NCBI GenBank assembly: GCA_963920665.1
Contig: OY987266.1
Span: 14,017,001 to 14,081,000, forward strand
DNA from: Straminergon stramineum
Lineage: Eukaryota > Streptophyta > Bryopsida > Hypnales > Calliergonaceae
Length of the DNA stretch: 64,000 bases
Direction: 5' to 3'
In this document: in pieces, positions 1 to 64,000 of the stretch
Numbering within the stretch: the stretch's first letter is position 1
Layout of the letters: every line of letters begins with the position of its first letter
Notes under the pieces: generated by a model
Database searches by the model: none
What the model saw: only the letters and a program-made list of their open reading frames with translations
Told to the model about the DNA's origin: nothing
Made by a program: the position numbers and the translations under genes

Positions 1-1412
1 AGAAATAAGAGATGGCTCAATGAAACTCATAGTGCTAACAACATCGTACCTCATAAAACCACTCTACAGATGGATGTACAGGATTCTATCTAAATCAAGG
101 AAGCCACCTCAAAACTCTCTAAAGCCGCCTTCTCCGCGATCAGCACTTCCACTTCCCAACCGCCTCAGCAAAGCATTCTCCTCACACGTGCCTCAATAAT
201 GTATGTGGGGACTGCTCAAGCACCCACGCCGCAATTGCCTTGTCTGTTGTAGCAGAGATTGAAGGACAACAAAAACATCACTCTCATGATCATGCGCTAA
301 CTAGTTATGCCAAAGAGAATTCACACTTGAAGCATGTCATGGGAACAAGACATTTCTAGTCTCGATAATTGTCCACAACAGCTACCTGTAACCGCCAAAG
401 GGCCCCACAACCACTGTAAGAACTCCAGTTCTGTGTGTACATGCAAAACAACATCACCTATTCACTCACTACAATCACCTAATCATCGTCAAAGAACATG
501 GCATATGTGAACACAAGAGTCTTCTGCAGCCATAGCACTCACTTCGTCTTTAATGCGAGTGGGACCACGTACTAAACACACTCACCACAGAATTAGTCCT
601 CATTCTTTGATTGCATTACCTATTTACTACCAATGCTTGCTAAGACCAGGTGAGAACGTACCCTAACCCTATTTCATTATGATGATGGTAAATTCTTAAA
701 ACTCCTTTGTGAAAATAGATGGTAGAAATTTAAGAATTTATTTGTATGGAAAAAATTATGGTATCTTGAATGTAGACTTTTGACCACTGGCTATGGGTAC
801 CATATCCTCCCATTTTTTTGTCTTTTATTGTACAACAACAATAAAAGAATTAGAAAAATTAGAATAAGATAGTTATATATGATAATACCTTCGAATCGTA
901 GAGATTGCAAGACGAGATTATAACAGGCACATAGTCTTCTCCATGTAATACTGAACTTACAGAATACGGTAGTTCCTATTTGCCAAAAGAAGCTAGTCCT
1001 CCAATTGGCTTGAAAATGAATTACTGTTGCGAACCTCCAAACAAGCACCCTTGTCGACTACTATACTGGTTCTTCGGTGCTCCCCCACAAATGCCCAGGG
1101 AATGAGGAGGACCCGTGTGTCTAACTCTATCAAAGTTCATTCAAAGTGAAGCCTAGTTGTCAGCCCAACATTCTAACCTATTAAATACATTGAAGGTATC
1201 TCTCTACAGATCAACGTTGTATAAGTGACAGCTGACTTCGTCAGATATATGTACATTCTGTGTATAAGTAAAACCTTCAACAGTTTTGAGAAATTCTGCT
1301 GAAAGATTGTTCTACTGTACATGTCAAGTTAGAGATGCCTCCAGGATCTACTGTAATTGTGTGCGTACATCATTTTCAGGCTCAAAGGAGTTTGCCTTGT
1401 CGTCAGGTGTTG
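1..1412. other. Downstream flank of the AARE gene, no gene recognised
   Basis: The first part of the 3' side probably holds the AARE 3' UTR. The rest is unique-looking sequence of moderate base composition, with no open frame that resembles a protein I know. Confidence 0.5.
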
Positions 1413-4400
1413 TTACTTGAACCTCTTCAGCCAGAGTCCAATATTTAGGTATCCTTCAAACTGGGTTTGAGGTCTGCATTTGCATGAGGTCAAACTGTAA
1501 AGAGTCCAGCAACACCAAATAGATATACTAATAATGGTCACGCTCTCATAAATCAGCCAAACATGTTAGGGGACAAACTGCATAGATATTTATGTACATG
1601 AACCAAATGGCAAGTGATTGAGATGGAAAAATGTGGGAAAGGGTACCTTTCTAAAGAATGTTGATCTGGAACAACGATTATCTTAGCCTCCAGTCCTCTC
1701 GCTCGCAGGGCTTGTGCATACTGCAATCAATGGACAATCTAATAGGGTGAGACAGAAAAAAAATTAGCTCTCTAGGCCTATCAATGTGTGAATAGTCTAA
1801 CATTTGAAAAGTGCTGAATTGACCCTGGTCTTGAATCAGATCAATTGTAGACAACGATTACTGGAGTTCTGGAGCCCCACCTGTATCCCATTAGGAATCG
1901 CAGGTACCCTTCGATCGTGGGCTCCCAGTATAAACAAAGTTGGCACTCTCACCTGCAGCGCTTTAAGAGATTGGGGAGGCAATTACAAAGCTGAACTCGA
2001 AAATTGCAGCATAGCCATTTCACACAACCATAACACAAGCTTGCAGTCATTGCCACTTCCCTATTTATCTATTTGGTTTCATTAAAAGTTTCAGAGGATA
2101 GAATTGGACCTTGGAAACGTGGGCTATGGGTGAACATTGATAGAGAATACTGAGGTCATTTGCAGAAGGTGCTTCTGAGTAGGCGGAAAGACCTTCTTTT
2201 CCAAAGGCTTCAGCAAAACACCAATCCGGTATATCGGCAGTGCCCACATTTGAGGCGAGATTACAGACAGGACTTCTTAAGATGCCTGTTCTGAATTTTT
2301 CAGGTGCCTGCACGCATAAATTCCATGGTAAAGTTTTCATACGGCAAATAAGATATTCATGTGCAGAGCAAATATATCTCACAGAAACTTTTGCAGTCTT
2401 CAAACCTGTGAAATATACACAAATTCGCCTCTCCACTGATGCAACAAAGAGTAAACATCATAAGAAATTCAAAACATCATTGCAAAGCGTAAGAAATAAA
2501 TTTTTTTTAGCGATCACTGACCTGTCCTAACAGATGTGACACCAAAAATCCTCCATGGGAACCACCCATTAAAGAAATCTTGTTAGGATCGGCCCATCCG
2601 TTCTTGATGACTTGATTAATTGCAGCAAGCACATCACCCACATCCTAATGTGCTCATCATTGACAGTCAGAAACACTCACTCCCAATAGATATCTAAAAG
2701 TCAGGAATTCCAAATAAGGTCAATTTCGATGATTGGCGGAATTTTACAACTTTGGCACTGTTCAAGTCACTGAGCCTGAAACTAAGTCTATCATAGACTA
2801 AATCTATCATAGACGTACTTTTCAGAGCTTAGTATAGATGAATATTATAGATGAATATTACTAGTTCTTTTTTTTTTTCATTTTTTATGAAGTGCCAAAG
2901 TGCCAATATAAAGTGTTATAGTGGTGCTCCAAATTTCAGCATTCATACATATATCAGATAGAAAATATCACATTAGCACATATCATATGTTTGTAATTAT
3001 CTTTTCATCCACAATCTGGAGATTTCATCCAAGATTTTTTTCTAAATAAGAGTTTTCTAGCAAAAACTTCACAGTTTTTTGTCATTTTCTAGACAAATTA
3101 TTTTTTTTAGTGCAATCTAGCACCAAAAAGCAAAAAAAATCCTCAATGTCAATTTTTGGGATTGAGAATCACATCAATTTGGACAAAATCTAGATGTGCT
3201 ATAACATATGACTTCCTCCATATTTTTAAAGTTTGCATTTGAAGAAAATCTATTAGACATGATATTTAATAGATTATCCATATGGTCAAATGAAAAAAAA
3301 ATTTATGGACATCTACCAAATCAATTTAGAATAATTTGAAAAGTCACATAATGTACAATTTTCTTTTTTTAATTTAAATTTTAGTATGATGGGCTAGAGC
3401 TACTAGACTATAAAGTGATCAACATGTTATAGTATCAGAATACACAATTTCTTATTGCATGTGTTCAAAGTAAAACTTTCTATACATAGTGAACGTCTTA
3501 ACAAAAGAAAATCTAAGACCCTTGATTGATTTTTAATTTTTTATAAAAGTACAATGCTCTTTTGTAAAATCCATCAATATTTTGACAATGTCCATCACCT
3601 ACCTCTAGATTGGATAAGAAACGGATTTGACGAGAATAAATGCTACTTAAAATTAGCACTTAGTAGAAGGGATTAACAAAATTGACAATCTATAAGTCAA
3701 GAATACAAACTATTGATTAAATTTACAAATTAAAACAAAAAACAAAAACAAAAACAAAAACCCTCCAATTTTTTGTAAAGATTAGATTGATTCAAGGGCT
3801 ACAAGACTCCATCTAAGATTGACTTTTCCTTGTGATTAGTGGGGAGATCTCTTTTTCATAGGGAGGAGGCCTTTGTATCATTCATACGACGAAATTTCTC
3901 TCGAATTATTTACAGTCTAAAAATTCTTGAAAAAATCTAGTTTTTTTGAAAATTCATATTTTAAACAAGAATAACCTACATTGTATCAATCTTCTCAAGG
4001 ATGTACTCTGTATCCTAGGGCAAGTTTAATTTTGCAAAACACTACTCTTTTAATGCTCTAGGGTGCTGCTTGAGTCATGAGTACCAACAATACATTAGGC
4101 ATATGTTAAAAAATTCACTATATGAAAGAGACCAATGAAGTAAATTGTAATTTGAAACCTCCACTTGACTCATTTAAGGCAAACTAGAATATCATACCTG
4201 CCGACCAATATTTCCAGGAAGGGATTGTAGAGCTTCCTCTCCAAACCCAACTGATCCCCTGCTCCATTCAAATGATAATCTCAGTATTTCATATTCGTTC
4301 TCATCCATAACTTGAGAGGACAAAGGAAAGTGAATGTGATCCACAAAGCTCTAAGTCTGCTAGGAGAAACAAAATAATAGTTCACGGCACCTGAGTACCT

Positions 4401-7400
4401 ATAATTCACATGAAGAAGGCTGAATCCTAATGCTGAGAGGAACGCTGCTGTCTTGGAGAAGCTTGGTTGGGCTATAGAATGTGGTCCTCCATGTAAAATC
4501 ACCAAAAGTGGAGGAAGACTGTTTTGTACCCCATTTTCGCGTCCGCTGCAGTGGGCCTTTTTAATGGAGGTCTTCCTTCGAGAAACAAAAATGGCTTCAA
4601 ATTGCTGCTTTGCACCTATAAACTCAAGAAAACATTTCATAAGCATCACGTTACTCTCCAATCCTAGGTTGGTAAGATTAAATAGGTCTGAGTGGATCAA
4701 AGCAAAATCTGAATATAGCGAGGGTGCACAGAACTCCTCAAAATAAAAAAACTGAAGCATACTCAAGAACCGTGGGGCCCCAGGCTGATCAAGCCAACAC
4801 AAGCTTCCACCTTACCCTCTGGTAAAGTGCTATTGGATTCCGCAAGCGGAACAGGAATCTGGATAATTTTGTAGATCATTTCCTTCAATGATGTCCGGAC
4901 CTGCAATATGCCGGATCGAGACAAGTCATACAGACGTAGGGCGTGCAGATTCAGGAATATCTTTTAGTATATTCAATTCTCCAGCCATTGATTCAGATAA
5001 AACATCAATCAAACATATTTATATATAGTCATGAAGAAAATTTGAATGAATCATCACAAGTTCACACACAGACACACTGCGTCAGTTTGTATGCACGACG
5101 CAGTTCTCAAGTAAATGACCTAACTGCAATGATCTAATTACGTGCCAATATTTTTCAATAATATTTTACATTAAGTGGCACTTGAGCGCACCATTCAAGC
5201 TCTAAAAGATGCCATTCTTAACACAAATTATCAGTTTCAGTTCCTGGGTGTCATATTAAGGGGAACACATCACGATCATCAAGAATACAACTTCAAAGTG
5301 GACACTTCAATGGTGCCAACCTTCTCCGTGACTTTTAGGGATGGAACACTGATGTTGATCCAGCTCCAATCTTTGTATGTCTCGACTTGCCGACCAAGCA
5401 TCAAGTTGTCCGGTTCATTCACAGAGCTTGCAACTGCAAAAACATCACCCCCGTGAAATGCAAGGATTTAAGGTCCTCAATTCATCAGTTACAGTCAAGG
5501 GATTCCGCAAACCTTGTACATGACTTCTTCGGTTGCAGAACAGTCAAAGATGTTGGAAAAATATCACAACACCGAATTCAAGGAACAACATAATGCAACA
5601 GACTCCAATAGAATAACCATGAATAACAATGAATTGCATTATCGATAAATGGAATTTGCTAGTAGCTGCGACTAAATTCCTTACAGAATGCAAAATGTAA
5701 CTCCTTAGGTTACGAGAAATAGTTACCCGCTAATAAGGAGCTAGATTGCAATCCAAGCAGCTTCCATGAAGATAATGAATTGGTAGGGCTGACCCTTGAA
5801 ACATCCCCACTGCACCAAAAACTGACAAAATTAGAAGGAATCATGTACTCAAAATTAATCAACAAATTTCACAATTAGGCATTTCCGAGGATTGACAAGC
5901 AAAAATTTCGGTATGAATAAAGAATTGAAATTGTCAATCACACATCAATATGCTCTGTTGCTGAAACTGAAATAGAAACCAAAGCGTACACGAAAACCTT
6001 GCTTAGAACTCACTCTTGATCAATCTTATGAATTCCACTGACCTTTCAACGTCAACAGCAAGAATAACCTCTTGGCTCCGCCATATTGAAGACATAAACA
6101 TTATAGAGCTGTCGGCCAACCATGGATTGGCAATAAGATCCGTACAATACAGGCCAGGGAAATTATCGTTGTCCGCATGCTGTACGACTTTAACCTGAAC
6201 CAGTTTGGCACAATAAGATTGCTGAATGACGAAAAAATTTAAGAAGTTCAATACATACAGTACAATCTAGGAACGACCAGATTCTGGATTCAGTCCTTCG
6301 CGAGGATTGCAATAAATAGCAACAGCACCATATCAGGTAACCAACGTATCACTTATCTTGACCAAAGACTTTAACGTATATGAAAATACCGTGATCATAA
6401 GTGGCAAGAGCCGGAGACATTAAACCGAAGACAACGCGCTACGAAACAAGCACCTAAATGGATCTCCCCGAAGTTTCCGTGAACCTTTTCGGTGATTCTC
6501 ATCAACTGGAGGGCCATCTCTAGCTATGAACAGTCTAGAAACGTCGGACAAGAAAATTCGCAAATTTGAAATGGCCGAAACTGAACTAGGTCGAAAACTG
6601 TACCACGTCTTTGATCTCCATAGGCGAACTCAAACCCCCATCAACTGGCCAGCTTATCGAATGCAGTGAGCTAGTCGCAGTGTGTACCCCACTGCTGACA
6701 GCTGCTTGGCTAGACAAGAACACTAATAGCTTTCCACTTGGACTGAAAAAATCAAACAGAAACGTCAGGTAAGTACGAATTTCTCTGCGTGCTTCAAAAG
6801 GCGGATTTTTATAACATTTGCCTCCTAGTTCTGTGTAATTACAAAATTAAACATCTTGACTTGAGAATTCTTTTCAGAATTTTACAGGACCAATACTTCT
6901 GGAGGCCCTGAAATATCGTGTTTAAGTTTGGATACTCTACGTTTAGGATGCCTAAATACAACCAACCTTTAAGCGCATTACAGGAAATGTCTGAAAAGGG
7001 GATTTTGGAGATCGGAATGACCTAAAACGAGGAAACAGTGCGCTGCTGATGCCTTCAGTAAGCTTAACAGCTGATGCAGCAGGAATCGAACGATCTCTGG
7101 ACCCCCAACGTTCATGGTTAATAAGCAGTAAGAAGCTGAATAGCAATCCATCAAATACGAACGAAAGACCACTTCAAGCCAAGAAAAATAAAATTTGAAA
7201 ATATAGAATTCAGAAAACGCGGAATGATTCTTCCATATTCTCTTCCACAAATCTGATAAATAGCACGTGCTCTTCTCAAGATAGTGCATACCTGTCGGGA
7301 ACTGGAGCCTCGACTGCGTAAAGAAAGCAGGGCTTGTTGTGACAGTATACCATTCCAAGCTTTCTTGGGGTGTTAAAATTAGAAGAGAAGCAAGACCAAC

Positions 7401-9164
7401 CGACAAACACAAGTGTTTTCTCTACTCTTGTCTGTGCAAGATTGGGAGAGGGAGCTGTCACTCGCGGAGCCCATACAACTTGTCCAACACTAACATCTTC
7501 AGGAATGCCTTCAACAATCTGCATGGCTCCACTGAGAACTACGATAAAATCAGAACTTCAGAACCGTAAGGAATCTCAATAATAGACTTGATGTTCATCT
7601 TGGTGGAAATAAAGATCACACCGTCAATATAATAGTCTGAGGTTCTTCATTGCGTCAATTCCAACTCCGTTCATTCATCGTATTCTTTTAAGAATATTCC
7701 GTTGTACTATTTGACCTTTGATTTATGTAAAAGGACTAGGGTCCCCTGCAGTACAAGTAACTACTCAAGTACTCTGATACAGATCCTAAAGAACACATTG
7801 TTCCGCGCACCTTTCCACATTGACTACAAAAAGGACAGGCCTTCTCCTTCCTGTGTAGGTCTCTCCCCAATCTTCCATCCATTCCCCTTGCCCTTCCCAT
7901 GCTCCAGCTCCAAGAATATCAGTGTTGCTTTGATCCGACGATGTATCACTTTGGCCAAACATCGGTCTTGGTTTATCAGGTTCCTCTGCTACATACGCTA
8001 TGCATTCCTCATCTTGACTCCATGAAGCACCTTCAAACCTGTTTATAAGTTCTCTAAATGTTGAGCTCAAAAGCAGAGACCTCCATTACAGAACCAAGTA
8101 CAATTCGATTGGACATGATTGAAGCAAGGAGTTGAGACGTATGATCATTCTAACTTAAATTTGGATAAAGTATTAGATAATTGAAAGATATGAAGTAAAT
8201 AAATGTACCACCCATCTGCATACACGGAGCCATGCACCGACGCGGGCACGAGCATTTCCTTCAGAAGTTGTCCTTGACCCCAAATCTCAAGCTTGGCCTT
8301 GCTTGTTCTTTTCTTGTCATCGTTATTACGAACTATCAACAATCTCGTCCCCGTCGGAGAAGGAACGACTAGAGAAGCCCCGGTGAGCTCAAATGGGAAT
8401 GGTGCCCAGTGGCAGTATGTGGAATTCGTTACTGACACGTCAGCAATAAAAACAGTTGACATGAATGCGCGTCTCGAATTGGCAGAAAGATTAACCTGGC
8501 TCATCTCCACCATCACGTCAAAGCCACCATCTCCTGAGCATCATTCGATAACAGAGATTAGTTTTACTGTAAGATCAGTAGTCTGAACCATCATATTCGT
8601 TAAAATGGAGGATATCGGTGAAATTGTTACAATCGCCTCACTGAAATATCAGATCTACACCGGTACTAGTTTTTAAAACTCTGGGTACGTGAACGTCACA
8701 ATTTAGGCGCTCTGAAACATGCCATTCAAATGAATATGACCATCTCTATGACACAGCGAACACAACGTAATTGTGAATGGAAACTGGTGGAAACAGAGAA
8801 GCAGTAAATCGACTCGTGAGTTTCCGATTGGTAAGTCTGGGCAACATGACGTGCTTTTCACGGCAAACAGTACTGAACATTGAAATCAGAGGTAGAAATA
8901 TATCACTCCTGAAAAAACTCTACAGCCTGTAAATTCTTGTTAAAGGTCTACATGTGACCAAACAAAGGGTAAAGAGTTGGGGGGCACGCTGCACTAAACG
9001 TTTTCGAGCTTCGTACCTCTCCATGAAGAACTGGTCCAAGCCTTGTCAATACTTGGAATCGAAAGAAAGGCTTCCAGCAATGTAGCTTCGTTGACTTCAG
9101 CCGAACCCGTCTTGCCACTTGCATCAAGAGGCCGGCTCATAACTGCTTCGGATGCAGGATCCAT
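1413..9164 (-). CDS. AARE: Acylamino-acid-releasing enzyme (acylaminoacyl peptidase), 16 coding exons
   Basis: Family role: removes N-acylated amino acids from blocked peptides; S9 prolyl-oligopeptidase family with an N-terminal beta-propeller and C-terminal alpha/beta hydrolase. Exons, read by aligning minus-strand frames to the plant family and using GT-AG borders: 9164-9017, 8533-8209, 8038-7811, 7531-7292, 7096-7022, 6742-6604, 6194-6043, 5523-5321, 4900-4816, 4615-4399, 4258-4198, 2644-2522, 2307-2110, 1952-1881, 1720-1647, 1473-1413 (TAA). The sum is 2401 nt; without one surplus G in exon 8 it is 2400 nt, about 799 aa, close to the family length. The triad is visible: Ser in GGSHGGF (exon 12), Asp in GAHDRRVP (exon 14), His in PDQHSLE (exon 15). 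HGGPHS is in exon 10. The start MDPASEAV fits the plant N-terminus; an upstream Met at 9245 (MSDVFDSS) is possible. Intron 11 (2645-4197) is the longest. Function is certain at family level; exon borders are inferred without transcripts. Confidence 0.93.
2645..4197 (-). other. Long AT-rich intron 11 of the AARE gene
   Basis: This 1553-nt intron lies between the exon ending GRQ and the exon starting DVGDVL. It has homopolymer A and T tracts and an (AAAAAC)n-like stretch near 3730-3760. I found no open frame and no clear terminal repeats, although its size suggests an old insertion. Confidence 0.6.
5448..5452 (-). other. Apparent +1 frameshift in exon 8 of the AARE gene
   Basis: On the coding strand a run of five G joins two open segments in different frames. 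Before it the frame ends ...NPCISRG and then meets TGA. After it, one frame over, the protein continues DVFAVASS, which matches the family. Both segments align to the family without a gap, and both exon borders fit only if one G is dropped. This is either a real frameshift allele or a homopolymer error in the assembly. Confidence 0.7.
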
Positions 9165-12100
9165 TCGCACACTCACGTCAAATAATATTTCCTCTTTCTC
9201 CGAAATCTTGAAATGCGCGGTGCTTGAATCGAATACATCAGACATTAATGCCAGGTAATGAGGACCTCTCCTTTGACAATCCAAGCGGGGAACCAAACCT
9301 GTAAACCAAATTATTTGCGACGACGAAATCCTCTCCAGCCTCCAAGAACTCGAATAATAAAAAACGTGCTGTGCACTCAGCAATGATATTGCCTGCTGGA
9401 CAAGAACACTATCCTCAGTGTGCCTGAAATTCCTTTATTGTCAGTATGCCATTAGTTCAATACCTCCAGTAAGTAACGAGTCAGCTGAGAACTTCCAGAG
9501 TAAGCGACAACAAAACACTCAAGCGAAACTGCTACATCATGACTTTTAAAACATGCTAAATACTGCTGGTTCTCGAAGAGATGTTTCAAAATCACGATAA
9601 TACTTGCAAGCTGTCAGGACTCAGGAACAGGGCTAGCTCACTGTCGACAGAAATGATGGTTTCAAAAGTTTGAGTCTGACAAACAAAACTGTGATGCCAA
9701 AGGTAATATTCTAACGCTTCTAATTAGTTTCGAAGAACGCCTGATAACAAAAAAGTTTTTCTTGAATATCCTAAGTCAATTCTATTGTAAATATTCTAAA
9801 AAGATTATAGGAAGCTGTCGCATGCAGAAATCGACTGGAGCACCATGTTGGACGTTACCCTTTCACTTCTTCAGCATGAAACTTCAGATTCACAACATAT
9901 CACTGAAGTATTGCATCGAACTAAGTCTTCAAGGTACCTGGGCTGCTCAAAAAAAATCAACTCTTTGAATCTACCTTTGACAAAGGTATCTACAAGATCA
10001 ACAGCGAACCAAAACTTAAGGAATAAGCAGTCAAGGAAATGATTACACATCCTAAATTCATGTCTGCGTATTCTTACTCCTGAAGTGACACAAAAAATCT
10101 CTCATCGCATTATGTCGGCAATCGTAGAAGTGTAATCGACAAGTAAATCATTTGTGTCCCCGCCTTAATGATATTGCTGCCTTCTATTGCAAACAAGAGA
10201 CTGGACTGGTGATGCGGGATAATTATATGCTACTCTGACGACTGCATTAAAGAGTTTTCTGGTCGTGAAGCATGGAACTAGTACGAGCAAGAGAAGTTCG
10301 TCATACGAAAGTCTTCTTGCAATCTGGAGCAAATCGTCGCAGCACCATGACGCCTTATCAATGACTGGCTCTAGAGTCTACGCATGGATTCAGGTAAACG
10401 GCTCGCGAAACGCAATCCTGCCGTTCATCGCACGAGCAATGGAGACAGGGTATTTTGCACCAATCTATGTATCGTACGAGAAGCGTCAACAGGAAGCCAG
10501 AATCAGCTTTTGCCCCAAATCTCACCCGCTTCTTTCCAGCAATTTATTGCGTATTTATATGCAGCGCTATAAATGAGACGTCAAAGTGCTCATGTATCCA
10601 GCGGATTCTTTCTCTGGCGTTAATAATACGCACCTCTAAAGTTCAGTCGTTGGGAATACACACATGAAGTTCAGCGCAAGTCAAGGAGTTTCGCTTGCTG
10701 GATTCATTAGAAGGAAATTCAACCTTGACACAGTCCATTCTAACATTCAAACTCGGTCTCGGGTGGAGAAATTCTAAATACTGCACTCAGAACTCACCAA
10801 CAAACGAGCTTCAAACTAGATTGAACGGACATATAAAATTTACAGGTAGTGCTGCCGAAGTTGGGATTTTAACCTTCTTGATAAAAAAAAAGATCCCAAC
10901 TTCGTAATACGTGTGTATGAGCGACGCTCATGTTCAAGCAGTCGTTTCGCGACAGTGTGAAACTTGAGGTTAGTAGAAGGGATATGCATGAAGTCTAAGA
11001 CAGAACAAGGTGCTAGTAACTACCTTGTTCCTCAAGAAGGGCTTGACGGCGGAAGGGCAGTGAGACGCAATGGCGATCAAAACTGATAACGTGTGGGAAG
11101 AGTAAGAATATCATTCCCCGGGAACCTTGAAGCTCGAACTTTAGGCGGAAGCAGCTTGAGACCAATTCCCGCTACGGAATGCTTCTACTCGAATAAGTAT
11201 AGAATAACCATACACACTCTAACAAAAGCTATCAGCCTCCACGCGGATGGGAGGTCAAAGATGAGGCGAGAGCTTCAAGAAACGCTCAGCAAGACAGTTA
11301 TAAGGTTGCAAGTAAAATATGCGCGTACATCCAATCGTCATCGCTCTGCCACTGCAACTGCAGCCGCTACGTGCGTATACATATGATGAAAGGACTGCAG
11401 GCCTAAAAATACCGCAGAATGTTCCCTGGATAAATGAGAGGCGAAACCGATTGGTCAAATCCCTGACGAATCTCAGCACCTTCCGGGAATAAATGCAGCA
11501 GGTGTGCCAACGGGTGATTGGACTGCCCTACCTGGAGCCAGGTAAGCGCCACCAAGGCGCCTCTCCCACTTCGTCACGAGGTTGACGACGGTGATCCTAA
11601 ACCTGCGACGCCATCCTGCTACTACCGTTTGCCCCGGGATCATCGACTTGTTCATTCACTACGGTAGCCAAATTACGAACGCCTTCAAGAATGCAAGGGA
11701 TCAGAACTCTCCACAGAACCTTCGTTCCTGCTCTATTTCTTTCCACCTACATTCTCCATCCCCTACCTCACCTTCCCGCGCAGATTAGCTCTGCCAGCAG
11801 TTGTCGGATTTTTTTTCCCCCAGCTTTTGACTTCCCGATTGTTCCAAGCTGTACCAATTGCAACAGTTTGTGCCGGTCGGTGGTGCACCTGTTCTCATCT
11901 CCAAGCTCCACGTCCCCCGCCTCCAGCTTATTATTCCAATTTGCCACACCATGATGTCTTGTCCCCGGTCTTGTCACTCTCGTCCCTGTTCATTTGTGTT
12001 CATTTGTACGTCGATTATTCAGCTTCACACGCAACATACCGATGTGCCGTTTGTCCTTTCTATTATTCACCCCATTGCGCGGAGTCATTTGCCTACACTA

Positions 12101-12720
12101 GGATACGCCATGCTGCCGGCCGGCCCAACCAGGCCTGTAATAAGCAGCGCAGCGCGGCCAGTGCCTATTCCCTCTTTTCCACCCGCACATGTCGCATCTA
12201 ACCGACCCCCCGCACGATCTAAATGATCACCAGGCTGGCCGTGATACGAGGCGGGCCGGGCCTCATCAGTCGTCTTCTCTGATTCCGCCCTCTTTGATTT
12301 CCATTTCCATTTCCCCCCCCATTTCAGTTCCCCTTTCAAATTCACTCAGGCGCGTCTTTTCTCCCGCCGTCCGTCTCGTCACACATCTCATCTCACCGCA
12401 GCGCCTGGCCTACGTCATCTTTTTTTCATTCATCCATCGGTGCCGCCCATTGTTACTGTACTGGACGGATGGACGGATGACCGACTGCAATGAATAGTAC
12501 TACAGTACGATTGACTCTACTTTCATCCATTTGCTCCAGGCTTTTCTCACTGTAGGAGACACCCAGTTCGTTAGAAAGTCGCTAACTTATAGAAGCCAGC
12601 CCAGCCACTACTGTAGCTGCATGTTCGTCTCGTCAAGTGTGCCAAAGCGGAAAGACAGCCATTTGATTCGGCAGTCCAGACTCCTGAGGATGAGATGGCT
12701 GGTGGTGGGTCATTGATAAC
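9165..12720. promoter_or_regulatory. 5' flank of AARE: probable UTR exon(s) and promoter, GC-richer
   Basis: There are no convincing coding exons. A minus-strand segment near 11,030-11,080 ends in AACAAG followed by GTAGTTACTAG, a plausible 5'-UTR exon donor. A CAG acceptor sits near 9302 upstream of the first coding exon. The 11.4-12.5 kb part is clearly richer in C and pyrimidine tracts than the rest of the window, as expected for a promoter or CpG-rich 5' region. The short Ser/Pro-rich frames here on the plus strand look like chance translation of CT-rich DNA. Transcription start not determined. Confidence 0.4.
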
Positions 12721-15520
12721 CGCCTATGAAATCTCCACGAGAACCACTTGAATACCGGTAAGGTAGGACCTCCGTCAGTCAGTCACGCTCTAAAAGTGTT
12801 CTCTAACGCATGTAGTACATATTTTTCTCTTCAATGCACCAACAATAAACATAGCGGGGGGGGGGGGAATGTTTTTGTACGGTAGTATTTTATGGGATTC
12901 CAATTTCACATTTCGATATAATTCCACAAAGATTCAAAAAATATGAAACAAATTTAGATTAAGGTAGCCAATCCATTTCCAACCACTTAAGCAATTATGC
13001 ATATTTGGAGCAAAGGTTTCTTGAATGCAAAAAAATTCCCATGTGTTAAAATAGAGCTTAGAAGGATTGCATATTTTTCCAGAATTTTATTACACAAAAT
13101 GTAATTACTATGAATTTTTTAGTGGAAGACTCTCTTTGACCTCTAATGGTGGTATAGAGCTTTCTATTTGTGACCATAGGCTAATTGCAAAATTGACCAA
13201 GGGGTGGTGGCAATATTGAGAGCCTTGCAACCAATCATGATGTGACATGATTACTCTAGAAACTATGTCACAACTTCACGGAAAGAAAATAACCTACAAT
13301 CCTACATATTGGAACAGTGTGTGATCAGAAATGGATTGGCTACTTTACAAGTCTATTTCCAATAAATTAATTTTTAAAGATAATTTATTGGAATATATTT
13401 CAAGAAGTCAAACTCCCTAAAAATGCAAAGAAATGCTCACTTTTGAGGATCTCCTACCATATCACACCAAATACTAAATAAAGTATTATTGTTTAATGTC
13501 AACTTCTCTTGAAGTCATGGCCTAATACAATGTTCGCACATGATTTTTATTTAAGACTTATTGGATTTACAATTGTTTGGAAAATGCACCACAAAACAAA
13601 GAAAATTCTATAATATTTTATTAATTCATTTCGTTTTAGAAAGGATATGTTTTATGTAGTCAAAGCAAAACATTCACCTTGCATTATATATATATATATC
13701 AAAGTCTAGAAAGCCCATATTTGACCGCAACATGGTATTTAATTGTGTATTTAACATAGAACATGCATGAAGTCAAGTGTACTATTGTGGAAAAATATGT
13801 ATTCATATTGAGATAGATTCTATGACTTGTTACTCTTCCAATTTGAATCATTATTGTATTTCTTACGTGTCTAAAAAGCCCCCAAATGGTTATGAACTTC
13901 AAATTTACGGTAACATGTTTTAAGGAGGATAAGGTTTCGAAGTTAAAATGACATTCAATTGAGGGATGATAATTGTTGAATTCCCCAACTCACGGTGATG
14001 TCTTGCCATAATATAGTACAAAATTTGTATTATAGGAGTCAAGTACAATACCATATATATGATTCCCTATAGATCTTTAAGGGTTACATTACATTTAGGG
14101 TCAAGCCTAAAACAAGGAGGGGGAAATAATTTAGCTTTGAGGTACAAAGTCTCCTTTCTAACAAAAGTATCTAATGTGGGTATTCCCCAAAATTGCCACT
14201 GATTGCTAGTATACATAACTACTATTATTGGAATGTTCAAATTTTTACATGTTCTTATTGGCAAGCAAAAAGAGGTTTCAACACACCAAAGAATGCAACA
14301 TTTGGATTTTGGTATGCAAAAGTTATGAAGGAACAAAACTTGGTCCTAAAAATGTTTCTTCTACATGAGTACACAATTGATATTAGAGATGTATACAAAG
14401 TATAGATGGCACATTTGGAGATGCCCAACATACTCCTCGAGTCATTTATTACTTCTCTGGAGAAGTAATGTAGGACCTCGAATGAACAAACTCTTAATTC
14501 AAGCTAATCCAATAGCAATTGGAGTTATTTTTCTCTAAGCTTATTAAAATAGGAGGCTTTTAAAGCAAGCGACATTTAGAAACACCCATGTAGAGTTGCT
14601 TGAAATGGACTTGCGATGGTCTTTAAATGGACCTTCTGTAATCATTGAATGGATCAATAAAAAAGATTCTTTATTGCAATGGCCAATCATTCTCTTTGCT
14701 TTCCTCATTCCTTTCTAGAGTTGCCAATGAACGATTTATGGAAGACTTGGGGTCATAAATTGGCACCTATGACTCATCTTGTTTGAAAATTCCTAAGAAA
14801 TTTGAAAATGCTTCAAAAATTATGAAACAGCTTGTGTTACAATCAGATTCTATTTCTCTTTGTCTGAAAAGTAAGCTAAAAATATTCCCGTACAAGGAAA
14901 TACATGAAAAAGGTGGACCAGCCCTTAGATGAGCAGTTAATGAGCCTCTTACCTTAGACACTAGATAGAAATTTGAAGTGAGGGATTGCAGGGGAAGGCT
15001 CCTTGAGGGTCTCTCACTTTTGAAGTTATCGGTCTGCTAGGGAGAACCATCATTCCTCGCCCTTGGTGGCTGTTGTGCATAGGAGGGAAGCATCCCTGTT
15101 AAAATTGTATGATGTCCAATATACTACTTCAACTTTTGTAGATTTTTGCATATCTTACAGATCTTGAAAGTTGGAAAAGTCGGTCTGGGGGCACATTTTC
15201 CTGAAGCAAAAAACCCAAGTCTTTCTGAAACAAAAGCTACCTTACTCATGATATTTGCTCTTCCATGCAGCAGCTTCATTCTCTTCAACAATGTTGCCAA
15301 TGCATTCTTGCAGCTCAATCTGGTCTAACATACTCAAGTTATTGTGTGTGTACTATGGCTCATCGCAAATCAGACTACTTGACAAGGATTCAGCAATTTC
15401 AAGATTGTCCGTACACTCAGATTGGGTGGGTATTTTGACAATTTCAAAGTGCATGTTAACCCTAGTAGGAGACCATGGTCTAAATTGCCACATGCAAACC
15501 AAAAAAATCTACATGGCAAC
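12721..15520. other. AT-rich intergenic DNA, nothing recognised
   Basis: There is a ten-G run at 12,856-12,865, a short (AT)n microsatellite near 13,688-13,700 and many A/T tracts. Short open frames show no domain or family I know. Confidence 0.5.
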
Positions 15521-16454
15521 TTAACCTCTGAAGGACCAAATTGCATTTTTTTGGCAACATAGCAATTTTTGGCAGCTCACTATGAATGGAGTTTTTCCTT
15601 TTTTTTCTTTGAAATTTTCACACAACATGTGCCTGAGGAGTATCTTTAAGGCCCAACAATTTTCATAACTTTTGACTTCATGGTTAAAAAGTTATCGCAT
15701 GATATGTAATTTTCATTGATCTTCGGGCAGCCCAAAAAATTCTTAAAAAAATACTTCCTTAAGAAATAAAAATCTGAAATTGGTTTTCTAGATTTATATG
15801 TACATAGAAAGCTTTGAATCATTCCATTTTGCTATATGAGATGAAAGTTATGAGGAGTTTTAGTTTGTGGGTAAATTGAGATTCTCTCCTCTAAAATAAA
15901 CTTTGAAGTCCTTTATTTAACTCAATTTTCAATATTTTTTGAAAAAAATAAAATCATAGGATATAGATTGTTTATTTAAACATTACAACCATTGGGATTG
16001 GAATTTTTCAATTCCATAACAAAATTCTTCACAATTTAGTATTTTGAATCATTCTCTACTTTTTTGTACTTACTTTTTTTCCTTGTATGTTGTACAATTT
16101 CAAATGATCTGAATTTTTTCAAGCATCTAGCCAACTTGCCTTGAAGAATGAATCCAAAGAGTAACCACCATTTTGGAATTTTTTTCACACAAATGTGGCC
16201 TTGTGAAGTGCACCTGCCCATTATTTCACAAGGCCAAAAAAAGGATTTTGCTAATTCAAACACTAATATCTTACAATCTACTTGGTGGAAATTTCTGAAA
16301 TTTTTTCCACATCTTTTCAAATCAGTGTAGTACAAGATCTTACAGTTACATGTCTCCAAAAATGTTTTCTTCCTAGAATTTGATACTTGTTCTAGAAATG
16401 ACAGTTTTGGAACGCTTTTGGTCACGACATAGTCAAAAACATTTAGGGGTTTAA
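15521..16454 (+). mobile_element. TTAA-flanked MITE, about 940-bp subfamily, copy 1
   Basis: Left end TTAACCTCTGAAGGACC, right end TTTAGGGGT followed by TTAA. The body shares long stretches with the copies at 56,153-57,093 (inverted) and 60,221-61,175: the start (GGCAACATAGCAATTT), the middle (GCAAGATATT-type segment with TTTCCACATCTT) and the end (GACAGTTTTGGA...AACATAGTCAAA). The minus-strand open frame inside recurs only in degraded form in the other copies, so it does not look like a conserved protein. Confidence 0.75.
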
Positions 16455-16889
16455 CCATAGGTGATTTTCCTAGGCTTTCACTACTTCTAGTGTAAGAAAC
16501 TTGCATGACTTAAATTATTATAGGTTCTTCAAAAATTTTGAGGTTTCATATTATAAAAAACTAACTTCCCCCAAATTACTTTGGCCTGTAGTAACTACAC
16601 AAATATGTAATCAAGTTCCAAAACTGTAATTGTAATCTCCACCTAAATTTATTCAAGAGACCATTCTGATTTATTTCTATTGATGAGACATTATTTAAAA
16701 CTAAAAGAGAGGTGAACAAAAAACAATAATAAAAATTAGGCCAACAATAGTATCGTGACCAATTGATTCTATCTAAAGTAATTGTAGAGTATTGATGCCC
16801 CTTGCCAAAACATAGCTTATTGCTCTCTCATTGTCCCCCTAATCTTAGAGAAGAGGGTATCTAGCTCTCCAAGATCCTTTGCAAGCTCC

Positions 16890-17123
16890 TTTAGTAAACC
16901 CATAAATGACGCCCTAGACGTTTTTTGTCCGATGAATGACAAGGAATTCTCTTGTTTAGGACAGGAGTGCAATTGTTCATTCTCAGAATTAGGGGTAGAA
17001 AGGGAAGACCTTCTATAGTAGTTTGACTCCTGGTGAGTATTTTTGGTTTTTTAAAGGAGATGATGTCACACGGTGCCAAAACAAATGATTTCCAAGGTGA
17101 CCAGTTCAGTGTTCAAGGGTTAA
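16890..17123 (-). mobile_element. Partial TTAA-flanked element, inverted
   Basis: Read on the minus strand it begins TTAACCCTTGAA and continues with GTGTGACATCATCT and CAAAAATACTCA, matching the element that begins at 63,699 and, more loosely, one at 53,439. The far end is not found, so it is truncated or diverged. Confidence 0.55.
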
Positions 17124-17147
17124 ATAGTATAGTGTAATCTTCAAGTC

Positions 17148-18623
17148 TTAAACCTTGAAGGACTAAGTCCATTTTTATGTCAAAAACCCCTCAAAATTTC
17201 CATCTATGTTGCATTCATCTAAAAAAAAAACTTTTTATAGAATCTAAATGGAGATTTGTGTACTTTGCCAATCTAATACCAAGTGGTGAAAATTTCATTA
17301 AATTTGACCATACATATTGGAAGATATTAGCATTCAAAATTGAAAAAAAGAAACTTTTTTGAACACAAGCTTGCAATTTGAGATGACTTCAACTACCTTT
17401 TGTTGAAATTTTTTGCATTGTGGACTTTGAAATAAATGAAAAAAAATTGTTGAAGAATTGAATTGAAAGTCTAGGAAAAAAATTCAAATAAAAACTCTTA
17501 ATTTTTATTGTTTAAAAAGTTATGAAGTAGAAGTTGGTCCAAGAATACAAGAAAAACAAAAACATTAATAGCTCTAGGATGGGATTGAAGCACAATAATT
17601 CCAATGGGGAGATTTTTCTAGCAAGTAAACTTAAACTTGCCAAACAATTTGTTTTGAAAATTATAAAAATTATATTCAGAAATGAATCTTGTATGATGAG
17701 TAGAAGCTATTTTATCCCCATGGTGAGTTTTGGGAAGCCAATGAAAGTTCATTGGTTCTATTTGAGTTCACCAAACTACATTTGATGGCTACAACTCTAG
17801 GGGCCTATATCTCCTTCATCCAATGTTCATTTTCAATAAATTTTGTAGGTTTATGTTCCCCTTGAAGTCTAGTTATTGTAGTAAAATTTTCATTTCAATT
17901 GAAATTGTTTGGAATGTTTGGAAGCAATTCAAAGTTCAAAATCTGGACATTTTTGGATTATGGTAAACTTTGGTGGCTTGGTTTTTTTCACACAATGCTC
18001 TTCCCAATCATTTTTTTGGAAAAGTTGCACCTACTTGTCTATTTTTTGTGGCTAAAATTTCATATCAATCCAAGAAGTTATGAGTGATTGAGAAGCATTT
18101 TAATAGGTGGTTTAGGTTTTGATGTGATTTTTGCCACTTTTCTTGCTATTTTTTGACATTTCAAAGCCATTTTGTAGACACAATGAGTCAATCAAATGAT
18201 TTTTTTTTCACCAATGTGTTTGTGTGTTGGTTTTGAATCACTTCATTGTTTAAATTTTTTTTCATTTGAGTAGATTTAGAAATCGAGTTTACACTCCAAG
18301 TGTGTTTCTAGGAAAATTTCAGCATCCTTTTTCAACACTAAAACATTATAATCTTGCAATCTATATGGCCAAATGACTCCAAATTTGATTCACTTCATCT
18401 ACAATATGTACACGACAAGATTATATGAATGAGATCTCTGTAACTCAGTGACATTTAGATCTATCACACTTCAGAAGCAATGTTATTTTTTAACCTATAT
18501 AGGCCTTAGGTGATGAGAGGTCCAAAATTTCATGCAAAAAATCCAAAATATGAAGTCATAGAGACTGCCCAAGTTCTGAGAAAAAAAATCCAAAGTTGGA
18601 CTCATGAAGCCTTTCAAGGTTAA
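17148..18623 (+). mobile_element. Possible longer TTAA-flanked element
   Basis: The left end TTAAACCTTGAAGGACT and the right end CCTTTCAAGGTTAA form an imperfect inverted pair about 1.48 kb apart. Both resemble the ends of the better TTAA-flanked copies. The interior is AT-rich and shows no coding sequence. Confidence 0.4.
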
Positions 18624-19300
18624 TTGAGTCCAGGTCAACGAATAAGGCGTTCAACAAACTTAATTATTCCTTGTTCAAATTCAAGCTTCAAGTAACATAC
18701 TGTAGCTTTTGACAATGGAATAGCTTATTAAGTTCACTTGTGGGCCTGGGGTGGTGCTGCAATTGAGAAAGAAGCTGTGTGGCAAGTGGAGACAACTCAT
18801 TCTTGTCACCTGATAAGAGGCAAATCTGACATTTAGTACGCTCAGTATGCGGAAGCCCCTGCCAGTCCCATTCATTTGTTAAATAAATAAATAAAAAATG
18901 TCCCATTCATTTTGCAGGAGGATTATTTCCTGTATTCCCCTCTGGGCATCTGAAATTGAATCTGCATAATCAGTGATTATGATTTCTTCATTCATTGATC
19001 ACATGTTTCATCAATTTCTAGACATGTACTTATGTTGGGCACTCTCCTTGTTGTTGTGAGTTCTAAAAATAAACATGCATTCCTCCTAAGGCTTCGCCTT
19101 CCTTGTCATCCCATTAATCTTAAGAATTCCCTTTGCCTCGGTGATTGCCCTGTACATTTCACCTTGCAGTTCATTGAGTCTACGAGAAGTAAGGACTTTT
19201 TTATTTTTCATGTATTGATGTAGGAGTCTAATCGATCATTCCCTAGGTGTATGAGATGGATCTTTGCATGGCATAGGCTAGTTTACCTTATCAAGAGTAA
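18624..19300. other. Intergenic, nothing recognised
   Basis: No supported gene, repeat end or RNA gene was seen. Confidence 0.4.
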
Positions 19301-20013
19301 GAGCATCCCTAGTTCCAATGAGATATTGACTCTCTAAATTTATTTCTAATATTTGAATGGTGTGTAATTGGAACATGAAATTGTGTATAATTTGTATCAC
19401 TAGAAGCACATCCCAAAGTCTCTTGAGTAGGTACAAGAAAACTCAAATCCTAGACATTTGACAATGAAAATAAATCGCTTCATAAACAAGGTAAAAGTCA
19501 AAATTGTAGAGGTCTCATTGGGGGGGATTTGAGGCCTCAACATGCTTGCGAGTTCCCAGGCTGTGGGGAATATAGGAACTGTGGCATTGGTGCAGTCTGA
19601 CGTGGCTAACATTGTGCCACGTCAAAAAATTAAATTAAAAAAAATTCAACTTATTTTTGCATATCAAAACTAAAAAAAATTATTTTATTTTATTTGGTAT
19701 TTATTTGACTAACAACAGCCAACTGTTCCCGGACAACATTAGGGAACATGTAGGGAACAACCCTGAAATGGGCATGTAGAGGCCTCACATTTCTTCTAAT
19801 TTGGCACCCATAATTTGCAAAGATCTCTACAATTTATGAATTTTACTTTACTTTGGAAGTGATTGTTGAATGTGTAAATTTTAATTTTTTTACATCTATC
19901 CCAAGTTCTTTGGGATGCACTTCCAATGATGGTAATTTCAAGTTCTAATTATATACAAGTCAAAAGTTAGAAATACATTTGGACAACCAATATGGATGGG
20001 ATTGAGGATGCTC
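19301..20013. mobile_element. Tourist-like (PIF/Harbinger-type) MITE with TAA duplications, carrying a nested MITE
   Basis: The ends GAGCATCC and GGATGCTC are flanked on both sides by TAA (19,298-19,300 and 20,014-20,016). The arms stay complementary for roughly 90 bp, with a shared TTTCTAA...TTTGAATGG-type stretch and GTATATAATTRGAAC on the other arm. TAA duplications and subterminal symmetry fit PIF/Harbinger MITEs. A second MITE (19,515-19,802) sits inside. Confidence 0.75.
19515..19802. mobile_element. GAGGCCTC-end MITE, intact copy
   Basis: Inverted ends: left has GATTTGAGGCCTCAACATGC and right has GCATGTAGAGGCCTCACATT. It is nested in the Tourist-like element. Inside are GAGTTCCC near the left end, GCCACGTC in the middle and a GGGAACAACCCTGAAATGGGC motif near the right end. 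It is the uninterrupted relative of the MITE broken by the giant element at 32.2/54.1 kb. Confidence 0.7.
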
Positions 20014-20016
20014 TAA

Positions 20017-22217
20017 AATTCACTAAATTAAGCTAAGAAGTCCATTGTCAATTGTTTGGTCATGGTGCATGGATACACTTAATATTGGATTTTCAAATTT
20101 TTTTTGCACAAGAATAACAAATAAACTCATGCATTTTGTTCAACTCATTTTTGAAAAAGAAATGATACATTATAGGTAGTCAAAGTAAAAACATATAGCT
20201 TCCCATAGTAGATCCTAGTGGAGGACTATTCTTGCTCTTTTGGATTCTAATGTAGCTCTTTTACTTCCCTATATAGTTTCAATGGAAATCCAAAAGCACC
20301 CCTTTGTACCTTGAAATAATGAATGAATCTTTTGCCATGTCTAGGAGCGCACAAGTATGCTCATTAAATTCATTAAATAATCATTTTCCAACCCAATCCA
20401 AGCCTTTAAGCCCCAATACCAAAACTTTAAGCCCCAATTGCACACTCAAAGCAATATAACCAAATTGGATCCAAAAGTAGAGCTTTCAAAAGTAGACTTG
20501 CTTACCTTAGCATATATTTTGGTGTCACTTGATTAGACCTTTGAGATGTAACATGAGACCCAAAATGAATGGGTCCTTCATTTTTGCCAACTCTTATTTT
20601 ATTGTTTGAACTTACTTATCTCTCTAAGGGCACCTTCTTCCACAATTCTTTGCACATTATTTATGGATACAAGAACCATCTAAAGTAGGAAGTTTGTAAA
20701 GCTCTCGGGCTCTAAAATCACCCACCTCCTCAAATGAACACTATTTTACATGTTGCTTTTCCATTGTAACAACAACATACAAACAATTTACATTTCAAGA
20801 GGTGGGCGATTACAAAGATTGCCACATTTCAACTTCAAAAATTCATATCTCATTACACAAAACTCGAAAAAATATGAAACCACTTGGGTTAGATGCAAAT
20901 CCCATTTATTTTTCATGGAAAATTTACCAAAAAAATATTTCAAAGAAGTTTCACTTCCCCAAATTCAGTTTCAGCTCTTAAATGGGTGCTCTAGTTGTGG
21001 ACCTCCTACCTTAAGCAGCTTAATGATTTACATTTTTTTTTAAAAATTGGGCTCACATGAATGAGTGATTCATTTCAAACATGAATGGAAAGGAAAGTTT
21101 GACCTAACATAACTTATTTCAGTGGGCTGCAAGGGATTCAAAAATGGATTGGCCATGGCCCTCACAATGGGCACTGGGTTCCAAAAACATGGCATCCCTA
21201 GTTTTACTTTTTCAGTACTTTCCCAAAGCCATGATCATTGTGTCTACAGCACTCAACATTAGTGGGGGAGGTAGGGAATGGAGACAAGCAAGTAGACTCA
21301 TTCCCTGCATTTTGTACATGAGATTTTTGTTTTAGGGCAACAAAGTTCATGCCAATCCCATGATCTCACATTTGGGAAGTGATGCCAAACGAATCACTCC
21401 CACCGTCCCACTAACTCAAAAAAACTCAAAAAAATTGGACACAAGTGCATGCACCATGAAATCACTCCATTTATTGATTTTGATTGTAAAGATAGCAATG
21501 TGGAACTCGAAAATCAAATTCTTGCTCGATCAATTCCAAAATTTTCACATCACTTGCTCGACAATCAAAGTCAATGAAATGGAGACGGTTTTAGTGGGAC
21601 GGACAAAGTATTCATCATAGAGTGAATCTTTTATTTTTATTTTTACATGAAAGAAATAAATTCAATATATTGATCAGCATTATTACAACAAATGAAATTT
21701 TGATTTTTTGATTTTATTTTTCCTCATTTTGTCAATATTTTAAATCTTTATTTATTTTATTTTTAAAGGTGGTTGGTTCCTATTGCACAATGAAAGTAAT
21801 GATAAATGAGTTATTAGGCTATTCCAAATCCCACATTTCATATTGAAGGAAAATAGCAAAGGTTGGTCTCCATATACAATTGCTCATCTTTCCAAGTATG
21901 TAAACATGGTGCATCATGAGGCAATCAAAATAACACAATTATTTTTCTCACAATTGTTTATTATAGAAATAGCTTGCAATTGCACATCATTGGTCACTCT
22001 AACATACATACTATGTCTTTTAGACATAATTGATAGATTTGATGCAACTATTTTAGAAATTACCACTAAGGTGTCTCAAATCATATTCTATTATCTCAAG
22101 TGCTTGTAGATCGATCTACATGTAATTCATATATAAAAATTTGATTTTAATTATCAAATTATTATTTTTATAATTCAATTTAAATATTCAAAAATGACAA
22201 TTCAAATAAATCTATTA
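20017..22217. other. AT-rich intergenic DNA, nothing recognised
   Basis: Short frames near 20,750-21,040 and 21,843-22,109 have no recognisable domain and no codon pattern that convinces me. Confidence 0.4.
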
Positions 22218-22749
22218 CTCCCTTTGTCCAAAAGTGATCTTGTTGCACTTTGTGACATTGCAAATTGGTTAGAATTAGCTTCAAATTGCTATTTGGGACT
22301 AAGAAAACAATTCTGAGCAGTAGTTCCCCCTCCATCTATGCAATCATCAATCAAAAACCAAATGATATGATTGAAGGAGTTAATCAACATTGTTCATTCT
22401 GATTTTTTGCATCTCTTTGAGAATTGCCAAATTGAAGGACATGAAGCTTGGGGAGGCAAAACAAAGGTCTACACATGGTCTTGGGCCCATACTAAATGTC
22501 CACAAAATGACGACCACACACTCAACAATTAAGTGTCGAGTAGTGCTCTTTGAAAATGCCAAATAAATCCTACTTTTCAATACTCTCAAATTGCACTTTG
22601 AAAAGGGCTCCAAAACTTAAAGTTTCTAGGATGCTAGTCTAAGCACATTGAATTCTACTTATAGTACAAAATGTGTTTTTAAAATGTTATTTTTAGCCTT
22701 CATTTGGAACATTTTATCCAACATGAAGATCATTTGGGGACGAAGGGAG
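22218..22749. mobile_element. Tc1/mariner (Stowaway-type) non-autonomous element
   Basis: The left end CTCCCTTTGTCCAAAAGTGA and right end GGACGAAGGGAG are inverted repeats (about 24 bp, four mismatches) and each is bordered by TA. CTCCCTYYGTCC is the classic start of plant mariner-like and Stowaway elements. The 532-bp interior has only a short minus-strand frame (22,380-22,613) without recognisable transposase motifs. Confidence 0.8.
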
Positions 22750-24569
22750 TATAAACTATTGAAAAATATAATCTTTGAAGGATTATTTACTTATAAATAT
22801 CTATAGTCACCTATGAAAAATCCCATAAATATCTATAGTTATCACGTTTGAAAAATAGTTTGAATAAAAAAATCTAGTCACAAAAACTTATTGATCTCAA
22901 GTTTAAGTTTGGTCAAACTTTTATTAAAGCAAAACTTTGAAACCTATGTTGTGGTATCTAAAGTAGAAATGCCCCAACACAATGTCAATTTGAACTACTT
23001 AAACCTTAGCCTTCAAATACCTTGGCCAATTTTCAATTTATTTCCCATCATGAAATAAAATAAAATAAAAAATTGAGAATTTCCAAAAATGAAGCCATAT
23101 TCTTGTTAGTTATCATATTTTTCAAAATTGGAAAAGGAAGTACTGTACCCCTTATGTGTCAAAATGGTTTAATTTTGGAATCACGACTACCTCAAATGTT
23201 ATTTTAAAAAAAATCCAGTCACTAAAAAAATTCCAATTTTGGCATTCCAATTTTACAAAGAATTGATAGCTCGCTATTAAAATAAAATTTTCTACTCTTT
23301 CTGAGATAAAATTAACAAACTTTGGCATGGAAGTTTAATAAATTTTGGACAAGCTTCAAATTTTGCTTAATCATTTACGGGATTGATCAATATGTAGAAT
23401 GATTGAAAAACATCATTACATATTATAAGAATACTTTTAATTTTGTTTACATTAGATATATAATTCTATAAATAGTATGAAATTAAAACTTATAATAAAA
23501 GACCAAGTTTACATTTCAAAACTTATGGAGTTGTATTTCTTAAAAATATATCTAATTTAAAATTGAAATAAATTTGTCAATTGTAGGAATTTTGAAAATT
23601 ATAAACTACATTTAGTCTTATAGAATTCTTGAATGAGGTCAAAGACAATCTTTTGGGGAGAAATGTTAAATAGAATACTGGTATATACAAAACAATGTCA
23701 TGGACCTATTATGTGAGTGTAAAATTCATGAAAAAGATGGTGGAAGGACTAGATGATTGTCTAGTGTAGAGGGAATGGAGGATAATATTAGGTACCCATA
23801 AATAATTTATTTTGCACTAGTAATTTCATATACTTTACGGGAAAAAATTATTATGTGCTATAAAAATTATACTCGAACATATCAATATTCTATAAAATTC
23901 AATAGCTACCTTGCAAGAGGCTAAAGGCTCTACCTATGTAGCAATCACTCATTTTCAATTCCTTCTCAAACTTTCAAATTCCCTCACATGCAACTTTTGT
24001 CAATGCAATGCCACCTCTCTTTTGGTCCAAAGATTTAAAGAGTCCTATAACATTTTTCATTGCTTGAAGTTATAGAGTACAATAGAGGACACAAAGTAGG
24101 GATGGGTGTCCACAAAGCATCATTACAAGTACTACCCTAGATTTTAATTTTATGAGGATAATACAACTCATAACATTTTCTAGTAAATTTTTCTCGGACT
24201 TTGCTTTGCTTTCAACAAATTTTTCTTAAGATTTTTGTGTGCGTAGGATGTGTTTGCATCCATATATTTGAAATTTGAATACCTCATCCTTTAGGGGTTA
24301 AGAATATATTCATCTTCTATCAACAACAAATTGTCCCAAGACATGAAGTGAGTGATGCCAAGACCATATACCTCTATTAGAAAGGAGACTTTATAGTATC
24401 CAATAACATTATAAGCCTAAGAGAGCAAGTAGGGATTAGTAAATGAAAAGAAGTTGAGGCAAATTAATGTATGACCATAAGTGAATCTTGTTTAAATGTA
24501 TCGAGTTTATGATGTGTGTATGATGTGTAATGTTGGGATCATCATGAAATGTGACCATTGGTGGTATGA
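22750..24569. other. AT-rich intergenic DNA with one lone TTAA-family end
   Basis: No coding sequence was seen. TCCTTTAGGGGTTAA at 24,287-24,301 is a right end of the TTAA family whose partner I could not find upstream. Confidence 0.4.
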
Positions 24570-24700
24570 AATTCAACAATTTGATAGTTTGGTGTTCCAA
24601 TCCTTATATTGATTGTTGGATTGTTAGATGGTGTAGAATTTAGTAATATGACGATTTGGAGTTTGAATCCTCATATTAATTGTTGGATTGTTATTTATGG
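24570..24700. repeat. Two-copy tandem repeat, period about 67 bp
   Basis: The copies both read through a segment ending ATTGTTGGATTGTTA with many scattered mismatches. The array ends exactly at the CACTA-type MITE. Confidence 0.5.
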
Positions 24701-24701
24701 T

Positions 24702-24931
24702 CACTAGAAGAAAACTGCATCTAACTTGTCAAAAACTGCATTTTACTCAATAGAAAAATATGGGCTCGATTTTGTTGAGGTCTCCTTTCATAACCCAAAA
24801 TTTTGCATTCTAACACAAAATTATATATTTTACTTGTCGAATTCGGTGTTGTACTTTTCTATTGAGTACAACACAGTTTCTATCAATTAAAATGCAATTT
24901 TATACATGTAAAATGCAATTTTCTTCTAGTA
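24702..24931. mobile_element. CACTA-type (En/Spm) MITE with GGT target duplication
   Basis: The left end CACTAGAAGAAAACTGCAT and right end ATGCAATTTTCTTCTAGTA are inverted repeats. A GGT trinucleotide flanks both sides (24,699-24,701 and 24,932-24,934). A CACTA start plus 3-bp duplication is diagnostic for the CACTA superfamily. The element is 230 bp and non-coding, with TGCATTTTAC-like subterminal repeats. Confidence 0.8.
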
Positions 24932-24934
24932 GGT

Positions 24935-25640
24935 GAGAGTATTGAGATATGAAAGTATCTCAATTAGTAGAGCTAGACAATAGCTTAGAGGTTGCATTGG
25001 GATGTTATCTTATTTATGGGCAAAAAAATTGATGACATTTTGTTACAACTTGGAGATTAATCTAGTCAATTTGGATATGAAATTAAAATACATTGCATAT
25101 GGAACACAAATTTTAGTGGTTTAACCCCTAAAAGATGGGGGATGCAAAAAACAATGTTGTTGAAGCCACTTGATGACCTTATGGTTTTTTAGGGCCTTAT
25201 GGTTTGGGGGGGGGATTAATTTTAGGACTTATTGAAATTATATTGTGAAATTAGGGTCAGGAACAATTAATCAAAAGTGGTTGATTAATTTCAATTTTTT
25301 TTGTAAAGTAGTATGTATGTTGTTTTAGGTGTTTCACAATTCTTTTTAATAGTGTGAATTTTTTGTTGTTGTTTGAGAACAACATGATATGTCTTATTCC
25401 ACATCCTCCACAAGTAGTAGGGACATATTGGACATGAAGGTCTAATTTGACACTTCGGTGTCTAAATTGAATTTCCATGTCAAATTTCTCTATGATCCAC
25501 GTCACTTCACACCAATTACAATCACAGGATGATATGAGGCATTTTTTTTTAAGGCATTTTTTATGACAAAAATGACTTAATTCCTGCCGAATCTGACCTT
25601 TGCGTAGGGTAGCCTCCCCTTTCCCACATGGAGGCACACT
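24935..25640. other. Intergenic, one lone TTAA-family left end
   Basis: TTAACCCCTAAAAGATGG begins at 25,121. No matching right end was found downstream. Otherwise AT-rich and featureless to me. Confidence 0.4.
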
Positions 25641-26450
25641 GTAATAACCAAGAGCCTACTACTAAAGTAACCCACTCACTCCGTCCGTCCTCCTGCAGTG
25701 GATAACTGCCATTCCTCCTCCTACAGTAAGCTTAGCTTCCGTAAATTAGTTCCGTTCCTTCCTCCTGCGCAAGGACAGATCCTCCTGGAATTGAAAGATC
25801 CCCGAAGATTTTGTGACCTCCAGTCCAGTCCAGTCCCGTCCCAGTTCTAAATTTAGTTCACTGGAAACCAAGAGAGATTCCTTTCACGTGAATACTACGC
25901 AGCAGTGAGTTAGCATGTACAGTAACTTACAGGAGTGGAGAGCGCGGAGTCGTGGAATGATTCCTGCTGCTGGCCAGCAATTGAATCAGACTCTTCAGTT
26001 CCTCTCGATCTCAAAGTAACTTAGTAGTCAGGGAGCAGTACAGTACAAATGCAGATCCTCTCATTGCTACAGGAGTGACAGAAGTGTAGTGTAGTGAACT
26101 GATTAGCATCTGGGATGGGAAGGAATCTTTCAAAGGATGGCGGAAAGCAAAATGGCTAATGATTTGCGGGACCAGGCCACCACGGACTCACGGAGCTCGC
26201 CTCGGGCTGCTCAAGGCAAATCTCAAGTATTTCTAGCTTCGCTTCGCTTCAAAGGGGATGGCAACTTGCGCTTGCTACCGCTTATTAAGAAGTTATGTGC
26301 AAGGGAGGGAATGCTGGAGGGAGATTATCCGATCTTTAAGTTAAATGGACCAGGCCGGGCAGGGCAGGAAATCAGGAAGCGGAAGCGCTGGTCAGTGTAC
26401 CTTTCCTATGAAAGGTTTATACAAAAATTTGGGCATCAGTGTTGAATTGA
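25641..26450. other. GC-richer island, possible gene or promoter remnant
   Basis: Base composition changes sharply here (CCTCCTGCAGTGG, CAGTCCAGTCC repeats), unlike the flanking AT-rich DNA. A 102-codon plus-strand frame (26,137-26,445) starts with ATG but matches no family I know. It could be a 5' exon, a UTR or a captured gene fragment. Confidence 0.3.
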
Positions 26451-29400
26451 AGGGTTGTCAAATCAAGAGTCCTTCAAGGTGTGTTCCAAGCACAATGTTT
26501 TGAGTTAGTGCAAGGCAATATATTTACTCCTCTGTACATTATATCAATTCTCACAAAAACACACTTGTGGTGACATAAATTTTCTAGGTGTCACTAATAT
26601 TCCTCCTTCACTAAGACGACAAACTAGGATACTTTGTCAAGTGGTGCTTTGTCTCACTTTAAATATCAAAGATTCTAACTAGACCAATTCATGGCTTCAA
26701 TTTCCTTTCTACACAAATATATCCTCATTAGTACTTCCAAGGTTCATTATTAATACTCGGTTTGTTCACTTTACACCAAATTTTGTTCTAAAAAGCAACA
26801 CTCACATGCAACGTTTGGTGGACTAGAGTGGCAAGTTGACCTAACCAACCCTAAGAGCGGACTTCTATATACAAAAATAGACCAAACTTTGTAGAAAAGA
26901 CAAAAGATTTTATAGGATTGTACATGGAAGTGCACAATATTTGCAAAAAGAGAATTGAAATCATTGGTTAGCAAAATTATATGAGGAGAGGGTTATAAAA
27001 AGTAGGGGAGGTAACTTTTGACTTTTAGAAAAGTAATTTTAACATTAGACTAGAATGTTCCATTGAACAATATTCCTACTTATGTAGTTGTGTTTTAGAA
27101 AATGGAAAAATGGTTTTCCTGATTCCAACATTGCATGTCCTTAATCCCACCTTAGATCTTTGACCTTGATACCCCCCCTATTGTTGGTTGTTGACATACC
27201 ATGGTAGCCAATTTTCAACCCCGCTCCAATACTTACTTAGATATCCTTCCTAGTACTTGTCAAAATACCCACCCTACATTTTCTGCTTTCTTTTTTTGCT
27301 ATATTGTTCACTACATCGATTCTCCACATTTGACTCCACATCGATTCTCCACATCTCATTCTCTAATTGAAGAAGGGATGTCATAGTTTCTTCACCTGCT
27401 AATGCTTCCCATTGGTTCCTACTACTTCTCATTCTCCACAGAATTTTTTGATGTGAATAAACTGTGACTACCCCCAATAGAAATGAGATAAATTAATACC
27501 AGTGATGACTTTGGATGAGGTGGTGCTGAGGAAGATACATGTGCTTATGGTGGATTTACAATTTACAAGGAGGGCATTTGCTGAAAGATGCCCAGTACGG
27601 TCCTAACAATGCTAGATATGTTAGGTTAACAATCCATTGGTGTTCTTGGGTTTGGGGTTACAGGTGGACTGAGTGTACTTTTTTATTCATCGAAGTTTGT
27701 GGGACTTGGGGATGCTTGAATGCTTCTTCTTGACAGCAAATTAAAGCCTATTCCAATGGCATGTGAACATAAGATTGCGCCATTGTGGTGACGTGAGGCA
27801 TGTTCATTCTTTTGATGACTTTCAAGTTTTGCTTCCAGATAAGATGGAAGTCACAGGACCATGATGTTTAGAAGCAGAGGAATTAAAGTAGGTTGGGTGG
27901 CTCACAATACAGCTCACAACAGAGTGTGGACAGGGGTGCCAGTAGCATAGGCAAGTCCAAGTTTGTCACCTTAGGAAATCATAGACACTTATTATTTCTT
28001 TACCTCAAGATTGGTCGAATTTCAAAATTTAGATTTCATATTTGAATTCAGATGTCCTGAAATGAGGTACATCAGGAACTTCAAGGCATGTGAACATGGT
28101 GCCACGATGCTGCATTGAAATGCAATTATGTTAATTTGGTGCCAACCTCCATACCAACCTAGCATGGATAAAATGACACTAAAATGACCTGTATGCAGCC
28201 TTTGGTGTCAAAATGACACCAAAACAATCTGGCCCAACTTTTCTGATGTAACTGGATGGGGTATGCACTAGTAAGTGCCCTCATTTCCTTCATGTCAGGA
28301 GCTTGAATCAGTATCAATTCTGAATTAATATGGAATCTTTTCAATATTCACTTGTTTATTTCATCTGGCATTGGTAACTGACTGAAATGTAGTTGTTGGA
28401 ATCTCCACCACTTTTGTAGATGGTACACTAAGCTTATTCCCCAAAGATGCAGTTGAACAACCAAATTCAAGCAACACACAAACTTGTTCTCCTCTGGTCT
28501 TGGAGGTGAGTTTCTGCAAGTTTCAAGGCAGTGTACTGGGTAAGACGACCACTTGCATAGATGGCGTTCCAATGCAGCAATGGCACATTATACTGTAAAG
28601 AGTCATCTGATACATCAACAAATCACTTTGTCTTTTCTCTTTCTGTTCCAAAAATTGGGACTTTTAGGGTGTTCAATTCAAAGCCAACTTCTGTGAATAA
28701 GTGAGATTTTACAATATGTGCATAATTGGACCTAACATGCTCATATTTGTTACAATGGGCATGATCCAGAGTGCCAATATTGTGTGATGTCTGATGAGTG
28801 TCCAGAGGTTTAAGAACAAGTACTGATATAAATAGATCCGAGGTCAAGTTAGGGCAACTAAAACTGCTCCAATTTCAAGGAAAACAGCCATTTTCCAAAG
28901 TATGAGGATCAGCCTGTTTATGTCTGTCTATTGCTTCAACATGCTTAGAATGCAGCCTTTGTGAACATCCAAAAAATCATGCCAGGCAAAGGCTATGGCT
29001 GGCAATAACAATGAAACACACATTCTAGAGTACCATATATTAATTGATCCCTTGGAATAGGAGAACATCTTCAATCTTAATCACCCTTCCAACTTCTATA
29101 TCTTTGCTTGTCTTGAATCATTTTCATTAGAGCTGAACAACTCTTGAAAGCTTCACTCTTCTATCTGTAGTATGCAGGTACACAAAGTTTTTTTTCTAAT
29201 AGCATACCACTGATCTGGAAATCTATGACGGACCACCCATATTCTGAATCTTTGTTTTAGATTTTGGAGGAAGTTGCAGGCATATGATATTTTTTCTTTT
29301 TTGGCAGATTTGGTTCTCAGAAACATTCAGTACCCAAAAGCTGATTCATCCATATGTCAGAAAGTCCCAATATTCAAAGTCTTTGTAACATACTGGAGTG

Positions 29401-31811
29401 TCTGCTCCATTGTAATTTTGAGGTTTTATGGACCACCCTGGAAAATATTGCTCTTTGTGCACATTCATGCTTGGGAAGGTTCAATTCAATGTCCTACCAT
29501 GGCACAAATCTTGACTACTTTCACAGGCCATCTTTGCTCTATTTTGTGAGCTTTTCAGTCTCCAAAAATATGATCTATCAATTGGGAGAAGAGTTTAATC
29601 TCTAACAATATGTTCTGTTGTTCAATGTTCAGTGTGTTTTTGCAAAGGTCTCACAATTTTGGGGAGTTGAAATGCCCTTCTACAGGATGGAATTGTGATC
29701 AATATTCACACTTTGCACCTCTTTGGAATAAGGACCTAAAATACTTAGATGGTGGACAACAGATTATGAGTTAGATTTTATTGTATTGCCATATTGAGGA
29801 TGGCAAACACTTTTGGCAAACAGATGTCGCATTTACTTTTAAATTCAATCCTTCTTGTTTGGAGAGACTGACCAATGTTTGAGAGCAAAGCAACCAAAAG
29901 GTAAAGGAGTACCTCGTTTTAAACATACAACAATAAAGTGATGTGTATACAGAGATTGAGATGCTATCCGAATGCCAACAATTTGTTGAATATTTTGGCA
30001 GAAGCTCTACGAAAGGCGACTTGCAAGTTCATGACTACAAAGATACCGTTGATTTAGGTGGAACTGTGGAACCAAATGAATGGTCCTGAGAATGAATTTC
30101 ATGTAAGGGCATCATCACCAAGATTGCAAAAGAAGGCAAGTTTTTGGCTTGAAATGGAGCAGGGGACATCCACTTTCCAGGCTACCGAAGTGAATAGCCC
30201 CACTCTACTCATGGCCTCTCAAGAGGCCACCTGCAAGGTCAAAATGCTCTTAAGAATTCAAAAAACAAGGTGAAAATATTGGATGTGAAAATCCCGCTAT
30301 GTCTATCACTGTAACCAAATGAAATTAGAGTCGCATGCAGATTTCTTTGCTTGGATCCCAGCTTTCAAAATGTGGTCACTGGACTCCGTGTGATGAAGTT
30401 CCCCCATTCAGTGAAGCTTAATCTTCTATTCTCGATGTATTGTACTTCACCTAATCAGTGTACATTCTTGCCTAATCTGGTTAAGTAATCTCACTGTCTG
30501 AATTCCATTTACTTATGAATTGGACCCAACTCAAATTTAACATGAAACTTAACATTAGCACAAAATTCTCCTGAGAATGGCTAATTGTCATTTAAGCACA
30601 GCACAACATCAACATTTTTACAGGGAATCAGAACTAAGGATGAATGGCAAATTCAGTACCAGTCAGTAATGTGTGTTTGACCTTTAAGAGATACAAGAAT
30701 ATTGTGTCTGGATTGACTGAGGCTCTTGTTACTAAAGACTCAATTGAGTATCACTTAACTTATTCAAAATTGCACCACTAGCTAGAAAGAGCTTCACATG
30801 CTGTCTGCAATTTCAGCAGCACTGTGAAGTAATGCAGAACTCAACCTTGCCTGCTATGCAATGCTGTGTTTCATGTGGTTTGCACATAATCAAACAAATT
30901 TCTCAGCAAAGAATTTGCAAATGGAACTCCACATTTGTGCAGACCAACATCATGAATTTGGTCCCCAACTATGGAAGTACCACAGGAGGTGAAAAAGTCA
31001 CTAAGTCCTCCAAATCAAGGAAAGCAGTTTCTTCTTTATCTCATGTTGTTTTGCAAGTCCCACTCAAGGCTTGCAAACACACCATGTTTTTCAAGCCGGT
31101 GCTTGTTTTCAAGATGCCATCACAAACAAGTCATCCAATTTTGGGGTCTGCTAGGGAAGGTTTTGCAAGCTAGACTAAAAGGTCATCCATTTTGCAAGCC
31201 CAGTGGACATGATCTAAGGAAGTAGGTGAGCGTAGACCCCCTATACTAGTAGAAACATGGGACAAGGGAATGACTTGAAAGAATACCTACAATTGGTCTA
31301 ACTTGTCATGTGGATCTTCTTGTGGGTCATTTCTATGATCTGCACTCACCAATTTCCCACTTTTCTATAACAATCTAATACAAAGTTAGGAGATCCTATT
31401 TGTACTACAATTCAAAGGCCACCCTATTTCCCTATTTGTAATACTTTGAATGAGTAGTGTACATTTCAAATTTTCAAAAGTACTCTAATGATATATAGTA
31501 GATACAAATGACACCAACATTCCCATGGCATAAAATAATATGGTCTCTAACCTTATGTGCAAACAACAACTATGAAAAACTTGTAATACAAACAACTTTT
31601 CCATTTTCATACTCCATCAACCTGAAGTATAGAAAGAACCCTACCATCAATCAAAATCAAGCCTTGTCATTTTGAGGTATATAATAACTTGATGATAACG
31701 TATTATTGGCTGTATGGTTGCCTTCCATTCACCTTGAAAGTACAATACAATCAATTTGTATCAAACAAAACCATATTGAATTTCATATTATGTCTTGTTC
31801 AATCATCCTAA
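26451..31811. other. Long intergenic stretch, nothing recognised
   Basis: Many short frames (for example 28,348-28,572 minus, 30,058-30,273 plus, 30,832-31,173 plus) show no catalytic motif, zinc finger or repeat protein. No terminal repeats of a large element were found. Confidence 0.4.
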
Positions 31812-32009
31812 GAGCATCGATCTTTAGTCAACTAGTATAGTAGCACTTTGAATGTATTTCTAATTTTTTGAATGGATGTAAATAGAACTTGAAATTTTGA
31901 ATAATTCGAAGTACATCCAATGATACAAATTTCAAGTTCTAATTACATACCATTTGAAAGTTAGAAATACATTTGGAGGGCCAATATACCAGTTAGATTG
32001 AAGATGCTC
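31812..32009. mobile_element. Tourist-like MITE, short copy
   Basis: Ends GAGCATCG and AGATGCTC with TAA on the left and TTA on the right. The inner arms (TGTATTTCTAA, AACTTGAAATTT and complements) match the Tourist-like element at 19,301-20,013. Length 198 bp. Confidence 0.7.
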
Positions 32010-32219
32010 TTATGTCTTATGAGGGATCTAAAATCAAATGTACATTTGAATTTGCAACATTCCAAACTATTCAATGGGATATTTTTCACTTTCTTTCTCA
32101 TGCAAACTTCAAGTTGCATGAACATGTGATCAACTTTCAACGTCCATATGTCTCATTGACTTATTCTATATCTCCAATGTTTGAATTGATAAAAAAATTG
32201 TAATTTATAAGATTTCAAA

Positions 32220-32248
32220 CTCATTGGAAGATATTTGAGGGTATGAAG
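32220..32248. repeat. Left fragment of a MITE split by the giant hAT element
   Basis: CTCATTGGAAGATATTTGAGG plus the target site. It aligns with the left end of the intact MITE at 19,515 (CTCATTGGGGGGGATTTGAGG). The other part of this MITE lies 21.9 kb away at 54,148-54,511. Confidence 0.7.
32241..32248. repeat. Left 8-bp target site duplication of the giant hAT element
   Basis: GTATGAAG, identical and in the same orientation as 54,140-54,147. Eight base pairs is the hAT superfamily signature. Confidence 0.85.
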
Positions 32249-32268
32249 CATGGTTGTTCCGGCGGACA
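32249..32268 (+). repeat. Left terminal inverted repeat of the giant hAT element
   Basis: CATGGTTGTTCCGGCGGACA. It starts CA-x-GG, as hAT ends do. Subterminal ACAACTCGAC follows at 32,274-32,283 and CCCTGCCCG at 32,368-32,376; both also occur near the right end. Confidence 0.8.
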
Positions 32269-32432
32269 GTTCCACAACTCGACGAACACGACGTCCAACA
32301 CGTCAAGTAGACCCTCTTGTCCGTCTAATAGAGTCAAACTTACCTTTGACTTTTAAAAAAATTTTTACCCTGCCCGTGAGGCCACCTGGATGCCATGTGG
32401 CAAACACGTGTCTTCCACGTAGCATTCTAAAG

Positions 32433-32520
32433 GGGCGCATGCGGGTGTGGGCGACCTCGGGTTTGGGCGACCACGGGTAGGGCGACTTCGGGTTCAGGCT
32501 GGTGGGCGACCGTGGGTGTC
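32433..32520 (-). repeat. Minisatellite array, left end, facing outward
   Basis: Units of GGGCGACNNCGGGT (ACCCGNNGTCGCCC on the minus strand). It points toward the left terminus and has no gene in front of it. Confidence 0.8.
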
Positions 32521-32573
32521 GAGTACGTGGCAAGCTGCGTAGCAAAGACACGAAGTGAGAATCCAAAGAGAAG

Positions 32574-32895
32574 TAACGCCCCACAATTACCCGTGGTCGC
32601 CCCCAAAGACCCGCAATCGCCTCCCAAGGGACCCACACGCGCCCCAAAGACCTGCAGTCGCCCCCCAAAGGACCTACACACGCCCCCGTAACCGCAGTCG
32701 CCCCCCAAAAGACCCGCACGCGCCCTTGTACCCGAGGTCGCCCCTCCCAGGACCCGCACGCGCCCCTGGACCCGCAGTCGCCTCCTCGAACCCGAATGCG
32801 CCCTACCAGACCCGTAGTCGCTCCCCGAGATCCATGTGCGCCCCCTGGAGACCGCGGGTTCAACCGGTGGTCGCCCACCCGCACGCGCCCCATGA
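32574..32895 (+). repeat. Minisatellite array upstream of gene A
   Basis: About fifteen units of roughly 20 bp. ACCCGCAGTCGCCC alternates with ACCCGCACGCGCCC, separated by short variable A/G-rich spacers. It ends about 30 bp before a TATA-like box. Long frames read across it on both strands are artefacts of the repeat. Confidence 0.9.
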
Positions 32896-32922
32896 CCAAC
32901 TCTCACCCGTGCTCGCCCCACC

Positions 32923-32970
32923 TATTTATCCACTCGCCCAAGACCTTTTGGGCACCTTTCATTGAGGCTT
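32923..32970 (+). promoter_or_regulatory. Putative core promoter of gene A
   Basis: TATTTAT at 32,923-32,929, then TTTCATTGAGGC at 32,957. The TTTCAYY start-like motif recurs at a similar place in the other element genes. Confidence 0.45.
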
Positions 32971-33114
32971 CTTGTCTTGTATCCTTTAGTGGCTACATGC
33001 GTGAACCTTGACTATTTACTATTTATTACATTCATCCACCCTTCTTACCTTAGTAGTTGTGGACCACCTAAACTCCAAAAAGAGTTTTTTGAGCCTTGGA
33101 CACGACAATCATTG

Positions 33115-35605
33115 ATGGCCACTGGAGTTAACAATGCCAGGGCATTGCCTATCTCCGTTGCTGCACAGACCGCCGGGGCATTACGGAAGGCTGCCAAAGA
33201 CAAACATCGCAAGCGTAGGGGCACTATTCATCGGAAGCAATTGCACGTGCTCAATAGTGAAGCCCACCTTGCTTTTAAAGGTTGGAATGAAGAACTAGAG
33301 CCTTGGACAATACAAACCTGTGAAGACTACATCGAGTGGTGCCACATCGGCAAGTTCTTTCCTTTATGGCGTCATCATTATAATCGGCACACCAATAAGG
33401 CCAACTTGAAGTACTGTGAGAATCTAGCATTCCTTCAAAGATGCATTGAATTGTGGCAAGTCCTCTACAAAACCGCCTTTGTAGATAGGAACGAGGTCCC
33501 CCTCTCCCTTGCTAGAGGAGCATATGCTGAGGTCGCTCTAAACAAAGAGGTTGATTGGAGCACAATCAAGGGAAGTACGTATGTCACTCGTCCATAGAAT
33601 GGTTTCATCCCAAAAGGAGTTTCAGCTTTTCCTGAGGGGGGATTCGGTCCTATTCGAAGTGCATACAAAACGCAAACCCCTACCACTGAAGTTGACACTG
33701 AGGAGTCTGAAGAAGATGATGACTCTAATGGTACGCGCGTCCATAGGGTCATACGAATCGTGGAGCAATCTGTTTGCCCCAATGAGGTTCAAAATGAAGT
33801 TGTAGAAGGACCCGCGACATCGACGGGACAACGACCAAGGCAACCATCTAGAGTACGGCGTTCAACAACACGAGTGGGACCCGCATCGATTCCAACTATA
33901 GTTCCTAACCCATCACTGCCAACACAGCGCACAAATGACGTCTTCGACTTTGGGCCCGATGAGGACACGGCTATGGAAGAAACTAACCGTGTTCCCATTT
34001 CTCCATCAACAATGGGCTCAAGCCATGACATTATGACTTTGGCAAAAGCTCTGGACCTCCTCAAGACCAAAGATGTTGAAATTTCTTCACTACAGAATGA
34101 AATGAGGAAATTGCGATGTGAGTGAACAAAAAAGTACACTCATCTCTCAACAAACTACAGAACTGCAACGCCTCCGTGAGAAAGACCCTGACACTTTCAC
34201 TTTGTCGGATATGGATGACGCCTTTGTTGAGCAGAACCTCCAAAATGTGGACAAGGTTGTGGGGGACCTTACCAACCATATCCTTCAGCGTTCTCCTCTT
34301 GCCAAGCGCACTAGACACTCCCCCATCATTCCAAATACACTTCCTACTATTGTCACAAGATATACTACCAATGACACAATTGACCTCAATGGGACCCAAG
34401 ACTCTCTTTCGTTTCCTGTGGTTCCATCAATTATTCAATTGGAGAAAGACCATGGACTTCAAGAAGAAAATAAGATGCTTCGAAGAAAGTTGGCTGAGTT
34501 GACTACCACATACTACCATTGGAAGGTCGCCTGCATTCTCTCCGTGGATAGATCCCAACAAGTTGCGAAGGAGCTAGAGAAAGTTTCTAGAAACTTTGTT
34601 GCAAATGCTCCTAAACGTGAGAATGGATTGATGTCATGGGCATTGTTGGAGGACATGTTTCCCAATAACATGTGCATGGTGGAATTGCCACAAAAGGAGG
34701 TCATAGATTGGAGCAAAAATGGTTGGGACCACGAAAACCAAATGTCTAGCCATATAGAAGAGAAGAAACGAATGCTATTGTGGCCCAAGCCTGCACCTTT
34801 TGTTTTGGACCATACCAAATGCCCCATATGTCTTGAACAATTTGGCCCCGAAGGGGGTTGGGCACTAGGATCTTGTGCACATGTATACCACCCCCAATGT
34901 CTCATCACACAATGCTTGATTAGACGACGTTGTGTGATTTGTTCAGCACCATTCCATGATCGCCTGTATACCATGTTCAACTTGACGACCTACATGCCTC
35001 CTTCTTTGGAACACACACGTGATACTACGGCTGACACAACCTTGTGGGGCCAAGATTTGGTTTGGAGTTGGCGAGAAGGACAACATGATCAAGAAAAAGG
35101 ACCTGCTAGCTCGCAATTGAATTGGGAAACAGACCCAGACGAAATTGCCAGAGTTGCACCAAGGCTCATGGGAAAGGGGCCACAAAACGAAGGGAGGAGG
35201 GCATTCTTCTTCCAATGCCTTGGTGGATATTGGGACAAGACCTCCTCAACCTTCAAGTGGGGTCCTCATCCACAACGACACTGTTGGAATTTAGAAGGAG
35301 AAAGGGTGGCTAATCAAGATGATAGTGCCTCCCTAGAAGACTTGACTAGTATGGCTTACCTAGACTCTACGTACGGACCATATTACCAAAGTCAAGCACT
35401 TGACTACTTGTTGGAAGCACATTCTCCGCAAACAACAAGGACCCTCCAAGCTCTACATGACTCCAACGTGTTGCAATCAATTTTGAAGGTAGACAGACCA
35501 GCTTCACGAACCCGTGCAAAGCGAAAGCTAGGGGTTGGGGAAGCATCGACCTACGAAGAAGGTGAAGGAAGTGGCTCTCAAAACAACCCAAATGTAATTG
35601 ACTAG
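33115..35605 (+). pseudogene. Gene A: WCHI-domain, coiled-coil and RING-finger protein (one stop, one frameshift)
   Basis: The frame starts at ATG 33,115. A basic N-terminus is followed by the unrecognised domain with WCHIGKFFPLWRH at residues 75-87 and AYAE...VDW at 137-148; both motifs are shared with genes B and C. TAG at 33,595-33,597 interrupts the frame, which then stays open to 34,125. Close to 34,110-34,125 the coiled coil continues one frame over (one extra base) and runs to 35,605. This last part has a RING-type finger, CPIC-x13-SCAH-x2-HPQC-x10-CVIC, at about 34,820-34,945. Reconstructed length is about 830 residues. RING fingers usually mark E3 ubiquitin ligases; whether this one is active is unknown. 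The neighbouring array and TATA-like box support a dedicated promoter. Paralogue C reads through the position of the TAG, so an intron there is unlikely. Confidence 0.75.
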
Positions 35606-36858
35606 ACATTCATAGGAATCATGCAATTTAGCCTTACCTCCCATCATAATAGATGACAAGTAAGGGTTAGGTTTTAGTTACACTATGTTTCTAGTTGTTT
35701 TGGCAAGTACGATGGAGTGGTTTAGGGTTTGCTTCTTTCATTCCACTTCTACGACTTCCTAGCATACCTATGTACGGCAATTCCATATGGCATTGATTTT
35801 GATTTAATACTACCTTTTTTTCCTCTCTACCAAAGCACCAATTTCTGAAATCATATCGAGAATGATCTTTTCGAGTTCTTCCAAAAATAGTTTGTATGAA
35901 TCAAATCAACAAAGCTCTTAAAGTTTAACTTTTCAAATTAATTTCACTTGCATTGAGAAGAAAACTAGGTCACTACTCACTAGAGTGGAGCATCATTGTC
36001 CAATTGGATATTTCCTTTCATATTCTTTAAAATCATGAGGTTCTAATTATAGGAAGCTTTTCCTCTAAGCTTTCAAGATACTTGGCCAAAGAAGGAATAA
36101 AAGGGGTTCAAATACAACATGCCCCTTTTCGTGGATGTTGACTTGTTGACTTCACATTACCATACCTTCAAATGGTTCACCCTGTCCTTGGAGGTCAAAA
36201 TTTTGATTCATGAAAAACATGAGTAGGCCAACATACATATAAAACCTACCTAATTCCTCAATATCCATTGTAATTTTCTTCAAATTACGCTAAAGCTAGA
36301 ATTCTAAAAAATCCTATATACAAGGAGGAACAATGCAGCAAATCACCCAAGACAAATAAGCTCAATAAATTTCCTCGATTAATATGGTATTTGGGGCATA
36401 ATTGGTTTTTCGTTCTCCACTATTCATATGAAAATCATTAATACAAGTTGTACTGTAGATTTCATAACGACATTCTCACAAAATAGTGAAAATACTATGT
36501 CAACTTTTACAGTCAAGAATCAAGAACTTCCCATCAATCCCATGTAACTATTCGATTGTAATTATGTGCAAGAATTCCATTCCATTCATCATACCATCAC
36601 CTTCTCCCAAAACATGAGAGAGACATATTCATCTATATAGAAAAGTTGTAAGATCCCAAAATGGTGTGGCATTTTCTCCCTTCCATGCACACCACTAGTG
36701 TGCCCACACCAATTTAACTATTCTAGTACACACATTGCTTCAAGACACCATATACATTGTTTTATCTCAAAACATTGCATTTCTTTATAACACCAGGATA
36801 GGCAAAATACAAAATAATCATGGTGAAAGTATTTATCCTCATTGTATTCCTAGGTATT
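35606..36858. other. Convergent spacer between genes A and B
   Basis: AT-rich, no coding sequence. It must hold both 3' ends. No repeats matching the arrays were seen. Confidence 0.5.
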
Positions 36859-38331
36859 TTATTTTGTGTTGAGGTAGTCCTTCAAAATGGGCTCTGGACC
36901 CATTTGTAGTAATTCTGCATCAGACTTCCCTATGCTAGCTCTATTCCACTTATACCAATCCGAAAAAAACCGACTTTCTGCCCTCAAAGCTTCCAACTCC
37001 GATACCATCAATGGTAATCTTTGCTCATGGAACTTCACCAACTTCTCAAGCGTTGTTACTTCTCCAGCAACACTACCATATGTTGAGGAAGAAGCCAAAA
37101 GCTCTACTTTTGGAACTTGCTGGACGGTAGCCTCGTAATATTCTTTTTTCTTCTCCATTATTTGAAGTTCTAGGCTTCGCCTTTCATTCTCTGCCTGCTG
37201 ACGTTTGCGGACAAGGGTTTCGAGTTTTGATTCCCATATCAAATAATGTTCCATTTTATGCACCTTCCCACTCTTCATCTCCTTCAAATAAAAATCGTGA
37301 TTTCTTTTGAAGGAATGGAAGCCCTTGTCATTCTCTTCGATGACGTTCGTTATGGCCTTCAACCGTTGCTTCAACACCTCTACGAAAGTGGGATTCATTT
37401 CTTGCTCCTTCAAAGTTTTCAATTGCTCGTTCTTTGCACGCAATGCTAATTTTGCACTTTCTATTTTGGCAAGCAACATTGCCTCTTCATTTTTTGAATC
37501 GCTTCCTCCACCACTCCCGTCACCCTCTCGCAAAACGGGGTCCACTCTCCTAGCCACCCCATCATCCATGCCTTCTTCATCCGTATCTTGTACTATGATG
37601 GGCTCTTGAGCTGATTGTCCACTTTGGTCGACTCCCACATCCACAGCCGGCCTAGATTCTTGTATGGCAACCTCCTCCTCATCGCTGTGGAAAGAATGTC
37701 CATCGTATTCATGGGTGTATAGATCAGAGCTAGAAGTCTCTGACCAAACCACGCTTTCATCGCGAACAAATGACTTCCCATGCTTTACCTTGGATAACAT
37801 CTTCTTTACATCCACAGGTTCATCTGGTGGTAAAATTTATGCAGTCTCTGGAATGATCGCAATAGGGACCTCCTTCAATGTTGACCAATCCACCTCCTTC
37901 TTCAACACATATTCTGCATACACCATTTTCACCAGAAAGAAACAGAAATTGTCGTTTCAGTAAGTTGAGTCCTCCAAATACAAGTGCTTCCACACCTCAC
38001 AACATCTAAGTATGAAGCCCTCGTCCTTCGAGTATGCAAGATTTACTTTGTTTTGCTTCAGATGTTCTTTGTGCCGACACAAGGGAAATAATTTGCTGAT
38101 GTGGCACCAATCCACGTATTTGCAAACGGTTTTGTAACTCCAAGGCTCAGGTTCATTTCTCCAACCTTTAAATGCCTTAATCTTTGGATGGATCAAAATG
38201 GCCACACGCTTCTTGTGAATTTTACCAGACCGTTTCCAACCCTTGTCGCGGATGAGCTTCATTACTTGTCGTGTAAGGTGTTTGATTGTGGCAGGCGTCA
38301 ATGGTGGGGGTTCATTCTCCATAGTGCTCAA
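36859..38331 (-). pseudogene. Gene B: WCHI-domain coiled-coil protein (two in-frame stops)
   Basis: The frame starts MSTMENEPPP at 38,331. WCHISKLFPLCRH is at residues 75-87. TGA at 37,957-37,959 falls where gene C has a Trp (IPWSEV), so TGG to TGA is likely. The same frame then reads MVYAEYVL...VDWSTLKE, clearly homologous to A and C. TAA follows at 37,837-37,839. From 37,815 to 36,859 the frame is open again: an acidic linker, then long heptad-rich coiled coil (residues about 290-420) and an aromatic patch FFSDWYKWN near the C-terminus. Total about 490 codons, close to gene C at 514. All parts are in one frame with no splice signals needed. Function unknown. Confidence 0.75.
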
Positions 38332-38576
38332 TCTATACGATCAATTCTACTCAGATACTATGCCAAATATACCAAGCCTAAAACCGTGGTTGTCCAAACT
38401 TAAATCTATTACCTTGTGGTAATTCACATTTACAAATACATCAACATGAGCATTTACAATCACAATCAAGTTTCAAACAATTTCGTGTGATTTACAATCA
38501 CTGGATGAAAGTGACATGAGGAGACATAGAATATCCTCCTCACAACACCCACCTCCCCTCTCAAGCCTACAATTAG

Positions 38577-38596
38577 CCACTTCCAGGTGGATAAAA
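38577..38596 (-). promoter_or_regulatory. Putative start-site motif of gene B
   Basis: On the coding strand TTTTATCCACCTGGAAGTGG, nearly identical to the motif before gene D and close to that before gene C. No clear TATA box lies just upstream. Confidence 0.45.
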
Positions 38597-38636
38597 GACA
38601 AGGCGCAAAAGGGAAAGATGGGAGACTGTGGGTTTA

Positions 38637-38945
38637 GGGTCTGATTTTGTACCCGCAGTCGCCTCAGGGCGAGCACGGGTCCAAGGGGGGGGGGGGGGGC
38701 ACGTGCGGGTCAGGAAGGCGACCGCGGGTCCAGGACCACCGCCACCGACCGCGGGTGATGGCGACTACGGGTCTAGGGGCGACTGCGGGTACGGTGGGGC
38801 GACAATGGGTCTGGTGCGACTGCGGGTGAAGGGAAACCAAACTGGGGGCGCATGCGGGTCTGGGCGACCGCGGGTTTGGTGCAACCACGACTGGGGGCGC
38901 GTGCAGGTCTGGGGCGACCGCGGGTCCCAAACCCCTGACCGCAAA
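38637..38945 (-). repeat. Minisatellite array upstream of gene B
   Basis: Units of GGGCGACYGCGGGT on the plus strand, so ACCCGC(A/G)GTCGCCC lies on the coding strand of gene B. It includes a 15-G run at 38,685-38,699 that could form a quadruplex. Confidence 0.9.
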
Positions 38946-39207
38946 GGCACATACCTTCACTGAATAGTGAAATTAGATTGCCTTAACAATTAGATTGACT
39001 TACCCCCAAATGAACCATGCAAAGAATTCATATTCAAACCCAAATGCATGCAAGTAGGTGATGTGTCTGTACAATACTCAATATTTTGGGTCCAAACATG
39101 CACTTCACATTAAAAATAGTTTATACACTTGCATTGCTTTTCCAAAATGAGATGCTCATAAGGTGGCCAACGTTACTATTCCCACTAGAAAACTATTACA
39201 TCAAATC

Positions 39208-40797
39208 CTATGAGAGGACAGAGTCCCGAAAGACGAATTCGGGTGGTTTCATGAACCATGGTTTACCCATGAGGAGGTCCACCACTTGCGCACATGTTGG
39301 TCTTTTGTTAACATCAACATCAACTAGTTCACGTAACTTCATGGCAAAGTACCTTGATGACTCATGATTTCTAAATAAGTCCTTGTCGTATTCAACCATG
39401 TGTTCTATGTTCATACGTTGGATCAACTTTCCAATGGAATAAGAGTCGGACTTCACCGAATATTTGTAGGTCGCTTTCATCACATCTAAACTCGTATCTG
39501 AACCCTCTGGCCCAAACAAATAGAACAACTCTGGAGCTGCCCACCAACGGCCCATCCTCTCAGCATCAAGTTTTTCCTGTTTTTCATATCCAAAATGCGA
39601 GGGAGCTCCTTCTTGAATACGACTTGCAATTCCCCAATCACAAATCCCAATGTTGATCTCTTCGTCCGAGAAGGGGGGATAATGCAACAATATGTTCACA
39701 GGTGACAAGTCATTGTGCAGTACCCTAGCATTGTGCACGAGACTTGTCACATAAACCAGGGCCCACGCCAACTTCGCCTTGTGTCTTCGAAAGAGGCTAA
39801 TTTCTTTTTGTTGCTGGCCTATAAGTTGCTTGACCAACTTGATTTCATGCCATTCCGCATGCGACACCACCTTCTCGTTCAAATGAAGCAACTCTTTGAA
39901 ATTACCACCATTCCACCACAAAGTGTATGCTTCCATTGTTTGGTCATGGACAGCTAGGAATTTAATAATGGCCAGATGATTCAACGGGCATACCAAAGCC
40001 TCCACTGACCGTTCCACCCTTGCATCACGTTTGTTCCTTTGCTTTGACAATTTCCCTGCGAAATGTACATGCGCTGGGATCGTCGACATCCCTTCAATGC
40101 GTACCTAGCGCACCTTTGCATATCCTCCTTGACAGTCAAATCCAGTAAGTGGGACCACCTTGGCCTCTGAGTAGACCCACATGATACATGAACCACTATC
40201 TCTTGTAAATGCAGCCTTCAATGCATCCGTCTGCCACCCCATACCCCTAGCTTCAGACCTTGACAATCTTTTTGCTGCAATTTGCCACCAATCCATCTTC
40301 TCACGGAACTCTTGGGCCCTATCCGTTTCTCCAAATCCAGGCACTATAGGTCGCAACTCAAGCATCAACTTCTTGGTGTTGAATATACCAGTTTGTAGGC
40401 AATTGCCAATCCACATTTGCCATTGGTTGAAATACACTTCATCCACATCTACATAGTCCGAAGATTCCTTGCATTTCCTTGTAATAAATTCCTCCAACTC
40501 ATCCTTCAAGGATTGGATGCTTGCCTCTTTATTTCTCAAGTATTTCCTCTCCAAATATTGTACACTTTTTTCCTCATACCATTGGAGACAAGCCTCATGC
40601 GCATAGGTCGTATATCGTGTTGGAGGATAGGTAGGGTCCTTATCGTGTGCTGTCTTGGACTTCTTTGTCTTGGATGGTCCGGCACCCCCAATTACCTCCT
40701 TGGTAGTTATATCTACAACAAATGCTGCAGGATTATCAAGGTCCTTCTCCCAAGCCGATATCCGACCCGTACTACTTCCTTCCTTTGAAGTAGACAT
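39208..40797 (-). pseudogene. Gene D: protein kinase with novel N-terminal domain (one in-frame stop)
   Basis: ATG at 40,797; an open frame upstream to 40,926 reads only promoter sequence. Residues 1-220 are a Trp-rich region I do not recognise. The kinase domain follows: glycine loop GGYAKVR (224-230), then TAG (codon 231, 40,105-40,107), then in the same frame VRIEG, a probable lysine in FAGK (249), catalytic loop HNDLSPVN (361-368), DWG in place of DFG (387-389) and AAPEL (420-424). All main catalytic residues remain, so the loss is a single codon inside the ATP-binding loop. Eukaryotic protein kinases phosphorylate Ser/Thr or Tyr; the HND and DWG variants are unusual but keep the catalytic Asp. 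The gene lies head to tail with B and has its own upstream array. Confidence 0.8.
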
Positions 40798-40901
40798 GGT
40801 CCTCTTTTGAAAAACGAGGCATTCTTGACTTGAACTTGGAGAGAAAAATGGGCAAGAACTTCCCCTTCTGAAATCACCTTGGCCTACGAGCACGCATTCA
40901 A

Positions 40902-40975
40902 CCACTTCAAGGTGGATGAAAGCCAATGCGCAAGACCAAGAATGGCGACCGCGGGTCTGGGCGACCGCTTAAGTA
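40902..40975 (-). promoter_or_regulatory. Putative core promoter of gene D
   Basis: On the coding strand, TACTTAA (40,969-40,975) lies within the last array units, then TTTCATCCACCTTGAAGTGG at 40,902-40,921, 54 bp downstream. The same spacing occurs in gene C. Confidence 0.5.
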
Positions 40976-41195
40976 CCCGAGGTCGCCTTGGGGCGCATGC
41001 GGGTCTGGCGCATGTGGAACGGGCGACCGCGGGTATGGGGCAACCGTAGGTATGGAGGCGACCGCGGGAGGGGCGACTGCAGGTTGGGGTGACCGCGGGA
41101 GGGGGCGACTGCGGGTTCCAGAGGTCCTCGAGGATGGAGGCAACCATTCGCATGGGGGCGACCACTGGTCCTGGGCGACCACGGGTCCAAAAAGG
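40944..41195 (-). repeat. Minisatellite array upstream of gene D
   Basis: GGGCGACCGCGGGT-type units of about 20 bp on the plus strand, oriented with gene D. Confidence 0.9.
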
Positions 41196-42217
41196 ATGGA
41201 CCATCCTAAATAATAGCTAAAAGAAACCTTCATATGGGGTAGAAACATTGGCATTACAACTTCCCACTTCTATTTCGCTTGCTTTCGAATAAAATCATAA
41301 GACCACTATGATATGGTCTAGAATGTGGAATTAGATTTTGAGTTGTTTCTTTATGGTTCCAAATATATGTCTACAATGTTCACAAAGAGAAAAAAAAGGA
41401 ATGGGCCAAAACGGAAAAAGGGAATCAGAAATATAAAAGTACGTGACATGATTGACTTCTATTGAAACAAAAAGGGAGAACTTGAAATACTTACATTCTA
41501 CCTTTGCATAATGATATTATAGAGGTTACTTTAGAAGTGTCCAAAGTCTTTTTCTAATTTCTTCAAGTTTGCTCTACAATGAACATGAATTTGGCTTTTT
41601 TACACAACCCTAAACCTTTTTGGGGTGGAAGAGGTCATAAATGCAAACATACATGTTGCTGAGCACATTGAAATGAACAATAAATGAAGCATATGCACAT
41701 CAAGTCAAAAGATTGTTATCCTTGATGAAGACATTGTTCAAACCATCAAGGGTGTTTGAATGCTATCATTTCTTTTTTTTGCATGCCAATCCTTCAAAAT
41801 TGGTCACCCACAAAATACAAGAAATTTCTAAATGGACAAATGGGACACCTTCGAAATCATCCTTCTTAGAAGTTGTAAATTGTTAAGTTACAAATTATAG
41901 ATGCGGTCTTCGGAAGTAAACTTTCCAAGGAGGACCACCCCTTCTTACACTACAAAATTTACAAGATGATGAGATGCTCTTCTATCCTATATAGAGAGTT
42001 TCTATCATTTATGGACTCAAAATTAGCCACCCCATCGTTTAAAGATGAAGAACCGTCACATGCAAATCCTTATACAATGTACAATTTCTTTGGCTAAGTA
42101 TTCTATGGAGGACATTCAATATGTTCTTGTAAAAGCTATCCAAGGTTTACTTCAACTTTTGTATACAAAAAATAATCTCTCTCCAAAGAGACAAAACGTC
42201 AAGTTTAGTCACTCAGA
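41196..42217. other. AT-rich spacer inside the giant element
   Basis: No gene or repeat recognised. Confidence 0.5.
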
Positions 42218-42424
42218 TAGGTGAGCAGGAAACATCATTTGCTTCCCAAGGTTTTGGAGATGTACTATGAGGGTTGAGACGGTCAGTATTGAATTTCGTA
42301 CGGAAATGTATGAGGTGCAAGGTTGCACCACATACATTTCCGTCCAAAATTCAATACTGATTTCTTAGAACTCTCATGGACCATCCCCTAGACCTTGCGA
42401 ATCAAATCACCTTCCCTCCCACAT
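42218..42424. repeat. Long hairpin (fold-back) sequence
   Basis: Arms are complementary for about 95 bp each. The inner part, TCAGTATTGAATTT and its complement around 42,283-42,360, is nearly perfect, with a loop near AAGGTT at 42,320. Outer arms share CATTTGCTTCCCAAGG against ATTTGATTCGCAAGG. It could be a fold-back MITE or a source of small RNA. Confidence 0.7.
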
Positions 42425-42439
42425 ACCACAGGGAATTAG

Positions 42440-42560
42440 CTTGATGTCTTTTTTTTTCTTTTTTGTCGGTTGGCTACAAGAACCAAACCAAATTGATCTC
42501 ATTGGGGATCGAACCCGAGACCTCCACAAGAACAATGACTTCGAGGAAGCCAAAACCTTC
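42440..42560 (-). mobile_element. Possible tRNA-derived SINE fragment
   Basis: On the minus strand a perfect pol III B box, GGTTCGATCCC, lies at 42,505-42,515, preceded by a weak A-box-like TGGCTTCCTCG and followed by a T-rich tail. No target duplication was identified. Confidence 0.35.
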
Positions 42561-42678
42561 CATGCATCACTTGAAGATGCCTTGAAGACCCCAAGGTCCT
42601 AATGAAGTGACTTGTTCTTGGATGTTAAAAGTTGAACTCATTATACTTATTAAAACTTCTTTGGATTGGAAGGCACAC

Positions 42679-43495
42679 CTCCACCCGCGGTCGCCCCCCA
42701 ATCCACGAAATTAGGCTCGAAACCACTAGGACCTGAAGTTGCCCCCACCTGCAGTCGCCCCCCCCATCCACCAAATTAGGCTCAAAACCACCAAAACAAA
42801 AGCCCGTGCCCCCACCCGTGGTCGCCCAAGACCTAAAGTCGCCCCCCCCTCCACCAAATTAGTTTGAAAACCACCAAAACAGAAGACCGCACCCCCACCC
42901 GTGGTCGCCCAGGACCTGAAGTCGCCCCCAAGCCGCGGTCGCCCCTCCATCCACCAAATTGGGCTCGAAACCACCAGGACCCCCACCCGCGGTCGCCTAG
43001 GACCTGAACTCGCCCCCCACCCGCAGTCGCACCCCATTCCACCAAACTGCCCTCCACAACCACCAGGACCTGAAGCTGCCCCAACCCGCGGTCGCCCAGG
43101 ACCTAAAGTCACCCCCCCACCTGAGGTCGCCCCCAATCCACCAAATTGGCCTCGAAACCACCAGAACCTGAAGTCGCCCCCACCCGTGGTCGCCCAGGAC
43201 CTGAACTCGCCCCCCACCCGCAGTCGCCCCCAATCCACCAAATTGGCCTCAAAACCACCAGGACCTCAAGTCGCCTCTACCCGCAGTCGCCTAAGACCTG
43301 AACTCGCCCCCCACCCGCAGTCGCACCCTATTCCATCAAATTGGGCTCAACAACAACAAGCTAGAAATCCAACCCCCACCCGCAGTCGCCCCATTCCACC
43401 GAATTGGGCTCAACAACAGCAAGCGAGAAGACCCAGCGCCCACCCGCGGTTGCCCAGGACCTGAAGTCGCCCCCCACCAGCAATCGCCTCTATCT
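42679..43495 (+). repeat. Largest minisatellite array, no gene directly downstream
   Basis: ACCCGCAGTCGCCC units are interleaved with a longer unit (ATCCACCAAATTGGGCTC... and AGGACCTGAAGTCGCCC), giving a higher-order repeat. Long frames on both strands are repeat artefacts. The next plus-strand gene starts 2.1 kb further on and has its own array. Confidence 0.9.
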
Positions 43496-44030
43496 TAAAG
43501 TCACGCCAGTCCATAAACCACCGTAGCAAAAGATGTGAGCCATCTCCAACACTAATGAAGTCAGACTTAATTGTGTGCTTCATTGACTACAACTGACCTG
43601 TCCTTCAATATTGGTAGCTAGTTAATACTACAAAATCAATCTATAAATACAAAATTATAGTAAGACTAATTAGAAAAATTGAAGAGGGTTTTCCAAACCC
43701 TAAACCCTAACCCTATACCCTAAACCCTATAGAAAAACCATAGACCTTCTCCATGTATGCCACCCCAAAAGTAATGTACTTCTATTTTTTAGGGTGGATA
43801 AAATGATAAACATATGTGATTTGCTTTTCATTATATGTCATAAAAAAGTTTGAACTCCTAAACCTTGCACTTGTAAGATATAAACCATTGAAGGTGTCAT
43901 TTCCGAACTTTTTAATCTTCAATAAATTCAATATTCATTCACCCCTTCAAATGTGTTTTAAATCCCCTTGATGTATCAAGAGGAGGACCCTATTCAAATT
44001 CCTATGTTTAAAGATGGAAAATGAAATGAC
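43496..44030. other. Spacer with interstitial telomere-like repeat
   Basis: AAACCCTAAACCCTAACCC at about 43,694-43,730, a few degenerate CCCTAAA units as in plant telomeres or telo-box promoters. The rest is AT-rich without genes. Confidence 0.5.
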
Positions 44031-44930
44031 GAGGAGAAGGGCTTCCCCAAGTCTCCATTTTTAAAAAACACTTCCTATGTAGATCAAAAGATTTTTTCTT
44101 CATGCATCTCATGGTGTTAGTATTTTTTTTGTACATCGTTTCTCCCCAAAGGAAATGTCTCCTCCAAATGTACTCCCTCTAAAAATTAAAATAGGAAATG
44201 GTCATGTTGAATTTTACATGAGCATGAAGAAAACAAAATTGTGAAGGAGAAGAGCTTCCCCAAGCCTCCATTTTTAAAAACCATTTCTTATGGAGATCAA
44301 AAGATTTTTTCTTCATGAATCTCATGGTGTTAGTATTTTTTTTGTACATCGTTTCCCCCCAAAGGGAATGTCTCCTCCAAATGTACTCCCTCTAAAAATT
44401 AAAATAGGAAATGGTCATGTTGAATTTTACATGAGCACGAAGAAAACAAAATTGTGAAGGAGAAGAGCTTCCCTCCATTTTTAAAAACCATTTCTTATGG
44501 AGATCAAAAGATTTTTTCTTCATGCATCTCATGGTGTTAGTATTTTTTTTGTACATCATTTATTCATTTCCCCCAAAGAGAAGGTCTCCTCCAAATGTAC
44601 TCCCTCTAAAAATTAAAATAGGAAATGGTCATGTTGAATTTTACATGAGCATGTGGAAAAAGAAAATGTCAAGGAGAAGAGCTTTCCCAAGTCTCCATTT
44701 TTTAAAACCACTTTTGATGTAGATAAAAAGATTTCTCTTCATGCATCCCACAGTTTTAGTATTTTATTTGTATATCGTTTCCCCCCACAAGGAAAGGTCT
44801 CCTTTTAATGTACTCCCTCCAAAAATTAAAGTAGGAAATGGTTACGTTGAATTTTACATGACCACATGGATGGATGAAGAAGAAATAAAATGTTAGGAAG
44901 AAGGGCTTTTCCAAATCTCCACTTCGTCAA
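44031..44930 (+). repeat. Tandem repeat, four copies of 207-219 bp
   Basis: The anchor CATGCATCTCATGGTGTTAG recurs at 44,101, 44,314, 44,521 and, diverged, 44,740. Each copy also has TACTCCCTCTAAAAATTAAA and CATGTTGAATTTTACATGA. Copies 2 and 3 are most alike. No conserved frame. Confidence 0.85.
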
Positions 44931-45103
44931 CGAATTCTCTTTCTTTATTACTTAATTAACTTTTGATCACTTAGTCTTGAATGCCTCATTCTTAGGATTT
45001 TCTGGAGTTAATCCTCAGAAAAGGGGGGAGCGGTACTTGAAAAGTTTGAACACCTTCCCTCCAATTTGTTAGGGCGGAAACTCAAACTCATGTTTTTTGG
45101 CGC

Positions 45104-45445
45104 CCTTGACCCACGGTCGCCCCTGACCCGAGGTCGCCCCATACGCAGCCGCTCCCATCGTCATGAATTGGGGAAGACCTTTTGGAATCTGAGACCCGCG
45201 GTCGTCCAGGAAATGACCTGTGGTCATCCTATATGTAGCCGCCCCCTGTACCCGCGGTCGCCCCATTACCTGAGGTCGCCTAGGAAAAGACCTGTGGTCG
45301 CCATATGCAACCGCCCCCCTATACCCGCGGTCACCCTACACCCGAGGTCTCCTTCCAGAAACTGTAATTTTTCCTGAATGGCAGTTTCTGAACAGTGGGA
45401 CCCAGACCCGCAGTCGCCCAAGACCCGCACGCGCCCTAGGCGACT
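45104..45445 (+). repeat. Minisatellite array upstream of gene C
   Basis: ACCCGCGGTCGCCC-type units with spacers, ending just before a TATTTAA box. Confidence 0.9.
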
Positions 45446-45450
45446 TCGGG

Positions 45451-45523
45451 TATTTAAGGGGATACTGGATTCCCAAGTCATCACTTCCTTCGTCGCACCA
45501 CGCCTTTCATCCACCTTGAAGCG
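45451..45523 (+). promoter_or_regulatory. Putative core promoter of gene C
   Basis: TATTTAA at 45,451-45,457 directly after the array, then TTTCATCCACCTTGAAGCG at 45,505-45,523, matching the motif before gene D at the same 54-bp spacing. Confidence 0.55.
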
Positions 45524-45655
45524 TCTGACTGCCGGTTCGTGGGTTGGAAGTTTGGGCATCTACACGTGTTGTGGCTTCCACATTTATGAGTTCATTTCTT
45601 CGGTTATATTATCAACAAAAGTCTAGTTCTCTTTACGCTAGAGTGACACGACAAG

Positions 45656-47200
45656 ATGACAAAGAAGAAAGGAGATCGCCATAGCAGGCAACGACGCGCC
45701 CTTCTTGACCCAGCGGCTAAGGCATATCGGGGATGGCATCATGTAAATTCCGATTGGACCTTGACGACTTGCAAGTTATTTGTGGATTGGTGCCATATCG
45801 ACAAGCTCTTCCCTTACCATCGACACATTCACTATGTGAAGCAAAACCAAGCAAATCTTCATTACTACAAGGATGATGCATTTGTCCAGAGATGTATTGA
45901 AGTGTACCGAGCATTGTACGGAAAGCGAAAAATTCCATGGAGCGAAGTCTCAATGGGCATATGCCAAATGGTATATGCAGAGTTACAATTGGGGAAAACG
46001 GTAGATTGGATGACCTTCAAGACATCCAAGAATGTCACGCTTCCAGATACAAAAGACATTCCAAGAGCGGGTCCTTCAAATAATCCTCGGGATGGGCTAG
46101 GGCCCAAAAAGAACATTATAGAAGGAGTGGCAGATGAGGATTATGTTTGGTCAACGTCAACTAGAGAATCGGACTCCGATGAAGAGCCATTGCCTGAACC
46201 TAGGGATAGGATGGAAGATACATCAATGGAAGAAAACTTAGCATTGGTGGTATCCGAAGAAGGCAACATGCAACGGACCACACCAACGGATGGAGAACCT
46301 TTTATGTCTGTGGAACCGATAGGGGTCCGTCGTCCTGAAGATGACGAAGTGTTCCATTACGTGCAAGCTCGCTTGCAAGAAATTAATGAAGATAGGTTGG
46401 ATGGGGAGAGTGAAGCGGAAGAAGAGATTCCTTTGACCTTGATGAATTTTCCTTCCATGGAAGGATTGCATGAAATGGAACAAGAACATCAAGGTGTACT
46501 TGGAGAAGACAATAAACAGCGGACGAAAGAATCCTATAAAGTGGAGTTGGAGATGCTTTTAAAGGATCTTGAAGAAAAAGAAAGGGAGTGTGAGATCATC
46601 GAGAAGCAAAGCGCACAAGAGATTCAGGTTGAGGATGTGGGCACCCTCAAAGAACTAATTCAAGCTGGACAAACTCATTTGGCAGCCCAACAAAGAAAAA
46701 TGGAACAACTGGAACAATTTTACCTCAAGTTCAATAAGGGAGAAGATGGAGGTTCCAGTTCAAATGTCAATCCTGTTATAGATGAACGACTTCAAACAAT
46801 AATGGGAAAATGTAGGATGGAAGAAAACAACCTTGCCATTGAAAAAGGAGGTGTGGAAAAGGCAAGATCGACATTGAACCACTTGAAGGAGATGAAGGAT
46901 GCAGATCCTATTGACCGGTCGTCGCAATCGGATTCATTGTCTGTGGATGTTGAAGATTCATCATCCACTACGGAAATAGAGAAGTTGAAGATGAAGTTAG
47001 CGTTTGTGAAAAGATTGGAACAGAAGTTGGAGGAAAAGATGTCGTGGCCGAAGGCACACATCAGGTTCATGTCATTGTTCAAGAAGTGGTGGATCCAAAA
47101 TAAGATGTGGAACCATGACCTGACTCTTTTGAAGAGGGAAGAGAGAGTGGCAAGAGCCCAAATAGAACTAGAAAAGAAGAAAAGGGAAGAACAAGGGTAA
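45656..47200 (+). CDS. Gene C: intact WCHI-domain coiled-coil protein (514 aa)
   Basis: The only undamaged member of the family. A basic N-terminus (residues 1-25) could localise it to the nucleus. WCHIDKLFPYHRH is at 45-57 and VYAE...VDW at 107-118. An acidic linker (about 160-280) and long charged coiled-coil stretches (about 280-510) follow, with a Trp-rich patch FKKWWIQNKMWN near the C-terminus. ATG at 45,656 follows the array, TATA-like box and start motif. I do not recognise the family and see no catalytic motif. The shared N-terminal domain plus coiled coil would fit a DNA-binding or scaffolding role in transposition or host interaction, but that is inference. Confidence 0.8.
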   Translation: MTKKKGDRHSRQRRALLDPAAKAYRGWHHVNSDWTLTTCKLFVDWCHIDKLFPYHRHIHYVKQNQANLHYYKDDAFVQRCIEVYRALYGKRKIPWSEVSMGICQMVYAELQLGKTVDWMTFKTSKNVTLPDTKDIPRAGPSNNPRDGLGPKKNIIEGVADEDYVWSTSTRESDSDEEPLPEPRDRMEDTSMEENLALVVSEEGNMQRTTPTDGEPFMSVEPIGVRRPEDDEVFHYVQARLQEINEDRLDGESEAEEEIPLTLMNFPSMEGLHEMEQEHQGVLGEDNKQRTKESYKVELEMLLKDLEEKERECEIIEKQSAQEIQVEDVGTLKELIQAGQTHLAAQQRKMEQLEQFYLKFNKGEDGGSSSNVNPVIDERLQTIMGKCRMEENNLAIEKGGVEKARSTLNHLKEMKDADPIDRSSQSDSLSVDVEDSSSTTEIEKLKMKLAFVKRLEQKLEEKMSWPKAHIRFMSLFKKWWIQNKMWNHDLTLLKREERVARAQIELEKKKREEQG

Positions 47201-48082
47201 ATGGATGGAGTATAAATTAGGTGGCTCTTGTTTCTTTTATGACTATGTACTTCTTCCAAGATATATGAAGAAAAAGGCTTTGTCCTTATTTTTGTTGAAA
47301 TACAAGAATGTTTATTTTTATTTTTTGTGTATGAAAATGTGATTGCATTTGGATCCAAACATTTGAATTTTTGACAAATTTTGATGATTTCAAGTTATGT
47401 GAATGTTAATTTCTTGTTAAATTTGTGTAGTGTTTTAAAAAAGAAAAGAATTCTAGTAACTTTGAGTCTACACAAAGAACCCTCAATAAATTTAAGCTGC
47501 ATCATTCATGAGAGTTTCAATATAAGTTTATATGGTTGCATTTTTCAGTATTTTAACATATGGTTTGAACATATTGTAAATGACAACATTCCCATGCCCT
47601 TCACCTCGTGAATGTATGGACTCTTCTTGAGATTTATAATTTGGGAAAAAACATCATAAAAAGGTACTCAAAAGAATACTTTTGGAATTGATAGAGAAAT
47701 GGAAGTTATACATTTTGAGTTGTGGATTCCATGTATATGGTTTGATCAACCAATGTTGTCCCCCATTTTTCTTTTTAATTTGAAAGAGAAAGTTCTTAAT
47801 TTTTTCCACATTTGAGTACAAGCTAATTCTATTTATTTTTTATTAAGTCTATTGGAATGGATTTGAAATGAGTTTCCCTTCATGTGGTTGTTTAAAAAAA
47901 AAATTGCATTCTTTAAGTCTATGACCATACTCCCGAAAATCTTTTTTTGAAGTATCTATAAATCCCACGTCAAACCCTTGGATAGCATTTAGGGTTTAAT
48001 AAAATCTCTATCTAAACTAGGATGACTTTCATCTAGAAACTTAGCGATGGAACGCTAACGGGATAACAAAAATGGCCTTGGG
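47201..48082. other. Spacer between gene C and the transposase gene
   Basis: AT-rich. It includes the 3' end of gene C; no other feature was seen. Confidence 0.5.
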
Positions 48083-48365
48083 TCCTAAAGCGTAAGCGCG
48101 GTCACCCTTCAAGTACCCAAAGCCGCCTCTTGAGACTCGCGGTGGCCCCCTTCTATCCGCAGTCGCACCCCCTAGACCTACAGTCGCACCTCCTAGACCC
48201 GCAGTCGCCGCCCCTAGACCCATAGTCGCCCCCCCGAGACCCGCAGTCGCCTCTTTCTACCCGCAGTCGCCCCCCCTTCCACCCACACTCGCCCCCCTTA
48301 CCCGCAGTCGCCTCTTTTTCGACCCGAATTCGCCCCCCTTGGACCCGCAGTCACCCACGGGGCGA
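48083..48365 (+). repeat. Minisatellite array upstream of the transposase gene
   Basis: ACCCGCAGTCGCCCCC units about 20-22 bp long, same orientation as the transposase gene. Confidence 0.9.
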
Positions 48366-48446
48366 GTGCGCCTGTTACGATGTCGCCCGTTTCCTGCACC
48401 CATTCTGGCTCTCAAGGGGCGACCTGCGGTGCTAGCAGGACGGCAG

Positions 48447-48490
48447 TATAAAGCTGAAGGCCCGGACTGTGGTTTTCACCTTGCTTCAAG
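48447..48490 (+). promoter_or_regulatory. Putative core promoter of the transposase gene
   Basis: TATAAA at 48,447-48,452 and TTTTCACCTTGCTTCAAG at 48,473-48,490. This is the best TATA box among the five genes; the start motif is diverged. Confidence 0.5.
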
Positions 48491-48677
48491 GATGAACTCT
48501 TGCCTTGAATCTTCGAAAGAGGCTTCTTGCAGATGTTTGGTTCTTTGGAGGGCAACGACTTGGTTTGTGTGGTTTAAAAGACCGTTCAAAGCAAGTGGCT
48601 TTGCCATTCTTTTTTCTAAATCAAGGCTTTGATTCATATGATAATATTGTTTGAAGAACTCATAGGCGAGGAACAAT

Positions 48678-51245
48678 ATGGCTAGTCGGGGTGAGGGGAG
48701 GAGGACTACCATTAACGATACAAGGAGAGCCACGAAGGAGTGGGACCCTTGGTTGATTGTAGACATTGACCATCAATTTGCGGGAAACACACGAACATGT
48801 GTTTTCTGTGGGTGGACCTCCGTATTTGTACGAAAGCGGGCATCTTGTCACTTTGGATTTGGCGGCAGGACTGCATCAGAGCGATGTAAGAAAATCCCAT
48901 GGGCAGTATTGCAAAAGTTTAGGACTTGTGGTGGGGTTGTTCCAAAGGAAATGAGCTTTGAACAAATGCATGAGGAGGTTCCAGAATTTGATGTTGTAGA
49001 TGAGACTGTGGTTGAGCCTATGTTGGAGGGGGATAGGGAGAGGTCAGAGGAGCCTAGTGCTACGAATGAACCAATGCTCCCTATTACAGATTCAGGAGAT
49101 TCCACTCCTCAAACAATTTTGAGAAGGAGGAATAACCCTTCCATTTCTAGGCAAACTAGCATGGATGAGGCATTACAAAGTAGCACGAGAGCAAAGTTAG
49201 ATACCATGTGGGCTTCCTTTTTATATGAGGCTAGCATCGCGTTCAATGTTGCGCGCCATCTTGCCTTTGTGAAAGCAGTGAAAGAGACAGCGGCATCAGG
49301 ACTATGATACCAACCGCCCTCATACAATGCTTTGCGTACAAGAATGATAGAGCCAAAGAAAGAAAGTGTTTCTAAAATGGTCACTGAGCGAACAAAGCAC
49401 TCTATCGAAGTTTATGGAGCGACTATCTGTTCGGATGGTTGGTCTAATACTAATAGCCGTCCATTACTAAATTTAATGCTCGTGTGTCCTGTAGGGGATG
49501 TGTTTCTTGGATCGGTGGACACCACGGGGGAGAAGAAGGACATTGCGTACACAACCAATATGATGGCGCAATACATAGAAGAGGTTGGCCCCAAAAACAT
49601 TGTCCAACTATGTACGGACAATGCTGCTGTCATGACGGGGACTTTGAAGGCGTTACAAGAGAAATATCCTCACATGTATACCCAAGGATGCGCAGCACAC
49701 ATTTTGGACTTGCTTTTGGAAGATTGGGCAAAGGATGTCAAGGTGACGAGAATAGTACGACGTTGTACGCAGATAGTAAAATACATCAAGAGGTACCATT
49801 CCACATTGGCTCTCTTCCGAAAGTACTCCCCGGACAAGGCATTGCGAATGCCTTCTAAAACACGCTTTGCAGTGAACTTCCTCATAATATCACGTGTGGT
49901 GGAGTGCAAGTCAGCATTGATGCGAGTGATAATGGATGAGACATATGTGCAATTTGAGGCTAGTTTGGAACGTCGCCAAAATGGAGATGTATTGAGTGCA
50001 CGAGCCCATATAGCGCGGAATGACATTCATGCGAAATCTTTTTGGGTGGAGTGTGAGAATTTTTTGCACATGGTAGAGCCCATCATTATTGTTCTCCGAG
50101 TGTTTGATGGGAAAGCCCCGGCAATGCCTAAGGCTTGGTTGGTTATGAAGACTCTTCAAAAGCATGTATAGAGCTTGAGAAACGAACCGTTTTTTCTGAA
50201 TGATGAAACTGCAACGAAGTTTGAGACGCAATTCGAGGCTCGTTAGAAATTGATGCTCACAGACCTACACTATGCAGGGGCACTCTTAAATCCTTTCTTG
50301 ATTGAAGTAGGAACCCTTCGTAACGACGATGTGGCCAAAAGAGCCTTAAATCGGGTGCTTCGAAAAATGAGCGAGTCATTGGGATTATCATACATGGAGG
50401 CATTGCAGGAGCTCACGCAGTTCAAAGAGAAGACAGGTCCTTTTGACCCCTTAGAAGAGGCTCCTGATATTACACAATGTACACTAATGCCTCATCAATG
50501 GTGGAATCTTGTGGGTGCTAATGTTCTCCCAAAAATTGCAATGAGAGTTCTATCTTTGACGTGCTCAGCATCATCATGTGAAAGGAATTGGAGCATGTAT
50601 TCGTTTGTGCACAATAAAGTGCGAAATCGCCTAACCACATCCAAGGCGGAAACATTGGTGTATATCTACACCAACAGTAAACTTGAACGTGAGAAACATG
50701 GACACAATCCTGCAGTGTTCTACGAAAAGTACCTTATGGATGGAAATACCTCGGAAGAGAATGAGGAGCCATTAGGTACAGGATCATCAGGGGATGGCGA
50801 CCCAGTTAGTAGGGCTCGAGCTAATGAGAACATTAGGCTGGCAGAAGAGCGTCTACGTGGAAATATTTGGACAGGACTGATTCGTAGAGAAAAGAGTCCT
50901 CCACGGAGACACAACTATGGAAATACATTTACAGCTAAGAATAATACGTACTACTCTGAGGAGGAGGAGATTCAATGTGCACCGCGAAGGCCCTCGCAAC
51001 CCTACATCTCTGCTAGGGATAGGAATGTACCTCCTCCAATAAATTCATCACCAACTCGGGCAAGTAGTCCCGACAACCCCAATGAAGGCATACATAGTAC
51101 AATGCCCATAAGAGCTGAGGAAGCAAGATGGGTGATTGCAAGAAAGACTTGTCCTATTTGTTGCGTTTTCAGTTTTTGCTGCGTTAGTCCTATTAGTACT
51201 ACGAGTCCTGCGAATACTATGAAGGGTACGGGAGATGAAACGTAG
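48678..51245 (+). pseudogene. hAT-superfamily transposase (three in-frame stops)
   Basis: One frame of 855 codons. The N-terminus has a BED-like zinc finger (CVFC-x13-CHF...C, about residues 40-75). The middle is the DUF659/hAT core: CSDGWS (251-256, first catalytic Asp), LCTDNA (Asp about 314) and GCAAH. The C-terminus has the hAT dimerisation motif SSCERNW (Glu about 635). Stops: TGA 49,305-49,307 at the usual Gly of the GYxPPSY motif, TAG 50,169-50,171, and TAG 50,244-50,246 at a position that is normally Trp. All three fit single-base changes. The protein class agrees with the 8-bp duplication and CA-x-GG ends of the giant element, so it is probably that element's own transposase. As written it cannot make a full-length protein. 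Confidence 0.9.
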
Positions 51246-52000
51246 ACCGTTGATTGGAATCGAGATGAAACACTAGGAAGATGCGTGGCCGCATGGTAGT
51301 GGATGACAGTAGGAGATGTCAGGGAAGGCTGATGTTTTGGGACAATCCCTGTCATCCACGTTGGCAAAATTGCAGGCGTAGTGGGCCCCGCCCAGTACTA
51401 AGGAGTCCTACACTATACCTTGGACTACTATTTTCTGACAGTGTCTTTGATTTACCCCAGAAAATGAAGCTGGAACTTTCCCATTTTTGAAAAATAGTTA
51501 ATGATTTTGGAAAAATAAATTTAAAAGTGGCCATTATTGCCAACTGAGAGAACTAGTGAATGGAGCAAGAAGAAATTGGAAAACATTTTGTATTACTTAG
51601 AAAATGTTGTGTAAACGTCGCACACATTGGAGCAATGCCAAAGGCAATTGAAACATGATTTTGCAAATCCCTCTCCACAAAAGTTGTAATTCCACTACAG
51701 CAGCTCACTGTCCAATTTTGACGATATAATCCTTCAAAAAAGGTACTCGATAGTACTAAAAACTATCAAAATCGCAAATGTGACATGTAAATGAAATTCA
51801 ATTTCACACCCTAAAATAATTTTGAAAAATTCAGATTAATTTGTGTTCATTCATCAGTGCTAGAGGAACCTACATTTTGAATTTCATGTTCATTCAATCA
51901 TTTCTTCAATAGTTATGGCACAAAACAACCACCGCATTGAAAGTGTGACGCAAAATAGGACAGGTGTTTTTTGCAATCACCCAGATCTCCAAATGTTGTA
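51246..52000. other. Spacer after the transposase frame
   Basis: No domain recognised. It may include an intron leading to the acidic frame downstream. Confidence 0.4.
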
Positions 52001-52034
52001 GATCAGGGTTCTACAAGGGTAATGAACCTACGAA

Positions 52035-52813
52035 GTGCCGCTTGAGTTGCTGAGGTAAATGAAAGGCAAGAGGAGGCAACACCGCCAACACACGTCGAAG
52101 ATGTTGTGCTTACAAGCGGTCTACTTTCTCCATTACAAAGCCCCTTAAGAACAGAAAATGTGGAATATGATTCAAACTTGCCCTTGCAAGCTATTATGAA
52201 CCGGAATCGTACGGTGCCCTTAAGTGGAGGAGGAAACGCAAACAATGCTAGGGCAACTAGGTCTATACCAACCCGTGCGACTAGGCCACCCTTGCATAAT
52301 AGTCCTCTTAGGACAGTTGATAATGAAGGCCATGCTTTAGCTCCACAACCCACTCAACCCTCCTCTATTTTTGGCCCTGGAGAATCATCCTTGCTCGTGC
52401 GTGAAGGCACAAGAGGACAGAAAAAGCGATTGAGGAAGACGCAGGAGAGGCTACAAAGAAATCCCAAACGACAAAACCATGTTGTCCAAAGATTCATCAT
52501 GGGTGAAGCCAATTCGAATCGAAACATCGGGCAATCCAGTAGAGGCGGACGACATCCTGCATCCAACCTTGATGGAACAAGAGATGCATTGGGGTTGACT
52601 AAACGATTGGTGCAAACTAGCGGTGATGGCATCGTGGATACTGAAGTGCGGAACGTGAACTCAGAGGTAGAACATGAAGTGCAAAATGAACGAGTACGAA
52701 GGGAGGATGACGAGAATGATAACCGTGATGATAATGATAGGGGGGAGGAGTCGGATGATGATTCTGACCCTGACGCTGATGAGGTGCCTAGTGATTACAC
52801 ATTTTCACCGTAA
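52035..52813 (+). CDS. Acidic low-complexity ORF, possible 3' exon of the transposase gene
   Basis: The frame is open from a TGA at about 52,035 to TAA at 52,811-52,813. It is rich in Arg, Pro, Asn and Ser, then has an acidic tail (DDENDNRDDND...). There is no good ATG near its start and no minisatellite array in front, unlike the other genes of the element. It therefore looks more like a 3' exon or a decayed gene than an independent one. The C-terminal part of the transposase (Pro/Ser/Arg-rich) has a similar composition. Confidence 0.4.
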
Positions 52814-53689
52814 CTTTATAAATATAGATTTAGAGGTAGTGAAGTGGTAATGTAATGCTTTTGCATAATTTTGGTGTGTTGAAGTTTTCTAGCTTAAGTT
52901 CATAGGCAAATAGCCTATAGATGAGTTTTGTGTAGTATCTACTTTAGTATGAAAGCATGATAGTGTTAGAATTACAAAGTTTTGTTCAATGTCTTTAGTG
53001 TGGACTTCTACAGGTATAGACGTGGAGATCTTAACAAAGTTCATGGAAGTACAATTGAAGTAGAAGTTCATTTATAAGATTGGGTCACTACTCTATTAGT
53101 GTGTACAACTTATAAATACAGTAATACTAATTATCCTTACTTGTTTCTTGTTTTTGTATCTATTTTTGGTGTAATTATTATATCCAATTGCGATATTGGC
53201 TTCTACACTTCAATAGGAGTAGAAAATTTGAATTAGAAATTCCCAACCATATGTAATAAAAACATGTAGAACTCGGAGGCTCCTATGAATGAGTGAATGA
53301 CCACATAATGTGAAGTACTTAATTTAAGGCTTAGGAGAATGCAATGGCACATGGAAACTGAAGGATCCAAAATCGTGAGCAAGATTGAAATGGTTGTTAT
53401 ATCCATGTTTGCAATTGCAACGGCACACGAGGTTGCTCTTAACCTTTAACGGATGGACTAGTGAGTATGAAAATCATCTCCAATGGAACTCTGTGATGTG
53501 ATGTACTTGCCTTTCCCCTCACAAAAATACTCATTTCCGGTATGAGGACTCAGTAAGATCTCTCTTTTGGGAATTAGGACCCAATTTTCAAAGATGGACA
53601 ATTGCATTTATGTCGTATATTAGAAGTTCTTATCATCCATGGAACAAAAGAAATTCCTTGCGTATGGAATAAAGCCAAGATCGTCCTTT
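52814..53689. other. Spacer near the right end, with a TTAA-family end
   Basis: TTAACCTTTAACGGATGG at 53,439 and following sequence (CAAAAATACTCAT, GATGGACAATTGCA) match the elements at 63,699 and 16,890-17,123, so an old TTAA-flanked MITE seems to have inserted into the giant element. Confidence 0.5.
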
Positions 53690-53940
53690 TCCTTACACCC
53701 GCGGTTGCCTTTACACCCTTAGTCGCCCTGAGTTGGACCCGCAGTCACCCTGGATTTTGGACCCGCAGTTGCCCTCATTTTGGGACCCGCGATCGCCTTG
53801 GATTTTGGACCCGTAGTCGCCCTGGATTTTGGGACCCGCAGTCGCCCTGGATTTTGGACCCGTAGTCACCCTCATTCTGGTACCCGCGATCGCCCCACCT
53901 TACCCGCACGCGCCCCACCCGCAGTCGCCTATGGTAACGT
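53690..53940 (+). repeat. Minisatellite array, right end, facing outward
   Basis: ACCCGCAGTCGCCCTGGATTTTGG-type units pointing to the right terminus. There is no gene between it and the end of the element. Confidence 0.85.
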
Positions 53941-54119
53941 GGTCAAAGCTTTCCACGTCACTGTTGACAACCTGCCACGTAAGATAAAAATTTTGGCTGC
54001 CCTGCCCGAAAACCCTAAACCCTAATTTCGCGCTCATCAAATTTGTCCCGTATATGCGACACTCGTCTTATACGACATGCGACATCAGACGAACAACTCG
54101 ACACCCAAACCCGAAAACA

Positions 54120-54139
54120 CGTTCGACAAAACAACCCTG
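54120..54139 (-). repeat. Right terminal inverted repeat of the giant hAT element
   Basis: On the minus strand CAGGGTTGTTTTGTCGAACG. Inside it lie ACAACTCGAC (54,093-54,102) and CCCTGCCCG (54,000-54,008), at distances from the end similar to those at the left. Confidence 0.8.
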
Positions 54140-54147
54140 GTATGAAG
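54140..54147. repeat. Right 8-bp target site duplication of the giant hAT element
   Basis: GTATGAAG, identical to 32,241-32,248. Confidence 0.85.
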
Positions 54148-54511
54148 AGACCACAAGTAATTTTGAGTTCCCAAAGTGTGGGAACTTGCCACATGAATAG
54201 TATGACTTGGCAAAGACATTGCCACGTCAGAAAATAGTTTTTTAATTTTTTAAAACTATTTTTAAAAATAGTTTTTAAAATTTTAGTTTTAATTATGTTT
54301 AATTTAAATTTATTTATTTTAAATGAAAATTTAAAAAATAAATTGTTTCTATTTTAGGTTTGTCGATATTTTCTAGAAATTTTGAGAAAAATTAATTTTT
54401 CATTTTTTTTAAATTCGGAAATTCAGCCCATGATGGGCTGGTTTTGAATTTCTAGCAGCACAAGGAACAAACCTAAAATGGGCTCTTGAAGCCCTCAATT
54501 CTCCTCTAATG
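54148..54511. repeat. Right fragment of the MITE split by the giant hAT element
   Basis: Continues with GAGTTCCC...GTGTGGGAAC and GCCACGTCA, as in the intact copy at 19,515-19,802, and ends GCCCTCAATTCTCCTCTAATG, the complement of the left fragment at 32,221. Confidence 0.7.
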
Positions 54512-56152
54512 AATAAGTCTAGAATGATGGGTGTACTCTATTGACTATTATTTGCACTTAAATATAGGAGGGCACAACCAAGCTAAAGTGGACAATGTCA
54601 TTTCACCATGTAGAGGTAACAATGCATGGTTCAAAACTACCTACAAAATCTTAATTTTGTAATTTTTTAACCATAAAATTTTGAAAAGAATGTCATTTCA
54701 CTATAAAAAACGATGTTTTTTTATACGTTAGAAAAATGGTGCCCCGGCGTTGAGTTTCACATGAAAATGATCCGGGTAGATGTCACCTAAAATCCGTTAT
54801 AACGGACAGGCAAAAAATGTGCCAAAATCAAGGAAAACAAGTCCAATTTCAACTTATTTTTTTCTAACGTCACAAACAATAGGGTCTTCCAAAGTCTCTA
54901 CAATGTAGTAGGTGGATGCCATGTAAGCACCACATAGGCAAAAAAATTTACGTGGGATTTTTTTCATCCAACCCATTGATGACATGGCTCTTAATGTGGT
55001 ACTTGACATAGTGGCAAGAAAAATGACGTGGAACCCATTATGATGACGTGGCATGCCTAGTCAACAGACTTTTATGTCATTTGAAATTTTTAATTTTTAG
55101 ATGTCAAATTAGATGTTTTGACATTTTTGAGACATCAATTTCTACATGTCAGGTAAGATCAATAAAAAAAATGATTAAAAATACAATAAACAAGCAAAAT
55201 TTCTTGAATTCAACAAGAATTGAAGAAAACTTACTATCTACCATCAAGAGAATTTTTGATGGCAAAATGAAGGAATTCCTTCATTAAAAGTTAGTGAAAA
55301 TGAAGAGAATAGAGGTCATATTTATATTCTTTGTCTGTCCATGGTGAGACAAAAGATATGGGATAAATAGAATATAGAAACTCCACCATTGAACATCTTG
55401 ACACTATTTTAAACATCTAATGTTGTTTTAGACATCTAGATGTTGTTTCAGACATTTTACATTGAACAAAATTCTTGTTTTACAAATCCTATATTGTTTG
55501 TTTCACATTTGACCACCCACTTGTATAAGGACCATCTCTTTTTCATCCATGGTACACATCCATCCATTTCTATTTTTTGGTAGGGCATGCCATGTGGTTG
55601 CCCTTCCCTAAAATTTTTACATATGGTCAATTTTTTACCATAGAACATAGTAATTTTTACTAACTGACCCATAGTCAAAATGGGTCTACTTGTTGACATG
55701 GCAATCTATGTTGTTTAGGATGTCACAGAAAACCATCAACATGTTTTTCTTAACATCATTAAGAACATGTCTGTCTACAATAACATCTTCTCGTTTTCCA
55801 ACTTAGTCATGCACATTTTCCACAACATTACATCAAATTCACACTTCCATGCCTGTTGATTGTCTAACGCAATGACATCTCAAAAAACAGAATACATTTT
55901 TTGAAAACAACATTAAAAACACAAGTTTCTTATAGTGTTTATAGAGAAAAATCTTCAAAAAATATATCTGATAATAATTTTGGCATGTTTAAATTGAAAA
56001 AAAACACTTATAGACAATTACAAAAGTTTATTCATAATAAGGCTTTGATACCTCAAGTTTCAATTCTTTTAATATTTTTTTCTAGATCCCTCAAGTTTAT
56101 TGTAAAATAAAATATAACTAAAGAAATTGAAAAAATTGAAAATAGTGAAGGT
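54512..56152. other. AT-rich intergenic DNA, nothing recognised
   Basis: Many T-rich and ACATGG-type stretches (CATTGATGACATGGC and similar), but no supported gene or element ends. Confidence 0.4.
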
Positions 56153-57093
56153 TTAAACCCTACAGTTCTTTGACTATGTTATCACCAAAATCTCTCAAAA
56201 ACTGCTATTTCTAATACAAGTACCAAATTTTTGAATTTTTTTTGAAAAATATCATTTTTGGACACATAATCATAGGGTATTTTAGTAAGCTAGATTGAGA
56301 AAATGTGGAAAAATTTCAGAAATTTCCACCGAGTACATTGCAAGATATTAGCATTTGAAGTGACAAAAAATCCTCTTTGGGGCATTGTGAAAAGTCGGGC
56401 AAATGCACTTCACAAGGTCACATTTGTATGAAAAAATGTCCAAAATGGTTGTGCTTCTTTGGATTCATTCTTTAAAGCAAGTTGGCTTCATGCTTGAAAA
56501 TTTTCAGATCATTTGGAATTGTGCAACATATAGGAAAAAAATTGTAAGTAGAAAGATGTAGAAAATGACCCCAAATACTAAATTGTTAACAACTTATTAA
56601 TGGAATTGAGAAATACCAATCTCAATGGTTGTAATGTTGTAATAAAAAATCTACACCTCATGTTTTGTTTTGTTTTCCAAAAATATTGATAATTGAATTA
56701 AATAAAAGACTTCAAAGTTTATTTTAGGGTAGAGAATCCATAATTGCTCACAAACTAAAACATCTCATAACTTTTGACTCATTGATCAAAATGGAATGAT
56801 TCAAAGTTTTTTATGTATATATAAATCTAGGAAACCAATTTCAAATTTTATTTTTGAAAAAAGTGATTTTTTAAGATTTGCTTGGACTATCCAAGTTGAG
56901 AAACAATCTACATATTAGGCCATAACTTTTGACTCATATGTCCAAATGTCCTGAAATTTAGTGTAATAGAAAGATATTCCTTGTCTACACCTTCTATTAA
57001 AATTTGGGCCAAAAACATGGAAATCTCTAGTCACATGTACATGCCCCAAATTTTTATGTTGCCAAAGAAAACCCTTGGTCCTTTAGGGGTTAA
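56153..57093 (-). mobile_element. TTAA-flanked MITE, about 940-bp subfamily, inverted copy
   Basis: Plus-strand left end TTTAAACCCTACAG, right end GGTCCTTTAGGGG followed by TTAA. Homologous, in reverse, to 15,521-16,454 and 60,221-61,175. Length 941 bp. Confidence 0.8.
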
Positions 57094-57277
57094 AGTCTAC
57101 ATCCAAAACTTGATTTAGACATTGATTTGGGCTTTATTTTCACTTTACATTTGATTGCATGTAAGAACAACACAAGTCTTGGCATAAAAAACTATTTAGA
57201 AAATACATTTGCTACCACTTTGTAGTGTTTGTCCAAAAACTTTGTAATTTTGGTATAGAGGAGCAACCTTTGGTTTA

Positions 57278-57919
57278 TTAACCCCAAAATACCCAAGGTA
57301 CCAAATTTTGGTGTCACCAATATTTTGAAGATAAGTAAAATCCAACCAATTTTCTATTTTTAGTAGTTTGTATTTTTGAAAATTTCTTTTTGAAGTCCAG
57401 TTTTTGTATCAAAAATCTAATTTTTAAAATGATTGATTATGATTTTCTATTCAAGAATTTGTGCAAGATTGTTTGTTGCAATTATGACTTTCCGTAGTGT
57501 TGAGGGCTCTTGGAAATGAACCTCAAATACACTAGATCTCGGAGAAAAAATCAATTTAAAAAAATTGTAGAGTAGATTTCGCCAAGCCATAAATTGGTTG
57601 AAGTTACACATGTTAGGCCCTCTAACCTCATATTTTTTTGGTGAGCAACTTTTTAGATTTGACATGTAAAAAGAGGATTGAAAGACTTCAAATCACTTTT
57701 GCAATTTTAACATCTTCATGATCAAACATTGTAATCTTTCAATCTATAAATGATATTGATGTGTTTTCTTTTCCTACGTGATCTCTAACATGTCTAGTTT
57801 GAATTTGTATAGTTACAATTCCAAAAACATTGATACAACTTATCAAAGTGTTGTCATTTTGTTCAATTTAGAGCAAATTCCAATAAGCCTAAAAAAGGCA
57901 TTGGGCATTTAGGGGTTAA
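57278..57919. mobile_element. TTAA-flanked MITE, 642 bp
   Basis: Ends TTAACCCCAAAATACCCAAGG and TTGGGCATTTAGGGGTTAA are inverted repeats. The interior differs from the other subfamilies. Confidence 0.65.
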
Positions 57920-59367
57920 CTTTAGTGTGCTTGTACCCAAGAGGTCAAAGGAAAAACTTAAGGAAAAACTAGAGAAGATTTAAAAAAATATACCTCCAAT
58001 AAATGAAGTTCAATTGTAAGCCTTTAGAATTTTGACAAAGATCATAAATTTGTTAATGATTTTTCTTTAAATTATTGTTTAAAGATATAGGTGTAATCTT
58101 TGTTTTGACTATTTGGATTGAGATTTCATTAAAATTTGGATTTACAAGAAATCACATCAAAGTACCAAGTACTTCAACAATTTGTTGCACCTCCTTGTAT
58201 CTCAAGATCCTATGATATGCTACATTTTTCAACTAACTCTAAAATTGATGTACAAGTAGTTAATGTGATCTTCATTGTTCTGGACTTGAATTTCAAATTT
58301 AGATTGTGCAAAAATTTCACACCAATAGGAATCAAAGTCTATTATTTACATCAATCAAACTTTTGTAATAAATATTTTTTTTCCACTTCAAATGCAAACA
58401 TTCTGCAATCCATATGGTCATTATTTTTGAAAAATTTCCATAAAATTTCATATTAAGATTGTTTAAGGTTAAATCTTGTATGATATTAATTTTTTTTAAA
58501 CTAGAAATGACAACAATTGACTTCCTTTCTGTGAGATATGGTCACAAATTCTTAGGAATTGAATAGTTTCCAATATACCCAACCCTTTTATAAATCCACT
58601 CCATGTAATTGTGCATTCTAGTGATTCAAGAATTTGCCAATGACCAAGAGTCAAGCTTCTCATCTATTGGTCAATTCTAATAGTGAAGGGTAGACTTGAA
58701 CCAAAAATAGATGACCTCAACCTAGCACAAGTTAGTTTCCAACATAATGAACCTACTTGAGCTTATCACAAAGACAAACATAAGAACAAAGTGTTTTTGT
58801 GATTATTGAACACTACTTTTTGTCTTGGCCATTGTCTTTAGCATTTTACTAAGTATTTGATTTGATTTGATTTTGCACGTAAGTTGATTGTATCATAAAG
58901 ACTACTTATATTTAACTAACGAAATCAACGCATATTTCTTGGATTAAACTTTCAAGAAAAATTGTCTTGTATTTTCCATCAAATTTTGTTTATCATATTA
59001 AAGAGGAGACAAAATTACTATGATGATAAGTACAATGCAAAGAGAAAAAAGAACAAAGATCATGATTTTCATTTATTTCACCTATTTGAGTAGTCTTGCC
59101 ACATAACCTTCATGATTGTGAAATCTTATTTATTTTTGGACACATAGCTTTATTTATTCATTTTTAGCTACATTCATTCTATTTTTCATTTCTATCTTTT
59201 CAACCTCAAGTAAAAAACCCAAAACCATCCATGTATCCATTGGCACACAATAGACTACCATTGAAAATGTCATTTGATGTTTAGAGTATAACGAGGGGAT
59301 ATTTGAGGCCAAATGCAGAGCACAATAGAAACATGTCAAAGTGATCATTGAGACAATTTGTTGATGA
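57920..59367. other. Intergenic, nothing recognised
   Basis: AT-rich. Short frames only. Confidence 0.4.
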
Positions 59368-59955
59368 TTAACCCCTAAAGGACCAAGTGTCCATTCAACG
59401 TATGCAAGAAATCTTGGGTAGGTTCCTACGAAGTCATTTTTAGTTAGATGTTCATGAAATTTGGACATGATGTGTAAATATGTACCCCCTTCTTGAAAAT
59501 CTAATTTTTTTTCCCGAGCGGGTGCCTAGATCAAAAGTTATGTTGCCCTAACCTTTGTGGGTAGCTCGGGTAGCTTCGGGCATCATGTGCAAAACTCTTC
59601 CTATGATTTTGAAATTTGTTGGGTGTGTAGCTTACATGATACAAGATGCAAATGTCAAAAAAAGAACCATGTTTAGTGTAAGAATCTAATCCTAGAAGGA
59701 GTTAAAGTTTGTAGGCCCTTTTAGGCAAGGTTGGAAAAAAACTTTTTCACCTAACTTCAAACATTATAATCTTTCAATCCATGTGGTCAAAGTTTCTAAA
59801 TTTTTTTCCACATGTTCCCAAAGAAGTCTAGTACAAATTTGTACCCTTGGATTTTGAAAAAACAACTTCTTTTTTCATTTTTTTCTTGCTGCCCTAAAAA
59901 GTGGCAGTTTTTGACAATTTCTGCCTGAAATGTGCCTCGGTCCTTTAGGGGTTAA
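59368..59955 (+). mobile_element. TTAA-flanked MITE, 588-bp subfamily, copy 1
   Basis: Ends TTAACCCCTAAAGGACC and GGTCCTTTAGGGGTTAA are a perfect inverted pair. The body matches 62,831-63,418 end to end and has the same length (588 bp). Confidence 0.9.
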
Positions 59956-59994
59956 GAGCATATTAAAGACAATGAAGTATTTGCTACCATATCA

Positions 59995-60224
59995 TTAACC
60001 CTTGAAAGGCCCTTGGGGTCCCTCTATACAACCTATATTTAGTTTTATAACTCTTCAATTGTGGTTTAATAGATGATGTATGATATATTTTTATTTATGT
60101 ACTATCATCATCAGTTTATTTTGTATTGAAAAGTATTTGGTCAATGTTTTCCTAATCAAATACCACCAAATACATAATATACTATACAACCACAAAGGGC
60201 TTTCAAGCCCGCTTCTAGGGTTAA
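59995..60224. mobile_element. Short TTAA-flanked MITE, 230 bp
   Basis: Ends TTAACCCTTGAAAGGCCC and GGGCTTTCAAGCCC...TAGGGTTAA are inverted. Its right TTAA is also the left TTAA of the next element. Confidence 0.6.
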
Positions 60225-61175
60225 CCCCTAAAGGACCAAATGGTGTTTTTTGGCAACATAGCAATTTCGGGCAACTCACTACGGATGGAATTTTTCTTTT
60301 TTTTTCTTTGAAATTTTCACACAACATGTGCCCAAGGAGTAGCTTTAAGACCCAAAAATTTTCATAACTTTTGAATACATGGTTAAAAAGTTATTGTATG
60401 ATATTCTATTTTCATTGCTTGGTAGGTAGCCTGAGTAGCAAAAAAAACTTCTTTAAAAATCACTTTTTTTTAAAATAAAAATTTGAAATTTATTTTCCTG
60501 ATTTTTATATACATGGAAAGCTTTGAATCATTCCATTTTGATTTATGAGATGAAAGTTATGAAGAGTTTTAGTTGTGGGTAGTTTGTGGGTGGTAATGGA
60601 ATATCTACTCTAAAATAAACTTTGAAGACCTTTATTTCACTCAATTTTTAATATTTTTGGAAAAAAATAAAAACATGAGGTGTAGATTGTTTATTACAAA
60701 ACTTTAACCATTGGGATTGGCATTTTTCAATTCCACAAATGAATTATTAACAATTGAGTATTTTGAATCATTCTCTACTTCTTTCAACTTACTATTTTTT
60801 TCCTATATGTTGTACAATTCCAAATGATCTAAAATTTTTCAAGCATGTAGCCAACATGACTTGAAGAATGAATCCAAAGAGTTACAACCATTTTGGACAT
60901 TTTTTCATAATGATCTGATCTTGTGGAGTGCATCTGCCCGGATTTTTGCAGGGCCAAAAAATGGCTTTTTGTCACTTCAAATGCTAATATCTTGCAATCC
61001 AAACGGTGGAAATTTCTGAAATTTTTTCCACATCTTCCCAAACCAGCTTACTACAAGATCCTACGTTTACATTTGTCCAGAAATGTATTGTTTTCTAAAA
61101 TTTGGTACTTGTACTAGAGATGACAGTTTTGGAGCGTTTTTGGTGAAAACATAGTCAAATACATGTAGGGGTTAA
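60221..61175 (+). mobile_element. TTAA-flanked MITE, about 940-bp subfamily, copy 3
   Basis: Left end TTAACCCCTAAAGGACC, right end TGTAGGGGTTAA. The body is homologous to 15,521-16,454. Length 955 bp. Confidence 0.85.
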
Positions 61176-61916
61176 GGTAACTAATTTTCATTTTGTGATG
61201 TATAGATTATGCAATAGTATACATCTATTAAATAATATTTCAATGGACGACATGGTAAAAACCTCACAGGTGGTTTGATGAAGGATGGCATGATAAATTC
61301 ATGATTCCCATTTGCTAGAAGGAGAAAAATATTCCCCCTACTCTATACAGCTAGCAAATATGCTGAATTTCTAATTTTGATGCCATTGTAGATGTTTTTG
61401 TTTTTTTGTTTTTTTCGACGCAAGTATAGGAACCTTTACTGCAAGAAGGAGAGGACAAGAGCCCAGCCGCAAACTACGGTTGCAAGATAGATGTTTTCCC
61501 CTCAGTTCAAAGTGACTTTGGACTGGCTGTCTGTGCTACTCCAATCACAATGCAAGGGAAGGGAAGAAAAGTCTTGGCCGGGCCGCAGATAAATCGGTTC
61601 TCGGTCCCTTCATTTCCGTGAAGCCCCCTGGCAGGACAACTTCCACTTGTCCAGCTCTCAACACTTGTGCCCGGGCCTAACTTATTTGTCCACACGGCAG
61701 AGTCATTAGGACAGAGTAGTGTATCTTACCCGATAGATATATATATGGCACAAATGAAACGAAATTTCGTTGCAAGGAAGATCAAATACAAGCCGGCCAG
61801 CCAATCTTACCCGATATTTCAAATAATTTTGCCTACTACCGTACTTTGCACCTGCACTGAAATTTCGTTTCATTTGTTTCAAAAAATTTCAATATAAATT
61901 CCTTTTCATTTCTGGC
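61176..61916. other. Intergenic, nothing recognised
   Basis: GC-richer around 61,430-61,690, without a recognisable coding or RNA feature. Confidence 0.4.
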
Positions 61917-62420
61917 GGGGGTGGATTGACCCCCTCACTCGTCCCTCCTTAGTCAATCCAGGGGGGCATGTAAATAAAAAGATCCCCTATTTTGTGCTTC
62001 ACTAATTTATCTTTTGTATCTCTCCAAGCTAATTTGGGGTCTCTGATTGCAAATATGAAGTCAAAATTTGCAAATGTCATTTAAAAGAACAAACAAACTA
62101 TGGCCTTCAAGGACCACAACAAGGATTGATATGGCACTGTCATGGAAAACCATGGACCGATCCTCGTTAGGAACAAGTGTAGGAACAAACCCCCTCCCCA
62201 TGCAAACAAAGCTCTCATGGCATGGGGAGCCCCCATGCGAGCAATGTCAACATGGGGGTTTGAACTGGGAACCTCGTAGGTTTCAAGGAAGTTCCTCACC
62301 TAGCCATCACCTAGGGTAGTTTAGGGTTGTTGTAGACCAATTTGCAAATGTTATCATGCGTGACAAATAAATTTTTTTAGGGTTTTCCCTTATGGACGAG
62401 CGAGGGGGTTAATCCACCCC
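61917..62420. mobile_element. MITE-like inverted-repeat element
   Basis: The left end GGGGTGGATTGACCCCCTC and right end GAGGGGGTTAATCCACCCC form an inverted repeat of about 27 bp, 504 bp apart. A diverged second copy of the right arm lies at about 62,740-62,815. Superfamily not clear. Confidence 0.55.
62100..62335 (-). mobile_element. Possible tRNA-derived SINE inside the MITE-like element
   Basis: On the minus strand, an A-box-like TGGCTAGGTGAGG (62,294-62,306) and a B-box-like CAGTTCAAACCCC (62,255-62,267) are 27 bp apart, as in pol III internal promoters. Confidence 0.35.
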
Positions 62421-62830
62421 AACCTTCATTTCATTTGACTTGGTTTCCAACTCCAGATGCTCCTCCAAAGACTGACTCTTTTGTCCGAGATGACCCTAAA
62501 CTACCGAGTGATGGTGATGAGGTACCCAAACCGAATGGTGTGGTTGAGGGTCCAATACTTGGCAGTGATAAGTTCTTTACCTTGCACAAAATTAGCCTCT
62601 CCTCCTGATGGAACCCCTTGCAATGTGTTTCCTGCTTGTTTCAAAAAAAAGAAAAGAAAAAGATTGACTTTCTATAAATTATTTAGATTTTGCTAAGATC
62701 AATTAGAGCCAAATTAGGGTTTATGAATTCAGAATTAGCAAATTTTATCATGTGTGGCAAATAAAAAAATCCAGTGTTTTCCCTTAGGGACAGAGTTGAG
62801 GGAGAGGGTCAATTCACCTCCATCTTCTTA
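62421..62830. other. Spacer with diverged repeat arm
   Basis: Contains the duplicated right arm of the preceding element; no gene. Confidence 0.4.
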
Positions 62831-63418
62831 TTAACCCCTAAAGGACCGAATGACCGTTGAACGTACGCTACTAATCTCGGCTAGGTGCGTATGAAGTCAT
62901 TTTATAACAAATGTTTTTCAAATTTTGATACAAGGTATGAACATATACCCCCAAACTTGGAATGTAATTTTTTTTCCGATCGGGTGCCCAAATCAAAAGT
63001 TATGTTGCCCTAAATTTTTCAGGCAGCTCAGGCAGCTTCAAGTAGCATGTGCAAAAGCCCTCTTCTACTTTTGAAATTTGCTAGGTATGTAACTTATATG
63101 ATACAAGATCCAAATATTAAAAAAAAATAACCATGTGTAATGTTAAAACCTCACTTTAGGAGGAGTTAAAGGTTGCTGGCCGTCCTAGGCAAGGTTGAAA
63201 AAAACTTTTTCTCCTAACTTCAAACGTTATAATCTTTCAATCCATAAGGTCAAATTTTCTGAATTTTTTTTCACACATTCCCATAGTAATCTAGTACAAA
63301 TTTGTACGGTTGAATTTTGAAAAAAACAACGTTTTGTTTTCCTTTTTCTCACTGCCCTAAAAAGTGGCAGTTTTTCATAATTTCTACCTAAAACGTGCCT
63401 CGGTCCTTTAGGGGTTAA
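62831..63418 (+). mobile_element. TTAA-flanked MITE, 588-bp subfamily, copy 2
   Basis: Ends TTAACCCCTAAAGGACCG and CGGTCCTTTAGGGGTTAA are a perfect inverted pair. Colinear with 59,368-59,955. Confidence 0.9.
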
Positions 63419-63698
63419 CAGAGCCCAGCTTATCTACTTATCCACTGATTCCAGTATGCTCTCACCTGTCAGCATGTTACATTATTCCGTCTTCAAAAGA
63501 TGCACGTCTCAAAAGTTGGAAGTATATCAGAATCCCTTGTTATTGTATCTTATACCGTAGGGCACCTCCAACAGCAAAAAAGAAATGAGGGGAAATTCTT
63601 TTCACCCTTTTACATCGTGGTGATCATGGGAATCATCCCTTTTGATACTGTGTGACTTCATCTACTTAAAAAAAACCCAGAAAAATACTCATTGGAGG

Positions 63699-64000
63699 TT
63701 AACCCTTGAAGGACGGATTGGTGACTGTGGAAACCATCCCTTTTGGAACCATGTGACATCATCTACTTTAAAAAAACCAAAAATACTCATTGGAGGTCAA
63801 GCTACTGTGCAAGATCTCTCCTTTTTCCACAAAATTCCGAGGATGAACAATTGCACTTCTGTCCTACATAGAAAGATTCTTTGTCATCCATTGGACAAAA
63901 ACGTCCTCAGCGTTGGTTCAAGGACTCACACTGAAGATGCGTAGTTCTGGCACTAAGAAGAAACTCCAGTAAATTAAGCGAAAGCACAATTAATGCTAAG
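63699..64000 (+). mobile_element. TTAA-flanked element, left end only (runs off the window)
   Basis: TTAACCCTTGAAGGACGG, then GTGTGACATCATCTAC-type sequence shared with the inverted partial copy at 16,890-17,123. A partial duplicate of its early part lies just upstream (about 63,610-63,698). Confidence 0.6.

What the first reader, a model, noticed from the sequence alone, without database searches (positions are those of the whole stretch)
32249..54139. A 21.9-kb hAT transposon carrying cargo genes
Seen: inverted ends CATGGTTGTT/CAGGGTTGTT, identical 8-bp flanking repeats GTATGAAG, and a hAT-type transposase frame inside. Known: hAT elements make 8-bp duplications and usually span only a few kb. 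Inference: one mobile unit carries a kinase, a RING protein and a novel coiled-coil family, possibly a previously undescribed class of giant plant hAT elements.
Basis: partly seen in the sequence, partly recalled or inferred. Interest (0 to 1): 0.95.

Follow-up and report, generated by a model that had tools for sequence, protein, structure and literature searches.

The report
Giant five-gene plant hAT transposon
A plant genome holds many copies of a jumping gene about 21,000 letters long that moves as one piece and carries four extra conserved genes, among them a protein kinase and a RING-finger protein, beside its transposase.

Summary
The unit at 32249-54139 has 8-bp GTATGAAG repeats outside short inverted ends. 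In its own 326-Mb genome both ends recur in at least 40 places each. Of 21 copies whose two ends I read, 18 have a perfect 8-bp duplication, two match 7 of 8, one has none. The four copies read through without a gap are 20.7-21.9 kb. Five intronless genes: a hAT transposase (DUF659), a kinase, a RING protein, and a novel domain ("WCHI") shared by three proteins. They look like core genes, not captured cargo: a divergent second family keeps four of the five in the same order and orientation, with rough dN/dS 0.14-0.29 for the three measured. A GC-rich motif forms arrays at both ends and upstream of all five genes: 79 matches inside, none outside. Copies have decayed by CG/CHG C-to-T change, as methylated plant transposons do. 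Best reading: a multi-gene giant hAT lineage whose accessory proteins help it move or escape silencing; that role is inferred. My searches of a partial library found no description.

The parts
32241..32248 (.). left target-site duplication GTATGAAG
32249..32267 (+). left terminal inverted repeat (10 bp with 1 mismatch to the right end; weaker match to about 19 bp by reading)
32434..32889 (.). motif block 1 (6 minus and 10 plus matches to ACCCGCAGTCGCC, the first five minus): left subterminal array and upstream block of ORF1
33115..35605 (+). ORF1, 830 aa in copies A and E: WCHI domain, coiled coil, RING, conserved C-terminal region; window copy has a stop at codon 161 and a 2-nt deletion
36859..38322 (-). 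ORF2, 487 aa in copy C: WCHI domain plus coiled coil; stops at codons 122 and 162 in the window copy
38621..38925 (.). motif block 2, upstream of ORF2 (8 minus, 1 plus)
39208..40797 (-). ORF3, 529 aa protein kinase frame; stop at codon 231 in the window copy
40944..41186 (.). motif block 3, upstream of ORF3 (7 minus, 1 plus)
42683..43488 (.). motif block 4 (18 plus), tandemly repeated, length varies between copies, no gene directly downstream
45109..45451 (.). motif block 5, upstream of ORF4 (7 plus, 1 minus)
45656..47215 (+). ORF4, 519 aa in copy A: WCHI domain plus coiled coil; stop at codon 515 in the window copy
48155..48355 (.). motif block 6, upstream of ORF5 (9 plus)
48678..52813 (+). 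ORF5, hAT transposase (DUF659, hAT dimerisation region, long C-terminal tail), 1092 codons in other copies; interrupted in the window copy
51129..51983 (.). 855-bp insertion in ORF5, absent from the 6 fetched copies; not part of the element family
53697..53929 (.). motif block 7, right subterminal array (11 plus)
54121..54139 (-). right terminal inverted repeat
54140..54147 (.). right target-site duplication GTATGAAG

Best explanation
This is one copy of a high-copy family of giant, multi-gene hAT transposons, about 21 kb long and carrying five intronless genes. Shown: the whole unit inserts as a piece with 8-bp duplications. It encodes a DUF659-type hAT transposase, a protein kinase, a RING protein and, in ORF1, ORF2 and ORF4, a shared novel N-terminal domain (WCHI). 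The kinase, ORF2, ORF4 and the transposase sit in the same order and orientation in a second, divergent family, and the three compared by dN/dS look constrained. A GC-rich 13-bp motif forms arrays at both ends and upstream of every gene. Inferred: ORF5 (or a WCHI protein) binds the arrays, so that the ends and the five upstream regions form one regulated set, and ORF5 cuts and pastes the unit. Inferred with less confidence (about 0.45): the WCHI proteins bind the arrays and, with the kinase and RING ligase, counter host silencing or help transposition, in the way VANC proteins act on tandem motif arrays of VANDAL elements. Also inferred: a burst spread the family, and copies then decayed one by one under DNA methylation.
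For: Ends and duplications: (18 of 21 perfect, 2 of 21 at 7/8, 1 of 21 none). Six of six fetched copies carry the element from end to end, at about 94-98% identity in the main blocks and 85-92% over the variable tandem-repeat region, three of them with a 200-N assembly gap. Pairing of the two end lists: 15 of 40. Five intronless ORFs, none with a stop in its column-majority codons; the four copies without a gap hold all five over full length. Divergent relatives: ORF4 6 proteins at 36-90%, ORF1 8 at 35-97%, kinase 25 at 33-98%, 11 of the 25 being uninterrupted frames of 511-556 aa. In 18 aligned kinases H212-N213-D214, D238 and G240 are invariant and K103, E117 and N219 nearly so (their catalytic roles are recalled). 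Second family at C11:14.785-14.804 Mb with ORF2, kinase, ORF4 and transposase in order; dN/dS 0.215 (ORF3), 0.286 (ORF4), 0.144 (ORF5). Motif: 79 matches inside, 0 in the 42 kb outside, expectation 0.25; copies A-F 69-97 inside, 0 outside. Decay: 436 of 578 singletons are C>T or G>A, per-site rate CG 41, CHG 34, CHH 6, A/T 1.3 per thousand.
Against: Within the window family, singleton changes look neutral (ratio 0.76-1.28) and shared changes are few and mixed (ratio 0.63-1.72, highest in ORF1 and ORF3), so constraint is seen only between families. There synonymous change is saturated (dS 1.7-2.2) and the ratios are rough; only one copy of the second family was read, it is itself decayed (1, 2 and 5 stops in the aligned parts of ORF3, ORF4, ORF5), and its ORF1 and ends were not fetched. 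One of 21 copies has no duplication (copy E); in two further copies the right end was not found where sought (C9:13952550, C3:28145458). The 21 are not a random sample: 14 come from the best-scoring left ends and 7 were chosen because both ends were listed. The motif lies upstream of ORF4 in family 2 with only one coding-sense match before the fetched piece ends, and three upstream of ORF5. The window RING match is below Pfam's cut-off. No expression, binding or transposition was tested. The ORF1 structure model was poor (mean pLDDT 46).
Confidence: 0.88

Rival explanations
1. The extra genes are captured host or passenger genes (Pack-type or Starship-like cargo) that ride along without serving the element.
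For: A kinase and a RING domain are common host domains; within the family changes look neutral.
Against: All five genes are present over full length in the four copies without a gap (W, A, B, E). Four genes keep order and orientation in a second family (40-61% amino-acid identity for ORF3, ORF4 and ORF5, 58% for the part of ORF2 read), with dN/dS 0.14-0.29 for the three measured. Each gene has the element's own motif block upstream. Relatives in the protein database include long uninterrupted frames, but whether those lie in transposons was not seen.
Confidence: 0.05
2. The accessory proteins are part of the transposition machinery itself (assembly of a 21-kb synaptic complex, target choice, repair of the donor site) rather than counter-silencing factors.
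For: Motif arrays lie at both termini, the left one starting in the opposite orientation to the right one, as well as upstream of genes; a large unit may need help to be synapsed (inference).
Against: Other hAT elements are known to move with transposase alone (recalled, e.g. Ac, Tol2); arrays upstream of every gene point at regulation.
Confidence: 0.35
3. A fusion of a hAT transposon with genes of a DNA virus (Teratorn-like), the kinase, RING and WCHI proteins being viral.
For: Kinases, RING proteins and DNA-binding proteins are typical of large DNA viruses (recalled).
Against: No relative of ORF1 in the viral contigs by this scan (single-protein query, 47 pattern matches, none confirmed); no significant match of the WCHI model among predicted viral structures (best E 2.9); no capsid, polymerase or packaging gene among the ORFs scanned (10 of 18 element frames of 150 aa or more; of the other eight, ORF1's middle piece was covered and seven are antisense or repeat frames, not scanned).
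Confidence: 0.06
4. A nest or chance adjacency of several shorter elements whose outer ends happen to match.
For: Internal GC-rich blocks resemble the ends.
Against: 21 copies in different flanks with the same two outer ends, 18 with perfect duplications, and the same internal order in the six fetched.
Confidence: 0.01

Closest known systems
Ac/Ds and other plant hAT elements
   Same: hAT transposase with dimerisation domain, short inverted ends, 8-bp duplications (recalled for Ac), subterminal repeats
   Different: Ac is 4.6 kb (PMC3260210, search listing) with one transposase gene (recalled); this is about 21 kb with five genes and motif arrays upstream of each
VANDAL elements with VANC anti-silencing proteins (Arabidopsis)
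   Same: element-encoded accessory proteins that act on tandem repeats in noncoding regions of the element (PMC10398659, abstract seen); possibly similar logic
   Different: VANDALs are Mutator-like (recalled), not hAT; similarity of VANC to WCHI was not tested; no kinase or RING known there (recalled)
Fungal DNA transposons carrying TET/JBP dioxygenase, incl. hAT7 and IS3EU with alpha-kinase genes
   Same: DNA transposons, some hAT, with an accessory gene beside the transposase; TET+ IS3EU families also carry an alpha-kinase gene (PMC12730594, passages seen)
   Different: fungal; 7-bp duplications in hAT7; alpha-kinase and TET/JBP instead of Pkinase, RING and WCHI; no such five-gene set in the passages seen
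Starships, Teratorn, Mavericks (giant eukaryotic elements)
   Same: giant mobile units in eukaryotes (PMC11623301, passages seen; PMC10175614, listing)
   Different: Starships use tyrosine recombinases and Mavericks carry polymerase and integrase (recalled); Teratorn is a 180-kb composite with a piggyBac-like transposon (listing); none is a hAT

Membership tests
hAT superfamily | 8-bp target-site duplication | tested here: met
   18 of 21 copies perfect, 2 of 21 with one transition, 1 of 21 none
hAT superfamily | transposase with hAT dimerisation domain | tested here: met
   Dimer_Tnp_hAT E 6.6e-7 in the window and 2.7e-7 in copy A; Hermes transposase E 3.4e-4 over the same stretch
hAT superfamily | short terminal inverted repeats of about 10-20 bp | tested here: met
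   CATGGTTGTT/CAGGGTTGTT, one mismatch; kept in the copies with occasional base changes
hAT superfamily | BED-type zinc finger at the transposase N terminus | tested here: inconclusive
   Cys/His pattern seen by reading (C-x2-C near residue 40) but no Pfam match
hAT superfamily | DDE catalytic triad active in cut-and-paste | not tested
   no check of the catalytic residues was made; DUF659 region matched over its length
VANDAL/VANC system | Mutator-like transposase | tested here: not met
   transposase is hAT with DUF659; no Mutator domain matched
VANDAL/VANC system | tandem motif arrays in noncoding DNA bound by an element-encoded protein that removes silencing | tested here: inconclusive
   arrays present in the window copy and in all six fetched copies; binding and anti-silencing not testable here
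Starship | tyrosine recombinase captain gene | tested here: not met
   no such domain in the ORFs scanned
Teratorn / virus fusion | piggyBac transposase and viral replication or capsid genes | tested here: not met
   none in the ORFs scanned; no viral contig relative of ORF1
Maverick/Polinton | type B DNA polymerase and retroviral-type integrase | tested here: not met
   none in the ORFs scanned

The most novel reading that the evidence does not exclude
A previously undescribed, ancient clade of giant multi-gene hAT transposons in plants that carries its own regulatory system. A transposase, a kinase, a RING ligase and three paralogous proteins with a novel DNA-associated fold (WCHI) are kept together because they form an anti-silencing and mobilisation complex acting on one motif that sits at both ends and upstream of all five genes.
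Probability: 0.45. Interest if true: 0.9.

Novelty: new variant of a known kind. Interest (0 to 1): 0.8.

Why it matters
hAT elements are usually seen as small, one-gene transposons. A hAT lineage that keeps several genes together, a kinase among them, across families sharing 40-60% amino-acid identity would show that cut-and-paste transposons in plants can grow into virus-like gene complexity without a virus. It offers a ready system for asking how transposons interfere with host phosphorylation, ubiquitin and DNA methylation, and how a transposase handles a 21-kb unit. It also warns genome annotators that these kinases and RING proteins may be listed as host genes.

Tried and rejected
Internal deletions in copies C, D and F, and the 12.2-kb copy at C3:2525759, first looked like shorter derivatives; each holds a 200-N assembly gap at that place, so no true short derivative was shown. 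Dead ends: purifying selection within the family (neutral singletons, few shared changes); relatives in viral contigs (the alignment query could not be used; the single-protein scan confirmed none); PDB fold matches for ORF1 (low-confidence model, none) and PDB and viral fold matches for the WCHI domain (3 and 8 rows, best E 7.5 and 2.9, none significant; VIA-align saw only 9 chains); PDB profile search with the kinase alignment at E 1e-8, none (the window kinase fragment alone matches IRE1 and MAP kinases weakly, best E 2.5e-5). Naming the host species: not possible with these tools; my private guess of a moss rests on no call. Literature: nine searches, three of which returned no paper at all because few papers meet their terms, in a library that lacks most subscription journals and preprints; no title or abstract start listed described a giant plant hAT with these genes. 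That is weak evidence of absence.
Full report
Observation. The ends start at 32249 (CATGGTTGTT) and stop at 54139 (AACAACCCTG), with GTATGAAG directly outside on both sides. Inside are a DUF659 plus hAT-dimerisation transposase, a protein kinase and a RING-like domain, the last just below Pfam's cut-off in the window but family-wide in its relatives.

Is the 21.9 kb one mobile unit? The window lies in a 326-Mb assembly of 59 contigs. The left 252 bp match at least 40 places (40 of 872 candidates were scored) and the right 252 bp at least 40 (40 of 851 scored). I fetched six copies of about 30 kb each. All six run from element position 1 to about 21891, at about 94-98% identity in the main blocks and 85-92% over the variable tandem-repeat region. 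Apparent deletions in three of them are 200-N assembly gaps. The four copies read through without a gap (window, A, B, E) measure 20.7-21.9 kb.

Duplications. Reading both ends of 21 copies, the window copy included, gave 18 with an identical 8-bp flank. Two of these have a changed terminal base of the element (C3:2525759, C5:11766574). Two more have a single transition in the flank (C4:15896096, C3:27026415) and one has none (copy E, C3:45198612). The scripted test marked 4 of its 7 pairs as equal; I judged the other three, C4:15896096, and the copies, by reading the printed flanks. The sample is not random: 14 of the 21 come from 16 examined among the 17 best-scoring left ends, and 7 were picked because both ends were listed. 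In the remaining two of those 16 (C9:13952550, C3:28145458) I did not find the right end where I looked. Pairing the two 40-place lists by coordinate alone gives 15 same-strand pairs with spans of 12.2-21.9 kb, the shortest of which holds an assembly gap; one opposite-strand pair lies within 60 kb. The unit therefore moves as a whole.

Genes. Comparing copies shows five intronless ORFs: ORF1 (830 aa, +), ORF2 (487 aa, -), ORF3 (529 aa, -), ORF4 (519 aa, +) and ORF5 (1092 codons, +). None has a stop in its column-majority codons. Single copies are damaged; no copy read has all five intact. The window copy has a stop in every ORF, a 2-nt deletion in ORF1, and an 855-bp insertion in ORF5. ORF1, ORF2 and ORF4 share a domain of about 115 aa with invariant positions such as W27, W34, W45-C46-H47, R56-H57 and D117-W118 (numbering of ORF4). 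I call it WCHI; the name is mine. No Pfam family fits it. AlphaFold gives a confident model for ORF4 residues 1-150 (pLDDT 88.4, pTM 0.85) with no significant match in PDB or viral models. The kinase family has H212-N213-D214, D238 and G240 invariant and K103, E117, N219 and W239 nearly so in 18 aligned proteins. A database of 5.8 billion proteins gave 6 relatives of ORF4, 8 of ORF1 and 25 of the kinase at E 0.001 (for ORF4 and ORF1 only the candidates sharing most words were scored).

Core genes, not cargo. A search of the genome with a divergent ORF4 relative scored 91 of 1440 candidates and gave 181 matches; most listed places have a 522-aa open frame, as in the window family, but six on contig C11 are of another type. 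At one of the six I asked where the kinase and transposase should lie if the element were conserved, and fetched those stretches. Both were there: transposase at C11:14787104-14785020 (58% over residues 1-686), ORF4 at 14791751-14790531 (35%), kinase at 14797435-14799006 on the other strand (53% over residues 1-528), and further on ORF2 from 14803817 (58% over residues 1-217). Order and orientation match the window. Between the families dN/dS is 0.215 for the kinase, 0.286 for ORF4 and 0.144 for the transposase, with saturated dS of 1.7-2.2, so the values are rough; the C11 copy is itself decayed, with 1, 2 and 5 stops in the aligned parts. ORF1 and the ends of this family were not reached, and the other five C11 places were not read. 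Within the window family, singleton changes are neutral (0.76-1.28) and shared ones few and mixed (0.63-1.72), as expected of copies that died after a burst.

Shared motif. ACCCGCAGTCGCC with up to two mismatches occurs 79 times in the window, all inside the element, in seven blocks; a first-order Markov model of the element expects 0.25. The left block starts with five minus-strand matches, the right block has 11 plus-strand ones. A block lies upstream of each of the five start codons, mostly reading along the coding strand (10 of 16, 8 of 9, 7 of 8, 7 of 8 and 9 of 9 matches for ORF1 to ORF5). One further block (42683-43488) has no adjacent gene. The six fetched copies have 69-97 matches inside and none outside. 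In the C11 copy the kinase has 16 coding-sense matches upstream (and one opposite), ORF2 seven, the transposase three, and ORF4 one (and one opposite) before the fetched piece ends.

Decay. Of 578 singleton changes in the five ORFs, 436 are C>T or G>A. Per-site rates are 41 (CG), 34 (CHG), 6 (CHH) and 1.3 (A/T transitions) per thousand. High CHG together with CG change is the mark of plant-type methylation (established knowledge), which supports a plant host and silenced copies. Copies lie 1.0-1.65% from the column majority.

Mechanism. Shown: unit transposition, hAT transposase, conserved gene set, motif layout, methylation-type decay. Inferred: ORF5 recognises ends through the arrays; the arrays make the five genes one regulated set; WCHI proteins bind DNA; kinase and RING act on host factors. 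The nearest working analogue is VANC, which binds noncoding regions of VANDAL elements, where its targets form tandem repeats, and induces loss of silent marks (PMC10398659, abstract seen). Fungal hAT7 and IS3EU elements that carry TET/JBP genes, IS3EU also an alpha-kinase gene (PMC12730594, passages seen), show that DNA transposons do adopt such helpers. A role in transposition itself is nearly as likely.

Verdict. A giant, five-gene hAT lineage. I file it as a hAT by transposase, ends and duplication length, and as a new variant by size, gene content and motif layout. I found no report of it in nine searches of an incomplete library.

Noticed in passing
window 51129-51983: 855-bp insertion with imperfect 31-bp inverted ends (TGGGTGATTGCAA...), flanked by GA on both sides by reading, absent from 6 of 6 fetched copies: a separate small element that broke the transposase gene of this copy.
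   Followed up: partly
window 42683-43488: Largest motif block: 18 matches in one orientation here, 15 to 33 in copies A, B and E, tandem units of about 83-97 bp, no gene directly downstream; its role is unexplained.
   Followed up: partly
window 44032-44861: Tandem array of a 213-bp unit, 3.9 copies, between motif block 4 and ORF4.
   Followed up: no
contig C11 of the window's genome (14790498, 4049852, 1439193, 2508470, 9330729, 1062999): The six listed ORF4 places of the divergent second type all lie on one contig of 17.4 Mb (a capped list); why is unexplained.
   Followed up: partly
copies at C11:17065493, C3:33055373, C4:26051809, C3:2525759: 200-N assembly gaps inside four copies, which mimic internal deletions.
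   Followed up: yes
copy E, C3:45198612 (minus): Full-length copy with both ends but different flanks (TTAATGAA, TTGTAACA): perhaps a recombined or rearranged copy.
   Followed up: no
window 43695-43729: Short run of the plant telomere-like unit AAACCCT inside the element.
   Followed up: no
window 6001-13000: A stretch outside the element richer in G+C and CpG than the DNA on its right; possibly another gene or element.
   Followed up: no
proteins P0032, P0033, P0034: Divergent members of the kinase family lie on contigs of 302 to 418 kb from unnamed sources, so related elements may exist in other assembled genomes.
   Followed up: no
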